A stretch of DNA of 64,000 nucleotides. Origin: Sipunculus nudus. Lineage: Eukaryota; Annelida; Sipuncula; Golfingiida; Sipunculidae. Of this stretch, positions 1-64,000 are shown piece after piece. Below the pieces are notes generated by a model, which saw nothing but the letters and a program-made list of their open reading frames with translations, was not told the origin of the DNA and did no database searches. How positions within the stretch are numbered: position 1 is the first letter of the stretch; each line of letters opens with the position of its first letter. The stretch is from positions 8,745,464 through 8,809,463 of the forward strand of contig CM049320.1 in NCBI GenBank assembly GCA_026874595.1. The letters run 5' to 3'. A program made the position numbers and the translations under genes.

Positions 1-61
1 TCTCACATACTGTAATAAGAGGGTGGTTTTAATAACTAAATTTATTATTTTACCTGATCAG

Positions 62-241
62 GTAGCAGCAAGTGATGAGGAAGGAGAGGAAGAGGAAAAG
101 AGTGAAGAGGATGAAGAAGATGAAGATAAGGAAAAAGATGATGAGGCTGAGAAGGAGGAGGATGAAAAACCAAAGAAGAAAAAGAAACCCAAGAAGAAGA
201 AGAAGGCAAAGGAAGAGGAAGAAAAAGAGGAAAAAGAAAAG
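62..241 (+). CDS. Exon 1 in window: Glu/Asp/Lys-rich, 60 codons
   Basis: The acceptor is ctgatcag and the donor AAG|gtaatc. The exon begins VAASDEEGEEEE, runs through an acidic half, then a lysine block (KPKKKKKPKKKKK) and ends EEKEKEK-like. It is phase 0 at both ends. An alternative AG five bases later (gtagcag) would break the frame used by the other exons. Confidence 0.8.
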
Positions 242-3200
242 GTAATCATTAAATATAAATGTGTATTTAAAATGCTTCTATATATTCATATTATAAATCT
301 ATAATATTATCAGTTTATGATCATGAATATTATTGTTACTAAAAAGACCAGCAGCAAGAGGGATATGTATTTCAGAAAGGAAGCTAGGTACAGTATCAAT
401 AATGTAATTCCTGAATATACATTAAACGAAGACAAAAATAATTTGACATTTTGCCAACAGTACAACATTCCTCCACCAGGTGTCAGGATTCACATCTCCA
501 CCAAGGCAAAGCAATAATATTGAAACTCCTTCCCCCTCCCTTCAACCCCTTTCCAGTTTGACACCACACTTTAATATAGGTCGTCTCTTGCTGAAATCAG
601 CCCCTCCACAAAGTGATGTTGAACTTGGTACAGCAGGTCTTGCTGTTCCTGCTACACAGTCAAACAAAGAAACAAACACAACCTCATTGGCTGAGGTAAA
701 AGCCAGTTCACACATTTAGTTAAGTTTTCTTTACATCAACACTCACTAATAAAAGTTATTATGTACTGAATTCTGTGATATCAATTAAAGTAAATTATAA
801 AATAATTACATAGCTAAAATTCAATTAGACAATTATCATTTCTCATTTGCTTATTCTAGCTGTATATATAAACTAATGTACAGGAGAACCCCACAACTAC
901 AAATACCTTTAGAACTGAGCAAAGTGGTTGTAATTTGGGGGTGCTCATATTAGTTACCTGGAGCACATATGGGGACCAAGAAAAGTGGTCATAAAAGGAG
1001 GATGATGCATTTCTAGGGTGGTCTTAAGGTGGGGTTCCACTGAACTAAACATAGGAGAGCACTTCACCTCCATTGAGATACTTGTTCAGTCACATAGTCA
1101 CTGAGTGTATTTACTCAAATATCTAAAATGTGTTGACTGCTGCAGGAATCTGAGAAGGAAGAAGTTGATGAAGAAATCACCAAGGATGAAGCCAAGGAAG
1201 TAAAAGCTGAGAAAAAGAAGAAGAAGAAAGATGAAGATGAGGAGGAAGAAGAGAAGGAAAAGGAGGATGAGGAGGTGAGACCTGTGCATATTTAATGAGG
1301 TCATAGGTCAGAGGTAAGGACGTGAGAAATCAGACTGAGTCCACCTCAAGACCAGCAGGAAAAATTTCCTTAATGTACTAAAGGTATATAGACTAATATA
1401 CATGCATGAACTACCAACTGAATATTAGGCCTACAAAAAATGACTATACTCACCAAGCTTTATTTCAACATTAATTCAGAGCTAAATGTTAATAAACATT
1501 CAAGTAAAAAACATTTATAAATTGAGCAATCAAAGAGCTTTTGTGGATGTACAAGATACTAAATGGTACATACATTTAGGCTGACTTAAGCACAAGCTTA
1601 GAACAAATGTTATATAAATAGGTAATTCTTGTTTTTTTTATGGTACTTATAAAAAAATGTACAAACACTAACCTCCTTCTGTGGATCAGGGGTAATACAC
1701 AGAACTCATAGCCTGGAGATTGTGAGTTGGAATCTCAGCCAAGGCAGTGAGATTTTTCAAAGGTCGGCCCCACCCAGGGTGAGTGTTCAGCTGGCTTAAT
1801 GTGAAGGCTGTGCCTGAAGGCCATGTGGTGGGTCCCTGGGCATTGCGACTCAGCAGTGGGAAGATTATACATGCACTCAGGGCCTGCAGATGCAGTAGTC
1901 ACCAGGCCTGGTTAAGACCAGGATATAAATGAGAGGAAGCGTGTGATACTGCTGTGTCATGTAGTCTAAAACCAAAATGGAATTCTGAGAATGTTCATAT
2001 ACTTAGTAAAACTAGCATTAAAAGGTTTAGGTGGCAACCGCCAACAAGTGATGTAGTTGAGTCCACACCATCTGAATCCAAGTAATAGTCCAAACCACTC
2101 AAGTCCAAGTCTTGTCCAGGCCACTCAATGCAAAGTCTGAGTCCAGGCCACTCAATGCAAAGTCTGAGTCCAGGCCACTCAATGCAAAGTCTGAGTCCAG
2201 GCCACACAAGTCTGAATCTGAGTCCAGGCCACTCAAGTCCAAGTCTGAGTCCAGGCCATTCAAGTCTGAGTCCAGGCCACTCAATGCAGAGTCTGAGTCC
2301 AGGCCACTCAATGCAAAGTCTGAGTCCAGGCCACTCAATGCAAAGTCTGAGTCCAGGCCACTCAATGCAAAGTCTGAGTCCAGGCCACTCAATGCAAAGT
2401 CTGAGTCCAGGCCACTCAATGCAAAGTCTGAGTCCAGGCCACTCAATGCAAAGTCTGAGTCCAGGCCACTCAATGCAAAGTCTGAGTCCAGGCCACTCAA
2501 TGCAAAGTCTGAGTCCAGGCCACTCAATGCAAAGTCTGAGTCCAGGCCACTCAATGCAAAGTCTGAGTCCAGGCCACACAATTCTGAATCTGAGTCCAGG
2601 CCACTCAGGTCCAAGTCTGAGTTCAGGCTACTCAAGTCCAAGTGTGAGTCCAGGCCACTCAAATCCAAGTCTGAGTCCAGGCCACTCAAGTCTGAATCTG
2701 AGTCCAGGCCACTCAAGTCCAAGTCTGAGTTCAGGCCACTCAAGTCCAAGTCTGAGTCCAGGCCACACAAGTCTGAATCTGAGTTCAGGCTACTCAAGTC
2801 CAAGTCTGAAGCTATGCCACTCAAGTCCAAGTCTGAGTCCAGGCCACTATAGTCCATATCTGAGTCCAGGCCACTCAAGTCCAAGTCTGAGTCCAGGCCA
2901 CTATAGTCCAAGTCTGAGTCCAGGCTACTCAAGTCCAAGTCTGAGTCCAGGCCACTCAAGTCCAAGTCTGAGTTTAGGACAATCGAGTCCAAGTCTGACT
3001 TCAGGCTACTCAACTCCATGTCTGAGTCCAGTCTGCTCATTGCAAGTTTGAGTCCAGGCCACTTAACTCCAAGTCTGAGTCCATGCCACTCAAGTGCAAG
3101 TCTTAGTCCAGGCCACTCATTGCCAGTCTGAGTTCAGGCCACTCAAGTCCAAGTCTAAGTCCAGACTACTTAAGTCCAAGTCTGAGTTCAGGCCACACAA

Positions 3201-5871
3201 GTCAAAGTCTGAGTCCAGGCCACTCAAGTCCAAGTCTGACTCCAGGACACTCATGTCCAAGTCTTAGTTCAGGCCACTCAAGTCCAAGTCTTAGTCCAGG
3301 CCACTCAAGTCCAGGTCTGAGTTGAGGCCACACAAGTCAGAATCTGAGTCTAGGCCACACATGTCAGAATCTGAGTCGAGGCCACTCAAGTGCAAGTCTT
3401 AGTCCATGCCACTCATATCAAGTCCGAGTTCAGGCCACTGTTCAAGTCTGTGTCCAGGCTATTCAAGTCCAAGTGTGAGTCTGGGCCACTCAAGTCCAAG
3501 TCTGATTCCAGGCCACTCAAGTCTGAATCTGAGTCCAGGCCACTCAAGTCCAAGTCTGAAGCTATGCCACTCAAGTCCAAGTCTGAGTCCAGGCCACTAT
3601 AGTCCAAGTCTGAGTCCAGGCTACTCAAGTCCAAGTCTGAGTTCAGGCCACTCAAGTTTAAGTCTGAGTTTAGGACAATCAAGTCCAAGTCTGACTTCAG
3701 GCCACTCAAGTCCATGTCTGAGTCCAGGCCGCTCATTGCAAGTTTGAGTCCAGGCCACTCAAGTCCAAGTCTGAGTCCAGGCCACTCAAGTCTGAATCTG
3801 AGTCCAGGCCACTCAAGTCAAAGTCTGAGTCCAGGACACTCAAGTCCAAGCTAAGCTTGGAATACAAAGTTTAATTATTTAGTAATATTAAGTTAGTAGT
3901 TTGCACATTTACATCAGTCTTTATAATATGTGACAATTTTTTTTTCTATTGGATTCAAGACAGATTCAGTATGATCGCTCAAATCCTGTACTCAAGTCCC
4001 AGTATAGTTCTATAAGTCCAAGTCTGAGTCCCTTAAAAAGTAGACATGAGTCCTACATTACAGCTTAAAAAAATAAAAGTACAAACACTGATATTTATTA
4101 AAACTAACATTGTTTTAAATGTTGTGGGAAATGTAACAATACCTGATATTGAGGAAAATTTTTACTTTAATTTATCCCCACAGAAGAAAGAAGATAAAGA
4201 AGAAGAAAAGGAGGAGAAAAAAGAGAAGACAGATGAGAAGAAAAAGAAGAAAAAAGTGGTCAAGGTAGAATTTCAGAACACTATCTAAAGCTGATGTCAT
4301 ACCTACAGCTAGTAATTATATCAACAACTGATATTGTCCCCACTTCCTTGGAAGAAAGAGGGGACATTGATTTGGGTTTGTCTAGCTGTCATTCTGTCTG
4401 TCTGTCTGTCCACAAGGTTTTTGTTTCTGTGCAATAACAATCCTAAATTGTATCTGATTTCTGCAGTTTAGAAGTTTGGATCAGTGATTGCTCTCATGCT
4501 TACCTTAATTTGTCTGAATTGGTTTTGGAGTGTCTGTCTTACAAGATAATAATACAATATGATATTTCATTTTTTATATAATGATGAATCAGCACATTTA
4601 GTTTCACTGATCACCAACAGGTGTTGCTAGCAATGGACATAAAATACTTGAATTTTTGCAGTAACTGCCAGGTGCTGCCAACTTTTGAGCATAGTTAAAA
4701 CTATTTGTACCTGGTCACCACAGCCTTTAAATTATCCCGGACTTGAAGGTGGAAGCGGGGGTCATAAATTCTGTGGAATTTGCATGTTATAGCTACAGAT
4801 GATATAATATTATTTTTCCATATGGAAGCAAATGTCATGTTAATGTCAGGGCAGTATACCTGACATGCTGGATTTCTAAGTTCCACAAATTTTCTGTTTC
4901 AGAAAAAGAAAGCAAAAGAAGACAAAACTAAAAAAGATGAAGTGAGTTTATTTAAAATAAAATGTAAACACAAATACTCTGAACAAATCAGTAGAGATAA
5001 TGAACCTTGAGCAACTTAGAAGTTCAGAGAACACAGTAGAACAGTACTAGACTAAACAGTTGACAGGACAGTTCAGTTAACTGTTTAGTGGATAAAGTGT
5101 AACTTATTTAACTGAACTGTACTGAGGAATTATAAACAGATCGTAAGTTAACTGAACAGTCCAGAAAACACAACACCACCCAAACTCAGTTAACTGAGCA
5201 TATCTGAGAACACAAGAACATCAGTTTACTGAACTGAGTTAAGAGTATACAGAGTACAGTCTTAGTTAACTGAACAGTTCAGAGGAAATTGGATATATAA
5301 GTGTTCTTTCAACATTGGGTAGCATGTCATACACAAAAAGGAAAAAATAAAATATCTTCATTTAACTTTAGATAGATGTTGAGTCAAGGTCAAAGTTTGG
5401 AAAATCTGGGCTATACTTGAAATGTAAAGCATGGTGTTTAAATGAAACATTAATTACATTTTTATATTCAGGTGGATGGAGAGAAAGAGAAGAAAAAGGA
5501 AGAAAAGAAGGTGAGAGTCTTTTCAGATATAACACTTCATTATTATTATTTTTTTATTTTTTTTATTTTTTGCTCGATTAACAGAGCAGCAAAAACAGCC
5601 CACAGGAAGCCCTGAGTCCCACATTTAAATATAGTGGAATCCTGCCTTGCAACCACCACTCAATTGAGACCACCCCACAATTACAACCACTTTTCTTGGT
5701 CCCTAATATATGATCCATATAACTTTGAATTCCACAATTATGACCACCCCAGAATTATGAACACTTTGGTCGTCACCAAGGTGGTCCTTTTTGTTGGGTT
5801 CCACTGTTTATACATTGCCTTGTGAGTTGCATTGCTTAAATATCATCTGCCATTCCCCTAAATATAATTGA

Positions 5872-5902
<31 letters not shown>

Positions 5903-8900
5903 ATCTGTAATTATCAATTGTGATTTGTTAGTTTTTGATTTTGCATTTAAATAATACTACTATTAAAATGTCAGAATTTGTCAGATTATCTGGCTGTATA
6001 GAAATTAAGAAAAAAAATTATTACATTACAATTCAAGCATATAATCCCGCTTATTATTTTTATTTTGCATTTTATTTATTGGGGCGCCCCTTCATTACAA
6101 ATGGCACAGGTCAGGTACTACCTTAGTCTTGCTCAATTCAGATATAGTGACTGATTTGAAGTACATTAGTATCTTCCCTATTCAGGGTAAAATAAACACA
6201 TTTTTTTTTATTTCAGGATGATACACCATCATTTACATTCAAGAAGAGAGAAATAGTAAGTAACACTGTATAACCTTAATTTGACATTTAATTATCTGTG
6301 TTAATTTTAAAGTTAATCAGAGCTAATCTTTCAGCAGCATTTAGCAAAACAATTTTAAAAAGAACCAGCATCCCATCATATATTTAAGATAAATTGTAGC
6401 TGTGCATCGAAATGACATAGTATGCAGTCAATAGGGCATAACATAATAGTCTGTTAATAGTTTGTGTCTGTACACATGATGTACAGTATACTGTGGTTGC
6501 CATTTTATTTGCGAGGGTTTCAAATTTGTGATGTTTGGGAAAATAAAGAAAATTATTATATAAACAAAACCTTTCTGAATAAGAGGCCTCATGGTCAAAT
6601 GTTGAAACTCAAAAGATTGGTATTATAAATAATAATTCATCTTGTATGTTACCATTAATCTACCATACTTATTATAAATAATAAGATCTTTCAAATTATC
6701 TGCTTACAATGAAAAATGATTTCTACTCGCTCAATAATCACTTGGGTATCGACCAGATTTTATATATATGTATGATTTTGCATACATGTTACTTTGTATA
6801 ATTAATTCATAAAATAATTGATCTACTCCACGTAGGTTATTGTGTGGTGATTGATAACAAAACTTGAACCAATGTGAAACAGTGAAAAGGTGAAAATCAC
6901 AAAATGTTAACATCGCGAATATGAAGCCAATCCAAGTATATACATTTAATTTGAAATCAGGTTATAACCAGCTTCTGTGGATCAGGGGTAGAGCACAGGA
7001 CTCAAAGCCTGCAGATTGTGAGTTCGATAGAATCTAAGCTGAGGTAGTTTTTCACGGTCAGCCCCCATACAGGATGAATGTTCTGCAGGCTTTATGGGAA
7101 GGCCTTGTGCCAGTTGGCTGTGTAAATTTCACTCACAAACCAGTGTGTCTTTCGGGGGTTCCATGGTGGTATGACCCAGCAGTGGGGGCGATTACACACT
7201 CAGGGCCTGCAGGTGCAGTAGTCACCAGGCCTGGTTAACTCTAGGATATTAAATGAGAGGAAGTATGTGGTACTGCCCTGTCACGTTGTCCAAAACCGCC
7301 ATGGAATTCTGCAGATGTACATATACATATGTAGTTAAGTTAGCATTAAAAATGGAGGCAATTACCTCCATAAAAAAAATATTTAAAAAAAGTTACATTG
7401 AATGAATTCTTCTTTACATTCCTTGTTGGTTCCTTAGTGTCTACAGATTACTGTTCCTTTCAGGTTGAATCTGATGATGATGACTGGGTAAGTTAACAGC
7501 AATAAAGTTTCTGGAGACATTAAACTCACAATATGGAGAAGTTAATGCTGTAATAGGAGATATTATATTTTACTATGGTATTAAAAATCTTACTTAACAT
7601 TTCTTTAAATTCCTCATAATACATTTACTTTTTAGAGGGCTGTTAAGGGCAAGGCCATAGTCCCCCATACAATTTTACATCTTTTTCAGGTTCTGCCCAC
7701 TTGACATTCCTCGAAATTTAAAAATGTTTATCTCAATGAGAGAGCTTGGCTCTTACTTAAAAAATGAATATATCTTTATAAAAATTGTTGTACAATTAAG
7801 AATATTTACCATAAGTGATCAATGTATATTTATGATAAGTGGTGACAATTTAATTCATCAAATGAATGGTTTTGCTATATAAGCATGTATAAGTTTAGTG
7901 TCTGAGATGTATAAATGTAATCTAGGCTTTGGTAGATGGAGTGTGACTTTTTCAACAACAAAAAAATTTCAGAAATTCAGTGACCTCAGGCTAAGCACAC
8001 CACTTATTTTGTTTTAATTCTTAATTTTGACAGCTTGGAGGTGGAGCAAAAGAAGAGGTGAAGGAAGAAAAGGTTGAAAAGAAGGTAAACTTATTTTATT
8101 GTATCCCCAGACAAAGTATAATTTTGCAGTAAGTAAGATCTCTGACTTATATTTACAACATGTTTAGGTTTGATTAAAGTCACAAATAAAAGGTTAAATG
8201 TACATGCATTTGAAAAGGTCATTCTTTATTCTATATTTTTTTAAAAGTAATTAATAGACCAAAAAATGTTACATCAACATTCAGTCAGTAATAGATAGTT
8301 CTGTGACATGATTGTTAAAACAGACTCTAGCAGTGGACATATTACACCATAGTACCTACTAAATCTACTTTCACAAAGACAAGGGTCACAAGACAGATAT
8401 CTCAGCAAGAGAGAACATGATTTTACGTTGATATTAACAGGCAAAGAGTTGTAAATTATAACAGCTTATATCTACCAGTAACATGAAGTTCCTGGAATCA
8501 ACCAGCGGCGGAGCACCAGAGCACATTCAATGTTTGCCTCGTGATGTCATCCTTACTCTATAATATGTACATTTATGGGCCAAATTAACTGGAGAATATT
8601 GAAAGAATTTCTGTTTGTGTGTGGTGCTGATAAAATAAACGTTTAATTCTTCTGTATATCTTATGTGTCATGTCTATTTTTTCCATAATGGATATCAAAT
8701 TTCTTGATTCATCCATTATAATTAAAGATGTTCACATTGATGACATGTGACATGTTGTTTTGTGCTTTTTTCTGCCTAACCTGATAACATATTATTTAAT
8801 AATTGCCTGCTTTAAATAAAAGCCTGCTTTGTATAATTGCCAGGTTAAAGCAGGGTCCGAAAAAATAAACACCCCAGGCATCTGATCAAGGAAATACAGT

Positions 8901-9613
8901 AGACCCAACTGGGTCACTTGTTCTGAAATGAAGCAAATTTATTTCTCAAGATGTGATGTTTTATTTTGTGAACTGAAATTTGTAAGAATGAAAGTAAATG
9001 TTCCTCTGTAAATTTTAAATTACTTTCTCACTTAGTTAACCTTGTTTGAGTAACCCCAGAATACAAGCAGTCACAGACAATACAGATATTATTTGTTGTA
9101 AAATTATTAAGTATGATGAATTTCTTCAGTGTTTATTGTGTATTGTTAACTCTGTGCATCATCTAATATGTACCTATATTATAGGATGATACTCCGACCT
9201 TCAAATTCAAGAAACCGGCATTTGTAAGTATAGTACCTTTGAATTGCCTTTATGACTACTTGCTATTTTTTATAACATTAGACACATCAATTCTCATTTT
9301 CTTAGGAATAGACATATTTATAATTCTTGAATGCATTCTAATTCAATTCACTATAACTTATAAACCTGTGCTCTTTTGGAAGTATTTCTTCAATTTTTTT
9401 ATTGCTTTTATTGAATATTTCTCACAACATACTGGCTTCAGGCCCAGTTGAACATAATGATTTTATAGAATATGTATGTTTAATATTTAGAGTATGGTGT
9501 TTTTGATTGTGGTTTGGTGATAGTTTATTTGTTTCTAATGCTTAAAACGTTATAGGAAGCAGTAAAAGTACTGTATTGATAAATTTACTACACTAGCATA
9601 GATCATATAAATG

Positions 9614-9648
<35 letters not shown>

Positions 9649-12600
9649 ATGCTTTGTATATGGTAATGTATGTATAAATACACATATATATATCATCATC
9701 ATCATTATCTTCATCAATGCAGTTGCCTCTTCAGCATTGTTACATAAATATCAATCCTTGTCTTTATCATCATATTATCCACACCATTAATTATTATTAC
9801 CATTAATATAATGACATTACCACCAATGGTCTCATGCCAACCTCTGTAGTTGTATCGTCATCAATGCAGTAACATCATATCATTATTTCAGTTTTATCTT
9901 CATCATCGATAAAAACAATGTCATTGATGTGGTTACATCATCATTACCTCAGCCATATCATCCTCAACAATTTGGTAACATCATCATGTCAGCATCATTG
10001 TTAATATCATCAGTATATTTATACAGTCATAATGCCCACATTAAAGTTACATCATCAATAGTATAGTTATATCAGCATTAGCATCTTCATGGTATATCTA
10101 TTAATTATTTCTATATTTATTTTGTAGGCTGATTCAGATGATGATGACTGGGTGAGTAGTCAGCTGGTTTTAAGAGAACTTTTCTTTTCCTTTACCAGAT
10201 TGGCAACATTTATTAGACTTGATCACACGTGTTAAAAATAATCCAATCAAAAGTCCATCCTATTGCAAAATATCAGAATTGCAATATATGATATATGATG
10301 TTTAATTCACATTATCATTGAAGCCAAAACAATTAAACGTGAAGGTTACATGTTCTGGTCTAACATACATTATAAAAATATTTTAATAATGGAATACACA
10401 TATAGACATGTGTGTATATTTATATATATATTATGTTTTTTAAATCTAGATTGACCTTCTTTGCTAAACATTATATTTCATTATAAGAATAAAAAATGTG
10501 ACATTTCAGTCTTAATATTTAATTCAGTTATTTAATAATTTTTTTTAGCTTGGAGGTGGAGATGAGAAAGAAGAAGAAAAGAAAGAAGAAAAGGAAGAAA
10601 AGAAGGAAGAGAAGAAGGTTGTGATATGACATCATTTTCTCTAATCATAACTTAAATTTTCCTACTTGATTTAATAAATTGCAATATTGTTTTGTTTTGT
10701 TTAATTTTCTACATGGGGATATGGATGGCAGTGTAGCCTGTTGCCTACTTGTAAATTGTTATATGTCATAAAGATACAGAGATGAATCAACAAGTCAAGG
10801 ATAATTAAAGCTGCCCATTCACCTACCTTTTGAAAAAAAATTATGTGATTTCTGGCATGCTCTGTGTATATAATAATGATCTAAGGGTATTCTGGTTATG
10901 AAAAGTTTCATAATGCCTACACAGTGGATGTATGTACTTGATTATCAACATGTTTGTAAACACAGCAATGTTAAAAAACAGGGAAAAACATGTCACCTAT
11001 AAGGTGGTAGGTTGCATATATGTGGGTCTGTATAGAAAGGTCACTTGTTCCAAATTGCCATTTGCAAAGCTGTTGCTTATCTGACTTGCTGCCAGATGCT
11101 CTTGTTGAATTTGTTTTGATTATTTTGTCGGGCTCCCACAAGTAATAAACACAATGATATAAACAAGCAGCCTGTGTGCGGTGATAGCCACATTTTCTGG
11201 TCTATTTTTATTAAAGCCCCAAGAGATGACCTTTAGTTTATAAAGTGAGATAGGTTACCACCTTGGAGTATAATTGATCAATGTGATTTTTTTTAGGATG
11301 ATACTCCAACATTCAAATTCAAGAAACCTTATGTAAGTGTATTCTTTGATATCTCTGTTTCTATCAGATCATTTTGTCAGTTTAATTTGAAATACTAGTG
11401 TAATAGTATTTGATGGTGTTTAAAATGACATTAAGAATGATTATTAAATAATTTTCATGAGAACATTCATGATACAAAATGACAATTTGACTTGCACAAC
11501 ATGTGATACAATTTAAAGAAAGTATTTCAATTTATTATACATTTGCTTGGTGGCTGCAGTGTACAGGTGTATATGTTTTACTCTTAGTTATCCAGTGTTT
11601 ATGTTAATCAGCAATCCTACAATGAATATACTAAATAGATTGTGATGAAATTTTGTCAAGGATTAGAATTTCTCCCACACCCAAAGACTAAACCTTTTAC
11701 TTTAGAGGTAATCTTGGTCACCACCATAAGATGTTTATTCATAGGCTTCAGACCTTTCGATTCTGACTTATGGCTTTTTCTTTTGTCTCTGTCAAGGCCT
11801 AGAGCTTAGAGTTAGCTATAGTCTTTCCCATTGAAATTTGGCAATATTTTCATAAACTTGCAGATTAATTACAGATGGTATGCTGCAATGAAGGGATGGG
11901 GTATTGGTCCAATCAAATATAAGTAATTTGAAATCATATCTTGCAAAATATTAAAGAAATACAATTAAATCAATATATGAGTAAACAGTCTATTTTTTGC
12001 AATACCTCAACCCCATTTATGAAGGTAAAGGTCACTGGTCACATGCTGATGCAAAAAACTCCACTTATAAACACCTTATTTCTAATAATTGGTCATTAGT
12101 ATTCTAAAAAGTAGTCTAAAGTAGTCTAAAACCCATGACAGACCCCATGTCACTTGGCCACAAGTTTCAGAAGAACCAGAGAGTTGCAAAATATAAATGT
12201 TGGTTTTGTAATGAAGTTTATATCTCATATAAGGCCTTTGGTCCCTCATCAGTTTTAAGGTCAGACGTTTGATAAATTTTTACTTTCAGAGAATAATTGC
12301 AAAATTTCAGTGGGCACCCTGCTGTAGAACAGACTATAGTGAATGCAGTTCATATACTGTGACAAATATTTCCTGTGTAGCTGTTTAGTTTAATAAGGAT
12401 GCATTCTATAATTGATGTGATAAACTTACAGCATGTTTAAAGGTCTGCTAAGGTTTTATTGGCTCCCATAATCTGTTTATCCATTTTTATTTGTTATTTT
12501 ATGTAATGAATGGCAGACCATTTTCCAGTATATTGAGATTTTGAATTTTTGTTTTCTCTGTAATTCTACAGGAAGAATCTGATGATGATGACTGGGTGAG

Positions 12601-15600
12601 TATTACATTATTCTAAGATGTTGCTTGACAATACACAATCCAAGCCCTGTACTGTGTCTGTGAAATAATCAATTAGTAATAAACTCTTTCATCAAGCTGA
12701 TTTTATCGGTAAGCAGACATGATTTAATCATTATTGTGTTAAACAGACTTCATAGAAATCTTTATTTCTTCAAAAGTTGAAATAATAAATTGTAAAACAA
12801 TTTTGATTTTTGCGCAATTACAAAAAAATAAAAGTCAATATCTGGAAAGTAATATAACATGCAAGAAGAGTGTATAAGTGTTTTTAAAGAGTTATGTATT
12901 TATGTAAAACAGTAGCAGATCAAGACTGTGAGTCTAGTTGGTCTGAAGCCCCCTATTTCAGCTGATGCAATATTTTTTCAGGGGTTTCAAACCAACCCGC
13001 CCCCCCCCCCTTTTTTTTTACCTTAGGACCTTATTAAAGTTCTATCATCACAGTGGTCTTCCTGATTTAGATCTCTATTTTCTAAAGTCCAGAATCTTCC
13101 TGTGTAATATGTCTTCAGTGTCCTCAATGGATTTTTAATTCTTTATCATGTAGGATATTAGAGTTTATAGGTTAGGTCTGGTTCCACTTCTAAGGCATAA
13201 TGGTTAAATATCAAAAGCCTCAGATATTAGTTCTACTATTTTAATGGTTGGCAATGATTTCTAGGCTTTTTTTGTCCACTATGTACAGTTTAATCTCACC
13301 TTATGACCACCTCAATCTAGTGACCACCTCTAAATAATGACCAGTTCTTCACAGTCCCAATTCTTCTGTCCTCTTCATATCAGACCTCACTTAGACAACC
13401 GTTTTGAAAATATGAATCCTTTTTCACGGTCCCATTGGTTGTTTTTTTGTAGGCTCAATCCATGTTATTTTTTTCATGTTCTTACAGCTTGGAGGTGGAG
13501 ATGAAGAGAAGAAAGAGGAGAAGAAAGAAGAGAAGAAAGAAGAAAAGGTAAGTAGAATATTACATCAGTTTATATTTCAGCTTTTTATTAAGCCATTAGA
13601 ATAAGAAAAATGCAGGCTGATTTATCTGGATAAAGAAATGTTAATATTGACATGATACAAGACTTTGTAGAATATATTATGTTTGACAACACCTACCGGT
13701 AGTAGCAAAAGAGCTGCAGTTTTGTGATAATTGTATCACATTGTTAAATCATAATTAGTTATCCCATTTGAGCATCTAACAGAAATATACTTGTTCTTTT
13801 GAAGAATTACTTAACATCAAACATAAATGGGTTATGGGTAGATATCACCTCTAACATTGTTTTATATGGTATGTTAGTATATAAACATTGTAGAAAATTT
13901 ATATTTAATTGTGTATGCTTAGGACACAGCAACTTATAAAGTCCATGTGTATTTATAGATAATCTTATAAGGCTTAAACTTAAAAGTTTTCTGTCAAATT
14001 TTTGATTCCCAAAAGTTGGTCAAGCTGTCTAAAGAAACATGTCCGGTCTGACATCTCTTTTATTTTATTTTTCTTATTCTCTCTCTCTGTCACACATACT
14101 TCCTGTCAGAGGATCCAGATGTGTAACACATGTTTGTCCTTCTCTGTTTCTCTGTCTCTGTCATGCTGTGTCTGTCCATTGGTCTCTGTCTCCCTCTCTG
14201 TCTTTTGTATGTTGGGAAATGAATGAGAATCTAGGATGATTCCAGAATATTTCCAGGAAGAATGTTCTTCTCAGGAAAAAAGGGAATCAAAAGATGGTTT
14301 AAATGATTCCTGTTCTTCCCAGGGAAAATGAGGATTCTCATGTTTCCCTGGATAGGTGAGAATTCCAGTCTCTCCTGGGAGGATTGAGAATTCCATTATC
14401 CCATTGAGCGACTGGAAATTTGAAATTCAAATCTGAGGAATCCTTATTTATCCTGGAAAGAACACAAATCATTTCATGCCAGCTTTAAACTCTTATTGTT
14501 ATCATTGAAAGATAATGTTTATCTTGATTTGTTAAAAAAAATGAATTATCTCTTTCACATTAATCCTGAATTGTTCTTTTGGTTATGAAAATGACAATGC
14601 ACAAAGAAATGTCTTTAAATAAATAATGTATTAAGAGTACTACTGCAAGTTGGGATAAGTATTAGATTATTAGATTTTTTTTTTTCATTTCATTTTAATA
14701 ATATCAAATAAAGGTTGTTGAGATTATCATGTCACAGAATTAAAAAAAATCATTCCATCATTCCACTTAAAAGGCTCAGTCAGGAATGGTTTTACCTAAT
14801 GCTGCAAACAATGTAATGGTGTTTTGTATAGGTGCTTATAATTGTTTTACGTACCTTCCCCACCCTTGAAAGGATATCATTTTACTGTTAGTTTAATTCT
14901 GGGAAAATGAGAATTCCTGTTTTCCCAGGAATTTTTAGCTCAGCAGACTATGAGTCATCTGAGCTATAGTCGTGGTCCATTGTCCGTCGTACGTCCGTCT
15001 GTCATGCCGTCCGTCCGTAGATGTGGCACGTTTTGAAACCGCATAATGTTAGATGTCCCCAAGATCTCCTACCAAGCCAAAAACTGGGTCTTTGCGACTC
15101 CGTTCCTTTGAGAAATTAAGGAAAAATCTTAATTTTTTATTAAAAACCTATGTTCACACTCCAGGACTGCCTACTATCAAAACCACTCATCTGTTTTTCC
15201 TCATATTTACCATAAATAATCCTCTATATACTTCCTATGTACATTCCAGAAATTATGTCTGTATTATATAATTTAAAAAAAGTTTTGGGCCCAAACATAA
15301 TGCATTTTGTAAAAAATCAGGAAAGATATTTGATCACTTAACACAAAACATGTTAAAGCTATGGACTTTTTTTCCAGTAATATAACTTTAATTAATCAAA
15401 ATTGAATTGTATACCCAAAATTAGATCAAAATCTTTTAAAATTTTTAAAATATTAACAAAAATAAAAAATTGGTACCTTAAATTTTGCCCAACTTTGATC
15501 ATGGCACTTTTTTCATGTAAGTACTTTAGATATAATTTTCTCAGCAGGTGTTTGTTAGCATTTTGTCTGTTAACACCAAAAATTTGAAACCAGTTGATCA

Positions 15601-18600
15601 AAAACTGTAGATTTTATTCAAGTTTCAAGCACCATGTCACATATTGTTTACATCAAGCTAGTGTCATGCAGTTTGCAAGAGCTCAGCTCCCCAGCTTCAG
15701 CTCTCAGTTCTTAAAATTTGGCATACAATTAGATGTCTCAAAAATCCCCTACCATTCCAAGAATTTGGTCATTAGGACTTAATACCTTCGCGATATTAAT
15801 GAAAAACTTCATTTTTTTTAATTATAAACCCATTGTTACACTTCAAGATTGCCTAATATCAAAACCACTGATCTGACTTTAATCATATATAATATACATA
15901 TTTTTCTATACATTCTCTATGCACAAGCCAGATATGATGTCAGTATTGCCTAATTGTTTTAAGTTATGGGCCCAAACATAATGCACTTTGTGAAAAATCA
16001 AGAAAAATATTTACTCCCTTAACAAGAGGATTGCTGAAGCTAGAGATTTATATTTGTCAGGGATGTATTAACATTATTTAATCAAAATTCAATTGAATAC
16101 CCAAAATTAGTTATGAATTTTTCAAATTTTATAAGTTATTAGTATAAATATAAAATTAGTAACTTAAATTTTGCCCAGCTTTGACCATGGCACGTTTGTT
16201 TCCTGTGAGCACTGTTGATATAATTTTCATATCATGCACACATAAGGATTTCAGCTTTTCAGTTTAGAAAGCTGAAAGAAATTGGCCAAAAATTGTAGCT
16301 TTTATTAATGTTTTTTTTTAGACCATGTCAAACCTAGGCTCTCTCTAGCCCCTCTTGAGTTGCCTGTATGTTGAACTTGTTGAACAGGCTTGCAGCAAAT
16401 TATGCATGCTTGAGGTGAGGCCTAAACTGGGGCAGCCTGGCAGCTTATGGCCAGCCACAGTTGATCCGGGTGTCCAACCCAACTCATCTAGTAGTTTTAA
16501 CCAACAAAATGACAATAAACAATTAATTAATAAATTTTAATTGGTTTTTAATAACAAATTAAAGAAAAATAGAAAAGGAATCCGTTAGTTGATAATAACA
16601 GGAAATTAACTTGCAGTTACTGATGATATAAGAATCTTGTATCGATGGATAGAATGTCACGTATTCCGAATAACACCATGCAGTCACCTATGGTATTTTT
16701 TAGTTCAATTTAATGATAAAAAAGTAAATCATATAATTCATTACTAATCATTAGGGATCATATGAAGGAAATTAATGATAGACGAAGATGCAGTTGATAA
16801 TATTAATCTAGATTCCTACTGTGTCTAGTGTATACATTGATGTGAAATTAGTCCAAAATGAATATATTACATTTATTTTTTTTTTTTAATATAAATAAAA
16901 GCCATTAAACCAGGTACTTATGATCATTATTTAAATGTGTGAATTTTGTATATTCTGGATTCTCAACATCATTGTTTGGTGAAAACTGAATAAATACCAG
17001 ACATGGTGTGAATACTTTGCAATTGTATTTAAAAACGAATATGAATATGTACTCCATTATAAAATTTCTTTCATAAGAATTGGAATTCAGGGAAACTTGA
17101 AAGATGAAAGTATATGAATACCAGTGCAAATACTTTCAAAATGTATTCACAAATGCATTCATGAATATATTCTTTAATATTATTTTAATAATCATTTCAG
17201 TTATATTTTATTTTAACAAATCATACAATTCTCTTATTATTATTAATAAAAATTATATTTGGGACAATATTTGTCATTTTTTTTAATAAATAGTTAAACT
17301 CTTATATTATATGTTCTGCTTATAAGTTATATGGCCAAGTCAAAATCTGTGTGACAATAGCACTCCGTTTGTTAATATAATAAATGAAATCAATCCTCTT
17401 CCCTGTCTCCAAAGGTACTATCAAAATCATTCATAAGCTAAACAACAACAAGTCATAATACAGGTTATTTTTATTACCACATAAAACCAGCATGTGCCTC
17501 ATTTCTGTTTCATATTTTTTTATCATATATAACAGCTGAGCGCCGTGACCCATAGGTCCCTTGTTTTTTATTTGTCCTGAGAAAAAATGAAAATCAGGAG
17601 ATATTATTAATTGATTCCTGTGTTTCTCACAGAAAGAATGGAAAATCCAGTATTTCCTGGGAAGAATTACAATTAATTCTCATTCTCATTTTAGACTAAA
17701 GTATTTAAGTAAAAACCAAGTGTGGATTATTGATTTAGTTAATACATGAATGAAGCATTTTATCTGTTTTACTGATAGATGTAAAATGGTAACATGAAAT
17801 TAGTTTCTCTTTCTGTTTATCAAACCTTCTTTGTTTAGTTTATAGGGGTTTTCAGCAGTACAGTATATTGAAGAATAGAATGCATGTGTAGAATCTATTT
17901 GTATCCTGCAGATTTTCCTCACATATTCAGTTAACTTTTGTGTTTTCATATTTCCCCCCAGGATGATACACCCTCATTTACATTCAAAAGTAGAACATAT
18001 GTAAGTAGTGTGGTACTAAATATGTTCTCTGATATCACTCTTTATTCTACCACTTCTCTTCCTGTGATTTGATTTGTTCACTTTCTCTTACATTTCTGTC
18101 CACTCTTAGTAACAAATAACTAACTCTATTTTATTTATATGTTGTGAAACCTATCTTCATGACATATGTACTAACCATGTTAAAATATATATATTTATCA
18201 ATCCTCAAGTATACTAATCAATATGATGGTTAATATTTTTAACTCTTGTATTAAGGTTATGTATGTGTGACAGTATTAGCCTTTTCTGTTGCACATACTA
18301 GATTGCTTCATAATTAATGCAACTGTATTCTGTTTATCGTCTTTTTTATCCGTATAAAAATTATATATATATAATTAACTGAATAATGAAGATAAAATGC
18401 AGATATGACCCCCATATTTTTTTCATAAACTTTTGACCTCTGCATGATATAACTATACATCTTTACTGGGAATGAACAAGGGCAACTTCCTATTATTTAG
18501 GTGTATCAAGTATACTTCAGTACTTCAAAGGATGTATGCTAAGAGAATTTTGGGTTGGAACATTATTGGAAGGAGAAAATCAACTATAATAGGGCAAAAG

Positions 18601-21600
18601 GGAGCATAATTTCACCAGCTACACTTAAAAAAATATTGTTCTGTGAAATCTGTACTCAAATATATTGAGTCAGTGGGTGGCTTTTTAATTTACCATAAAA
18701 TGTGAAATTTTGCAAACATGAAGAAAGGCTACAAAAAATGTGGAAATCTCTGTTAATGTGGAAAATTCTGTAAAAATACTCTGGGAAATAAAAATTTGCA
18801 ATACACGCTTCAAAATTAGTACCAGATTTTGAATGAGTACTGTGCATAAGAACATGTTTTATTTTGGTTACAGAGTAGAGACATTATAAAAAAAACATTA
18901 AAATGTCACTGTGACATTCCAGGCACATAAAAGCATGGATGTAGATTTTTATTTGAATGAATGAATGAATGAATGAATGAGTGAACGATTTGATAATTAT
19001 TATAAGTATTATTATATAAACTCTTACCTTCTTTCATAGTTAGTTCTCTTGCATATACAGTTATTTTAATGCATGCATGATATACTCCATAATAATTATC
19101 TGCATGCATAATATTGTATTTGTATTATTGACCAATATCATGGTTGATAATACACTTTCTTCCTTATATCAGGGAAATTAACTGTCAGTTATTTTGCATG
19201 ATCTGTATGCTTGATCAGTTTGCACTGATTTAAAATATGTTTATTTGTGAAAGTGTTATAACAAAAGAAATAGTTATAATGAAGAACACCTTTATATCCA
19301 TGTTTATTATCATGAGGATTTTTTTTTATGTAAGAGGGAGGAGAACTTGAATAGTATTTCCTCTCTCTTTCTCTGAGTAGTTGACAGATTTTAAAGTGTC
19401 ATATGCAATGTATTTTTCTGGTAGTAGAAAAAGTCATTTATCCCCAAGAATTTCTGTTTCTGCTTACCCCTCAAATAGAAACATTTATGTTTGTCTCTAT
19501 ACTATAGTATGCTTAATCTCTTGAGAGAAAGCAAATCAAAATGATAAATTTTATATTAATAAATGTTTGTTTAATATCAAATATTACATTTAATATTTAC
19601 ATATTAACCAGCATATGTACATACTTTTCAGCCAGTTGAAATAAGCATGTTCCAACCAGATCAGATTGATAACAAGAATTATAATTATTGTAATATAATA
19701 TAATTATTATAACTTCTGACATGATGTCTGCATACAGGGAAATTAACACATTTCCTTATTACAGACATACCTCTATTGCAGATACTTGAGTAGATATGTA
19801 ATTTCTTTAATGTGGACACCTCTGTATTACAGGCCGGTATAAATTAGCTGGTGTCTAAAACTTGGAGTGTTTACTGTATATTCCATTAACAATTCTTGAC
19901 TTTTTATATTTTTCATTCATACAGGATTCAGATGAAGAGGATGACTGGGTGAGTAAAGATTAATTCATTGAAAAAAGAAAATATAAGAAAAGCATCAAAT
20001 TTTGCAGTTTTGAAAATTTCTACGGATACTCTCATACAAACACTCCCTGAGTACTTATGTAAATTATATCATTACACCCGCTTTATGAAAATGAATTATT
20101 AAAAAAAAAAATTCATGTTTATTAAGTCTGTAATGAAAATGTGCTCAAAAACACTAGTAAAAAATAGTAAACTGTCATAAACAAATTTGTGAAAACTCAA
20201 AATAACAGCCACAGCAGCCATGGTAAACTGCAAACTGTTTTGAAAAATTACTGAAAATTTTTGCCTGGTAGCAGGCAGGTCAAACTTAAGAAAATATATG
20301 CATTAGTTGAATCCCCATATATTCTATAAAAATTCTCTGCAGGTTGAATGAGCAAATCAGTTTCAAAATACTGGTCACAGATAACAGTTTACAGGTGTCC
20401 TTTGAGTTCATGGGCCCTTGTTTGAGTTCTGTGTATATATAAAACACATTTAAAACATGTCCTCAATGGATTCTTCATTCTTTCTCATGTAGGATATTGA
20501 ATCAGTCTTTAAATATTATTGACATATTCTGGTTCAAAATGGTAAGTAACCCTCTTCTTGTATACCAGTATTATTAAATATTATAGGTATTCTACATCCC
20601 CAGAGATTAGCTCTAATAATTTTATGTTAGGCTTTGATTTCATGATTTCTATAGGGAGCCTGTATAAAAAAATAATGAAACTCAGAAAAATTAACTCCTT
20701 TGAACATAATGGCAAACAAGATTGCCATAATCTTTTGGTCTGAAGTCTGTGTTCTTTTTTATGTAATAAGAATAATGTCCTAACAGCTGGCAGGTGGAGA
20801 TAAAGACAAGAAAGAAGAAAAGAAAGAAGAGAAGAAAGAAGAAAAGAAGGTAAGTAGAATATTACTGGAACATGTTGTATCTATTTTGTGAACCATTAGG
20901 ATAAGAGAATTTGAGGGTCCAGTTTTAGAAATTTTTGGATAGAAATATCTATATATATATGAGAAGAGAATTTGTAGAATAAAAAAACAAGCTAGCAGCA
21001 ATATAGGTAAAGTTGAGCAATGATAGTGTGATATTGTCGAATCATAATTAATTGTCTCTTATAAGCATGTAACAAAGATAAAATGATGGCTCTTTTTAGG
21101 AATTCATCAACATGGAAAATGTCGAGTGTGACATCTCTCTCCTTTCATCCCTATTTTGCTCTCTTTCTTTCTCTCTCTTGTTCTTTCTCTTTCTCACACA
21201 CAAATGTCCTGTGAGAGAATATAAAGATTTGATGATAATTTTGTGGTTTTGTCATTGTTTGTCTGTCTAATAATGTCTCTATCTGCCTCTGTGTTTCTCT
21301 AGATGTCTGTCTCTCTCTTTGTTTCCCCAAGTCTTTTCTTCTTTGTCTCTGTCTCCTAACTGGTCATACTTTTACTAAATGTTAAATATACTAGTAACTT
21401 CAAGTAAGCTCCTGATTATTTTTTAAATATTTTATATAGGTGTTTTTAGGAGTACAGTTTATATTGGAGAATAGGGTGCATGTATCCATTGGCAAACTAA
21501 AACAACTACAAATATTCAGTTCTTATTTTGTATGTGTTTTCATATTTTTGCCCCCAGGATGATACACCTGCATTTAAATTCAAAAGTAGAGGATACGTAA

Positions 21601-24600
21601 GTAGTGTAGTGGACAATATTTTCTTTATCTTCTCATATTCTGTCACCTCTCTTTGTTTGACTTGGTTGGTTTTCAGTAATCTTAGATGTCATATTATGAA
21701 TCTTAATTTTCATAACAGTTTTACTAACCATGAAGGAAAAAAAGTACTTATCAATGTTAAAAAAACTTGTTGGTCCAAAAAGGTTAGAAAGGTAAGAAGT
21801 ATAATACTGTTTACATTATTTTGTTTGCTAATTATGTTTTCTTACATTTTCTACCCATATGAAAAATAAAAATACATTTAAAGATGTTTTTTGAGAAGTA
21901 TACTTTGTTTTGATTGTTGCTGTATACTAGTTCTGAGCACAGCTGCATTCCATTTATCATAGTAAATATCTGGGAATTAATATGAGATGCAAATATATGA
22001 ATAAATGTACCCTGTGGATAATTCAACTATACAACAATGATTTAACCGTACAACCATTGAAGGAATGAATGTGGGTATCATCCCATCATTTTATTGTGTC
22101 AAATGTATTTCCACTCATGTCATTGTGCCAGCAGCTTAATATTTTAAATTGCACCACATTCTACTGGCACATGAGGCCCTTTCTTAGTGTTAAATGTTAG
22201 ATAACAGGCACAAAGGATTTTTTTGGTGGGAATCTTTATTTTGAACTTTATTTTAATTGAACCACCAAAAGTGTACTAGAGGCCAAAGGGGTAGATTTTC
22301 TCACTAATTGGAATGGTTTGGACACATGAGCAGCATTATCATGGGTATATAACTGAGGAAGCATTGACAAGCATACTTTTATCCCTATAAACATACATTT
22401 TTAGCAAAAATTACAGATCAAATAATTATTTATAAAAAAAAAGAAATGTTAGGAAAATAAAAAATAAAAAAAAATAAAGAAAGAAAGAAAGAGGTTGGAA
22501 AAATAAAATTTGCTGACCACACAGTGTTCTCTATATATAGACATTCATATTAAATATAAAATAAATATATATTACAATTATTACTCGCAAAAAGTCAGAA
22601 TTTTGGAAAATGCAGCTACACTTCATTATTGGTGTTCTGTCTAAGTACTCAAATAATAATTATTTCACATTCTTTCATATTATAGTCCTTCACTCTACTT
22701 ATATACAGTTGAATTTAATGCATGCATAGTATACCACATGAATATGACCCTGCATGATCAGGCATTATGAACCAATATAATGGTTGATAATGCATCACTG
22801 GTGTCCTTTTATAACAGGGAAGATTGTCTGTGAGCTATTTTGCATGTTCTTTATATTCAGCAGTTAGATCAGAATTATAATTATTCATTGAATTTATATT
22901 GAAAATGTTCTAATTGAAAATCACAATGAAAAGCAATGGTAATATTGATATACATGTCCTTTGAGTGAAAGAGTTGGATGAATTTGAATAATGTTTCCCC
23001 ATTTTAATTTCTTAAGTTTTCATATGTTGAATTATCCTATGCAAGTTATAAAAGGTAATTTATATCCATAGAATTTCTTAAAGTTATGATTCAGAATAAA
23101 AAAAACATTTATCTCTTTTTTACTTAATGATATTTTTTTAAAAAGGCAGAAATTTAGCCTTATTAAATTTTTTTTAAATGTTTTATTATATATTACCAGT
23201 AAATGTTATATTTAAATCATTACATATTATCCAGCATTACTCTAGTTTTAATCTTGTTGAACTAAATATACTCAAAGCTTTGTGATATCAAGTTAAGGTC
23301 TACATATGAGAAACTTCTTTTACAGACAAGTCCATTTAAATATAATGGACACTTTCCTTATTACAGATGTTTTATGTGGTTTTATGAAAAGTGCATTCAG
23401 GGGTCTGTATTTATTATAATCTTGACACTTCTGGTTTATATTAAAAGTCAAGTCCTGTGTCTGTTATTCATGTAATTCTGTAGTTTCTGTAATTGGGAGG
23501 AGTCATGGAATATCCTATTATAATTTTACACATAGATCAATTAATTTTTTTTGTTTTTTTTTTTTAATTATATAGGATTCAGATGAAGATGATGACTGGG
23601 TGAGTAACACATAATTACCATCATTTATATGCATATGACAAAAAATTCAAGCAAAACATAAAATTTTGTAATTTACTAAATGTTTTTGATAAAGTCATGC
23701 AAAAAGACTTTATAAATTCATCATTTATTTAAAGTTATACACTTTGAAATGAAAGTTTGCTATATATCAGGTGTTGACAGTGATATCACTAGGAAAGTTT
23801 GATATCACTAATAATGTCAGCTGCTATATTTGGTGTATTTTGTGATTTTGAGTTTCTACCATTTCATTTCTCAGCCATTAACTTTCTGATTAATAATTAC
23901 TTCCTGATATAATGAACTGCTTAACATAAAATGTATAGAAACATATTTATCAACTATCTGTCAATTTCTTATGCTACATAATGTTCAATTGAAGATGTTA
24001 CTTATCTACTAGCTACTGTGTATGAAATCCTATTGATCTGTATTTGTTGTCAATTGTTAATTAAACAAATTAATACTTTCAGCTGGCAGGTGACAAAGAG
24101 GAAGAAAAGAAGGAAGAACCAAAAGAAGAAAAAATAGAGAAGGTAAAGCAACAGACTGGAACAAATCTAGTTTAAAGGAAGATGGTAAAATATGTAGAAA
24201 GAACAAATCCTGTTTATTCAGGGGAGAGGGGGAAAATTAGAAATATGATAAATGAACAAATATTTTTTTCAAGTTGTAGGAATAATAAAATATGAGAAAA
24301 TAACAAATTTACTTCAAGGGAAAAGGGTAAAATATGTAGAAAGAACAATTCTTCTTGTATGGCAATTTGTAAAATACAAGAAGAGAACAAATCCTCTTAG
24401 CTTAAAGGTAACTGGTAAAATAAGCAGGAAAAAAAATTTAGACAAAGATCAAATGTTTTGTTTGATTACATTTCTTTCAGTGTTAAGGTTTATTTTGACC
24501 AATTACTTAAGTAAAACTTCCTTCAAAAGGAATAAAAATTAAATACCCAACTATGTAAAATGGAAAAATAGTGAATTCTGAAACAACATGACTGAAGGAC

Positions 24601-27600
24601 AAATATCTCCGAAAATGAAATACAGGAAAATGCAAAAATATACATAAACAAATATAATAAAAAATGCTGAATGTTAATTGTTTTTAATGAAATTTATATG
24701 AAAAAAATATAGACAGAGCCAATCAGTACATCAGCAGTACAAGGCTTTTATTCACTCATCAGAATTGCACATAACAGCTTCTTTAACTTTTATCTTGCAC
24801 AGATAATATTGATAATTTTTCTAAATTTTTCTATATTAGCTGTTTGTCTTTATTCCTGTACATATATCCAGTCAATAGAAACATATATGTACTCTCTATA
24901 TGTGTTTATCGACTTGTTTTATTTGTATTCCAGAAAGATGACACTCCAAGCTTCACATTCAAGAAGAGAGATTATGTGAGTCATTAGTTTAGTTTTCTTT
25001 TGATGGGTGTTCCCTATTAGTACTTAAATGAGTTCCTTTGCAAAGTTTTAAACCCATATGAACTTAAATAAATAATTCAGATAATTTTGTCAAATTTTAT
25101 ATTTGCATGTTCATGAAGCTTAGAGTTGAAATCAGTTTATGCATGTATACTGTATGAGTGAAAGAGACACTTTTACAATATGAGAGAACTACCGGGTAGT
25201 GATTAAACATGAAAAAGGCATATGGAAATCATATATCTCATTTTTTGCCTCTGTTTAATTACATTAAAATTTTAATACCCTACCCTATACACTATGAAAT
25301 AAACCCATGAAAACAACATGAAAAATTGAAATAAAACCCCTGAAGCTTAAAGTGTAAAATCAAGATATTTAAAAAATGAATATAACTTTAGAAAATATTA
25401 AAAAGAAACATTTATTTTTGAATTCTGACAGTTTCTATATTCTGTCATTAATGTTCTCATTTAGATATTAAATCACCTGCAAAATGCAAATGGAGGGTAT
25501 GTAAAGTTTGTGGTTCCCTTTGCATTAGTTTGAAAATAATAAATTATCCTAAAGGAAAAATAAGGAATATCTAGCTGTGTGGGGATTGGCATGAGAAGTA
25601 TATTGAATATCTGTTCCTTAACTATGAAATTCTATCTGACTATTAATAAAGATTGATCACATATTGACAATAATATTTGATTAAATGTTGGCTTTATATC
25701 TTTAATATTAGGATTCAGAAGAGGAGGATGACTGGGTGAGTTTGTTGCATGAGCTGTATTAATCTACAAAATGTACATGTATGTGCGGAAGTAAGTATCT
25801 TTGTACATAAAAGCTGAAAATCCTACACGTTCATGCTGACTTTGCTTTTGCCTTCAAAGCACCTGCTTAATAAATAGGATAAACAAGAGTGTGGACTTGA
25901 ATATAGACAAGGATTTGAAATTGAACATTTCTCAAGCTTGGTTAGATTTAGAGCTTTCATGCTTTTAAATCAATTGAGTATTATAAGTTTCAGTACAAAA
26001 AGGACTCTGCTCTTTAACAGTGAAACCTCATTGTGTCGAACTCGCTTAAGTCGAATACCCCGCTAATGTCAAAGTTACAGACTCGATATTCTGGACAACT
26101 CTAGTTAAATTATAACCAAATTAAACCTGCTTGTGTCCAACCTCAGATGTGTCAAAGTTTTCTGAGGGTCTCTTCGACTTTGACACAGTGAGGTTTCACT
26201 GTATCTTGAAACCATGAATTTAATTGTTTCAAGAATTACTAGACTGTCTTAACAATGTAGCCACTTTAAACACATGGCTAGAGAAATGCAGATTAAGATG
26301 TTCCATTTTTGAAAAACCGTAAAAAATGCAAATATAAGTTAAAATGGTGGTTTTAGCATTTTATCACTGTATACCATCAGTGAATAATTACCTTTTGTAA
26401 ATCCTTTCTTATTGGAATCCATGCTGAAAAAATTTGCACCTACCTGAATTGCCATGTGTGCTGCTTCTTAATTATGCTTTTTCACAAAATTTTTCATTTT
26501 CTGTGAGAAAATTTTGTGCTTTTGTTAAAGCTTATTCATTATTTTCTCACAAACAAATGTTTACACATGCTGGTTGTTGATATTTCTTTTGAAGCTTTGG
26601 AGGCTTATATTTCCTTGTAACACTAACAAAATTTACAGGATAATTAATGGAAGAGATTAGTTTGGTGGAAATTATGGCAGAGATTAATACTTTCTTTTCA
26701 GGATGGCCATGTAAGGTATTTTTTTATCAACAATCTCAATTTGTAACTTGCATACAAAGTGTTGGCCATTTCTGTTTCAGTATCATTATTATTGGCAGAG
26801 GTCACAATCATACTGTTACTGACCATTTTGTTTGGGCAATGTCATTTGTGAATCAATAATAGCCCAAGGCAGTTTGGTGTGATAAAATAGAACTGCAAGT
26901 CCTAAACAGCTAATATACAAATTAGTGTTATGGTGAATTTTTCACCATCTTTTCTCAATCCAAAATTGTAACAAGTATATTTTATATGGTAAAAACTATT
27001 GCCCCTCTCTGGATCACCCAGTGTTGGGGAACATAGATTAGCCCATGAAAAGATTATCTCCATAGTAACCTGTCTGCCACCATATAATCAGATTTATCAC
27101 CATAGTAACCTCTGTACCATCACATGGTGAGGCAGTACCACTACAATGGCCATATAGTAAATTGTGTTCTATATTATGTTCAATACTGACTGTGTGTATC
27201 AAAAATAGGTAATTATAAGAGATCATCTGCTAAGTAAAACATGTCTGTAGGCCTATGGAGAGAACATTGTGCCTTTCCGGTGAATGGTAATTTTTGCCCC
27301 TGAGCGTACACAAAACAGTCTTTCACTACTGACTTATTTTAATTTTGTTAATGTTAACATGACATGAATAAAATCCATTAACAAAATTAGTATTAATGCA
27401 GCCTATATCACCCATATTAGGGAGCTAGTAATATCATGGAAATGTCTGTTATTCACTCTCATAGAATTAACTTGAATGAGAAAAAAATCAATGATTTATT
27501 TATTCACATGGATCTAGCAATCTCATTGTATTGCACTGAACCTTGTAAGAGCTGTCTACTTGTCATGCAGTAGTTTTGTGACCTCTGCCAGAAACCAGAC

Positions 27601-30600
27601 TTGATCACTTCTCCCTGAAAAAAACACTGAGGACTTTTTCTTTTCATATATGTTGTATATTTTATATACTTTGATTGAATGGTTGGCTAAATAGCTAGCT
27701 GGTGATGGTGATGAAAAGAAAGATGAGAAAGAATCCTCATCCTCATCAGATGAGGAGTCCAAGGAAGAGGATGAAGAAGAGGAAGATGCTAAATCATCAA
27801 AAAAGGTAAGATTCTGTGATTGATATGCTATTTTAAATTTCTAATTGATACATATTCATTCATGATGCTGAAAACATTCTTGAAATGTGCTAATTTATTT
27901 AGCATAATCTATCAAATGCCCCCTTTTGTGCTGAAACATTTTACTTGAAACATTATTCTTGTAATTTGAATTAGCTTCCATATTTCAATCTGTTAGTATT
28001 TCATCTGGAATTTTAGTTCATATCATTCCTTTAAAAATGTTACATATATTCATACTTACTGTCAAAATGTAATGATCCTTCTCTCTCTGTCTGTTGTTTA
28101 ATTTATACAGCAGTTTCACACACATAATAATAGGTTAGTTAAAGGTTTACATTTGGTAATGTTATCCCCATCATAGCTTGGAGGAGGCAGTGATGTTGAA
28201 GAAAAGAAAGAAGAGAAGAAGGAGGTTAAAAAGGAAGAATCATCATCTGAGGTAGCTCATTTACATAATGAATATGCATGAACCATCAAACACACTGTAG
28301 GGTAATAAATTTAGTTTTCCATCTGTTTTATTTTGTTGACATATTGCATTGCAGTAGAATATAGTTTTAATAATTAAATTTTATTTCTACTTGTCCATAT
28401 TTGGAATTATAGTGGAAATAGGAAAAAACAGGGTCATCACAGACTGGTGGTAATTAACATTCTTTGCCATGACCTTAGTGTCAGATGCTTATTAGCTATG
28501 TCTGTAGAACTCTTAATATCTGCAGGCATGATAGCTAAAAACCAATAATGTGGTCAATTCTGGATAGGCCAATACATAAGAGAAAAGGAACAGCAAATAA
28601 CATTGGATACAATCAGATATAAAATGTCAGTCTCATCCAGCTTTTCACTTTGCACTCCTGCCATCCAGGCTTATTCAGTCCTGTTGTTTTTCTTAGTTTC
28701 TGTGGAAGGTACAACATAAACAGCCATAATTGCTGTGGAAGGTTAGATTCCTTCTATAATTGCTTGATGCTGAGGGCTGATACCTATTCACTCCTAAAGG
28801 TGGAGATGTTGAACACTTGTGGTGAAAACCATGGCCAGGGGTTTCAGTGGAGTTAGTGGTCCATTTAACCATAATTCCTCACATACACATGATTTAAGTA
28901 TGTCAGCCTTTACATAAGATTAATGAGTACCTGTGTATATATTTGATCTGTTCAGCAAGTCCAGCTAATTAAGAAAAAAAAACATTTTTTTTCTGTGTGT
29001 AATGTGTGATAGTATACCCATGTACCTGTACATAGTGTTTAGTCAGCATTAGAGCCTTTTAAGTTTTAGCCATTTATGTATTTACCTTTTATGTTATCCT
29101 GGGCTTTGTCTTTATAATTTAAATTTTGTATATCTGGTTAGAGCTGCTCCCCTGTTTTGCATATGTGACACAGTTTTCTGAAAGAGGCAGAATTGCCACA
29201 CAATCCTGAAAAATCTTCAAATATTAAAATTTCAAATAAAAAATAAGTAGAACATGTCCTTAAATTGAGATCACTCTTACTGTGATAAGAAAATCTTTAA
29301 AAAAATGTGGGAGAATCAGGATAGAAATTAAGATAAAAGTTAATTTAGGACTATAATGAGTATATTTCTTTTAGTTTTGGTGAGGTGTATTATTTCTGAA
29401 CTCATTTAAAAATTTGTTTTTGAGCAGACTGTATCCCACAATATGAGCATACTGTGTCCCACATACAATATGCTTGTTTTGTTGCCATAGAAACCAGTTT
29501 TACTTTACCCTGTGTTGTCCTGTTCCAGCGACCCACCTTTGGTTTTAGAAACTTTAGAAGACCAAGGGTAAGAAAATAAAATTCTGATGCATTTAAATGT
29601 TTACAGATTATATGTATTCAGTTAAAAGTAAATTTGAAAGGATACCTTGGTTGATAACCAGCTCCATCTAGTGTTCATTTATAAAACAACATTTTCAAGT
29701 GAATTTCTGGTCTAAACACTGCCTGTTAATTTATTTATGACCAAATACGGAGTACTAATATTTATAGAGGCAATGAAGTAACTCTGTACTCTACAAAGTG
29801 GTAATATTTTCTTTGACCAATTTAATGAGAAAAGATTTTAAGATATCAAACACAGGCACTTGATGGTTCTGACCAAAATATGTTCATTTTACAAAACCTC
29901 TGACATGTTGTAATTTTATTTGGTCATTGTTTACCGGTATTTGATCAATAAATGCTTTCTTATCATTGGACGAGTGGGGAGTGTAGATACACATCTTGAT
30001 CATTGATTATCTGAATTTTCATTTTATGCCAGATTGCATGTCTTGTCAGAGATTTTGGAGATTTAAAAAAAGGTATTGTTTATGTCATGTCATGCCTTTT
30101 GGTATATGTGGATTGAGTTCCTTTTTCACAATTTTTTTCTTGTCCTTTTTCTTCAGTATATTCAATAATGAACTCTGTGTTCATGACATTGAGGATGGAT
30201 AACCGCCACACTAGACCTGAGATTTTGACACATTACACTTCCTTTGCATGTAGAGTTTAGTCACTTCCCTCTTGTGTTTAATGTAATTATATTGTACATT
30301 ACATGTGTACATTATAATTTGTTTTCAGTAGCTGATCAGATTTCTTTAGCTAATTAATTTTTATTATTATTAATTCCTCAGGAATCTGATGAAGATGATG
30401 ACTGGGTGAGTAAATGCTCACTTTGTTTACTTTTTTTGTGTTTCTTTTTGTGATGTTGTTATACAATGCACATTTATGTAAAATGCTTTATATTAAATGT
30501 TGAACCAACTGGCATAATCACCAAGAGGCTCTTTGAGATTAGCATTGCCTCAAGAATATTAAAGAGATTAAATTATTAAAGTGGCTAATTAATTACAATA

Positions 30601-33600
30601 ATATCTCTAAATTCAATATATAATTTATTTTTATCAAGAAACTTGAACACAAATGAAATTCCAATTGATGCAAACAACGTTGCCTTTTGTGTTAATATTG
30701 CCAGTCTGTATGGAAATATAAACTCTGGAGTCACTAGTGCAGTTGGTAGAAGGTTTTTACCATATCATCTTGAATGACAATTAGTTCACAGTTCTGGTGA
30801 GAGAATCTTTTCTTTTATTTTTATAGCCCTCAGCCTTAGTGGCCATTGTTTATCACCCATGGTGTCCTTCCATCCATCTGTCTGGCATCTGTTAACTTTT
30901 TCCTTATAAGCAGGATATCTCTAAAACAACTAAACACAGATACTTAATTTCTTAAGGATAGATTTATATCATCCAAATCTCAGTCATGTTGTAACATAGG
31001 TCACCTTGACATACTTTTAAAGGTTGAATAGCTATTAGTAGAAAATGTCTTATGACCTTATTTCTCGGGAACAAGAACCATTATGAAACGTGGTTTGATT
31101 ATTGGTCTTGATCTGTAACTGCTATTCAAGTACAAAGAAGGGTCATTTTTGCCCATGCATGTTGCTAAAACATTGTTTTACAGTGTACACAGTGTTTATA
31201 ATCATACAAATCTATAGATATCACTTGTGTCACATGACTTGTAATGGTACTTCATGCATTTCTAGTTCAAATTTATCCCTTGAACTAGAGACATATGGCA
31301 AGATATACATCAATGTGAGAACAAATGTTTCATAATTATTATGTCTCCCCTCAAATGGGGGAGACATAAAGTGTTTGGTCTGGCAGCCGCAGCGTCTGTG
31401 TCATTTCTTGTGAACACGATAACTTTTAAATGAATGATGAAATTTGAAATTTAAATTGTTCCTACCAGAATCTCTTAAATGTTAAAAACTGGTGACCTTG
31501 ACCAATATTCTCTTGTGAGAAGTTTTCCACAAAGTTCAAATGAGAGATTAGTTTCACAATGTTTTCTTGAGAGAGGATTTCCACAAAGTCCAAATGAGAG
31601 ATGAGGTTCATAATGTCTTCTTGTGAGAAGATTTCCACAAAGTTCAAGTGAGAGATGAGTTTCGCAGTGTGCTTGTGTGAGAAGAGTCTTAGTCTTATTG
31701 AGAGAGAAGAATTTCCAACCAGCCTTCTTGAGAGAGTATTTTCACACAGTCCTGCTGAGAGGACTTTCACTTAGTCCTCTTTTGAGATAATATTCACACT
31801 TTAGGGAGGATTTTAACGTAATTCCCTTGAAGGAGGAATATCTCACAAGTTTATTGTAAGAGGATTTACCGTATGTACTTTAATTTCTATTCTTCATCAT
31901 ACAGCCTGTTCCATTTGTTGTAGCTTGGAGGAGGAGATGATAAAGAGGAAAAGAAAGAAGACAAGGAGGAGGAAAAAGAGAAGAAGAAGGAGGATTCATC
32001 AAGTGAAGTAATATTCACATTAATATGTATGAGTTATATTATGAATATGCATGAAGACCTAAGTTCCAAAGAGAGTTCCTTATATAGTCTGTGTGTATTT
32101 GTTTTCCCCAAATCAGGGGTAGATGCCTTCTCTCCTTATTTGGTCAGATATGAACAAATGATGAATTAAAGCAAACCTCTTCATTTGTTTTTATTTGATT
32201 GACCTGTTAAGCTAATTAAGAAAATTTAAGCATTCTTGAAGGATACCCTTTCACCAACCTTATGAAAAAGCCAAAGCCAAAAGAAGTATACGCTCATCAA
32301 GCAGCTACAGGTTGCTGCAGTCAAGACCTCAGCCCTGCAGCTGTGTGCTCCTTAAGCATGTTCTCTGAGCCAACAGTAGCAGTGCCACGCCAAGCCAAGC
32401 AGGGAGCCGTAGAGGGCGCCACCGTCCATCCCGAGCCGTTGTCCTTTTAAGAAAGCTACAGCATTCACAGCCACAAAGCCAGAAGCAACCTACATTCCTT
32501 CCACGAATCCCAGCAGCGGAGACCCAGCCATGCCATTCGAGTGCCGAACTCCATCCTGTGAACGACACTACTTCGAGACCCAAAGCCCTTGTACTTGCGG
32601 TTTCGGCCATTTGGACCTTTTTAACCGGGTTTCCCGGTTATGCAAGTTTTTAGCAAGTTTTTTCTTCATGGGCACTTATGAAAAAGGTTTTATTTGATTT
32701 CTTGCTTCCTCTGTGTATATATTAATGATCTAAGGGTAATTCTGGTCATGCAAAGTTCCTTTATAATAAACCCTTCATGAAGGATGTATCAACTTATTCA
32801 TCATCAACCTGTTTGTAAACATGGCAGTGTTGACAAATGGCAAAAACATGTAACCTAAGGTGGTAGGTTGCATATATGTGGAGGTTGAAAGGTCACTTGT
32901 TGCAAAACACCATTTGCAGAACACTGGCTTATCTGACTTGCTGCCAGATGCATTTGTTAATTTGTTTGATTATTTGAGTGGACCCCCATATATTATAAAC
33001 ACTTTGATGAAAACAAAAGAAGCAGCCTGTGTGCAGTGTTATTCATGTTTTGTGACCTATTTTTATAAAAGCTTCAAGAGGTTACCTTTATTTTAATTAT
33101 AAAGGTCAGATAGATGATTGGCCCCCTTTAAATGGATGAAAATTCTTCAAAGAAAAAAAAAATAATAAAGTTAATGCTCAACTTGTTTTAAGTCATTTAA
33201 AAGGAAAATATATTTCCTTTTAATAACTGAGTCTTGATTTTAGAGTATTAAACTGAACAAGTGAAAACTGTGTCAATTGCATGAGTCCACTTTTGTTTAC
33301 ATAGAAACCTGACCCTTGTTCTGGTGTGTTATTTTGTTGCAACATGCCCCTATGACTCTAAGGAACTTTAGGAGACCCTGGGTAAAAAAAAGGTTTATTA
33401 TTGGCATTGAATTGACATTAATGATGATATGTGAAGAAAGTCAAAGTCTGTGCAAAAGTTTATCAGAGTTTATTTGGAATTAAATTTGATAGAAATTTTC
33501 CAGAATTGTTCATTTTCAAAGAAATATGCAAATATGAAATGATTATCTATACATTCACTTCAATAATAATCATAAAACCTTTTTGATAATCATGTGACTT

Positions 33601-36600
33601 TGTGAGTGATCTTGTGACACAATGAATCATCATCTTTTTGTAATATTTTTTTGTAGGTGTTGGGAACAATTACTTATTTTTTAATTAATTTTTGTTCTGT
33701 TATCCAGGAAGATAGTGAAGATGATGAAGATGAAGAAGAAAGTGATGGTGAAGTGGTAGGATCATACTGTATCCATTAATTCAACTTTGAAGTCTGACTC
33801 TTAATGACAGTGTGTTTCACAATATATCAAACATATCAATATTCACCCACAGTATTAAAGCAATGAGAAATTAAGATATCACAGATTTATACTTTTAGAT
33901 GTTGAACAGACCTAGTATTACTTTAGCCATGGTTGGAGGTAAAGTCACCTGTCTTTGATGATGACAATCTGTGTGATAAGCATAGGAAGTCTCTCAAGGG
34001 AAAACAGCAAGGTTGCAAGGGGTTTTGGGAAAAGTCAGAGAAAAATTTTTTTTTAAGGTCAGGGAAAAGTCAGGGAATTTTTTAATATATTGGGAAGTCG
34101 GGGGGGGGGGGGGGGAAGTCAGGAAATTTGTAATGGTTGTGGCGATCGCAGTAGGTTATCAGGTTAAAAGAGTTTGGCATCTCTTATAAAGATATGGTAA
34201 GTTTGCAGATTTAATCTTGTTTTCTTTTAAATTTTGAATAGAAATCTTAGGTTGATGATGCAGATTATGGATACACAGCATGTAACACGTTCCACAATCA
34301 ATGATGGACCAATTCTGTTTCTGAGCAGTAATATAAAAAAGCAGGATCTGATGTATGATACTGGTATTTGCTAGTCTTAACAATGAAATTTTGCGCTTGG
34401 TTGGCTTAAATACAACTTTATATAAGACAGTATTCAAAATTTGCATGATGATTTATCCTTGAAAACCAGCTGAAAGTCAGGGAATAGTCAGGGAATTTTT
34501 TTCAGATTTGGCTCCTGGCAACCCTGAACAGATTATGTTTGTGTCATTTTACTCAACCACTGACTGACTCAGATCAGCACCTTGGGAGAGTATTGTGGCA
34601 ATGTTACCCCAGGACTTGAGTTGTTGGGGCGCCATACCAGCACTACTCATTTGGAAGTCCACCTCAAAAATCCTCTTAGATTAAATCAGCATTAAAAAAG
34701 GAGGTCTTTACTTAAACTAAGAAAAATCTTTGATATTATTTTAAAAAGTGTGTTATTTTTGTATACTATTTCTTTTGTAAATTGTGTTTTATAAAGTAGT
34801 CTCTTTTAGACTGACTGTAAATACACTTATGCTTATATATGTTTTAATGTGCCTGTAAAGTATGATGTTAGTGTTTTTGTGTATTTATTTGAATACCTCT
34901 TTATAATGATCATATGAATGACTCCATTGAAAAAAAAAACTGTAATGTTTATGTTTATAAACTTGATGTTATGCTACAGGTACTTCATTTTTGCCGAACA
35001 TGCAATTAAAGGTTTTTATATTTTCATATTGGTTGTGTAATACATTTAATGCTTTTTATGTTTTCATTATCAAGCGTTACATATGCAATTATGAATCAAT
35101 TCATAAAACCTATCATACATTTCTTTTAATGTGGAAGAAAGCCATACAATTTTTATAAAGGATACATTGTTACTAACGTGGTTATGCTTCATGTATATTT
35201 ATTTCATCACAGCTGCTACTGTCATTTTGTGTAAAACACACACACACACAAAATGTGGCATGGCCAATGCTTCTGCTTCTAGCTTCGGGCTTGTGCATTC
35301 ATATGAAAATATATAAGCTTCTGTGTGAAGCATCACTGGTCTTTGTTTATGTGAGTGGGGGTTAACTGGTGCCACTTTATATTATATAATGAATTTCCTT
35401 TAATGTGCATATTGTTCATGTATCAACAGATTTACAATAGAATTATATTTTGATGCTGGCTTAAATGTACTTGGTGGTTTGTATATTTTTGTGACACCAT
35501 ATACTTTTTGGACATGAATTTAGCCATACAATAATGGCAGACATATATGTTTGTCTCAGTTAAGTTTGTGCAGTGTAATCCAGTTATCTTTAAAAAAGAA
35601 ATAGTTCAAAGGATTCAGTTTATTTATATTCCTTGGATATCTCCCACTGACTTTTTTAATGTGTAAATATGTAATATTTGATTAATATATAATTTTACTG
35701 GCAAAGAATATCATATATTTGACGGAAATTGTTTCATTGTCTAACAGAATTTCTATTTTTTTATTCAGGCCACCAGCAAAAAGGCAGAAAAGAAAGAGGA
35801 AAGTGAGGAAGATGAGAGTGAAGAAGAAAAGGTCAGAGGTCACATGTTAAGCTTAAGGTCAGAGGTTAAAGGGATAAGTTAGAGGTCAAATTTTGATAAG
35901 AGGGCATATGTTCAATTTTCAATCAGGTACTTACTTTTGGGATACATCAGATGTCATTACTCAAAATAAATTGGTTATAATTCTCAGTTTGATAGACAAT
36001 AAATGTATTTATATTTTCCCAATAATGAACCAAATACTGTGAATAAGGAAAATTAATAATCTATAAAAATTTCTAATACTTTTTAGCATGAAACAAGAAA
36101 TTTCAGATTTTTGTTTATATTAGCAATTTTATGCGGAAAGGAAGCAGAACTTGATTTATCAATCAATATGGTGGCAAGTTAATTCATTCAATTAATAAAT
36201 TGCATGACTATTTGTTGGATGGCTTATATTTGTTTATACCATTATACTACAGCCTAAAAAGAAAGAAGAACCCAAAAAAGAAGAAGAGAAAAAGGAGGAG
36301 AAAAAGGTAAATTTAAGGCAAATGAAATAACAACGCTGCAGAACTCAATATCATTTTAACAGATCCTGTAACATTTGCTTCCACAAAGTCATATCATAAA
36401 TGATTTTATAACTATTGTATAACAGTGTTGATAGTTGTGCAATTCAGCATTCATACTTTTTACCAATGTTACAATATTCATGTAAAATGTTATATATTTT
36501 AATTCAGAGTTGCTGCACTGATCTTACAACTGTCCCATACACAAGTATCTTATAATAAGTTAATCATCTCCCGACACCTTTTGTTAAATTAACTCTGCAT

Positions 36601-39600
36601 GTTACATGAATCTTTAAAATACTGTATACCTAATGGTGTATACTGTAAAATTGTTTTATTTTTATTTATATCAAATATCTGATGCATGATTTAAGATATA
36701 GATAATATGTCCAGACAAATTGTATGAGGTACCTGTACTCCAGGTCTTCAGTGATGCATACCATATTATACACACTGACAATAACAAGAGTATCATTTCC
36801 TTTTGTATTTGGTCATGTTGTCTCTTTTTCCTAGGATGCCGTGCCCACATTAAGGAAGTTCAAGAAGCCATGGGTGAGTTCTGTTTAAAATAACAATTAT
36901 TAAATGCAATATTTAATTTATACACTCACTTTCATCAAGTGTCCACAAGAAATTCTCAGCTGAATTGATCTATAATTCCATGAAGATCATGAAATTCCAT
37001 AAAGGTCTTTTTATAAATGTCAGAGATGTAAACAAAAAAATCATGAGACATGCATAATCTTCATTTTCAGAAATAAATAAGTTAATTAAGAGAGTTAAAT
37101 ATATTTAACAAACATCATCTGGTAGCATATTTAACCCATACAATCTATACTTGTATTTTATTCATTAATGAAGCAGCTATGTCATCATGTATTTATTCAG
37201 TGCGGCTGACTATTGCTAGATCTAGACCAGGGAGAGAGTTGCGGTGCGGCATTTAAGGGAGGGTATGATTATTTGACCTAAGTGGGAGCTCCTTAAAAGG
37301 ACCTTGCAAACTCAGGATGTGGCTATAAATAGAAGTGCTGCCATAATAAGGAGATCTACAGTACCTCTAATGCTCAGAGAGCTGTGCCCTCTGGTTCACT
37401 TGAGATCAGTACCAAGAACTCCATCATTTGGCTAGATTCTTTTTTAAATGTTGGTTCTAACCAAATATCTAAAGTTAAGCCGCACCTGTAGGAATTTAGT
37501 AAAGATACAACTGAGTGAGCTATCACCTTTAATGTCACTTAAAGACAGTTCAAATTTGTCCAAAATCTGTGATATGATCAGTAAAAGTGTAATTCACAGA
37601 CATCTTCCCAAATGGCCCACATAGAAAATACAGATTTACAATCTCTAACCTGTGGTTTCTGTTCTTATTCTGATAAATGGGAAAATCTTACAAACAGGCA
37701 GACATGCTTGCGAAAAACGTGACCTCCCTTTGTGGAAATTACTATTTATTACATTTGATACCTTGCATTTATAATTCTTTGTTTTTCCATTACAGGAGGA
37801 TTCTGATGAGGAGGAGGCAGATTTGGTAAGACATTTTTTTAAAATTTCCAGGAATATTTCAATATTGATTTAGAATTCTTCTGTGTGTTCCCCCAGTTTT
37901 GACTTTTCCACAATGATCTGATAATAATGATAACGATGATAATATGTAATAATTGATTAATATATAATTTTACTGGCAAAGAATATCATATATTTGACGG
38001 AAATTGTTTCATTGTCTAACAGAATTTCTATTTTTAGCTCAGCTGACTGAAAGTCATCTGAGCTATAGCGATCACTCTTTTTCGTCGTCCGTCTGTCTGT
38101 CTGTCCGTCTGTCTGTCCGTCTGTCCGTCTGTCTGTCCATTAACCAGGCACAAATCGTAACCACTGGACCTGGAATCTTCTAACTTGACATCCAGGGAGT
38201 ACCATGAAAAATCTCCTTGGAAACCTGAATTAGGTCTCTGTTACCGAATAACCTCTGAGCTATGGGGCTCCGAAGTACCCCCCAGAAAAATGGAAAATTT
38301 GATACAAAAGCTCAAGTATCTGAACAACTATTGCATTGATCACCATGATTCTGTGCATGGATATTGATCATGGAATGTTTCATCAGTTTCTGCAGTCTGG
38401 TGGCGCAACCTATATTTTTTTCGATTTTTACAAATTTTTTTCTTTATTTTTGAGACCTCTTGAGATGTGGTCATCTGTTAAAAGGGCACAAATTGTAATG
38501 ACTGGACCTAGAATCTTCTCTCTTGAAATTCCGGGAGGCCCATGAAAAGTCTCCTTGGAAACCTGAAATTAAGTCTCTGTTACCCATAACCTCTGAGCTA
38601 TGGGGCTCCGAAATACCCCCCAGAATAATGGAAAATTTGATTCAAAAGCTCCAGTATCTGAACAAATATTGCATTGATCACCATGATTCTTTGCATGGAT
38701 ATTGATCATGGAATGTTTCATCAGTTTCTGCAGTCTGGTGGGGCCACCTGTATTTTTTTTATTTTTACAAATTTTTTTCTCTATTTTTGAGACCTCATAA
38801 GATGTGGTCATCTGTTAACATGGCACAAATCGTAACAACTGGACCTAGAATCTTCTGTCTTGACATGCTGAGAGGCCCATGAAAAGTCTCCTTAAACACT
38901 TGAAATTAGGTCTCTAGCTGTTACCCATAACCTCTGAGCTATGGGGCTCCGAAGTACCCCCCAGAATAATGGAAAATTTGATACAAAAGCTCAAGTATCT
39001 GAACAATTATTATATTGATCACCATGATTCTTTGAGTGGATATTGATCATGAAATGTTTCATCAGTTTCTGCATTCTGGTGGTGCCACCTGTATTTTTCA
39101 ATTTTTAGCTCAGCTGACTGTAAGTCATCTGAGCTATAGGGATCACCTTTTGTCCGTCGTCCGTCCGGCCATCCAGGCGTCTGTCTGTTAACAGGGCACA
39201 TATCGTAACCGCTAGACCTGGAATCTTCTTACCGTAAAATCTGTGAAATTTCGTACAGAAAAAAATAATTAAATTTGTGGAAGTCCGAAATTTAACAGTC
39301 AATTTCAGCAGTTATAAAATTATGGTCTTGACAAGTTGAGATGCCTCGTTGGCAGTGGGCGATAATAGGTGCCTCAAGTGTTCACTCCCGATTTTGCATT
39401 CATCTGTGTGAACCATGAAGTTTCATGAATAAAAACATTATTTTCTATACTTGTGTTGTTTATTTAATATTAAATCACTTTGGAAAAGTAATCTTAAAAA
39501 AGTATATCTGAAGGATTTAATCCTGTCATGAAGCTCGACACCCGTGCATGCTTGCGTGACATCCGGGGCTTTGCCCGGAGACATCGTTTTTCAGTTGGCT

Positions 39601-42600
39601 TACGCATGGAAATCCCCACTAATGGTGCACAAAAAACTAGAGGTCTTTTGATCACTTAAAGAGTTAATCGATCCTGATTTTCCAATATCCAATATCCAAA
39701 CCTGTTAAACTTCATGAAAGTCTGCCAGCTCTTTGATGTACCATTTGATCTTGTGTGACTTGATCGTTGGGTTATACGGTACCCGGGTACTCGAAACTGA
39801 GCCGTTCTGGTGTGACATTCAAGATATTTATTTTAAATGTTTTAATAGAAATTAGCATTAATTTTTCAAACTGATTAACATTGCTATTACATACACCAGA
39901 GCGCTGAGCTTGCTTGAAAGAGACCAATTTGAACCTGGCTTACACACGGAAATCCCCCTGTACGGTGCACGTAAAGCTAGTGTTCTTGAGATCATTTTTG
40001 CGGAGTTAATCCTGATTATCCAATTTCCAACCTCCGTCAAACTTCATGGACGTCTGTAAGTTATTCACGGCATGTCGCTCGCAACCCAGACAATTAAGCA
40101 ACTCACATAAGAGATATTTTTTAAGTTTTTTCTGATGTCGCTGAAACAAAAATCTTAGTTTTCAGTCAAATTACATTCTATATGATGTAGATATCATTCA
40201 TATTAATTATCAATAGCATGGCATTCACATCGATCAGACCAGTAGGCTTGTTCAAACCAGATAACAGGGTGAGGTTACGTCAGTGTTACATTCACCGCAG
40301 TCCTGCTAACGTCAAATATGGCGTAACAGACCATCGGCAGTTCGAAATTTAACATGTCATTTTAATAATTATGGTTACTGAAGAAAGACCATGTACGAAA
40401 TTCATCGAGGTACGAAATTTCACAGATTTTACGGTACTTGACATCCTGGGAGGTCTATGGAAATTCTCCTTGTTAACCTGAAATTAGGTCACTGTGACCT
40501 ATATTCTCCGAGCTATGGGGTTCTGAAGTACCCCCCAGAATAATGCAAAATTTAATACAAAAGCTCAAGTATCTGAACAACTAATGCATTAATCACCATG
40601 ATTCTTTGCATGGATATTGATCATGGAGTGTTTCATCAATTTCTGGAGATTGGTGGTGCCACCTATATTTTTTTTATTTTTTACGTTTTTAGCTCAGCTG
40701 ACTGTAAGTCATCTGAGCTATAGGGATCACCTTTTGTCCGTCGTCCGTCGTGCCGTCCGGCCGTCCGGGCGTCTGTCCGTTAACAGGGCACAAATCTTAA
40801 CCGCTAGAACTGGAATCTTCTTACTTGACATCCTGGGAGGTCCATGAAAAATCTCCTTGGAAACCAGAAATTAGGTCTCTGTTACCCATATCCTTAGAGC
40901 TATGGGGCTCCAAAGTACCCCCAAGAAAAGTCCAAAATTTCATACAAAAACTTCAATTTCTCATTAACTACTAGACTGATGGTCATGATTTTTGGCATAC
41001 ATATTGATCATGAGAGGGTCCATCACTTCCTGCAGACTGGTGGTGCCACCTGTATTTTTCGATTTTTATGCAATTTTTTCTCTATTTTTGAGACCTTTAA
41101 AAAGGTGAACATCTGTTAACAAGGCACAAATCGTAACGACTGGACTTAGAATCTTCATTCTCGACACACTGAGAGACCTATGAAAATTCTCCATGGAAAC
41201 CAGAAATAAGGTCTCTGTTACCCATATCCTTCCAGCTATCGGGCCCCAAACTACCCCCCAGAAAAGTAAAAAATTTCATACAAAAACTTCAATATCTCAT
41301 TAAATACTTGACTGATGGTCATGATTTTTGGCATACATATTGATCGTGAGATGTTCCATCACTTCCTGCAGACTGGTGGCACCACCTGTATTGTTAAATT
41401 TCTTTACGAATTTTTTTCTCTATTTTTGAGACCTTTCAAAATGTAAACATCTGTTAACAAGGCACAAATCGTAAAGACTGGACCTAGAATCTTAATTCTT
41501 GACACACTGTGAGGTCCATGAAAAATATCTTTGGAAACCAGAAATAAAGTCTCTGTTAACCATATCCTTCGAGCTATGGGGCCCTTAAGTACCCCCCCCC
41601 CCCAGAGTAGTAAAAAATTTCATACAAAAACTTCAATATCTCAATAACTACATCACTGATGGTCATGATTTTTGGCATACATATTGATCATGAGATGTTC
41701 CATCAGTTCCTGCAGACTTGTGGCGCCACCTGTATTGTTCGATTTTTTACGATTTTTTTCCTCTATTTTTGAGACCTTTAATGATGCTGTCATCTGTTAA
41801 CGTGGCACAAATCAAAATGAATGGACCTAGAATCTCCATTCTTGACACACTGAGAGGTCCATGAAAAATATCCTTGGACACAAGAAATTAGGTCTCTGTT
41901 AACCATATCCTTTGAGCTATTGGGCCCCAAAATACCCCCCCCCCCCTCCCCAGAGTAGTCAAAAATTTCATACAAAAACTTCAATATCTCAATAACTACA
42001 TCACTGATGGTCATGATTTTTGGCATACATATTGATTATGAGATGTTCCATCAGTTCCTGCAGACTTGTGGCGCCACCTGTATTGTTCGATTTTTTACGA
42101 TTTTTTCCTCTGTTTTTGAGACCTTTAAGGATGCTGTCATCTGTTAACGTGGCACAAATCATAATGACTGGACCTAGAATCTTCATTCTCGACACACTGA
42201 GAGACCTATAAAAAGTCTCCATGGAAACCAAAATTAGGTCTCTGTTACCCATATTCTTTGAGCTATGGGGCCCCAAAGTACCCCCAAGAAAAGTAAAAAA
42301 TTTCATACAAAAACTTCAATATTTCATTAACTACTTGACTGATGGTCATGATTTGGGGCATAACTATTGATCATGAGATGTGTCACCACTTCCTGCAGAC
42401 TGGTGGCGCCACCTGTATCTTTGGATTTTTTATGAAATTTTTCCTCTATTTTTGAGACCTTTCAAAATGTGAACATCTGGTAACAAGGCACAAATCGAAA
42501 AGACTGGACCTAGAATCTTAATTCTTGACACACTGAGAGGTCCATGAAAAATCTCCTTGGAAACCAGAAATAAGGTCTCTGTTACCCATATCCTTTGAGC

Positions 42601-45600
42601 TATGGGGCCCCAAAGTACCCCCCAGAGTAGTCAAAAATTTCATACAAAAACTTCAATATCTCAATAACTACATCACTGATGGTCATGATTTTTGGCATAC
42701 ATATTGATCATGAGATGTGTCATCTGTTCCTTCAGACTGGTGGCGCCACCTGTATCGTTCGATTTTTTATGATTTTTTCCTCTATTTTTGAGACCTTTAA
42801 GGATGCTGTCATCTGTTAGCCTGACACAAATCGTAACGACTGGACCTAGAATCTTCATTCTCGACACACTAGAAGACCTATGAAAAGTCTCCATGGAACC
42901 AGAAATAAGGTCTCTGTTACCCATATCCTTCGAGCTATGGGGCCCCAAAGTACCCCCCCAGAGTAGTAAAAAATTTCATACAAAAACTTCAATATCTCAA
43001 TAACTACATCACTGATGGTCATGATTTTTGGCATACATATTGATTATGAGATGTTCCATCAGTTCCTGCAGACTGGTGGCGCCACCTATATTGTTTGATT
43101 TTTTAAAGATTTCTTCCTCTATTTTTGAGACCTTTAAGGATGCTGTCATCTGTTAGCATGGCACAAATCGTAACGTCTGGACCTAGAATCTTCATTCTCA
43201 ATACACTGAGAGACCTATGAAAAGTTTCCATGGAAACCAGAAATTAGGTCTCTGTTACCCATATCCTTCGAGCTATGGGACCCCAAAGTACCCCCCAGAG
43301 TAGTCAAAAATTTCATACAAAAACTTCAATATCTCAATAACTACTTCACTGATGGTCATGATTTGTGGCATAACTATTGATCAAGAGGTGTTCCATCAGT
43401 TCCTGCAGACTGGTGGCACAACCTGTATTTGTTCGGGTTTTTTTTTACGAATGTTTTATCTATTTTTAAGACCTTTAAAGATATGAACATCTGTTAACAG
43501 GGCACAAATCATAAAAACTGGACCTAGAATCTTCATTCTTGACACACAGGGAGACCCATGAAAATTCTCCATGGAAACCTGAAATTAGGTCTCTGTTAAC
43601 CATATTCTTTAGGCTGTATGGCTCCAAAATACCCCCCAGAATAATGGAAAATTTTATACAAAAAGTGCAGTATCTCAATTATTACAACACTGATGGTCAT
43701 AATTTTTGGCATACATATTGATCATGAGCTGTTCCTTCAGTTTCTGCAGTGAGCGTGCGCCACCTCTATTTTTTTTCAAATTTTTACAGATTTTTTTTTC
43801 TCTTTTTTCGAGACCTTTGAAGATGTGGCCATCTGTTAACAGGGCACAAATCGTAACGACTACACCTAGAATCTTCTCTCTTGACATGCAGGGAGGCCCA
43901 TAAAAAGTCTCTTTGGAAACCTGAAATTAGGTCTCTGTTACCCATAACCTTTGAGCTATGGGGCTCCGAAGTACCCCCCAGAATAATGGAAAATTTGATA
44001 CAAAAGCTCAAGTATCTAAACAACTATCGCAGTGATCACCATGATTCTTTGCATGGATATTGATCATGGAATGTGTCATCAGTTTCTGCAGTATGGTGGC
44101 GCCACCTGTATTTTTTTTTATTTTTACGAATTTTTTTCTCTATTTTTGAGACCTCATAAGATGCGGTCATCTGTTAACAGGGCACAAATCGTAACAACTG
44201 GACCTAGAATCTTCTCTCTTGACATGCTGAGAGGCCCATGAAAAGTCTCCTTAAAAACTTGAAATTAGGTCTCTGTTACCCATAACCTCTGAGCTATGGG
44301 GCTCCGAAGTACCCCCCAGAATAATGGAAAATTTGATACAAAAGCTCAAGTATCTGAACAATTATTATATTGATCACCATGATTCTTTGCATGGATATTG
44401 ATCATGAAATGTTTCATCAGTTTCTGCATTCTGGTGGCGCCACCTGTATTTTTTCGATTTTTTTAAGTTTTTTTTCTCTATTTTTGAAACCTTTTAAGAT
44501 TTGGTCATCTGTTAACAGGGCACAAATCATATCAACTGGACCCAGAATCTTCTGTCATGACATGCAAGGACAGTCATAAAAAGTCTATATGGAAACCTGA
44601 TACAAGGTCTCTGTTACTGATATCCTTTCAGCTATGAGGCTCGGAAGTTCCTCCCAGAATAATGCAAAAATTGATACAATAACTAATGCATTGATCACCA
44701 TGATTGTCTACATTTGTATTGATAATGGCTTGTTTCATCAGTTTCTGTAGACTGGTGGTGCCACCTGTATTTTGATTTTTTAAGAATTTTTTTCTTGATT
44801 TTTGAGACCTTTAAACATTTGGTCATCTGTTAACAGGCCACAAATTATAATGACTTGACCTAGAATCTTCTTTCTTAACATGCAGGGAGGTCCATGAAAC
44901 ATCTTGGAAACCTGAAATTAGGTCTCTGTTACCCATATCCTTCATGCTCTGGGGCTCCAAAGTACTCCCCAGAGTAAAGATTTGGTCATCTGTTAACAGA
45001 GCACAAATTATAATGACTTGACCTAGAATCTCCTTTCTTGATATGCTGGGAGGCCCCTGAAAAGTCTACTTGTGCACCTGAAATTACATCTCTGTTACCC
45101 ATATCCTTCATCCTATGCGGCTTTGAAATACCCCCCAGAATAAACATTTGGTCATCTGTTAACGGGGCACAAATCATAATAACTGGACCTAGAATTTTAT
45201 TTTTTGACATGCTGGGAGACCCCTGAAAAGTCATCTTGTAAACCCTGAAAATAGGTGTCTGTTACCATATACTTCATGCTACAGAGCTCCATAGTACCCC
45301 AATGAATATTGGATGATTTTATACAAAAGGTCAAGTTTGGAAAAAGTATTTCATTCAAATTTGACATTCAGATGATAAAATTACTTTTGTCGATGTCTTC
45401 CTGGTCAGCTGAGTGTCATGACCCCTGGGTCACTTGTTTTATTCAGGCCACCAGCAAAAAGGCAGAAAAGAAAGAGGAAAGTGAGGAAGATGAGAGTGAA
45501 GAAGAAAAGGTCAGAGGTCACATGTTAAGCTTAAGGTCAGAGGTTAAAGGGATAAGTTAGAAGTCAAATTTTGATAAGAGGGCATATGTTCAATTTTCAA

Positions 45601-48600
45601 TCAGGTACTTACTTTTGGGATACATCAGATGTCATGACTCAAAATAAATTGGTTATAATTCTCAGTTTGATAGACAATAAATGTATTTATATTTTCCCAA
45701 TAATGAACCAAATTACTGTGAATAAGGAAAATTAATAACCTATAAAAATTTCTAATACTTTTTAGCATGAAACAAGAAATTTCAGATTTTTGTTTATATT
45801 AGCAATTTCATGCGGAAAGGAAGCAGAACTTGATTTATCAATCAATATGGTGGCAAGTTAATTCATTCAATTAATAAATTGCATGACTATTTGTTGGATG
45901 GCTTATATTTGTTTATACCATTATACTACAGCCTAAAAAGAAAGAAGAACCAAAAAAAGTAGAAGAGAAAAAGGAGGAGAAAAAGGTAAATTTAAGGCAA
46001 ATGAAATAACAACGCTGCAGAACTCAATATCATTTTAACAGATCCTGTAACATTTGCTTCCACAAAGTCATATCATAAATGATTTTATAACTATTGTATA
46101 ATAGTGTTGATAGTTGTGCAATTCAGCATTCATACTTTTTACCAATGTTACAATATTCATGTAAAATGTTATATATTTTAATTCAGAGTTGCTGCACTGA
46201 TCTTACAACTGTCCCATACACAAGTATCTTATAATAAGTTAATCATCTCCCGACACCTTTTGTTAAATTAACTCTGCATGTTACATGAATCTTTAAAATA
46301 CTGTATACCTAATGGTGTATACTGTAAAATTGTTTTATTTTTATTTATATCAAATATCTGATGCATGATTTAAGATATAGATAATATGTCCAGACAAATT
46401 GTATGAGGTACCTGTACTGCAGGTCTTCAGTGATGCATACCATATTATACACACTGACAATAACAAGAGTATCATTTCCTTTTGTATTTGGTCATGTTGT
46501 CTCTTTTTCCTAGGATGCCGTGCCTACATTAAGGAAGTTCAAGAAGCCATGGGTGAGTTCTGTTTAAAATAACAATTATTAAATGCAATATTTAATTAAT
46601 ACACTCACTTTCATCAAGTGTCCACAAGAAATTCTCAGCTGAATTGATCTATAATTCCATGAAGATCATGAAATTCCATAAAGGTCTTTTAATAAATGTC
46701 AGAGATGTAAACAAAAAAAATCATGAGACATGCATAATCTTCATTTTCAGAAATAAATAAGTTAATTAAGAGAGTTAAATATATTTAACAAACATCATCT
46801 GGTAGCACATTTAACCCATACAATCTATACTTGTATTTTATTCATTAATGAAGCAGCTATGTCATCATGTATTTATTCTGTGCGGCTGACTATTGCTAGA
46901 TCTAGACCAGGGAGAGAGTTGCGGTGCGGCATTTAAGGGAGGGTATGATTATTTTGACCTAAGTGGGAGCTCCTTAAAAGGACCTTGCAAACTCAGGATG
47001 TGGCTATAAATAGAAGTGCTGCCATAATAAGGAGATCTACAGTACCTCTAATGCTCAGAGAGCTGTGCCCTCTGGTTCACTTGAGATCAGTACCAAGAAC
47101 TCCATCATTTGGCTAGATTCTTTTTGAAATGTTGGTTCTAACCATATATCTAAAGTTAAGCCGCACCTGTAGGAATTTAGTAAAGATACAACTGAGTGAG
47201 CTATCACCTTTAATGTCACTTTAAAGACAGTTCAAATTTGTCCAAAATCTGTGATATGATCAGTAAAAGTGTAATTCACAGACATCTTCCCAAATGGCCC
47301 ACATAGACAATACAGATTTACAATCTCTAACCTGTGGTTTCTGTTCTTATTCTGATAAATGGGAAAATCTTACAAACAGGCAGACATGCTTGCGAAAAAC
47401 GTGACCTCCCTTTGTGGAAATTACTATTTATTACATTTGATACCTTGCCTTTATAATTCTTTGTTTTTCCATTACAGGAGGATTCTGATGAGGAGGAGGC
47501 AGATTTGGTAAGACATTTTTAAATTTCCAGGAATATTTCAATATTGATTTAGAATTCTTCTGTGTGTTCCCCCAGTTTTGACTTTCCCACAATGATCTGA
47601 TAATAATGATAACGATGATAATAAGAATAATAATTATAATGATTGTTATATAACAATAATTCAGGTGGTTGTGTTAAGGGGAGGTTTTTTGATGATTAAC
47701 ATTTGTCAGGGACCAAAAAAGTGGTCATCTTAGCAGGTAGGTCATGATAGTGGGGTGGTCATCACGTGAGAATGCACTGTATTTCATGTACATACCTAAT
47801 ATACATAGTTAATGGGAGTGTTTAAAGACATGAAGCTGTGTTAATGTTGACACCTGTGATTGCGCCTGGTCCACTGTTTTTAACACGCGTTTACAGGATT
47901 AAGGGAACGGTTTCAAGGCAATATTTTGGCAGGTACAGATTTATTTGGAAGAGAAGAAGCTATTTTTTGAGTTAAATTAACATGCATTTTAGGTGATTGA
48001 GCCCCTTTAAAGATTGGGCACCAAGTATAAAGTCACTTAGAGTGAATATTATATGTGGTCAGTTTCTTCCATATCTGTAGATATATAATAATATTTGATC
48101 AAAACGATGGCAAAATTTACTTTTGCTAATAAAGGGATCAAGTGACAAGAAGGAAGAAGAGAAGAAGGAGGAGAAGAAGAAGGTGGTGTCTGAGAGCAAG
48201 TCAGACGAGAGTTCTACGGACGAGAGCGAAGACGACGAACCAAAACCTGCCCCAAAGAAAAAGGTGGTGTCCTCCTCAAGTGAAGATGAAAGTGAAGGTG
48301 AAACAGACAAATCAGAGGTATGAATGAAGTCCAACCATTGTACATATCTGAATAGTTAAAGGTCACATTCATATCTTATACAGACTGTATGGTCTCAAGC
48401 TGAATTTTAAAGAAAGTGTAAGTTTAAATTTGTGCCATTAATGTTGCCATTTATGAACATTATGATTATTATAATGTTTACAGCCAAACTGAACTGGCAT
48501 TAAAAATTATGCCATTTATTTTTTGGTGATTCAAAAAGGGGTGTATGTATATGCCAATTTGTAATTACTTTAACTATAAACCCTTACTTTAGGCTAAAAT

Positions 48601-51600
48601 TAAGCATAGGAAAAAGTGTCACTACAGGTCAGTTTTCAGAGATATTTAAAATAAAATTTACTCTTGATCTTCATTTATCCTCATGTAATCCTATTTAAGA
48701 AGTTTGAATTTAGGATTCATTGATAACAAATCATGGGTGCATTAATTATTTTATTTTCAAAGTAAATGTGACAGCTATTTGTAATATTTGCCTTTGGAAC
48801 TTAGACTGGTTTAGACCAGTTTGTCTACTTATTTGTCTCCATGGACATATCAGTTCATTTCATTTTGATGACTCTCAGTGCCGATTTTTTTTAAATGAGA
48901 CCATGCTCCTATCAAAAAGTCCTGTGCTTTAACTGAATGTGACTTTTAAAGATGTTTTTGTAGTCTTTAGCAGTAGATCCTAGTAGTGTATTAGTGCAAG
49001 TAGTATGAAGTGAATTTTGCTGTGTTTCCTTGTGAGCTATTTTACAATTTTCTTTCAGGTACAGATGTATTCAAATTCAATAATTTTTATATCAGTGAAG
49101 GACTAAGAACTAATAAGCAACAAGATAATAACCATTCAATATAAGTTTGAGTGAATTTTTTATTTGTCTTTGAATTGTTAATAAATATTTTATTACATAG
49201 CAGTAGGTGATTTCATTCTCCAGGTTGGTACACTGTTTAGTCATTGGACAAATAAATATATATAAAAAGAAAATTATAAATTTAAGTGTGGACAAGTTAT
49301 GCTTGATTTGCTTATTTATAATGAAGATCCAAAATATAAAGGTAATAGGTTGAGTCAGTTATTCACATTTATCACTGACATCATTAAGATATTTCATCAT
49401 TTATAGGCTTCTTGCATGAAACCTTAAGTGTGGATTAGATTTCTGGGACTGTATGCATTTAATTCCCTTAAAAACTACTTTAGCTCTCTCTTTCCTCTGT
49501 CTTCCTTCCTCCCATCTTTCCCTCCTTATTAATTTCTTCTTTACTTTTTGGAAATATTATTTCATAATGGAATATTCTCTTGTGAGGACTCTTTATTCTG
49601 TGGCTGAAACAGGTACCAACTTTTGGACTGAAATACAATCAAAACACAATACCCTACATGGACTCAAATACTTGTTGCCATGGAGACATTGTTAAGCACT
49701 AAAAGAACATCTGTTTACTGAAGGAAAATATGTGTAAATTTAAATTGTCACCTGATGAAGGAACATGCCTGCATAGAGTGGAAACCCACTCCAAACAAGC
49801 AGGTGTTTTATATGAAGAAGATTTCTAAGATTAGCAAAAGAAACAAAGTGTCAGGACAGGCCTGTATTAAGTAGTGATACGATGTGGGGTTTGGGATGTT
49901 CCCACCTGTATCACATACGGTTGCTGATGCGCGTGGCAGACAATGTTCCAAGACCAGTTTGATGATAGAAGTCACAGGAGAGAGTCTGGGCCAGTCTTTG
50001 CTGAGGCCCTGCAGTGCCCAGCTAGACATGGTCCCTCTCTCTCTGACTCTCTGAATCTCAGCGCGCACTACAGATAGTTTTGTTACAGAGCTTTCATGTG
50101 ACATATGAGACATACATATCCATATTTCTGCATTTCGTCATAAAAGCTAAACCTTATTGGATGACCCAGTGTAGGTCACAATTACATCAGATTTGTGAGT
50201 TGACTTTATAAGTTTTGCCAGAATCTATTGGGTAAAAGTTCTATGGAAAATCCCATGTCTGACCTGACATGCATCCTGTTATAGACTGACCTACAAATCC
50301 AATTTGGAGGACAGTGCTTATATACACATGCGGAGTCTCATAAAATAACATGTTTTAATTGTGTTCTACCATTCCCTCATAAAGACTAAATACATAAGTC
50401 ATTCTGTGACACTATTTCTGTTTACACAGACTTAAAATAGACCTTAATGGTTTGGTGTACTGTTCTCTGATTAAACTGGGAGAGAAGCCTATATGTGTGT
50501 ATGACCAGATGACTGTTTGTTGGTGTCATCAATTATGAGAAGTCATTCATTGTTCAGTCTGACATGCCTGAAACTGAGCTAAAATTTGTGAAATATGAAA
50601 TGTGAAATATTCCTTGAAATGTGTGTTAAGTCACAAATATGCATTTTCCTACTCCATAACATAAGTACAGACTTGAAGGCCTACAATAATGAATAAGTAT
50701 AGACTACATACCTTTAAGATTACATTTACTTTAAAATATTTATGTACACTCAAGTACTGGAGTCCAAATTTTGGTCTCAAGTACTTGGTAAGTATTACAG
50801 GACTTGAATACTCAAATTCTCCTTACAGCCCTACTTTCTTATTCTCTTCAAGATACTTAGAGATTCAGTAAATCACTCCCATATCATACTAAGTTCTCGA
50901 GGATGTTTCTGCTTTGAACCATTGGCATAATATTATATCTGAAGTTATTCAGTTAGATCTAGGACATGTTATTCAATGATACTGGAAGATCTAAAACAAG
51001 TTTCCAATTTAATTAACATTAACACTTCAAATGAACTGTGCTTCTTGCTCTTTGTTCATTAGTTTTAACTGTCTTAATTGTCTGCAGTTTAGTTTTTCAT
51101 GAACAGTTAGTTCAGTTTCATTTATTAATTGTATTCTGGGCTTATTTCCATCAAGTCCTACAAAATCAGTAGCAAAAAATTTCAAATATGATGTATTCTG
51201 GGCTTATTTCCATCAAGTCCTAAAAAATCAGTTGCAAAAAGTTCCATATATAATGTATTCTGGGCTTATTTCCATCAAGTCCTACAAAATCAGTTTAAAA
51301 AAGTTTCATATATGATGTATTCTGGGCTTATTTCCATCAAGTCCTACAAAATGAGTTTGCAGAAAGTTTTATATATGATGTATTCTGGGCTTTTTTCCAT
51401 CAAGTCCTACAAAATCAGTAGCAAAAAATTTCAAATATGATGTATTCTGGGCTTATTTCCATCAAGTCCTAAAAAATCAGTTGCAAAAAGTTCCATATAT
51501 AATGTATTCTGGGCTTATTTCCATCAAGTCCTACAAAATCAGTTTAAAAAAGTTTCATATATGATGTATTCTGGGCTTATTTCCATCAAGTCCTACAAAA

Positions 51601-54600
51601 TGAGTTTGCAGAAAGTTTTATATATGATGTATTCTGGGCTTTTTTCCATCAAGTCCTACAAAATCAGTTGCAGAAAGTTTCATATTTGATGTATTCTGGA
51701 CTTATTTCCATCAAGTCCTACAAAATCAGTTGCAAAAAGTTTCATATATGATGTATTCTGGGCTTATTTCCATCATGTCCTACAAAATCAGTTGCAAAAA
51801 GTTTCATATATAATGTATTCTGGGCTTATTTCCTTGAAGACCTACAAAATCAGTTGCAGAAAGTTTCATATATGATGTATTCTGGGCTTATTTCCATCAG
51901 GTCCTACAAAAATCAGTTGCAAAAATTTTCATATATGATGTATTCTGGGCTGATTTCCAATAAGTCCTACCAAATCAGTTGCAAAGAGTTTCATATGTGA
52001 TGTATTCTGGGCTTATTTCCATCAAGACCTACAAAATCAGTTGCAAAAAGTTTCATATATGATGTATTCTGGGCTTATTTCCATCAAGTCCTACAAAATC
52101 AGTTGCAGAAAGTTTCATATATGATGTATTCTGGGCTTATTTCCATCAAGTCCTACAAAATCAGTTGCTAAAAGTTTCATATATGATGTATTCTGGGCTT
52201 ATTTCCATCAAGTCCTACAAAATCAGTTGCAAAATGTTTCATATATGATGTATTCTGGGCTTATTTCCATCAAGACCTACAAAATCAGTTGCTTAAAAGG
52301 TTTCATATATGATGTATTCTGGGCTTATTTCCATTAGGTCCTAAAAAATCAGTTGCAAAAAGTTTCATATATGATGTATTCTGGGCTGATTTCAAAATAG
52401 TCCTACCAAATTGGTTGCAAAAAGTTTCATTTGTGATGTATTCTGGGCTTATTTCCATCAGGTCCTAAAAAATCAGTTGCAAAAAGTTTCATATATGATG
52501 TATTCAGGGCTGATTTCAAAATAGTCCTACCAAATCAGTTGCAAAAAGTTTCTTTTGTGATGTATTCTGGGCTTATTTCCATCAAGTCCTACAAAATCAG
52601 TTGCAGAAAGTTTCATATGTGATGTATTCTGGGTTTATTTCCATCAAGTCCTACAAAAGTCAGTTGCAAAAAGTTTCATATGTGATGTATTCTAGGTTTA
52701 TTTCCATCAAGTCCTTCAAAATTTGTTGCAACAAGGTTTCATATATGATGAATTCTTGGCTTATTTCCATCAAGACCTTCAAAATCAGTTGCAAAAAGTT
52801 TCATATATGATGTATTTTGGGCTTATTTCCATCAAGTCCTACAAAAATCAGTTGCAAAAAGTTTCATATATGATGTATTCTGGGCTTATTTCCATTAAGT
52901 CCTTCAAAATCAGTTGCAAAAAGGTTTCATATATGAAGTATTCTTGGCTTATTTCCATCAAGTCCTACAAAATCAGTTGCAAAAGGTTTCATAAATGATG
53001 TATTATGGGTTTATTTCCATCAAGACCTACAAAATCAGTTGCTTAAAAGGTTTCATATATGATGATTTCTGGGCTTATTTCCATCAAGACCTACAAAATC
53101 AGTTGCAAAAAGGTTTCATATATGATGTATTCTGGGCTTATTTCCATCAAGACCTACAAAATCAGTTGCAAAAAGTTTCATATATGATGTATTCTGGGCT
53201 TATTTTCATCAGGTCCTTCAAAATCAGTTGCAAAAAGTTTCATATATGATGTATTCTGGGCTTATTTCCATGAAGACCTACAAAATCAGTTGCAGAAAGT
53301 TTCATATATGATGTATTCTGGGCTTATTTCCATCAAGTCCTACAAAATCAGTTGCAAAAAGTTTCATATATGATGTATTCTTGGCTTATTTCCATCAAGT
53401 CCTACAAAATCAGTTGCAAAAAGTTTCATATATGATGTATTCTGGGCTTATTTCCATCAGGTCCTAAAAAATCAGTTGCAAAAAGTTTCATATATGATGT
53501 ATTCTGGGCTGATTTCAAATAAGTCCTACCAAATCAGTTGCAAAAAGTTTCATTTGTGATGTATTCTGGGCTTATTTCCATCAAGTCCTACAAAATCAGT
53601 TGCAGAAAGTTTCATATGTGATGTATTCTGGGTTTATTTCCATTAAGACCTACAAAATCAGTTGCAAAAAGTTTCATATATGATGTATTCTTGGCTTATT
53701 TCCATCAAGTCCTACAAAATGAGTTTGCAAAAAGTTTCATATATAATGTATTCTGGGCTTATTTCCATCAAGTCCTACAAAATCAGTTGCAAAAAGTTTC
53801 ATATATGATGTATTCTGGGCTTATTTCCATCAAGTCCTTCAAAATCAGTTGCAAAAAGGTTTCATATATGAAGTATTCTAGGCTTATTTTCATAAAGTCC
53901 TACCAAATCAGTTGCAGAAAGTTTCATATATGATGTATTCTGGGCTTATTTCCATCAAGTCCTACAAAATCAGTTGCAAAAAGTTTCATATATGATGTAT
54001 TCTTGGCTTATTTCCATCAAGTCCTACAAAATCAGTTGCAGAAAGTTTCATATATGATGTATTCTGGGCTTATTTCCATGAAGACCTACAAAATCAGTTG
54101 CAGAAAGTTTCATATATGATGTATTCTGGGCTTATTTCCATCAAGTCCTACAAAATCAGTTGCAAAAAATTTCATATATGATGTATTCTGGGCTTATTTC
54201 CATCAAGTCCTACAAAATCAGTTGCAAAAAGTTTCATATATGATGTATTCTGGGCTTATTTCCATCAAGTCCTACAAAATCAGTTGCGAAAAGCTTACTA
54301 TATGATGTATTCTGGGCTTATTTCCATCAAGTCCTACAAAATCAGTTGCAAAAAGTTTCATATATGATGTATTCTGGGCTTATTTCCATCAAGTCCTTCA
54401 AAATCAGTTGCAAAAAGGTTTCATATATGAAGTATTCTAGGCTTATTTTCATAAAGTCCTACCAAATCAGTTGCAAAAAGTTTCATATATGATGTATTCT
54501 GGGCTTATTTCCATCAGGTCCTAAAAAATCAGTTGCAAAAAGTTTCATATATGATGTATTCTGGGCTGATTTCAAATAAGTCCTACCAAATCAGTTGCAA

Positions 54601-57600
54601 AAAGTTTCATTTGTGATGTATTCTGGGCTTATTTCCATCAAGTCCTACAAAATCAGTTGCAGAAAGTTTCATATGTGATGTATTCTGGGTTTATTTCCAT
54701 TAAGACCTACAAAATCAGTTGCAAAAAGTTTCATATATGATGTATTCTGGGCTTATTTCCATCAAGTCCTACAAAATGAGTTTGCAAAAAGTTTCATATA
54801 TAATGTATTCTGGGCTTATTTCCATCAAGTCCTACAAAATCAGTTGCAAAAAGTTTCATATATGATGTATTCTGGGCTTATTTCCATCAAGTCCTTCAAA
54901 ATCAGTTGCAAAAAGGTTTCATATATGAAGTATTCTTGGCTTATTTCCATCAAGTCCTACAAAATCAGTTGCAAAAAGTTTCATATATGATGTATTATGG
55001 GTTTATTTCCATCAAGACCTACAAAATCAGTTGCAAAAAGGTTTCATATATGATGATTTCTGGGCTTATTTCCATCAAGACCTACAAAATCAGTTGCAAA
55101 AAGTTTCATATATGATGTATTCTGGGCTTATTTCCATCAAGTCCTACAAAATCAGTTGCAAAAAGCTTACTATATGATGTATTCTGGGCTTATTTCCATC
55201 AAGTTCTACAAAATCAGTTGCAAAAAGTTTCATATATGATGTATTCTGGGCTTAATTCCATCAAGTCCTACAAAATCAGTTGCAAAAAGTTTCATATATG
55301 ATGTATTCTGGGCTTATTTCCATGAAGACCTACAAAATCAGTTGCAAAAAGTTTCATATATGATGTATTCTGGGCTCATTTCCATCAAGACCTACAAAAT
55401 CAGTTGCAAAAAGTTTCATTTATAATGTATTCTGGGCTTATTTCCATCAAGTCCTACAAAATCAGTTGCAAAAAGTTTCATATATGATGTATTCTGGATT
55501 TATTTCCATCAAGTCCTACAAAATCAGTTGCAAAAAGTTTCATATATGATGTATTCTGGGCTTATTTCCATTAAGACCTACAAAATCAGTTGCAAAAAGT
55601 TTCATATATGATGTATTCTGGGCTTATTTCCATCAAGTCCTACAAAATCAGTTTCAAAAAGTTTCATATATGATGTATTCTGGGCTTATTTCCATCAAGT
55701 CCTACGAAATCAGTTGCAAAAATTTTCATATATAATGTATTCTGGGCTGATTTCCAATAAGTCCTACAAAATCAGTTGCAAAAATTGTCATACATGATGT
55801 ATTCTGGGCTGATTTCCAATAAGTCCTACCAAATCAGTTGCAAAAAGTTTCATATATGATTTATTCTGGGCTGATTTCCATTAAGTCCTACAAATTCAAT
55901 TGCTAAAAGTTTCATATATAATGTTTTCCAGGCTAATTTCCATTAAGTGCTTCAAAAATCAGTGTATTTAATACAAAAGATATAATGAATGACTATCAAC
56001 TTTTATTCACTATCTGTCAGCTGAGAGCTGAACTTCTGCAATGTTGGCTTAGACAGAAGTGAAATTATATATTTCTTTAAATTTTTTAATGAGTCCTTTT
56101 TATATCATAAAAATTGGTCATAAATTAAAATTATCATATTGTATTAGTATTTTTAACACCAGGATAAGGTATGATACAACATTTATTTATGTTTAAAAAT
56201 AATTTTTTCAAATTTAGTATCATTTAGTAATATTAATTATTATGAAATGAAGAACATAAAGCCAGAGTTGACAGGAATTGTTGTTGTGCAGAATTAAAAT
56301 ATGTGTGTCATAGCTAGCAATACTTCTGTTCATGTATTCAAATATCTGTATTGCTGGTAGTGTATTTTTGCTTCATGTGTTAACAGATGTAGCTTGATTT
56401 TGCTATTACAGCTTCATATGTTTATATATAGTTGTAGTGGACTGCAATTTGTCGTGTATTATTTAAGTAATTCTGTGGTAGTGGCGGTGGTAGTTGTTTT
56501 ATAATTTTCTACTTCATGTATGTTGCTGTGTGTGGCAGTAGTGGTGATATAATTTTGTACTATATATATATTGCTGTGTGTGGTGATGATTTTTGCTTGT
56601 GCTTGACTGTAGAAGAAGAAGGAACCCACTCCCCCACCAACCTTCAGAAGGTTCAGGAAACCCTGGGTAAACCTCTCAACAACTCATACGTAACATGTCT
56701 CACCAAATGTATCATGTGATATATAATGCCATGCTCCTATATGAAATTTAAAATTATCATGTATTTTTTTACTTTATAACATACTTAAAATGCCTGTGTT
56801 GTCATATATTATATGAAACAGTCAGAAATGATCATTTCCAAGTAGTACACTAATCTTTTCTAACCTTAACTGACCTTTTAAGTATATTTCCATAAAGAAT
56901 AAACATAACACAACAGAACATATTTACTAGGTGTGTAATGTATCATGTACATCGATGTAAGGCTATTTATACAAATATGCATTAAATCACGTGTCTCAGT
57001 ATGTTTTAAAGGGAGAGAGTATATTTCATGTTCTCCACCGAAATGTACTGGAAAAAAATATAATTTCAAGATTACTCTTCTTTCATATATATCTATTTAG
57101 TCACTAAGTGACACTGGGTGATCTTCTCATGAAGTTTTTTTTTTAATCAGCTGTCACATTTCTTTATTAAGTTACTTCTCAATTCGATGCATGTCACTTA
57201 CCCATTATAAATATTCCAATTCCACCAGCTTGTTTAATCAAACTCAGCTTTATATACATGTTATCTCAATTCTGTTCAGGTACAGTGAACAGACTTTTCA
57301 GAAATGCTAACTTTGCAAGGAATTAAAAAAATTGATGTCACAATAAAAAATATAAAAAAAACCCAAAATGCAAAAGAATCTACCTCAGTTTTTTTCAATT
57401 TAAATAAAAATTTTCTTTTAAAAAATTAAGGCATTTTCTTGTTTCAATTAATTTTATATATTCAATCATATTTGTCACAGGATTTTTAACTTTCAATTAA
57501 TTTTTAATTATTTTATTTTTATTTGATATTCTTGTTTTCAGATTCTTTGTTTGAGTAAAAAAAACATTGTATTTCATATTTTCAGTTTTTAGTACATGAT

Positions 57601-59755
57601 TTTCCTTAACTTGGTGTTAATTATATACTCTAGGTATTATAGATGTAATCATTTCTGGCTAATGATAATATTTTAAGATATGTCATAACAATATTTTGCT
57701 ATAAAGAAAAATATAGATTATTATTATTAAATGTACATTTAAGATATGTTCATGAATTATGACATCTTAAAACAAGAACAAAAATCCAATTTAGTAGTTT
57801 TTCACTGGTCTCTTATCATGTTTGAACCTTTTTACATTTATTTTCACATTTATTTTTTCTTTTTAATATTATATCAGGAGGACAGTGATGAAGATGAACC
57901 ACCCAAGGTAAATTTGAATTACCTGTTTCTCACACTTTACCTGACCTAGTCTGCTTAGCCTTATCAATATACCTTGCAATTTAATATATACAAGTAAGGC
58001 ATGCAGTGTCACCATAAATATATGTGAGCCTGTGCACATAACAAGATAGACAATATTTACACATATATTTTGCTATTTAAGGTAGATAAAGGGAGGATGT
58101 ATCTTCCCAATTGTGAAGTACCACATACATGATTTCTTTTGTAATTGTAAAGAAATGTAGCAGTTTGTGTCTGATATAACTAAAAGTAGGAAATATATTA
58201 ACTGGCCTTGTGGCTGTGTTGTCTTACCTGCATCCTCATTCAATAGATGATTTCACAAATAGGTCAATGACTTAAAATGCTCATGTCCTAAATGGGCTTC
58301 ATTGTCAAGGGATACTTTGGCACATCAGGAATGACAGACTTATTTAATTTTGTAAAAGGGGCAGAGAAATCTCAACCTAATTTTTTTCAGGAGATTTTAA
58401 GTTGAGATCTAAAATTAAAAATAAATTCAACTGAAGTGCATTAATTCACACAACAAGCTTCCAACATATCTAATTTCCAGCATAACATTTTGGTTTTCTT
58501 TGCCTAACATAACTCTCTCTTTAACTTTTGTTTATATTTGTTTTATTTATTCAGAAGGCTCCTGAGAAGAAAAAGGTAGAGTCAGAGTCAGACAAGTCAG
58601 AGTCTGAGGACGAGCCTCCACCAAAGGTATTAACAAACATACACACCATAGTAATACTTACACTCCATTCTCCATTATTTTTACTCTTTTAAAGGGGCCC
58701 AATCACCTATAAAGCATGTTGAGTTAACACGAAAAATAGCTCCTTCCTCTAAAATAAATCTGTACCAAAAATAAATCTATACTTAAAGTAAATCTGTCCA
58801 TCATGTGTCATAATGTGTGGAAAATGCCCTTATCTTTATGCAGGGGATGTGCAATGTATGTTTCTGACCTTTGGATTCTAAGTAAATACACATATACTTA
58901 GAATGCATATCACATCTTTATTCAGTGTGTGATAAAAAATGGTGAATTTGCTGCTGATTTCACTCTTTATTCATTCTTTATTTCAAAGAAACTTTTTTCT
59001 CTTTTTTAACGAGAGGACTTACTCGTTTTTTCAGTCATTTACCTTTGACAGGCCTATAGGGGATTTCATTAAGGATTCCCTCGATCTTGACCTTCCTGTT
59101 TCAGTTTGGTTGATTGATAAAAGTCGGGTTGATCATTGTTTTATTTTACTTACAGCCTGCTGCAGCACCAATGACCTTCAGAAAGTTCAAGAAAGCTTGG
59201 GTAAGTACAGGGCTGGCCTTCAGCATAATACAGCATTTTGTTGATGGAGGACCAGTGGAGGGACCTGCATTCTTTTATTGTTCTGCTGTTTTATGTTAAG
59301 ACTTTGAGATATTGTATACAAGTTTTGAAAAGTCACATCAATATTTATTTCATCTTTGTAATGTCCTCTGATCATTAAATGGATTATAACATATTTTATA
59401 CTATGTTTTATAATTTTGGTGTTTTTTTTTTTTAGAAATCAAATGGTTATCTTTAACTTGTTGTTTTTACAGGTAAATAAAGAAAAGAAAATGGGAGAGG
59501 CATATGTTGTATTTTTTCACATGATTTTAAACCTAGTAGCTAAAAGTCAAACTAACTCAGTGATATTGCATACAAGGTTATTTAATTTTGTAGTCAATTT
59601 GTGACTTTGTATGAAACTATGGGTTGAGAGGAGACAAGGAGTGCCATCTGTCTTCATTTAGCAGAACTAGGAGTACCTACTCTTTAAAAAGAAATCAAAT
59701 TATGACTTAGTGATTATTTTTACAGGAGAGTGATGAAGAACCAGACTGGGGTTAA
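62..59755 (+). CDS. Modular Lys/Glu-rich repeat protein, multi-exon gene, 5' end outside window
   Basis: This spliced gene has 43 proposed coding exons, all phase 0, giving about 843 codons; the start codon lies upstream of the window. From 6217 on, exons cycle through an aromatic/basic type (TPTFKFKKP), a short acidic type ending in DW, and a KE-rich linker opening LGGG or LAGG. Support is the same exon type recurring with acceptor AG and donors GTAAGT or GTGAGT, with frame kept throughout. No folded domain, signal peptide or membrane segment is visible in the translated exons. Composition predicts a highly charged, disordered chain. Triadin, titin PEVK and nucleolar KE-rich proteins share the style, but I see no diagnostic motif for any of them. 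Automated pipelines may give it vague names such as glutamic acid-rich protein. Gene structure is confident; function is unknown. Confidence 0.85.
480..695 (+). CDS. Putative exon 2: Ser/Thr/Pro-rich, 72 codons
   Basis: Acceptor cctccaccag and donor GCTGAG|gtaaaa bound a 216-nt stop-free stretch in phase 0, starting VSGFTSPPRQSNN and ending TTSLAE. The composition (Ser, Thr, Pro, Leu) differs sharply from the charged exons around it. It fits as a cassette exon because phase and length agree. An upstream AG (ccaacag) would open a frame with an early stop. There is no sequence kinship to other exons, so confidence is moderate. Confidence 0.45.
881..1042. mobile_element. MITE-like inverted-repeat element (CAGTGGAACCCC family)
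   Basis: The left end CAGGAGAACCCCAC and right end GTGGGGTTCCACTG are imperfect inverted repeats of 14 bp enclosing 134 bp. A TA dinucleotide abuts the left end. The interior contains GGGACCAAGAAAAGTGGTCAT, shared in either orientation with 5632-5806 and 47653-47784. The TIR resembles the CAGT-type ends of pogo/Tigger-like Tc1-mariner elements. No coding capacity. Confidence 0.5.
1146..1274 (+). CDS. Exon 3: Glu/Lys-rich, 43 codons
   Basis: Acceptor gctgctgcag and donor GAG|gtgaga. It begins ESEKEEVDEEITKDEAKEVK and ends in EKEKEDEE. It is phase 0 and stop-free. The intron before it holds a MITE-like element. Confidence 0.85.
1669..2022 (+). repeat. tRNA-related SINE-like repeat, copy 1
   Basis: The copy starts CTTCTGTGGATCAGGGGT, an A-box-like segment, followed by GAGTTGGAATCTCAGCC, a B-box-like segment. 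A body follows that contains CTCAGGGCCTGCAG and CACCAGGCCTGGTTAA, and the end is CTAGCATTAAAA. A second copy lies at 6966-7353 in the same orientation. The 3' end abuts the 27-bp satellite. Confidence 0.6.
2094..3851. repeat. 27-bp minisatellite array, about 65 copies, intronic
   Basis: Two main unit versions exist: CTGAGTCCAGGCCACTC plus AATGCAAAGT, or plus AAGTCCAAGT. The block about 2278-2579 is nearly homogeneous; the rest is mixed, with a larger segment repeated (the variant with GCTATGCCAC occurs near 2809 and again near 3559). Because 27 is a multiple of three and the unit lacks stops in several frames, long open frames arise on both strands. They read SLSPGHS-type or SRPLNAKSE-type on + and LDSDFALSG-type on the minus strand. 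I treat them as by-products. Confidence 0.9.
4184..4264 (+). CDS. Exon 4: KE-rich, 27 codons
   Basis: Acceptor tatccccacag and donor AAG|gtagaa. It begins KKEDKEEEKEEKKEK, has a run of six lysines, and ends VVK. Phase 0. Confidence 0.82.
4265..4902 (+). other. Intron 4 with short GTCT tract
   Basis: Near 4391-4412 there is a (GTCT)n-like tract followed by a conserved-looking tail, CCACAAGGTTTTTG, which may be a fragment of an interspersed repeat. Nothing else is recognised. Confidence 0.5.
4903..4941 (+). CDS. Exon 5: Lys-rich, 13 codons
   Basis: Acceptor tctgtttcag and donor GAA|gtgagt. It encodes KKKAKEDKTKKDE. Phase 0, 39 nt. Confidence 0.8.
5010..5285. repeat. Cluster of GTTAAC-centred palindromic motifs
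   Basis: The motif CAGTTAACTG or AGTTAACTGAACAG recurs in both orientations at about 5072, 5146, 5188 and 5264, with degenerate forms between (TTAACTGAACTG, GAACTGAGTTAA). It is a cryptic repeat inside the intron between exons 5 and 6. Confidence 0.55.
5472..5510 (+). CDS. Exon 6: KE linker, 13 codons
   Basis: Acceptor tatattcag and donor AAG|gtgaga. It encodes VDGEKEKKKEEKK. It acts as the linker before the first aromatic exon. Phase 0. Confidence 0.82.
5632..5806. mobile_element. MITE-like element, same family as 881-1042
   Basis: The left end TAGTGGAATCCTGC and right end GTTGGGTTCCACTG are imperfect inverted repeats. The interior carries ACCACTTTTCTTGGTCCC, the reverse complement of the interior signature of the 881-1042 copy. 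Non-coding. Confidence 0.5.
5877..5901. repeat. (TA)n microsatellite
   Basis: An uninterrupted TA dinucleotide run of about 24 bp within the intron before exon 7. Confidence 0.8.
6217..6255 (+). CDS. Exon 7: aromatic/basic module 1, 13 codons
   Basis: Acceptor atttcag and donor ATA|gtaagt. It encodes DDTPSFTFKKREI, the founding-type aromatic/basic exon: acidic pair, Thr-Pro, two spaced phenylalanines, then basic residues. First complete three-exon cycle. Confidence 0.88.
6966..7353 (+). repeat. tRNA-related SINE-like repeat, copy 2
   Basis: Same order of segments as copy 1 at 1669: GCTTCTGTGGATCAGGGGT, a B-box-like GAGTTCGATAGAATC, CTCAGGGCCTGCAGGTGC, and the terminal TTAGCATTAAAAA. It is somewhat longer in the middle. 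Both copies are in the gene's sense orientation. Confidence 0.6.
7464..7487 (+). CDS. Exon 8: 24-nt acidic microexon 1
   Basis: Acceptor cctttcag and donor TGG|gtaagt. It encodes VESDDDDW. First of the acidic microexons. Confidence 0.88.
7488..8033 (+). other. Intron 8, nothing recognised
   Basis: AT-rich unique-looking sequence; no repeat or exon-like segment seen. Confidence 0.5.
8034..8084 (+). CDS. Exon 9: LGGG-KE linker 1, 17 codons
   Basis: Acceptor tttgacag and donor AAG|gtaaac. It encodes LGGGAKEEVKEEKVEKK. Gly-rich start plus alternating K/E. Confidence 0.88.
8085..9184 (+). other. Intron 9
   Basis: Around 8790-8880 there is a degenerate segment (AATTGCCTGC, ATAATTGCCAG, AATAAACACCCC) resembling the segments at 62310-62410 and 62680-62695, probably an old interspersed repeat. 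The rest is unremarkable. Confidence 0.35.
9185..9223 (+). CDS. Exon 10: aromatic/basic module 2
   Basis: Acceptor tattatag and donor TTT|gtaagt. It encodes DDTPTFKFKKPAF. Confidence 0.9.
9616..9646. repeat. (TA)n microsatellite
   Basis: A TA run of about 30 bp in the intron between exons 10 and 11. Confidence 0.8.
9690..10090. repeat. Degenerate ATC/CAT-rich tract
   Basis: Dense ATCATC, TCATCAT and CATCATTA repeats, decaying with interruptions, span about 400 bp directly before exon 11. This looks like an old trinucleotide microsatellite. Confidence 0.6.
10128..10151 (+). CDS. Exon 11: acidic microexon 2
   Basis: Acceptor ttttgtag and donor TGG|gtgagt. It encodes ADSDDDDW, 24 nt. Confidence 0.88.
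10152..10548 (+). other. Intron 11, nothing recognised
   Basis: AT-rich with a short TATATA stretch near 10420; no other structure seen. Confidence 0.5.
10549..10617 (+). CDS. Exon 12: LGGG-KE linker 2, 23 codons
   Basis: Acceptor ttttttag. The donor AAG|gttgtg is weaker than the family norm. It starts LGGGDEKEEEKKEEK and continues as K/E to EEKK. Confidence 0.85.
10795..11275 (+). repeat. Interspersed repeat A, copy 1 (about 0.45 kb)
   Basis: Extended similarity to 32244-33130 is visible in shared blocks such as AATGATCTAAGGGTA, GGTGGTAGGTTGCATATA, CTTATCTGACTTGCTGCC and GCAGCCTGTGTGC. The left edge, AAAGCTGCCCATTCACCT, resembles the AAAGGGGCCCAATCACCT motif at 58693. No coding capacity. 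Confidence 0.65.
11297..11332 (+). CDS. Exon 13: aromatic/basic module 3, 12 codons
   Basis: Acceptor tttttttag and donor TAT|gtaagt. It encodes DDTPTFKFKKPY, one codon shorter than its siblings. Confidence 0.9.
11333..12571 (+). other. Intron 13, nothing recognised
   Basis: About 1.2 kb of AT-rich sequence without recognisable repeats or exon-like open stretches. Confidence 0.45.
12572..12595 (+). CDS. Exon 14: acidic microexon 3
   Basis: Acceptor attctacag and donor TGG|gtgagt. It encodes EESDDDDW. Confidence 0.9.
13285..13450. mobile_element. Decayed MITE-like fragment
   Basis: Segments such as TATGACCACCTC, ATAATGACCAGTTC and TTTTTCACGGTCCCATTG echo the interior of the CAGTGGAACCCC family, but ends are poorly kept. 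Lies in intron 14. Confidence 0.3.
13488..13547 (+). CDS. Exon 15: LGGG-KE linker 3, 20 codons
   Basis: Acceptor ttcttacag and donor AAG|gtaagt. It encodes LGGGDEEKKEEKKEEKKEEK, with an EEKK tetrapeptide repeat. Confidence 0.9.
14040..14215. repeat. Pyrimidine-rich CTCTGTCT tract, copy 1
   Basis: CTCTCTGTC and CTGTCTCTGT repeats follow a GACATCTCT segment. The equivalent tract stands at 21130-21360 in the paralogous intron, so it predates that duplication. Confidence 0.55.
14250..14936. repeat. Cryptic GGGAAAATGAGAATTCC palindromic repeat, left part
   Basis: The motif TTCCCAGGGAAAATGAG and its reverse recur between 14250 and 14460 and again at 14890-14930. The family resumes at 17575-17690 after the inserted HINE-like element, so one repetitive tract was split. 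The interval 14470-14880 itself shows no clear structure. Confidence 0.45.
14937..17565 (-). mobile_element. Pearl/Helentron-like (HINE) non-autonomous element 1
   Basis: The + strand left end is TTTTT followed by AGCTCAGCAGACT, an imperfect hairpin closing with CATCTGAGCT. A GTCCGTC tetranucleotide tract follows (14985-15025), then two core units of about 680 bp (starting near 15029 and 15709). The right end is AACAGCTGAGCGCCGTGACC and TTGTTTTT. Read on the minus strand this is core repeats, ACGG-type microsatellite, terminal hairpin, then A-run. That is the layout known for pearl elements and Helentron-associated elements. It sits in intron 15 and accounts for most of its 4.4 kb, compared with 0.7 kb for the paralogous intron 18. 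No coding capacity. Confidence 0.6.
17962..18000 (+). CDS. Exon 16: aromatic/basic module 4
   Basis: Acceptor tttcccccccag and donor TAT|gtaagt. It encodes DDTPSFTFKSRTY; KSR replaces KKP, shared with exon 19. Confidence 0.9.
18001..19924 (+). other. Intron 16, paralogous to intron 19
   Basis: Blocks match intron 19 (21597-23575): GTAAGTAGTGT after the donor, ATGCATGCAT near 19070 and 22717, and ATGGTTGATAATRCA near 19140 and 22782. A (GAAT)n tract lies at 18956-18982. Confidence 0.55.
19925..19948 (+). CDS. Exon 17: acidic microexon 4
   Basis: Acceptor catacag and donor TGG|gtgagt. It encodes DSDEEDDW. Confidence 0.9.
19949..20786 (+). other. Intron 17, paralogous to intron 14
   Basis: The segment near 20458, GTCCTCAATGGATTCTTC, with CATGTAGGATATT matches 13118-13155 in intron 14. 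No other feature seen. Confidence 0.5.
20787..20849 (+). CDS. Exon 18: LAGG-KE linker 4, 21 codons
   Basis: Acceptor tcctaacag and donor AAG|gtaagt. It starts LAGGDKDKKEEKKEEKKEEK and ends in a further K. The LAGG form replaces LGGG here. Confidence 0.9.
21130..21365. repeat. Pyrimidine-rich TCTCTTTCTC tract, copy 2
   Basis: Counterpart of 14040-14215, including the shared lead GACATCTCTCT and CTGTCTCTCT elements. Lies in intron 18. Confidence 0.55.
21558..21596 (+). CDS. Exon 19: aromatic/basic module 5
   Basis: Acceptor tttgcccccag and donor TAC|gtaagt. It encodes DDTPAFKFKSRGY. The acceptor tract and 100 bp upstream resemble those of exon 16. Confidence 0.9.
21597..23575 (+). other. Intron 19, paralogous to intron 16
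   Basis: Carries the blocks listed for intron 16, plus an A-rich AAAGAAAG tract near 22440-22490. No exon-like segment found. Confidence 0.5.
23576..23599 (+). CDS. Exon 20: acidic microexon 5
   Basis: Acceptor attatatag and donor TGG|gtgagt. It encodes DSDEDDDW. Confidence 0.9.
24083..24142 (+). CDS. Exon 21: LAG-KE linker 5, 20 codons
   Basis: Acceptor actttcag and donor AAG|gtaaag. It encodes LAGDKEEEKKEEPKEEKIEK; a proline interrupts the K/E pattern. Confidence 0.87.
24170..24430. repeat. Diverged tandem repeat with GGTAAAATATGTAGAAAG
   Basis: Three to four degenerate units share GGTAAAATATGTAGAAAG, AACAAATCCT and nearby A-rich spacers. Lies in intron 21. Confidence 0.4.
24934..24975 (+). 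CDS. Exon 22: aromatic/basic module 6, 14 codons
   Basis: Acceptor gtattccag and donor TAT|gtgagt. It encodes KDDTPSFTFKKRDY; one extra leading Lys. Confidence 0.9.
24976..25711 (+). other. Intron 22, nothing recognised
   Basis: AT-rich, no repeat or exon-like segment seen. Confidence 0.45.
25712..25735 (+). CDS. Exon 23: acidic microexon 6
   Basis: Acceptor taatattag and donor TGG|gtgagt. It encodes DSEEEDDW. Confidence 0.88.
26018..26201. mobile_element. MITE with 13-bp perfect TIRs CAGTGAAACCTCA
   Basis: CAGTGAAACCTCA at 26018-26030 is matched by TGAGGTTTCACTG at 26189-26201, giving a 184-bp element. A TA follows the right end. The interior has TGTGTCGAACTCGC and its loose reverse CTTCGACTTTGACACA near the other end. 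The ends are of the pogo/Tigger kind within Tc1-mariner; this copy has no coding capacity. Confidence 0.7.
26204..27694 (+). other. Rest of intron 23, nothing recognised
   Basis: AT-rich, no exon of the module types, no clear tandem repeat. Confidence 0.4.
27695..27805 (+). CDS. Exon 24: LAG-Ser/acidic linker 6, 37 codons
   Basis: Acceptor taaatag and donor AAG|gtaaga. It begins LAGDGDEKKDEKES, contains a run of five serines then DEESKEEDEEEED, and ends AKSSKK. The Ser-Asp/Glu pattern fits acidophilic (CK2-like) kinase sites, an inference only. Confidence 0.87.
27806..28176 (+). other. Intron 24, lacks the expected aromatic and acidic exons
   Basis: Two linker exons (24 and 25) are adjacent with no aromatic/acidic pair between them in this 371-bp intron. 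I found no relic of either. Confidence 0.5.
28177..28251 (+). CDS. Exon 25: LGGG-KE linker 7, 25 codons
   Basis: Acceptor catcatag and donor GAG|gtagct. It starts LGGGSDVEEKKEEKKEVK and ends EESSSE. Closely related to exon 28, including the flanking intron start. Confidence 0.87.
28252..29528 (+). other. Intron 25, paralogous to intron 28
   Basis: ATGAATATGCATGAA shortly after the donor is shared with 32041-32055, and CATAGAAACC near 29487 with 33300-33309. No other structure seen. Confidence 0.5.
29529..29567 (+). CDS. Exon 26: aromatic/basic module 7 (Arg variant)
   Basis: Acceptor tgttccag and donor AGG|gtaaga. It encodes RPTFGFRNFRRPR. The acidic DDTP lead is lost and Lys is replaced by Arg, a bridge to the later FRRFRKPW type. 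Confidence 0.87.
29568..30381 (+). other. Intron 26, nothing recognised
   Basis: AT-rich, ends in a TTATTATTAT tract before exon 27. Confidence 0.45.
30382..30405 (+). CDS. Exon 27: acidic microexon 7
   Basis: Acceptor tcctcag and donor TGG|gtgagt. It encodes ESDEDDDW. Confidence 0.88.
31339..31460 (-). mobile_element. Hairpin-headed interspersed repeat fragment
   Basis: TTATGTCTCCCC (31339-31350) and GGGGAGACATAA (31358-31369) form a perfect 12-bp stem with a 7-nt loop. It is followed by a degenerate GTCTGTGTC tract and AACACGATAACTTTTAAATG. A terminal hairpin followed by a GTCY tract is the same arrangement as the heads at 14937 and 38036, with a different sequence. The far end is not identified. 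Confidence 0.4.
31500..31700. repeat. 54-bp tandem repeat, about 3.5 units
   Basis: TTTCCACAAAGTTCAAATGAG-type segments begin at about 31524, 31578 and 31632, each preceded by TCTTGTGAGAAG or similar. Because 54 is a multiple of three, the minus strand stays open for 102 codons; I regard that frame as incidental. Confidence 0.6.
31924..32007 (+). CDS. Exon 28: LGGG-KE linker 8, 28 codons
   Basis: Acceptor tttgttgtag and donor GAA|gtaata. It starts LGGGDDKEEKKEDKEEEK and ends KKKEDSSSE. Paralogue of exon 25. Confidence 0.87.
32244..33130 (+). repeat. Interspersed repeat A, copy 2, split by a younger insertion
   Basis: Matches copy 1 (10795-11275) from CCCTTTCACCAACC, across the insertion at 32271-32674, to GGTTACC and beyond near 33080. 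The right end TAGATGATTGGCCCCCTTTA is the inverse of the left-end type, suggesting terminal inverted repeats. Confidence 0.65.
32271..32674. mobile_element. 404-bp GC-rich insertion with 12-bp target duplication
   Basis: CTTATGAAAAAG occurs at 32259-32270 and 32675-32686, flanking a segment clearly richer in GC than its surroundings. Copy 1 of repeat A runs straight through the equivalent point, so this is an insertion. The duplication length suits LINE-type retroposition, but I see no poly-A tail. On the + strand one frame is open from 32413 past the right edge; its second half reads MPFECRTPSCERHYFE then CTCGFGH, with cysteines and histidines spaced like a small metal-binding motif. The source is unknown. 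Confidence 0.6.
33343..33381 (+). pseudogene. Decayed aromatic/basic exon (relic of module 8)
   Basis: The last ten codons read MTLRNFRRPW followed by gtaaaa. This aligns with exon 26 (RNFRRPR|gtaaga) and the upstream intron also aligns (CATAGAAACC). The acceptor TTCCAG of exon 26 is replaced by GCAACA, so no AG stands at the phase-0 position. The nearest AG choices would shift the frame. It sits exactly between a linker exon (28) and an acidic exon (29), where the cycle needs an aromatic exon. Confidence 0.65.
33708..33755 (+). CDS. Exon 29: acidic exon, 16 codons
   Basis: Acceptor ttatccag and donor GTG|gtagga. It encodes EDSEDDEDEEESDGEV. It has the acidic role of the microexons but is longer and has no DW. 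Confidence 0.83.
34008..34526. mobile_element. 519-bp TIR element with 5-bp AACAG duplication
   Basis: The left end CAAGGTTGCAAGG and the right end CCTGGCAACCCTG are inverted repeats with two mismatches. AACAG stands at 34003-34007 and 34527-34531. GTCAGGGAAAAGTCAGGGAA lies inside the left end and GTCAGGGAATAGTCAGGGAA inside the right end. A G-run (about 34098-34115) is internal. A 95-codon minus-strand open frame (34159-34446) is not recognisable as a transposase. Confidence 0.6.
34532..35768 (+). other. Rest of intron 29
   Basis: A segment ending TCAGCATTAAAAAAGG at 34690-34705 loosely recalls the SINE tails. A short (CA)n tract is at 35236-35250. From 35666 the sequence belongs to the duplicated block. 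Confidence 0.4.
35769..35831 (+). CDS. Exon 30: KE/Ser linker, 21 codons (copy A)
   Basis: Acceptor ttttttattcag. Donor AAG|gtcaga is unusual at +3. It starts ATSKKAEKKEESEEDESEEE and ends K. The donor overlaps AGGTCAGAGGTCA. Confidence 0.8.
36253..36306 (+). CDS. Exon 31: KE linker, 18 codons (copy A)
   Basis: Acceptor atactacag and donor AAG|gtaaat. It encodes PKKKEEPKKEEEKKEEKK. Confidence 0.85.
36307..36834 (+). other. Intron 31, nothing recognised
   Basis: AT-rich, duplicated almost unchanged at 45986-46513. Confidence 0.5.
36835..36873 (+). CDS. Exon 32: aromatic/basic module, PTLRKFKKPW type (copy A)
   Basis: Acceptor tttcctag and donor TGG|gtgagt. It encodes DAVPTLRKFKKPW. Thr-Pro order is changed and Trp ends the exon. 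Confidence 0.88.
36874..37795 (+). other. Intron 32, nothing recognised
   Basis: Unique-looking, duplicated at 46553-47477. Confidence 0.5.
37796..37825 (+). CDS. Exon 33: acidic exon, 10 codons (copy A)
   Basis: Acceptor ccattacag and donor TTG|gtaaga. It encodes EDSDEEEADL. Confidence 0.87.
39107..39190 (-). mobile_element. Second HINE head (hairpin plus GTCC tract)
   Basis: TTTTTAGCTCAGCTGACTG, hairpin closure CATCTGAGCTATAGG and the tract TTGTCCGTCGTCCGTCC occur inside the composite. Nearly identical to the head at 40691. Confidence 0.7.
39232..40434. mobile_element. 1203-bp TIR element with TA duplication, nested
   Basis: Perfect 25-bp inverted repeats: the left begins CCGTAAAATCTGTGAAATTT (39232) and the right ends AAATTTCACAGATTTTACGG (40434). 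TA flanks both sides (39230-39231, 40435-40436). Removing the element and one TA restores TTCTTACTTGACATCC, the uninterrupted form seen at 40827. TA duplication places it with Tc1/mariner-like elements. Inside, two related segments of about 130 bp start near 39598 and 39940 (TTACGCATGGAAATCCCC and TTACACACGGAAATCCCC). No transposase frame is visible. Confidence 0.82.
40691..40775 (-). mobile_element. Third HINE head (hairpin plus GTCC tract)
   Basis: AGCTCAGCTGACTG, CATCTGAGCTATAGG, then GTCCGTCGTCCGTCGTGCCG. The main run of core units (about 40780-45400) follows. Confidence 0.7.
45447..45509 (+). CDS. Exon 34: KE/Ser linker, 21 codons (copy B)
   Basis: Identical coding sequence to exon 30. 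The acceptor is now TTGTTTTATTCAG, whose upstream part comes from the inserted element. Donor AAG|gtcaga. Confidence 0.75.
45932..45985 (+). CDS. Exon 35: KE linker, 18 codons (copy B)
   Basis: Encodes PKKKEEPKKVEEKKEEKK. One amino acid differs from copy A (Glu to Val at position 10), plus one silent change (CCC to CCA). Confidence 0.8.
46514..46552 (+). CDS. Exon 36: aromatic/basic module (copy B)
   Basis: Encodes DAVPTLRKFKKPW, same as copy A with one silent change (CCC to CCT). Donor TGG|gtgagt. Confidence 0.83.
47478..47507 (+). CDS. Exon 37: acidic exon, 10 codons (copy B)
   Basis: Encodes EDSDEEEADL, identical to copy A. Donor TTG|gtaaga. Confidence 0.82.
47653..47784. mobile_element. 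MITE-like fragment, CAGTGGAACCCC family
   Basis: Contains GGGACCAAAAAAGTGGTCAT, the interior signature of the family, and a right edge TGCACTGTA. The left end is poorly preserved. Confidence 0.35.
47930..48013 (-). repeat. Repeat B, copy 1 (inverted relative to 58692)
   Basis: Ends TAGGTGATTGAGCCCCTTTA. Its reverse complement aligns over about 80 bp with 58692-58772, including ACAGATTTATTT and AGCTATTTTT segments. Confidence 0.55.
48135..48317 (+). CDS. Exon 38: KE/Ser linker, 61 codons
   Basis: Acceptor ctaataaag and donor GAG|gtatga. It starts GSSDKKEEEKKEEKKKVV, continues with an acidic serine stretch (SESKSDESSTDESEDDE), then KPAPKKKVV, a run of four serines with SSEDESEGE, and ends TDKSE. 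Largest linker in the gene; rich in acidophilic kinase-type serines. Confidence 0.87.
48318..51128 (+). other. First part of intron 38 (2.8 kb)
   Basis: Mostly unremarkable AT-rich sequence. Around 49745-49800 the segment CACCTGATGAAGGAAC with GTGGAAACCC recalls retroelement 3' ends. 49810-50110 is somewhat GC-richer and has no recognisable feature. Confidence 0.4.
51129..55963. repeat. 62-bp minisatellite array, about 78 copies
   Basis: The unit contains TTTCATATATGATGTATTCT, GGGCTTATTTCCATCAAGTC and CTACAAAATCAGTTGCAAAA. Consecutive units are 62 bp apart over 4.8 kb. Higher-order blocks are visible: a four-unit block starting near 51169 recurs near 51415, and a longer block around 53440-53690 recurs about 1.06 kb later. 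Short open frames arise with ISIKSYKISCKK-type repeats; not coding. Confidence 0.93.
55964..56612 (+). other. End of intron 38, nothing recognised
   Basis: AT-rich then GTGGTAGTGG-rich from about 56470 to 56590. No exon-like segment before exon 39. Confidence 0.45.
56613..56666 (+). CDS. Exon 39: aromatic/basic module, TFRRFRKPW type, 18 codons
   Basis: Acceptor ttgactgtag and donor TGG|gtaaac. It encodes KKKEPTPPPTFRRFRKPW; a short K/E plus proline lead is fused to the aromatic motif. Confidence 0.87.
56667..57877 (+). other. Intron 39, nothing recognised
   Basis: 1.2 kb, very AT-rich from about 57300 (AATTAATTTTTAATT runs). Confidence 0.45.
57878..57907 (+). CDS. Exon 40: acidic exon, 10 codons
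   Basis: Acceptor ttatatcag and donor AAG|gtaaat. It encodes EDSDEDEPPK. Confidence 0.86.
57908..58554 (+). other. Intron 40, nothing recognised
   Basis: AT-rich, without repeat structure that I can see. Confidence 0.45.
58555..58626 (+). CDS. Exon 41: K/E/S linker, 24 codons
   Basis: Acceptor ttattcag and donor AAG|gtatta. It starts KAPEKKKVESESDKSESE and ends DEPPPK, echoing the DEPPPK-like end of exon 40. Confidence 0.86.
58692..58815 (+). repeat. Repeat B, copy 2
   Basis: Begins TTTAAAGGGGCCCAATCACC. Similar, inverted, to 47930-48013. The first 20 bases also resemble the ends of repeat A at 10795 and 33130. Confidence 0.55.
59156..59200 (+). CDS. Exon 42: last aromatic/basic module, 15 codons
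   Basis: Acceptor tacttacag and donor TGG|gtaagt. It encodes PAAAPMTFRKFKKAW. Confidence 0.88.
59201..59725 (+). other. Intron 42, nothing firm
   Basis: A TTTTTACAG|GTAAATAAAG sequence at 59465-59482 could look like an acceptor, but the frame after it has no module character. Confidence 0.4.
59726..59755 (+). CDS. Terminal exon 43: acidic exon and stop
   Basis: Acceptor atttttacag. It encodes ESDEEPDWG followed by TAA at 59753-59755. The acidic-DW signature of the microexons therefore closes the protein. Confidence 0.9.
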   Translation, partial: ESDEEPDWG

Positions 59756-60530
59756 AGGTCATGATACTGACCTTTCCATAAGGGGGCAAGAGGTCATGGG
59801 CTGAAAGGTCAAGAAGTACAATCACAGTTTTGTGCCAAAGGAAGATGATTTTGTGATATATGTAATCAGTGAACGAACCCTCCTGCTTGTAATTTAATTT
59901 TTAATCAACATGAACCAGATGAATACATTTTAATGGTGGTCCTTCTTACAAGTAAACTTAGCACTTGTCTTTATCAAACTAAGTCCCATGCAGCCTTCCA
60001 ACCGTGGCCAGATCATGCTTTTTTAATTTGTCAAAATGTACCCTTATTCCAATAAGCCAACATGCTTTTTACATGCTTATTCTGGTAATTTGGATCTCTT
60101 TTCTTAGATATATTTCAGATTTAATATTTATAATTTTATGTATAAAATAATATTCAACAGTTATATCATTAAATTTTATCTTGCCCAAGCCTGCAGGGCA
60201 AGATAAAATTTACATTTTTTGCAGCATCATTATTGGTTTAGGCGAATAATTTGTACATGATATTTGCTTATATATACATGTCTTTGCTTTATCATTCAAG
60301 TTAACATTGCTCAATCTCACTCAAGCTTTGCAGTTGTGTACACTTTAAATGAACTCAGTTTATATCTTATATATATAACTGTATACGATCATTGCTTTCA
60401 ACAGTGTTATTTCTTCTTGGTGATATATCACTAGTAGGTTTATGTACTCCTTATCTCAATCATCTGTGCATCATATACTACTTTGTGGTTTTAATTGCAA
60501 ATGTAATACACCTATTAAATATGTACAACA
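59756..60530 (+). other. Probable 3' UTR
   Basis: The first AT-rich stretch after the stop has ATTAAA at 60168 and 60514 as possible variant polyadenylation signals; no AATAAA is seen before about 62082. The true end cannot be set from sequence alone. AGGTCA half-sites cluster at 59756-59811. Confidence 0.35.
60170..60212. repeat. 17-bp perfect hairpin
   Basis: TAAATTTTATCTTGCCC (60170-60186) pairs fully with GGGCAAGATAAAATTTA (60196-60212) around the 9-nt loop AAGCCTGCA. It lies in the probable 3' UTR and overlaps one ATTAAA. Confidence 0.85.
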
Positions 60531-60742
60531 AAGTTAATTGTTTCTTTTTTTGTTGAAATTCCAGAAGGTATATAATAATGTATACTGAAATTACTGCTGT
60601 TAAAATGAGGCCATGGCTGCTAGTATGTGCAGGTCTGAATGAGTCCTTGAATCCTAGCTGCAAATTTTAAGTGATAATGAGCTAGGTCATGACCTCAGAG
60701 GTCTATGGCAAAGTGAGGTCCAGGTTTTCCTCTTGGGTTTTA

Positions 60743-61060
60743 GATGAGGGAAAATGAGGCCCTGCATGACCTTCAGGTCACATGCAGGCTTACTGAGAAT
60801 GAGGCCCTGACCTCTAGGTCACATGCCAACTTACTGAGAATGAGGCCCTGACCTCTAAGTCACATGCAGACTTACTGAATGAGGCTCTGACCAAGTCACA
60901 TGCAGACTTGCTGAGAATGAGGCCCTGACCTCTAAGTCACATGCAGACTGACTGAGAATGAGGCTCTGACCTCTAGGTTACATGCAGACTTGCTGAGAAT
61001 GAGGCTGCAACTTGTAAGCCACAGAACAAGTACCAGGCTATAACAGACTGAGAGTGAGGT
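60743..61060. repeat. 41-bp minisatellite, about 7 copies
   Basis: Units share ACTGAGAATGAGGCCCTGAC and CTCTAAGTCACATGCAGA, with decay at both ends. One unit is shortened near 60880. Confidence 0.8.
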
Positions 61061-61226
61061 TGTACCCTGTAAGTCACACTAAAATGTTGCTGTAACATCA
61101 AGTTCTCAGAATAATATGATTTTGACTCAAAGGCCGGGAGACTGATTTTAATTAAATAGCATCAGGCAAATCTTGCTTGCAAACAGCCTTAAAAATATAC
61201 TAGTCATGTGTGCCCTTCTCAAAAAT

Positions 61227-61253
61227 GGGGGGGGGGGGGGGGGGGAGGGGGGG
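61227..61253. repeat. G homopolymer tract
   Basis: A run of Gs with a single A. Length is likely unreliable in assembly. Confidence 0.8.
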
Positions 61254-61279
61254 ATTGATATTTGGCATCTATATTATAA

Positions 61280-61430
61280 TCTGGGGTAGGATGTAGGATA
61301 ATGGTTAAGGCGTTTGACTTTGGAGCTACAGGTCTCCAGATCAAAACGAGCCAGGGCCTCAATGGCATAATGGAAAAATCTAATTGTAACCTCAGAGATT
61401 TCTTCAGTTGTCTTAATGACAAGTAATGAC
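61280..61430 (+). repeat. tRNA-like SINE fragment
   Basis: ATAATGGTTAAGGCGTTTGA resembles a tRNA A-box region and AGGTCTCCAGATCAAAACG a degraded B-box. The right boundary is unclear. Confidence 0.4.
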
Positions 61431-61599
61431 TTTTTAATTATTTATTACCCTGTACATATGACACCTGACATCCAGAAGGTTAAATTGGACAAAATCCATC
61501 ATATTCCTGGTAAGTTCTGGCTGCTACAACACAGAGTAGCATAGTGACCTCTGACCTTATTAAATAAGTGTGAATTTTGCCCATAATCAAACTCGGACA

Positions 61600-61760
61600 A
61601 GATAATCTATTGGTAAGTGGTTATGGTGAGTTTTGTAAAAATCCATCAAAGTCCTGATACGTTATCTCGGGAACACTGAAAGTTAACGGCCAGACAGATG
61701 GAAGGACTGTGGGTATACCATAAAACGTCTCATCATAGACGGGCATATAAAAAGAGCTAT
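61600..61760 (+). mobile_element. Possible HINE-like tail in opposite orientation
   Basis: CGTTATCTCGGGAACACTGA leads to GGCCAGACAGATGGAAGGAC (decayed ACGG-type tract), then a hairpin ACGTCTCATCATAGACG and TATAAAAAG. The order core, tetranucleotide tract, hairpin, A-run is that of the other elements read on their minus strand. Confidence 0.35.
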
Positions 61761-63945
61761 CACTATCAGAAACTACACAAATACTGGGCCAATGTCAAAT
61801 CAGACCAGTGAACTTTGCCCATGTCAACTCGCCCAGAGATAAACCCATCCCTTACAAACCCTGCAAAAATCCTGCAGACCTGTTCCAATGCATGAAAGGG
61901 GGAATATGCTAGTTATTCTAACAAATGGACAATTTGATTTCAAAATATGTCGGGGGAAATGAGCAAAATTGATAACATTAAATTTGGTGCAATTTATCTT
62001 ATTTTACAGATCAATCTAAGAAAGACAGATTCAAAAACTGATATAACAAAAGAGAATTTTGCTGAGAGACATAATGAAGACAATAAAAATATAAGTATAT
62101 AATTTTTTATTGAAATACAAAATTTTTATTGTACTAATTTCCTATGCACAGATTCACATTTTATAAATGACATACATGAACCAATTGAGACCTTGTACTG
62201 TACAACTCTCACAGCAAATTTTTTTCTTCATCTATGTATATACATCTTGTACGGCATCAAACATTCCTGCTTTTGTGTTTGTGGATAGGTTTGTATAAAT
62301 ATACAAGTGTATATACCATATATTTCTTAATAATAGCCCATGTTTGTATAAATAGACAAAGTGTTTATACCGTATGTCTCTTAATAACAGCCCATGCTCT
62401 AATAAACACCCCCTCCCTTAAAGCACCTGCTAAGTATTGCTCCCACTCCATGTTCTCTCTTTGACCATGCGGATACTTATCCCTTGCACATAAATCGCAT
62501 ATGTATTCCACTGGTATATCTTATACAATTATTCACTTCCTAATTGCTTTAAAGTGACAAATATCAGGCTCTCTTTATAAAATAATTGAAGTACTTCATT
62601 GTTAATGCACTAATGAGTGTGTATACTACCACAGTATTTTAATATAATCATTAATACCTGGAGTGTCGCATGACTTTGTATAATTGCCCAGCTTGTGTAG
62701 GAGTGGCAGTGCTCTTTGGGGAAAAAAAAGCTAAATTACATTTTATGAGCCTGGTTACAACTCATGTAAAATATATGTTAAATACTTATATCATATAGAT
62801 TCATGATTTAAGATTTTGTTATAAGAAGTTAGAGTGGAAGACAGACAGCTGATTAATCATTAATACTGTAGAGTTAATGATAAGAATACATGAATATATT
62901 GTCTATTTCTATTTCTTAGAATACAAAAATTCCACAGACTTCAAGGGTTCAAGAATTTTAAATTATGTTCTGTTCTTGCCATTTAACTATAAACAAAGAA
63001 GGCCATTTAAACAAATACCATTAATTAACATTCCACCATGTTTTAATATTCTATTACAATCATATCTATAACATGATTGTAGCATCACTTTTTCTTTATT
63101 AGGTGTTTACCATATCTACCTAAGTTACACATAAAGATCATTTAATATTTGACTACAAGGTTAAGCTGATTTGGCACACACAGTTATATCACAAACAAGG
63201 GGATCACTATAGGGCACTGCTCCTTTTAGCCGGCCCCTAATTATACATTTCCATCCTATAACATTTAAATATAGCATCCTATAACATGTAGTATACATTT
63301 AATTACCGTTGATATAAAAAACATAATAAGTTAGTATACAACTTGCATGAATTTAAACTCAATGATATTTCATGTTTCAATACATTCATGCCAAATTTAA
63401 CTCTTCCTCATATAGAAGACTTCACATCTTCAAATTCTGGTCATGGTCTTCCCACAAGGGATTTCTTACCACTGGGTAAGGAGTTTTCAAACATTATTAA
63501 CTATCTCTCTATAGGAAGACCTCCAGCATTATCTTACCTGAAGGATGCAACATTTCACGAGTGAACTGGGCCTAGTCAAATGCAAAATAGATTGACTCTA
63601 TAACCTGATATATATCAGGCACGGCATGGGATGAAGTCACAAGGTATCAGAGAAAATGTTTGAGAATACAGAATATCACCAATGCAGTTTCTCGTGTAGA
63701 TGGAGGAGAAAGACGATGGGCCGATGCAAACGGAGGCCTGTTTGTGCAGGCAAAGCATGATTCAGCCGGACACTCATTAGCACGAGCGAAACTGACAACC
63801 CCATATTTTTCACATATATATGCTAAGAACTCTATTAAATAAATTAATGATTATTCAATAAATGTGAGATTACAACTGAATTGTACCTGAATATATGACA
63901 AATTCAAGGAAACTTGCAAAATTTGCCGTTTAACCTTGAATGAAA
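61760..63945. other. 3' flank, no supported gene
   Basis: Old repeat segments (TTAATAATAGCCCATG, AATAAACACCCC) occur at 62325-62412. A 73-codon + frame at 63343-63564 (ends LSYLKDATFHE) and a GC-richer patch at 63690-63800 are not identifiable as genes. Confidence 0.35.
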
Positions 63946-63946
63946 C

Positions 63947-63970
63947 CCCCCCCCCCCCCCCCCCCCCCCC
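63947..63970. repeat. C homopolymer tract
   Basis: A run of about 24 Cs near the window edge; the true length is uncertain. Confidence 0.8.
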
Positions 63971-64000
63971 GAGTAATTTTCCCTATAACATCCTGTGACT

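Follow-up and report, generated by a model that had tools for sequence, protein, structure and literature searches.

The gene described here is assigned to the SH3BGR family through the thioredoxin-like domain of its head, a membership strongly supported by sequence comparison, and most of its tail is encoded by three types of small exon that recur in a repeated order. We estimate at about one in two the probability that the product is an actin binder of the pointed-end type whose tail is disordered, multivalent and adjustable by splicing. All coordinates refer to the window, i.e. the whole stretch of 64,000 nt that was analysed (C15:8745464-8809463, + strand); values below zero extend into the 60 kb upstream of it.

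The family of the gene is read from the head, encoded by exons 1-3. Exon 2 alone matches the Pfam profile PF04908 (SH3BGR) with 55.5 bits, while exons 1-5 joined reach 100.8 bits (E 5.2e-29, cut-off 21; residues 1-97, all within exons 1-3, on profile positions 1-98 of 99). This rise of the score upon joining supports the joins between exons 1, 2 and 3. Exons 4-5, as part of the same query, resembled TFIIF_alpha and other profiles through their composition, weakly and under the cut-offs, and the only NCBIfam match to the head, bacterial glutaredoxin 3 at 18.7 bits, is far under its cut-off of 90. Among PDB sequences the best match to exons 1-3 is SH3BGRL2 (2ct6, E 1.6e-20), closely followed by chain Z, the SH3BGRL-2 position at the pointed end, of the spectrin-actin complex 8iah (E 1.9e-20). 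The head contains no cysteine, hence no catalytic CXXC. Exon 2 carries the PXXP/PPXXF motif of the family as NPIPPQVFNG, the human form being given as PLPPQIF in PMC12827327. The feature of the tailed SH3BGR, a Glu-rich C-terminal extension, is likewise present, as the modelled tail. The head is thus an ordinary one for the SH3BGR family, and the idea of an unknown family was rejected once it had been found upstream of the window.

By family, the head probably binds actin. PMC12827327 (2026) describes human SH3BGRL proteins as weak promoters of actin nucleation that block pointed-end elongation, and places SH3BGRL-2 at the pointed end in the 8IAH structure; muscle SH3BGR, set apart by its Glu-rich C-terminal extension, falls outside the analysis presented there. 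Actin binding by the present head is not secured, because only 5/13 of the named SH3BGRL contact positions (8-17, 39, 40, 46) are identical in it, by reading of the PDB alignment. Work by Jang (2015) reportedly has Sh3bgr, Enah and sarcomeres as its subject. SH3BGR itself is described at the sarcomere, co-localised with alpha-actinin, in PMC8541172.

The predicted gene model comprises 47 exons over about 69 kb, with 2,778 coding bases including the stop and a product of 925 aa, divided into a head of 115 aa and a tail of 810 aa. The gene reaches about 9.1 kb 5' of the window, its coding start lying outside; the start context of exon 1 (ACAACCATGG) is one that we take to be favourable. All exon lengths (47/47) are multiples of three, in phase 0/0. 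Acceptors are AG in 46/46 cases and donors GT in 45/46, the remaining one being GC, and the introns measure between 371 and 8,295 bp, with a median of 838. Exons were sought by a scan for phase-0 exons with flanking AG and GT, which is biased toward charged peptides; for the upstream exons the tail exons served to train a splice-site model, and this picked up the exon at -3641..-3456. Two acidic exons, at -1592..-1548 and -775..-704, link the head to the exons within the window. Some splice sites are weak, namely the acceptors at 20787 and 27695 and the donors after 10617, 35831 and 45509, which counts against the preferred reading. The exon at 6217, numbered 7 in the preliminary description, is exon 11 of the present model (Table), whereas the stop codon placed at 59755 was correct: the terminal exon, ESDEEPDWG-stop, ends exactly there.

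Table. Exons of the modelled gene, in window coordinates; A, aromatic/basic; B, acidic; C, KE linker
Feature	Position	Strand	Reading and remarks
Exon 1	-9139..-9095	+	MALRVFISRNPGSNE; start context ACAACCATGG
Exon 2	-3641..-3456	+	reads VKKQQDHIVWTLESKGIQFDEID...NPIPPQVFNGDNYIG
Exon 3	-2267..-2154	+	DYDGFFDAVESEALYTFLQI...; GC donor AAG|GCAAGT
Exon 4	-1592..-1548	+	acidic
Exon 5	-775..-704	+	acidic
Exon 6	62..241	+	pre-modular acidic/KE tail exon
Exon 7	1146..1274	+	KE tail exon
Exon 8	4184..4264	+	KE tail exon
Exon 9	4903..4941	+	KE tail exon
Exon 10	5472..5510	+	KE tail exon
A exon (exon 11 of model)	6217..6255	+	DDTPSFTFKKREI
B exon	7464..7487	+	VESDDDDW, 24 nt
C exon	8034..8084	+	LGGG-KE
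A exon	9185..9223	+	DDTPTFKFKKPAF
B exon	10128..10151	+	ADSDDDDW
C exon	10549..10617	+	LGGG-KE; donor position uncertain
A exon	11297..11332	+	DDTPTFKFKKPY
B exon	12572..12595	+	EESDDDDW
C exon	13488..13547	+	LGGG-KE
A exon	17962..18000	+	DDTPSFTFKSRTY
B exon	19925..19948	+	DSDEEDDW
C exon	20787..20849	+	LAGG-KE; acceptor score weak
A exon	21558..21596	+	DDTPAFKFKSRGY
B exon	23576..23599	+	DSDEDDDW
C exon	24083..24142	+	LAGD-KE
A exon	24934..24975	+	KDDTPSFTFKKRDY
B exon	25712..25735	+	DSEEEDDW
C exon	27695..27805	+	LAGDGDEKK with Ser/Glu run; weak acceptor
C exon	28177..28251	+	LGGG-KE; second consecutive linker (order exception)
A exon	29529..29567	+	RPTFGFRNFRRPR
B exon	30382..30405	+	ESDEDDDW
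C exon	31924..32007	+	LGGG-KE
B-like acidic exon	33708..33755	+	no W, no A before; donor after 33752 or 33755
C exon	35769..35831	+	ATSKKAEKK...; weak donor gtcaga
C exon	36253..36306	+	PKKKEEPKK...
A exon	36835..36873	+	DAVPTLRKFKKPW
B exon	37796..37825	+	EDSDEEEADL, no W
C exon	45447..45509	+	recent copy of 35769; weak donor gtcaga
C exon	45932..45985	+	recent copy of 36253
A exon	46514..46552	+	recent copy of 36835
B exon	47478..47507	+	recent copy of 37796
C exon	48135..48317	+	Ser/Asp/Glu/Lys linker
A exon	56613..56666	+	KKKEPTPPPTFRRFRKPW
B exon	57878..57907	+	EDSDEDEPPK, no W
C exon	58555..58626	+	KAPEKKK...
A exon	59156..59200	+	PAAAPMTFRKFKKAW
Terminal B exon	59726..59755	+	ESDEEPDWG + stop

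Thirty-seven small exons lie on the + strand between 6217 and the stop codon: 11 of type A (aromatic/basic), 12 of type B (acidic) and 14 of type C (KE linker). The series opens with six ABC units in succession; a lone C comes next, and ABC, BCC, ABCC, ABC, ABC and AB complete it. Triplets with all three types number 10, alongside a single B-C and a final A-B. Of the adjacent exon pairs 32/36 keep to the cycle A>B>C>A, while the highest value in 200,000 label shuffles was 25. The preliminary description had proposed three exon types in a repeated order, and this is borne out; it had also announced a fixed order with about 12 repeats, of which the cycle stands while four pairs depart from it and two of the units are partial. 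The exceptions are doubled linkers at 27695/28177, 35769/36253 and 45447/45932, the missing A before 33708, and the last unit, which has no C. An A exon was sought before 33708, and A or B exons between 27805 and 28177, and none was found at either place.

A-like and B-like patterns, chosen post hoc from exons already seen, were counted at acceptor sites. On the + strand of the window the scan gave 12 A-like and 14 B-like acceptors, belonging to 11 distinct exons of each kind; the terminal B exon, which has no donor, could not be counted. The minus strand gave 4 A-like sites and no B-like ones, and the reversed window had none of either kind. The 60 kb upstream contained 2 B-like sites, both on the + strand, and a single A-like site, on the minus strand. 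Neither pattern occurred on either strand of a 33 kb stretch of C6 (0 and 0). In 40 dinucleotide shuffles the A-like sites averaged 0.20 (maximum 2) and the B-like sites 0 (maximum 0). The 4 minus-strand A-like sites exceed the shuffle maximum, so that the A pattern, taken singly, is less strict than the shuffles would indicate. It is the B pattern and the order that carry the weight of evidence. The scan describes the series rather than testing it, since types and patterns come from this very sequence and the exon search was biased toward charged peptides.

The tail consists of 27.4% E, 24.7% K and 13.3% D (D+E 40.7%), with 4.9% P and 2.7% V; C, H and Q are absent. It is 67% charged, with a net charge of -0.14 per residue, and from this composition it is probably disordered. 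The opposite charges that had been ascribed to the two small exon types are confirmed, with net values per residue of +0.17 for A exons and -0.68 for B exons; that of all 21 tail linkers is -0.12. One C-type exon reads LGGGDEKEEEKK... Within the modular region all aromatics (F, W, Y; 38/38) are located in A and B exons, which make up 261/615 residues, and none in C; the chance value of 1.4e-15 for this confinement is post hoc, the exon types being partly defined by the same residues, and serves as a description rather than a test. The B motif ends in tryptophan in 8/12 copies, with one G after the W in the last copy. The conservation of aromatics claimed earlier thus stands for their location, but 4/12 B exons are without W, which counts against the preferred reading. 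The A exons at 36835, 46514 and 56613, which adjoin three W-less B exons, and the last A exon, at 59156, end in W. The sequence S-x-x-[DE], which we take to be the CK2 consensus, is present in 12/12 B exons.

Comparison of the copies separates the two small types at the codon level. Among A copies 1-6 (6/11; 15 pairs), compared over the first ten codons (copy 6 without its additional first codon), pS is 0.64 and pN 0.12 (pN/pS 0.18). For the eight-residue B copies (7/12; 21 pairs), pS is 0.25 and pN 0.22 (pN/pS 0.91); B exons are without a purifying signal at the codon level because D and E interchange, and this too counts against the preferred reading. Identity between the same copies reaches 0.71 for A (6/11) and 0.77 for B (7/12), versus 0.29-0.31 in the flanking introns. 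The introns of some units show similarity between units over up to a few hundred bases, and the segments 35756-37967 and 45434-47653 are 98.4% identical over 2,223 aligned bp. These two observations indicate that the tail grows by duplication of units, and the gene is a clear case of a charged tail lengthened by duplicating whole exon triplets.

In the 1.43 Gb of genome searched (153 contigs), PF04908 was found at 3 loci, with 6 candidates scored: the modular gene, C6:54455941 and C3:77193190. The C3 paralogue has an in-frame stop within exon 3 (3.2 kb covered) and exon 3 of the C6 paralogue ends in a stop; over about 30 kb downstream of exon 2 of the latter, no A-, B- or KE-like exon passed the scan. 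Both paralogues appear tail-less. Strict DNA patterns matched 3 times for B and 5 times for A genome-wide, always in the modular gene, and 0 times in a backward control; as these patterns catch only 3/12 B and 5/11 A exons of that gene, diverged copies may exist elsewhere.

The preliminary description knew of no family with this exon pattern. The gene does have one, SH3BGR, through its head, but the tail modules have none in Pfam or PDB, and no known family with the same modules was matched in these two sets of sequences. The single Pfam match to the modular tail is SHIPPO-rpt, at 12.3 bits versus a cut-off of 20. Exons 4-7 had no Pfam match, the Pfam scans covering exons 1-7 and the modular tail. 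Among PDB sequences, a query of modules 1 to 6 that stopped where the sixth linker begins found a single weak match, to a KE-rich part of one ribosomal protein (E 0.059); the tail from 29529 on gave none there, nor did the first modules in NCBIfam. In NOLC1/Treacle-like nucleolar proteins acidic-Ser tracts alternate with basic ones, and a conserved domain stands at the C-terminus; no such domain was matched here, the protein ending in ESDEEPDWG, and this candidate was set aside. Literature searches, mollusc searches included, found no description of an A-B-C module in what they covered, most subscription papers being outside it. For the libraries searched, the A/B mini-exon repeat of the tail looks like an undescribed elaboration.

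From these elements we infer a tentative function for the tail. The tail retains the Glu-rich character that gave the family its name, and it has been enlarged by repeated duplication of a three-exon unit made of a basic/aromatic motif (A), an acidic motif (B) and an aromatic-free KE spacer (C). The head would dock on actin. The tail, strongly charged and presumably intrinsically disordered, would act as a multivalent tether: its A/B pairs would be short sites binding one another or partners linked to actin, and the C exons would serve as spacers. With all exon lengths divisible by three, splicing could alter how many sites there are and how far the tail extends while keeping the frame. It is a long shot, although a specific one, that the protein is a pointed-end binder whose splice-tunable tail presents up to 8 acidic-W docking motifs alternating with basic-aromatic motifs, and that at pointed ends it recruits several copies of an acidic-W-reading partner, for example the Arp2/3 complex, or forms condensates with neighbouring molecules. 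A tail of countable, exon-encoded motifs offers a natural handle on the role of the acidic tail, as the count, the arrangement and the aromatic residues of the motifs can be changed exon by exon.

The main rival to this reading is a tail that works by bulk charge only, as an entropic brush or in ion or mineral binding, the mini-exons being passengers of duplication with no binding role. We regard it as possible though rather unlikely. The charge content of the tail, the nearly identical duplication, which shows an array growing by copying, and the lack of codon-level purifying signal in B exons all agree with it, and an SH3BGR-like protein appears with 2 matched peptides in the nacre layer of a mussel shell (PMC6641155). 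The best match given in that row of the shell-protein table is a Mizuhopecten protein named isoform X5, a name which suggests that relatives are annotated automatically with several isoforms. Bulk charge alone does not account for A-exon amino acids that are kept while their silent sites differ, nor for the restriction of aromatics to A and B exons. More improbable is that the B exons are acidic-W motifs of the Arp2/3-binding type, in a pointed-end binder that also gathers the Arp2/3 complex. A tryptophan follows the acidic run in the majority of B exons, the C-terminus included; cortactin binds Arp3 via a DDW motif in an acidic stretch, as stated in PMC10613254, and SH3BGRL proteins are actin regulators (PMC12827327). 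But a motif this short may arise in any acidic protein, the W is followed in 7/8 copies by L-G-G or L-A-G and not by cortactin-like acidic residues, and no WH2 match was obtained in the modular tail (Pfam, E up to 1, at which weak matches can be missed).

The structure of the gene bears on two further explanations. A short SH3BGR gene could end near exon 3, a separate KE-rich gene lying downstream, and reading through the exon 3 donor indeed leads to a stop codon 12 residues on. We consider this very unlikely: exon 3 is stop-free up to its phase-0 GC-AG donor, the next acidic exon, with strand and phase unchanged, follows after 561 bp, so that the tail continues in frame, and the tailed family member has a Glu-rich extension after the domain, according to PMC12827327. 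The many small symmetric exons and the alternating charge could also recall an elastic spring like the PEVK region of titin, assembled from many small in-frame exons. The PEVK region has a composition dominated by P, E, V and K and belongs to an Ig/FnIII protein. The low P and V contents of the present tail, its lack of any Ig or FnIII match in the modular part (Pfam) and the SH3BGR head make this the least probable of the explanations considered.

The preferred reading, an actin binder with a multivalent tail, places the protein near several known systems. The alternation of putatively sticky motifs with bland spacers is reminiscent of the sticker-and-spacer pyrenoid linker PYCO1, a diatom protein, likened here by description. 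The acidic (A) motifs of Arp2/3 regulators, such as the cortactin DDW, share with the B exons an acidic run and a tryptophan, here in a protein whose head is related to actin binders; in contrast to these regulators, the tail gave no WH2 match and would carry 8 copies along its length. In cortactin acidic residues come after the W, as described in PMC10613254, whereas none stands right after the W here; no DDW motif appears in the passages of PMC6057921 on Abp1. SH3BGRL, SH3BGRL2 and SH3BGRL3, for which the name TPECs has been proposed, have the same head domain without CXXC, and the C6 and C3 paralogues resemble these short members; the modular protein differs from them by its acidic tail, which they lack according to PMC12827327. 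Vertebrate SH3BGR, as described in the same paper, has a PF04908 thioredoxin-like head followed by a Glu-rich C-terminal extension, as here. Compared with the SH3BGR tail as described, the modelled extension of 810 aa is distinguished by its A-B-C mini-exons and their aromatic motifs.

The donor of exon 3, the last exon of the SH3BGR head, is the sole non-GT donor of the gene model (1/46), and the intron that it opens is of the GC-AG type.

Repeated DNA is present in several introns. The 27-bp minisatellite lying between exons 7 and 8 leaves several frames open, on both strands. Two intronic stretches of ~380 bp each share 76% identity and are perhaps copies of one interspersed repeat. Two satellites are found in later introns, one with ~338-bp units in the intron that separates both copies of the 98.4% identical duplicated segment, the other with ~62-bp units in the 8.3 kb intron preceding the exon at 56613. 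Mobile-element sequences were detected upstream of the window, and the open stretches adjoining the reverse transcriptase match are in differing frames.

Coordinates of the features, in window numbering (negative values run into the upstream DNA) or on L001 and L002, two sequences of DNA upstream of the window
Feature	Coordinates	Position	Match
GC-AG intron, donor	-2154	upstream of window, after exon 3	
Minisatellite, 27-bp unit	2031-3850	intron between exons 1146-1274 and 4184-4264	
Similar stretch, first	10827-11199	intronic	
Similar stretch, second	32675-33054	intronic	
Satellite, ~338-bp unit	38080-45310	intronic	
Satellite, ~62-bp unit	50987-55200	intronic	
Retroelement reverse transcriptase	L001:2608-3996	~57 kb upstream of window	RVT_1, 48.5 bits
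ISXO2-like transposase fragment	L002:3953-4222	~46 kb upstream of window	DDE_Tnp_IS1595, 55 bits
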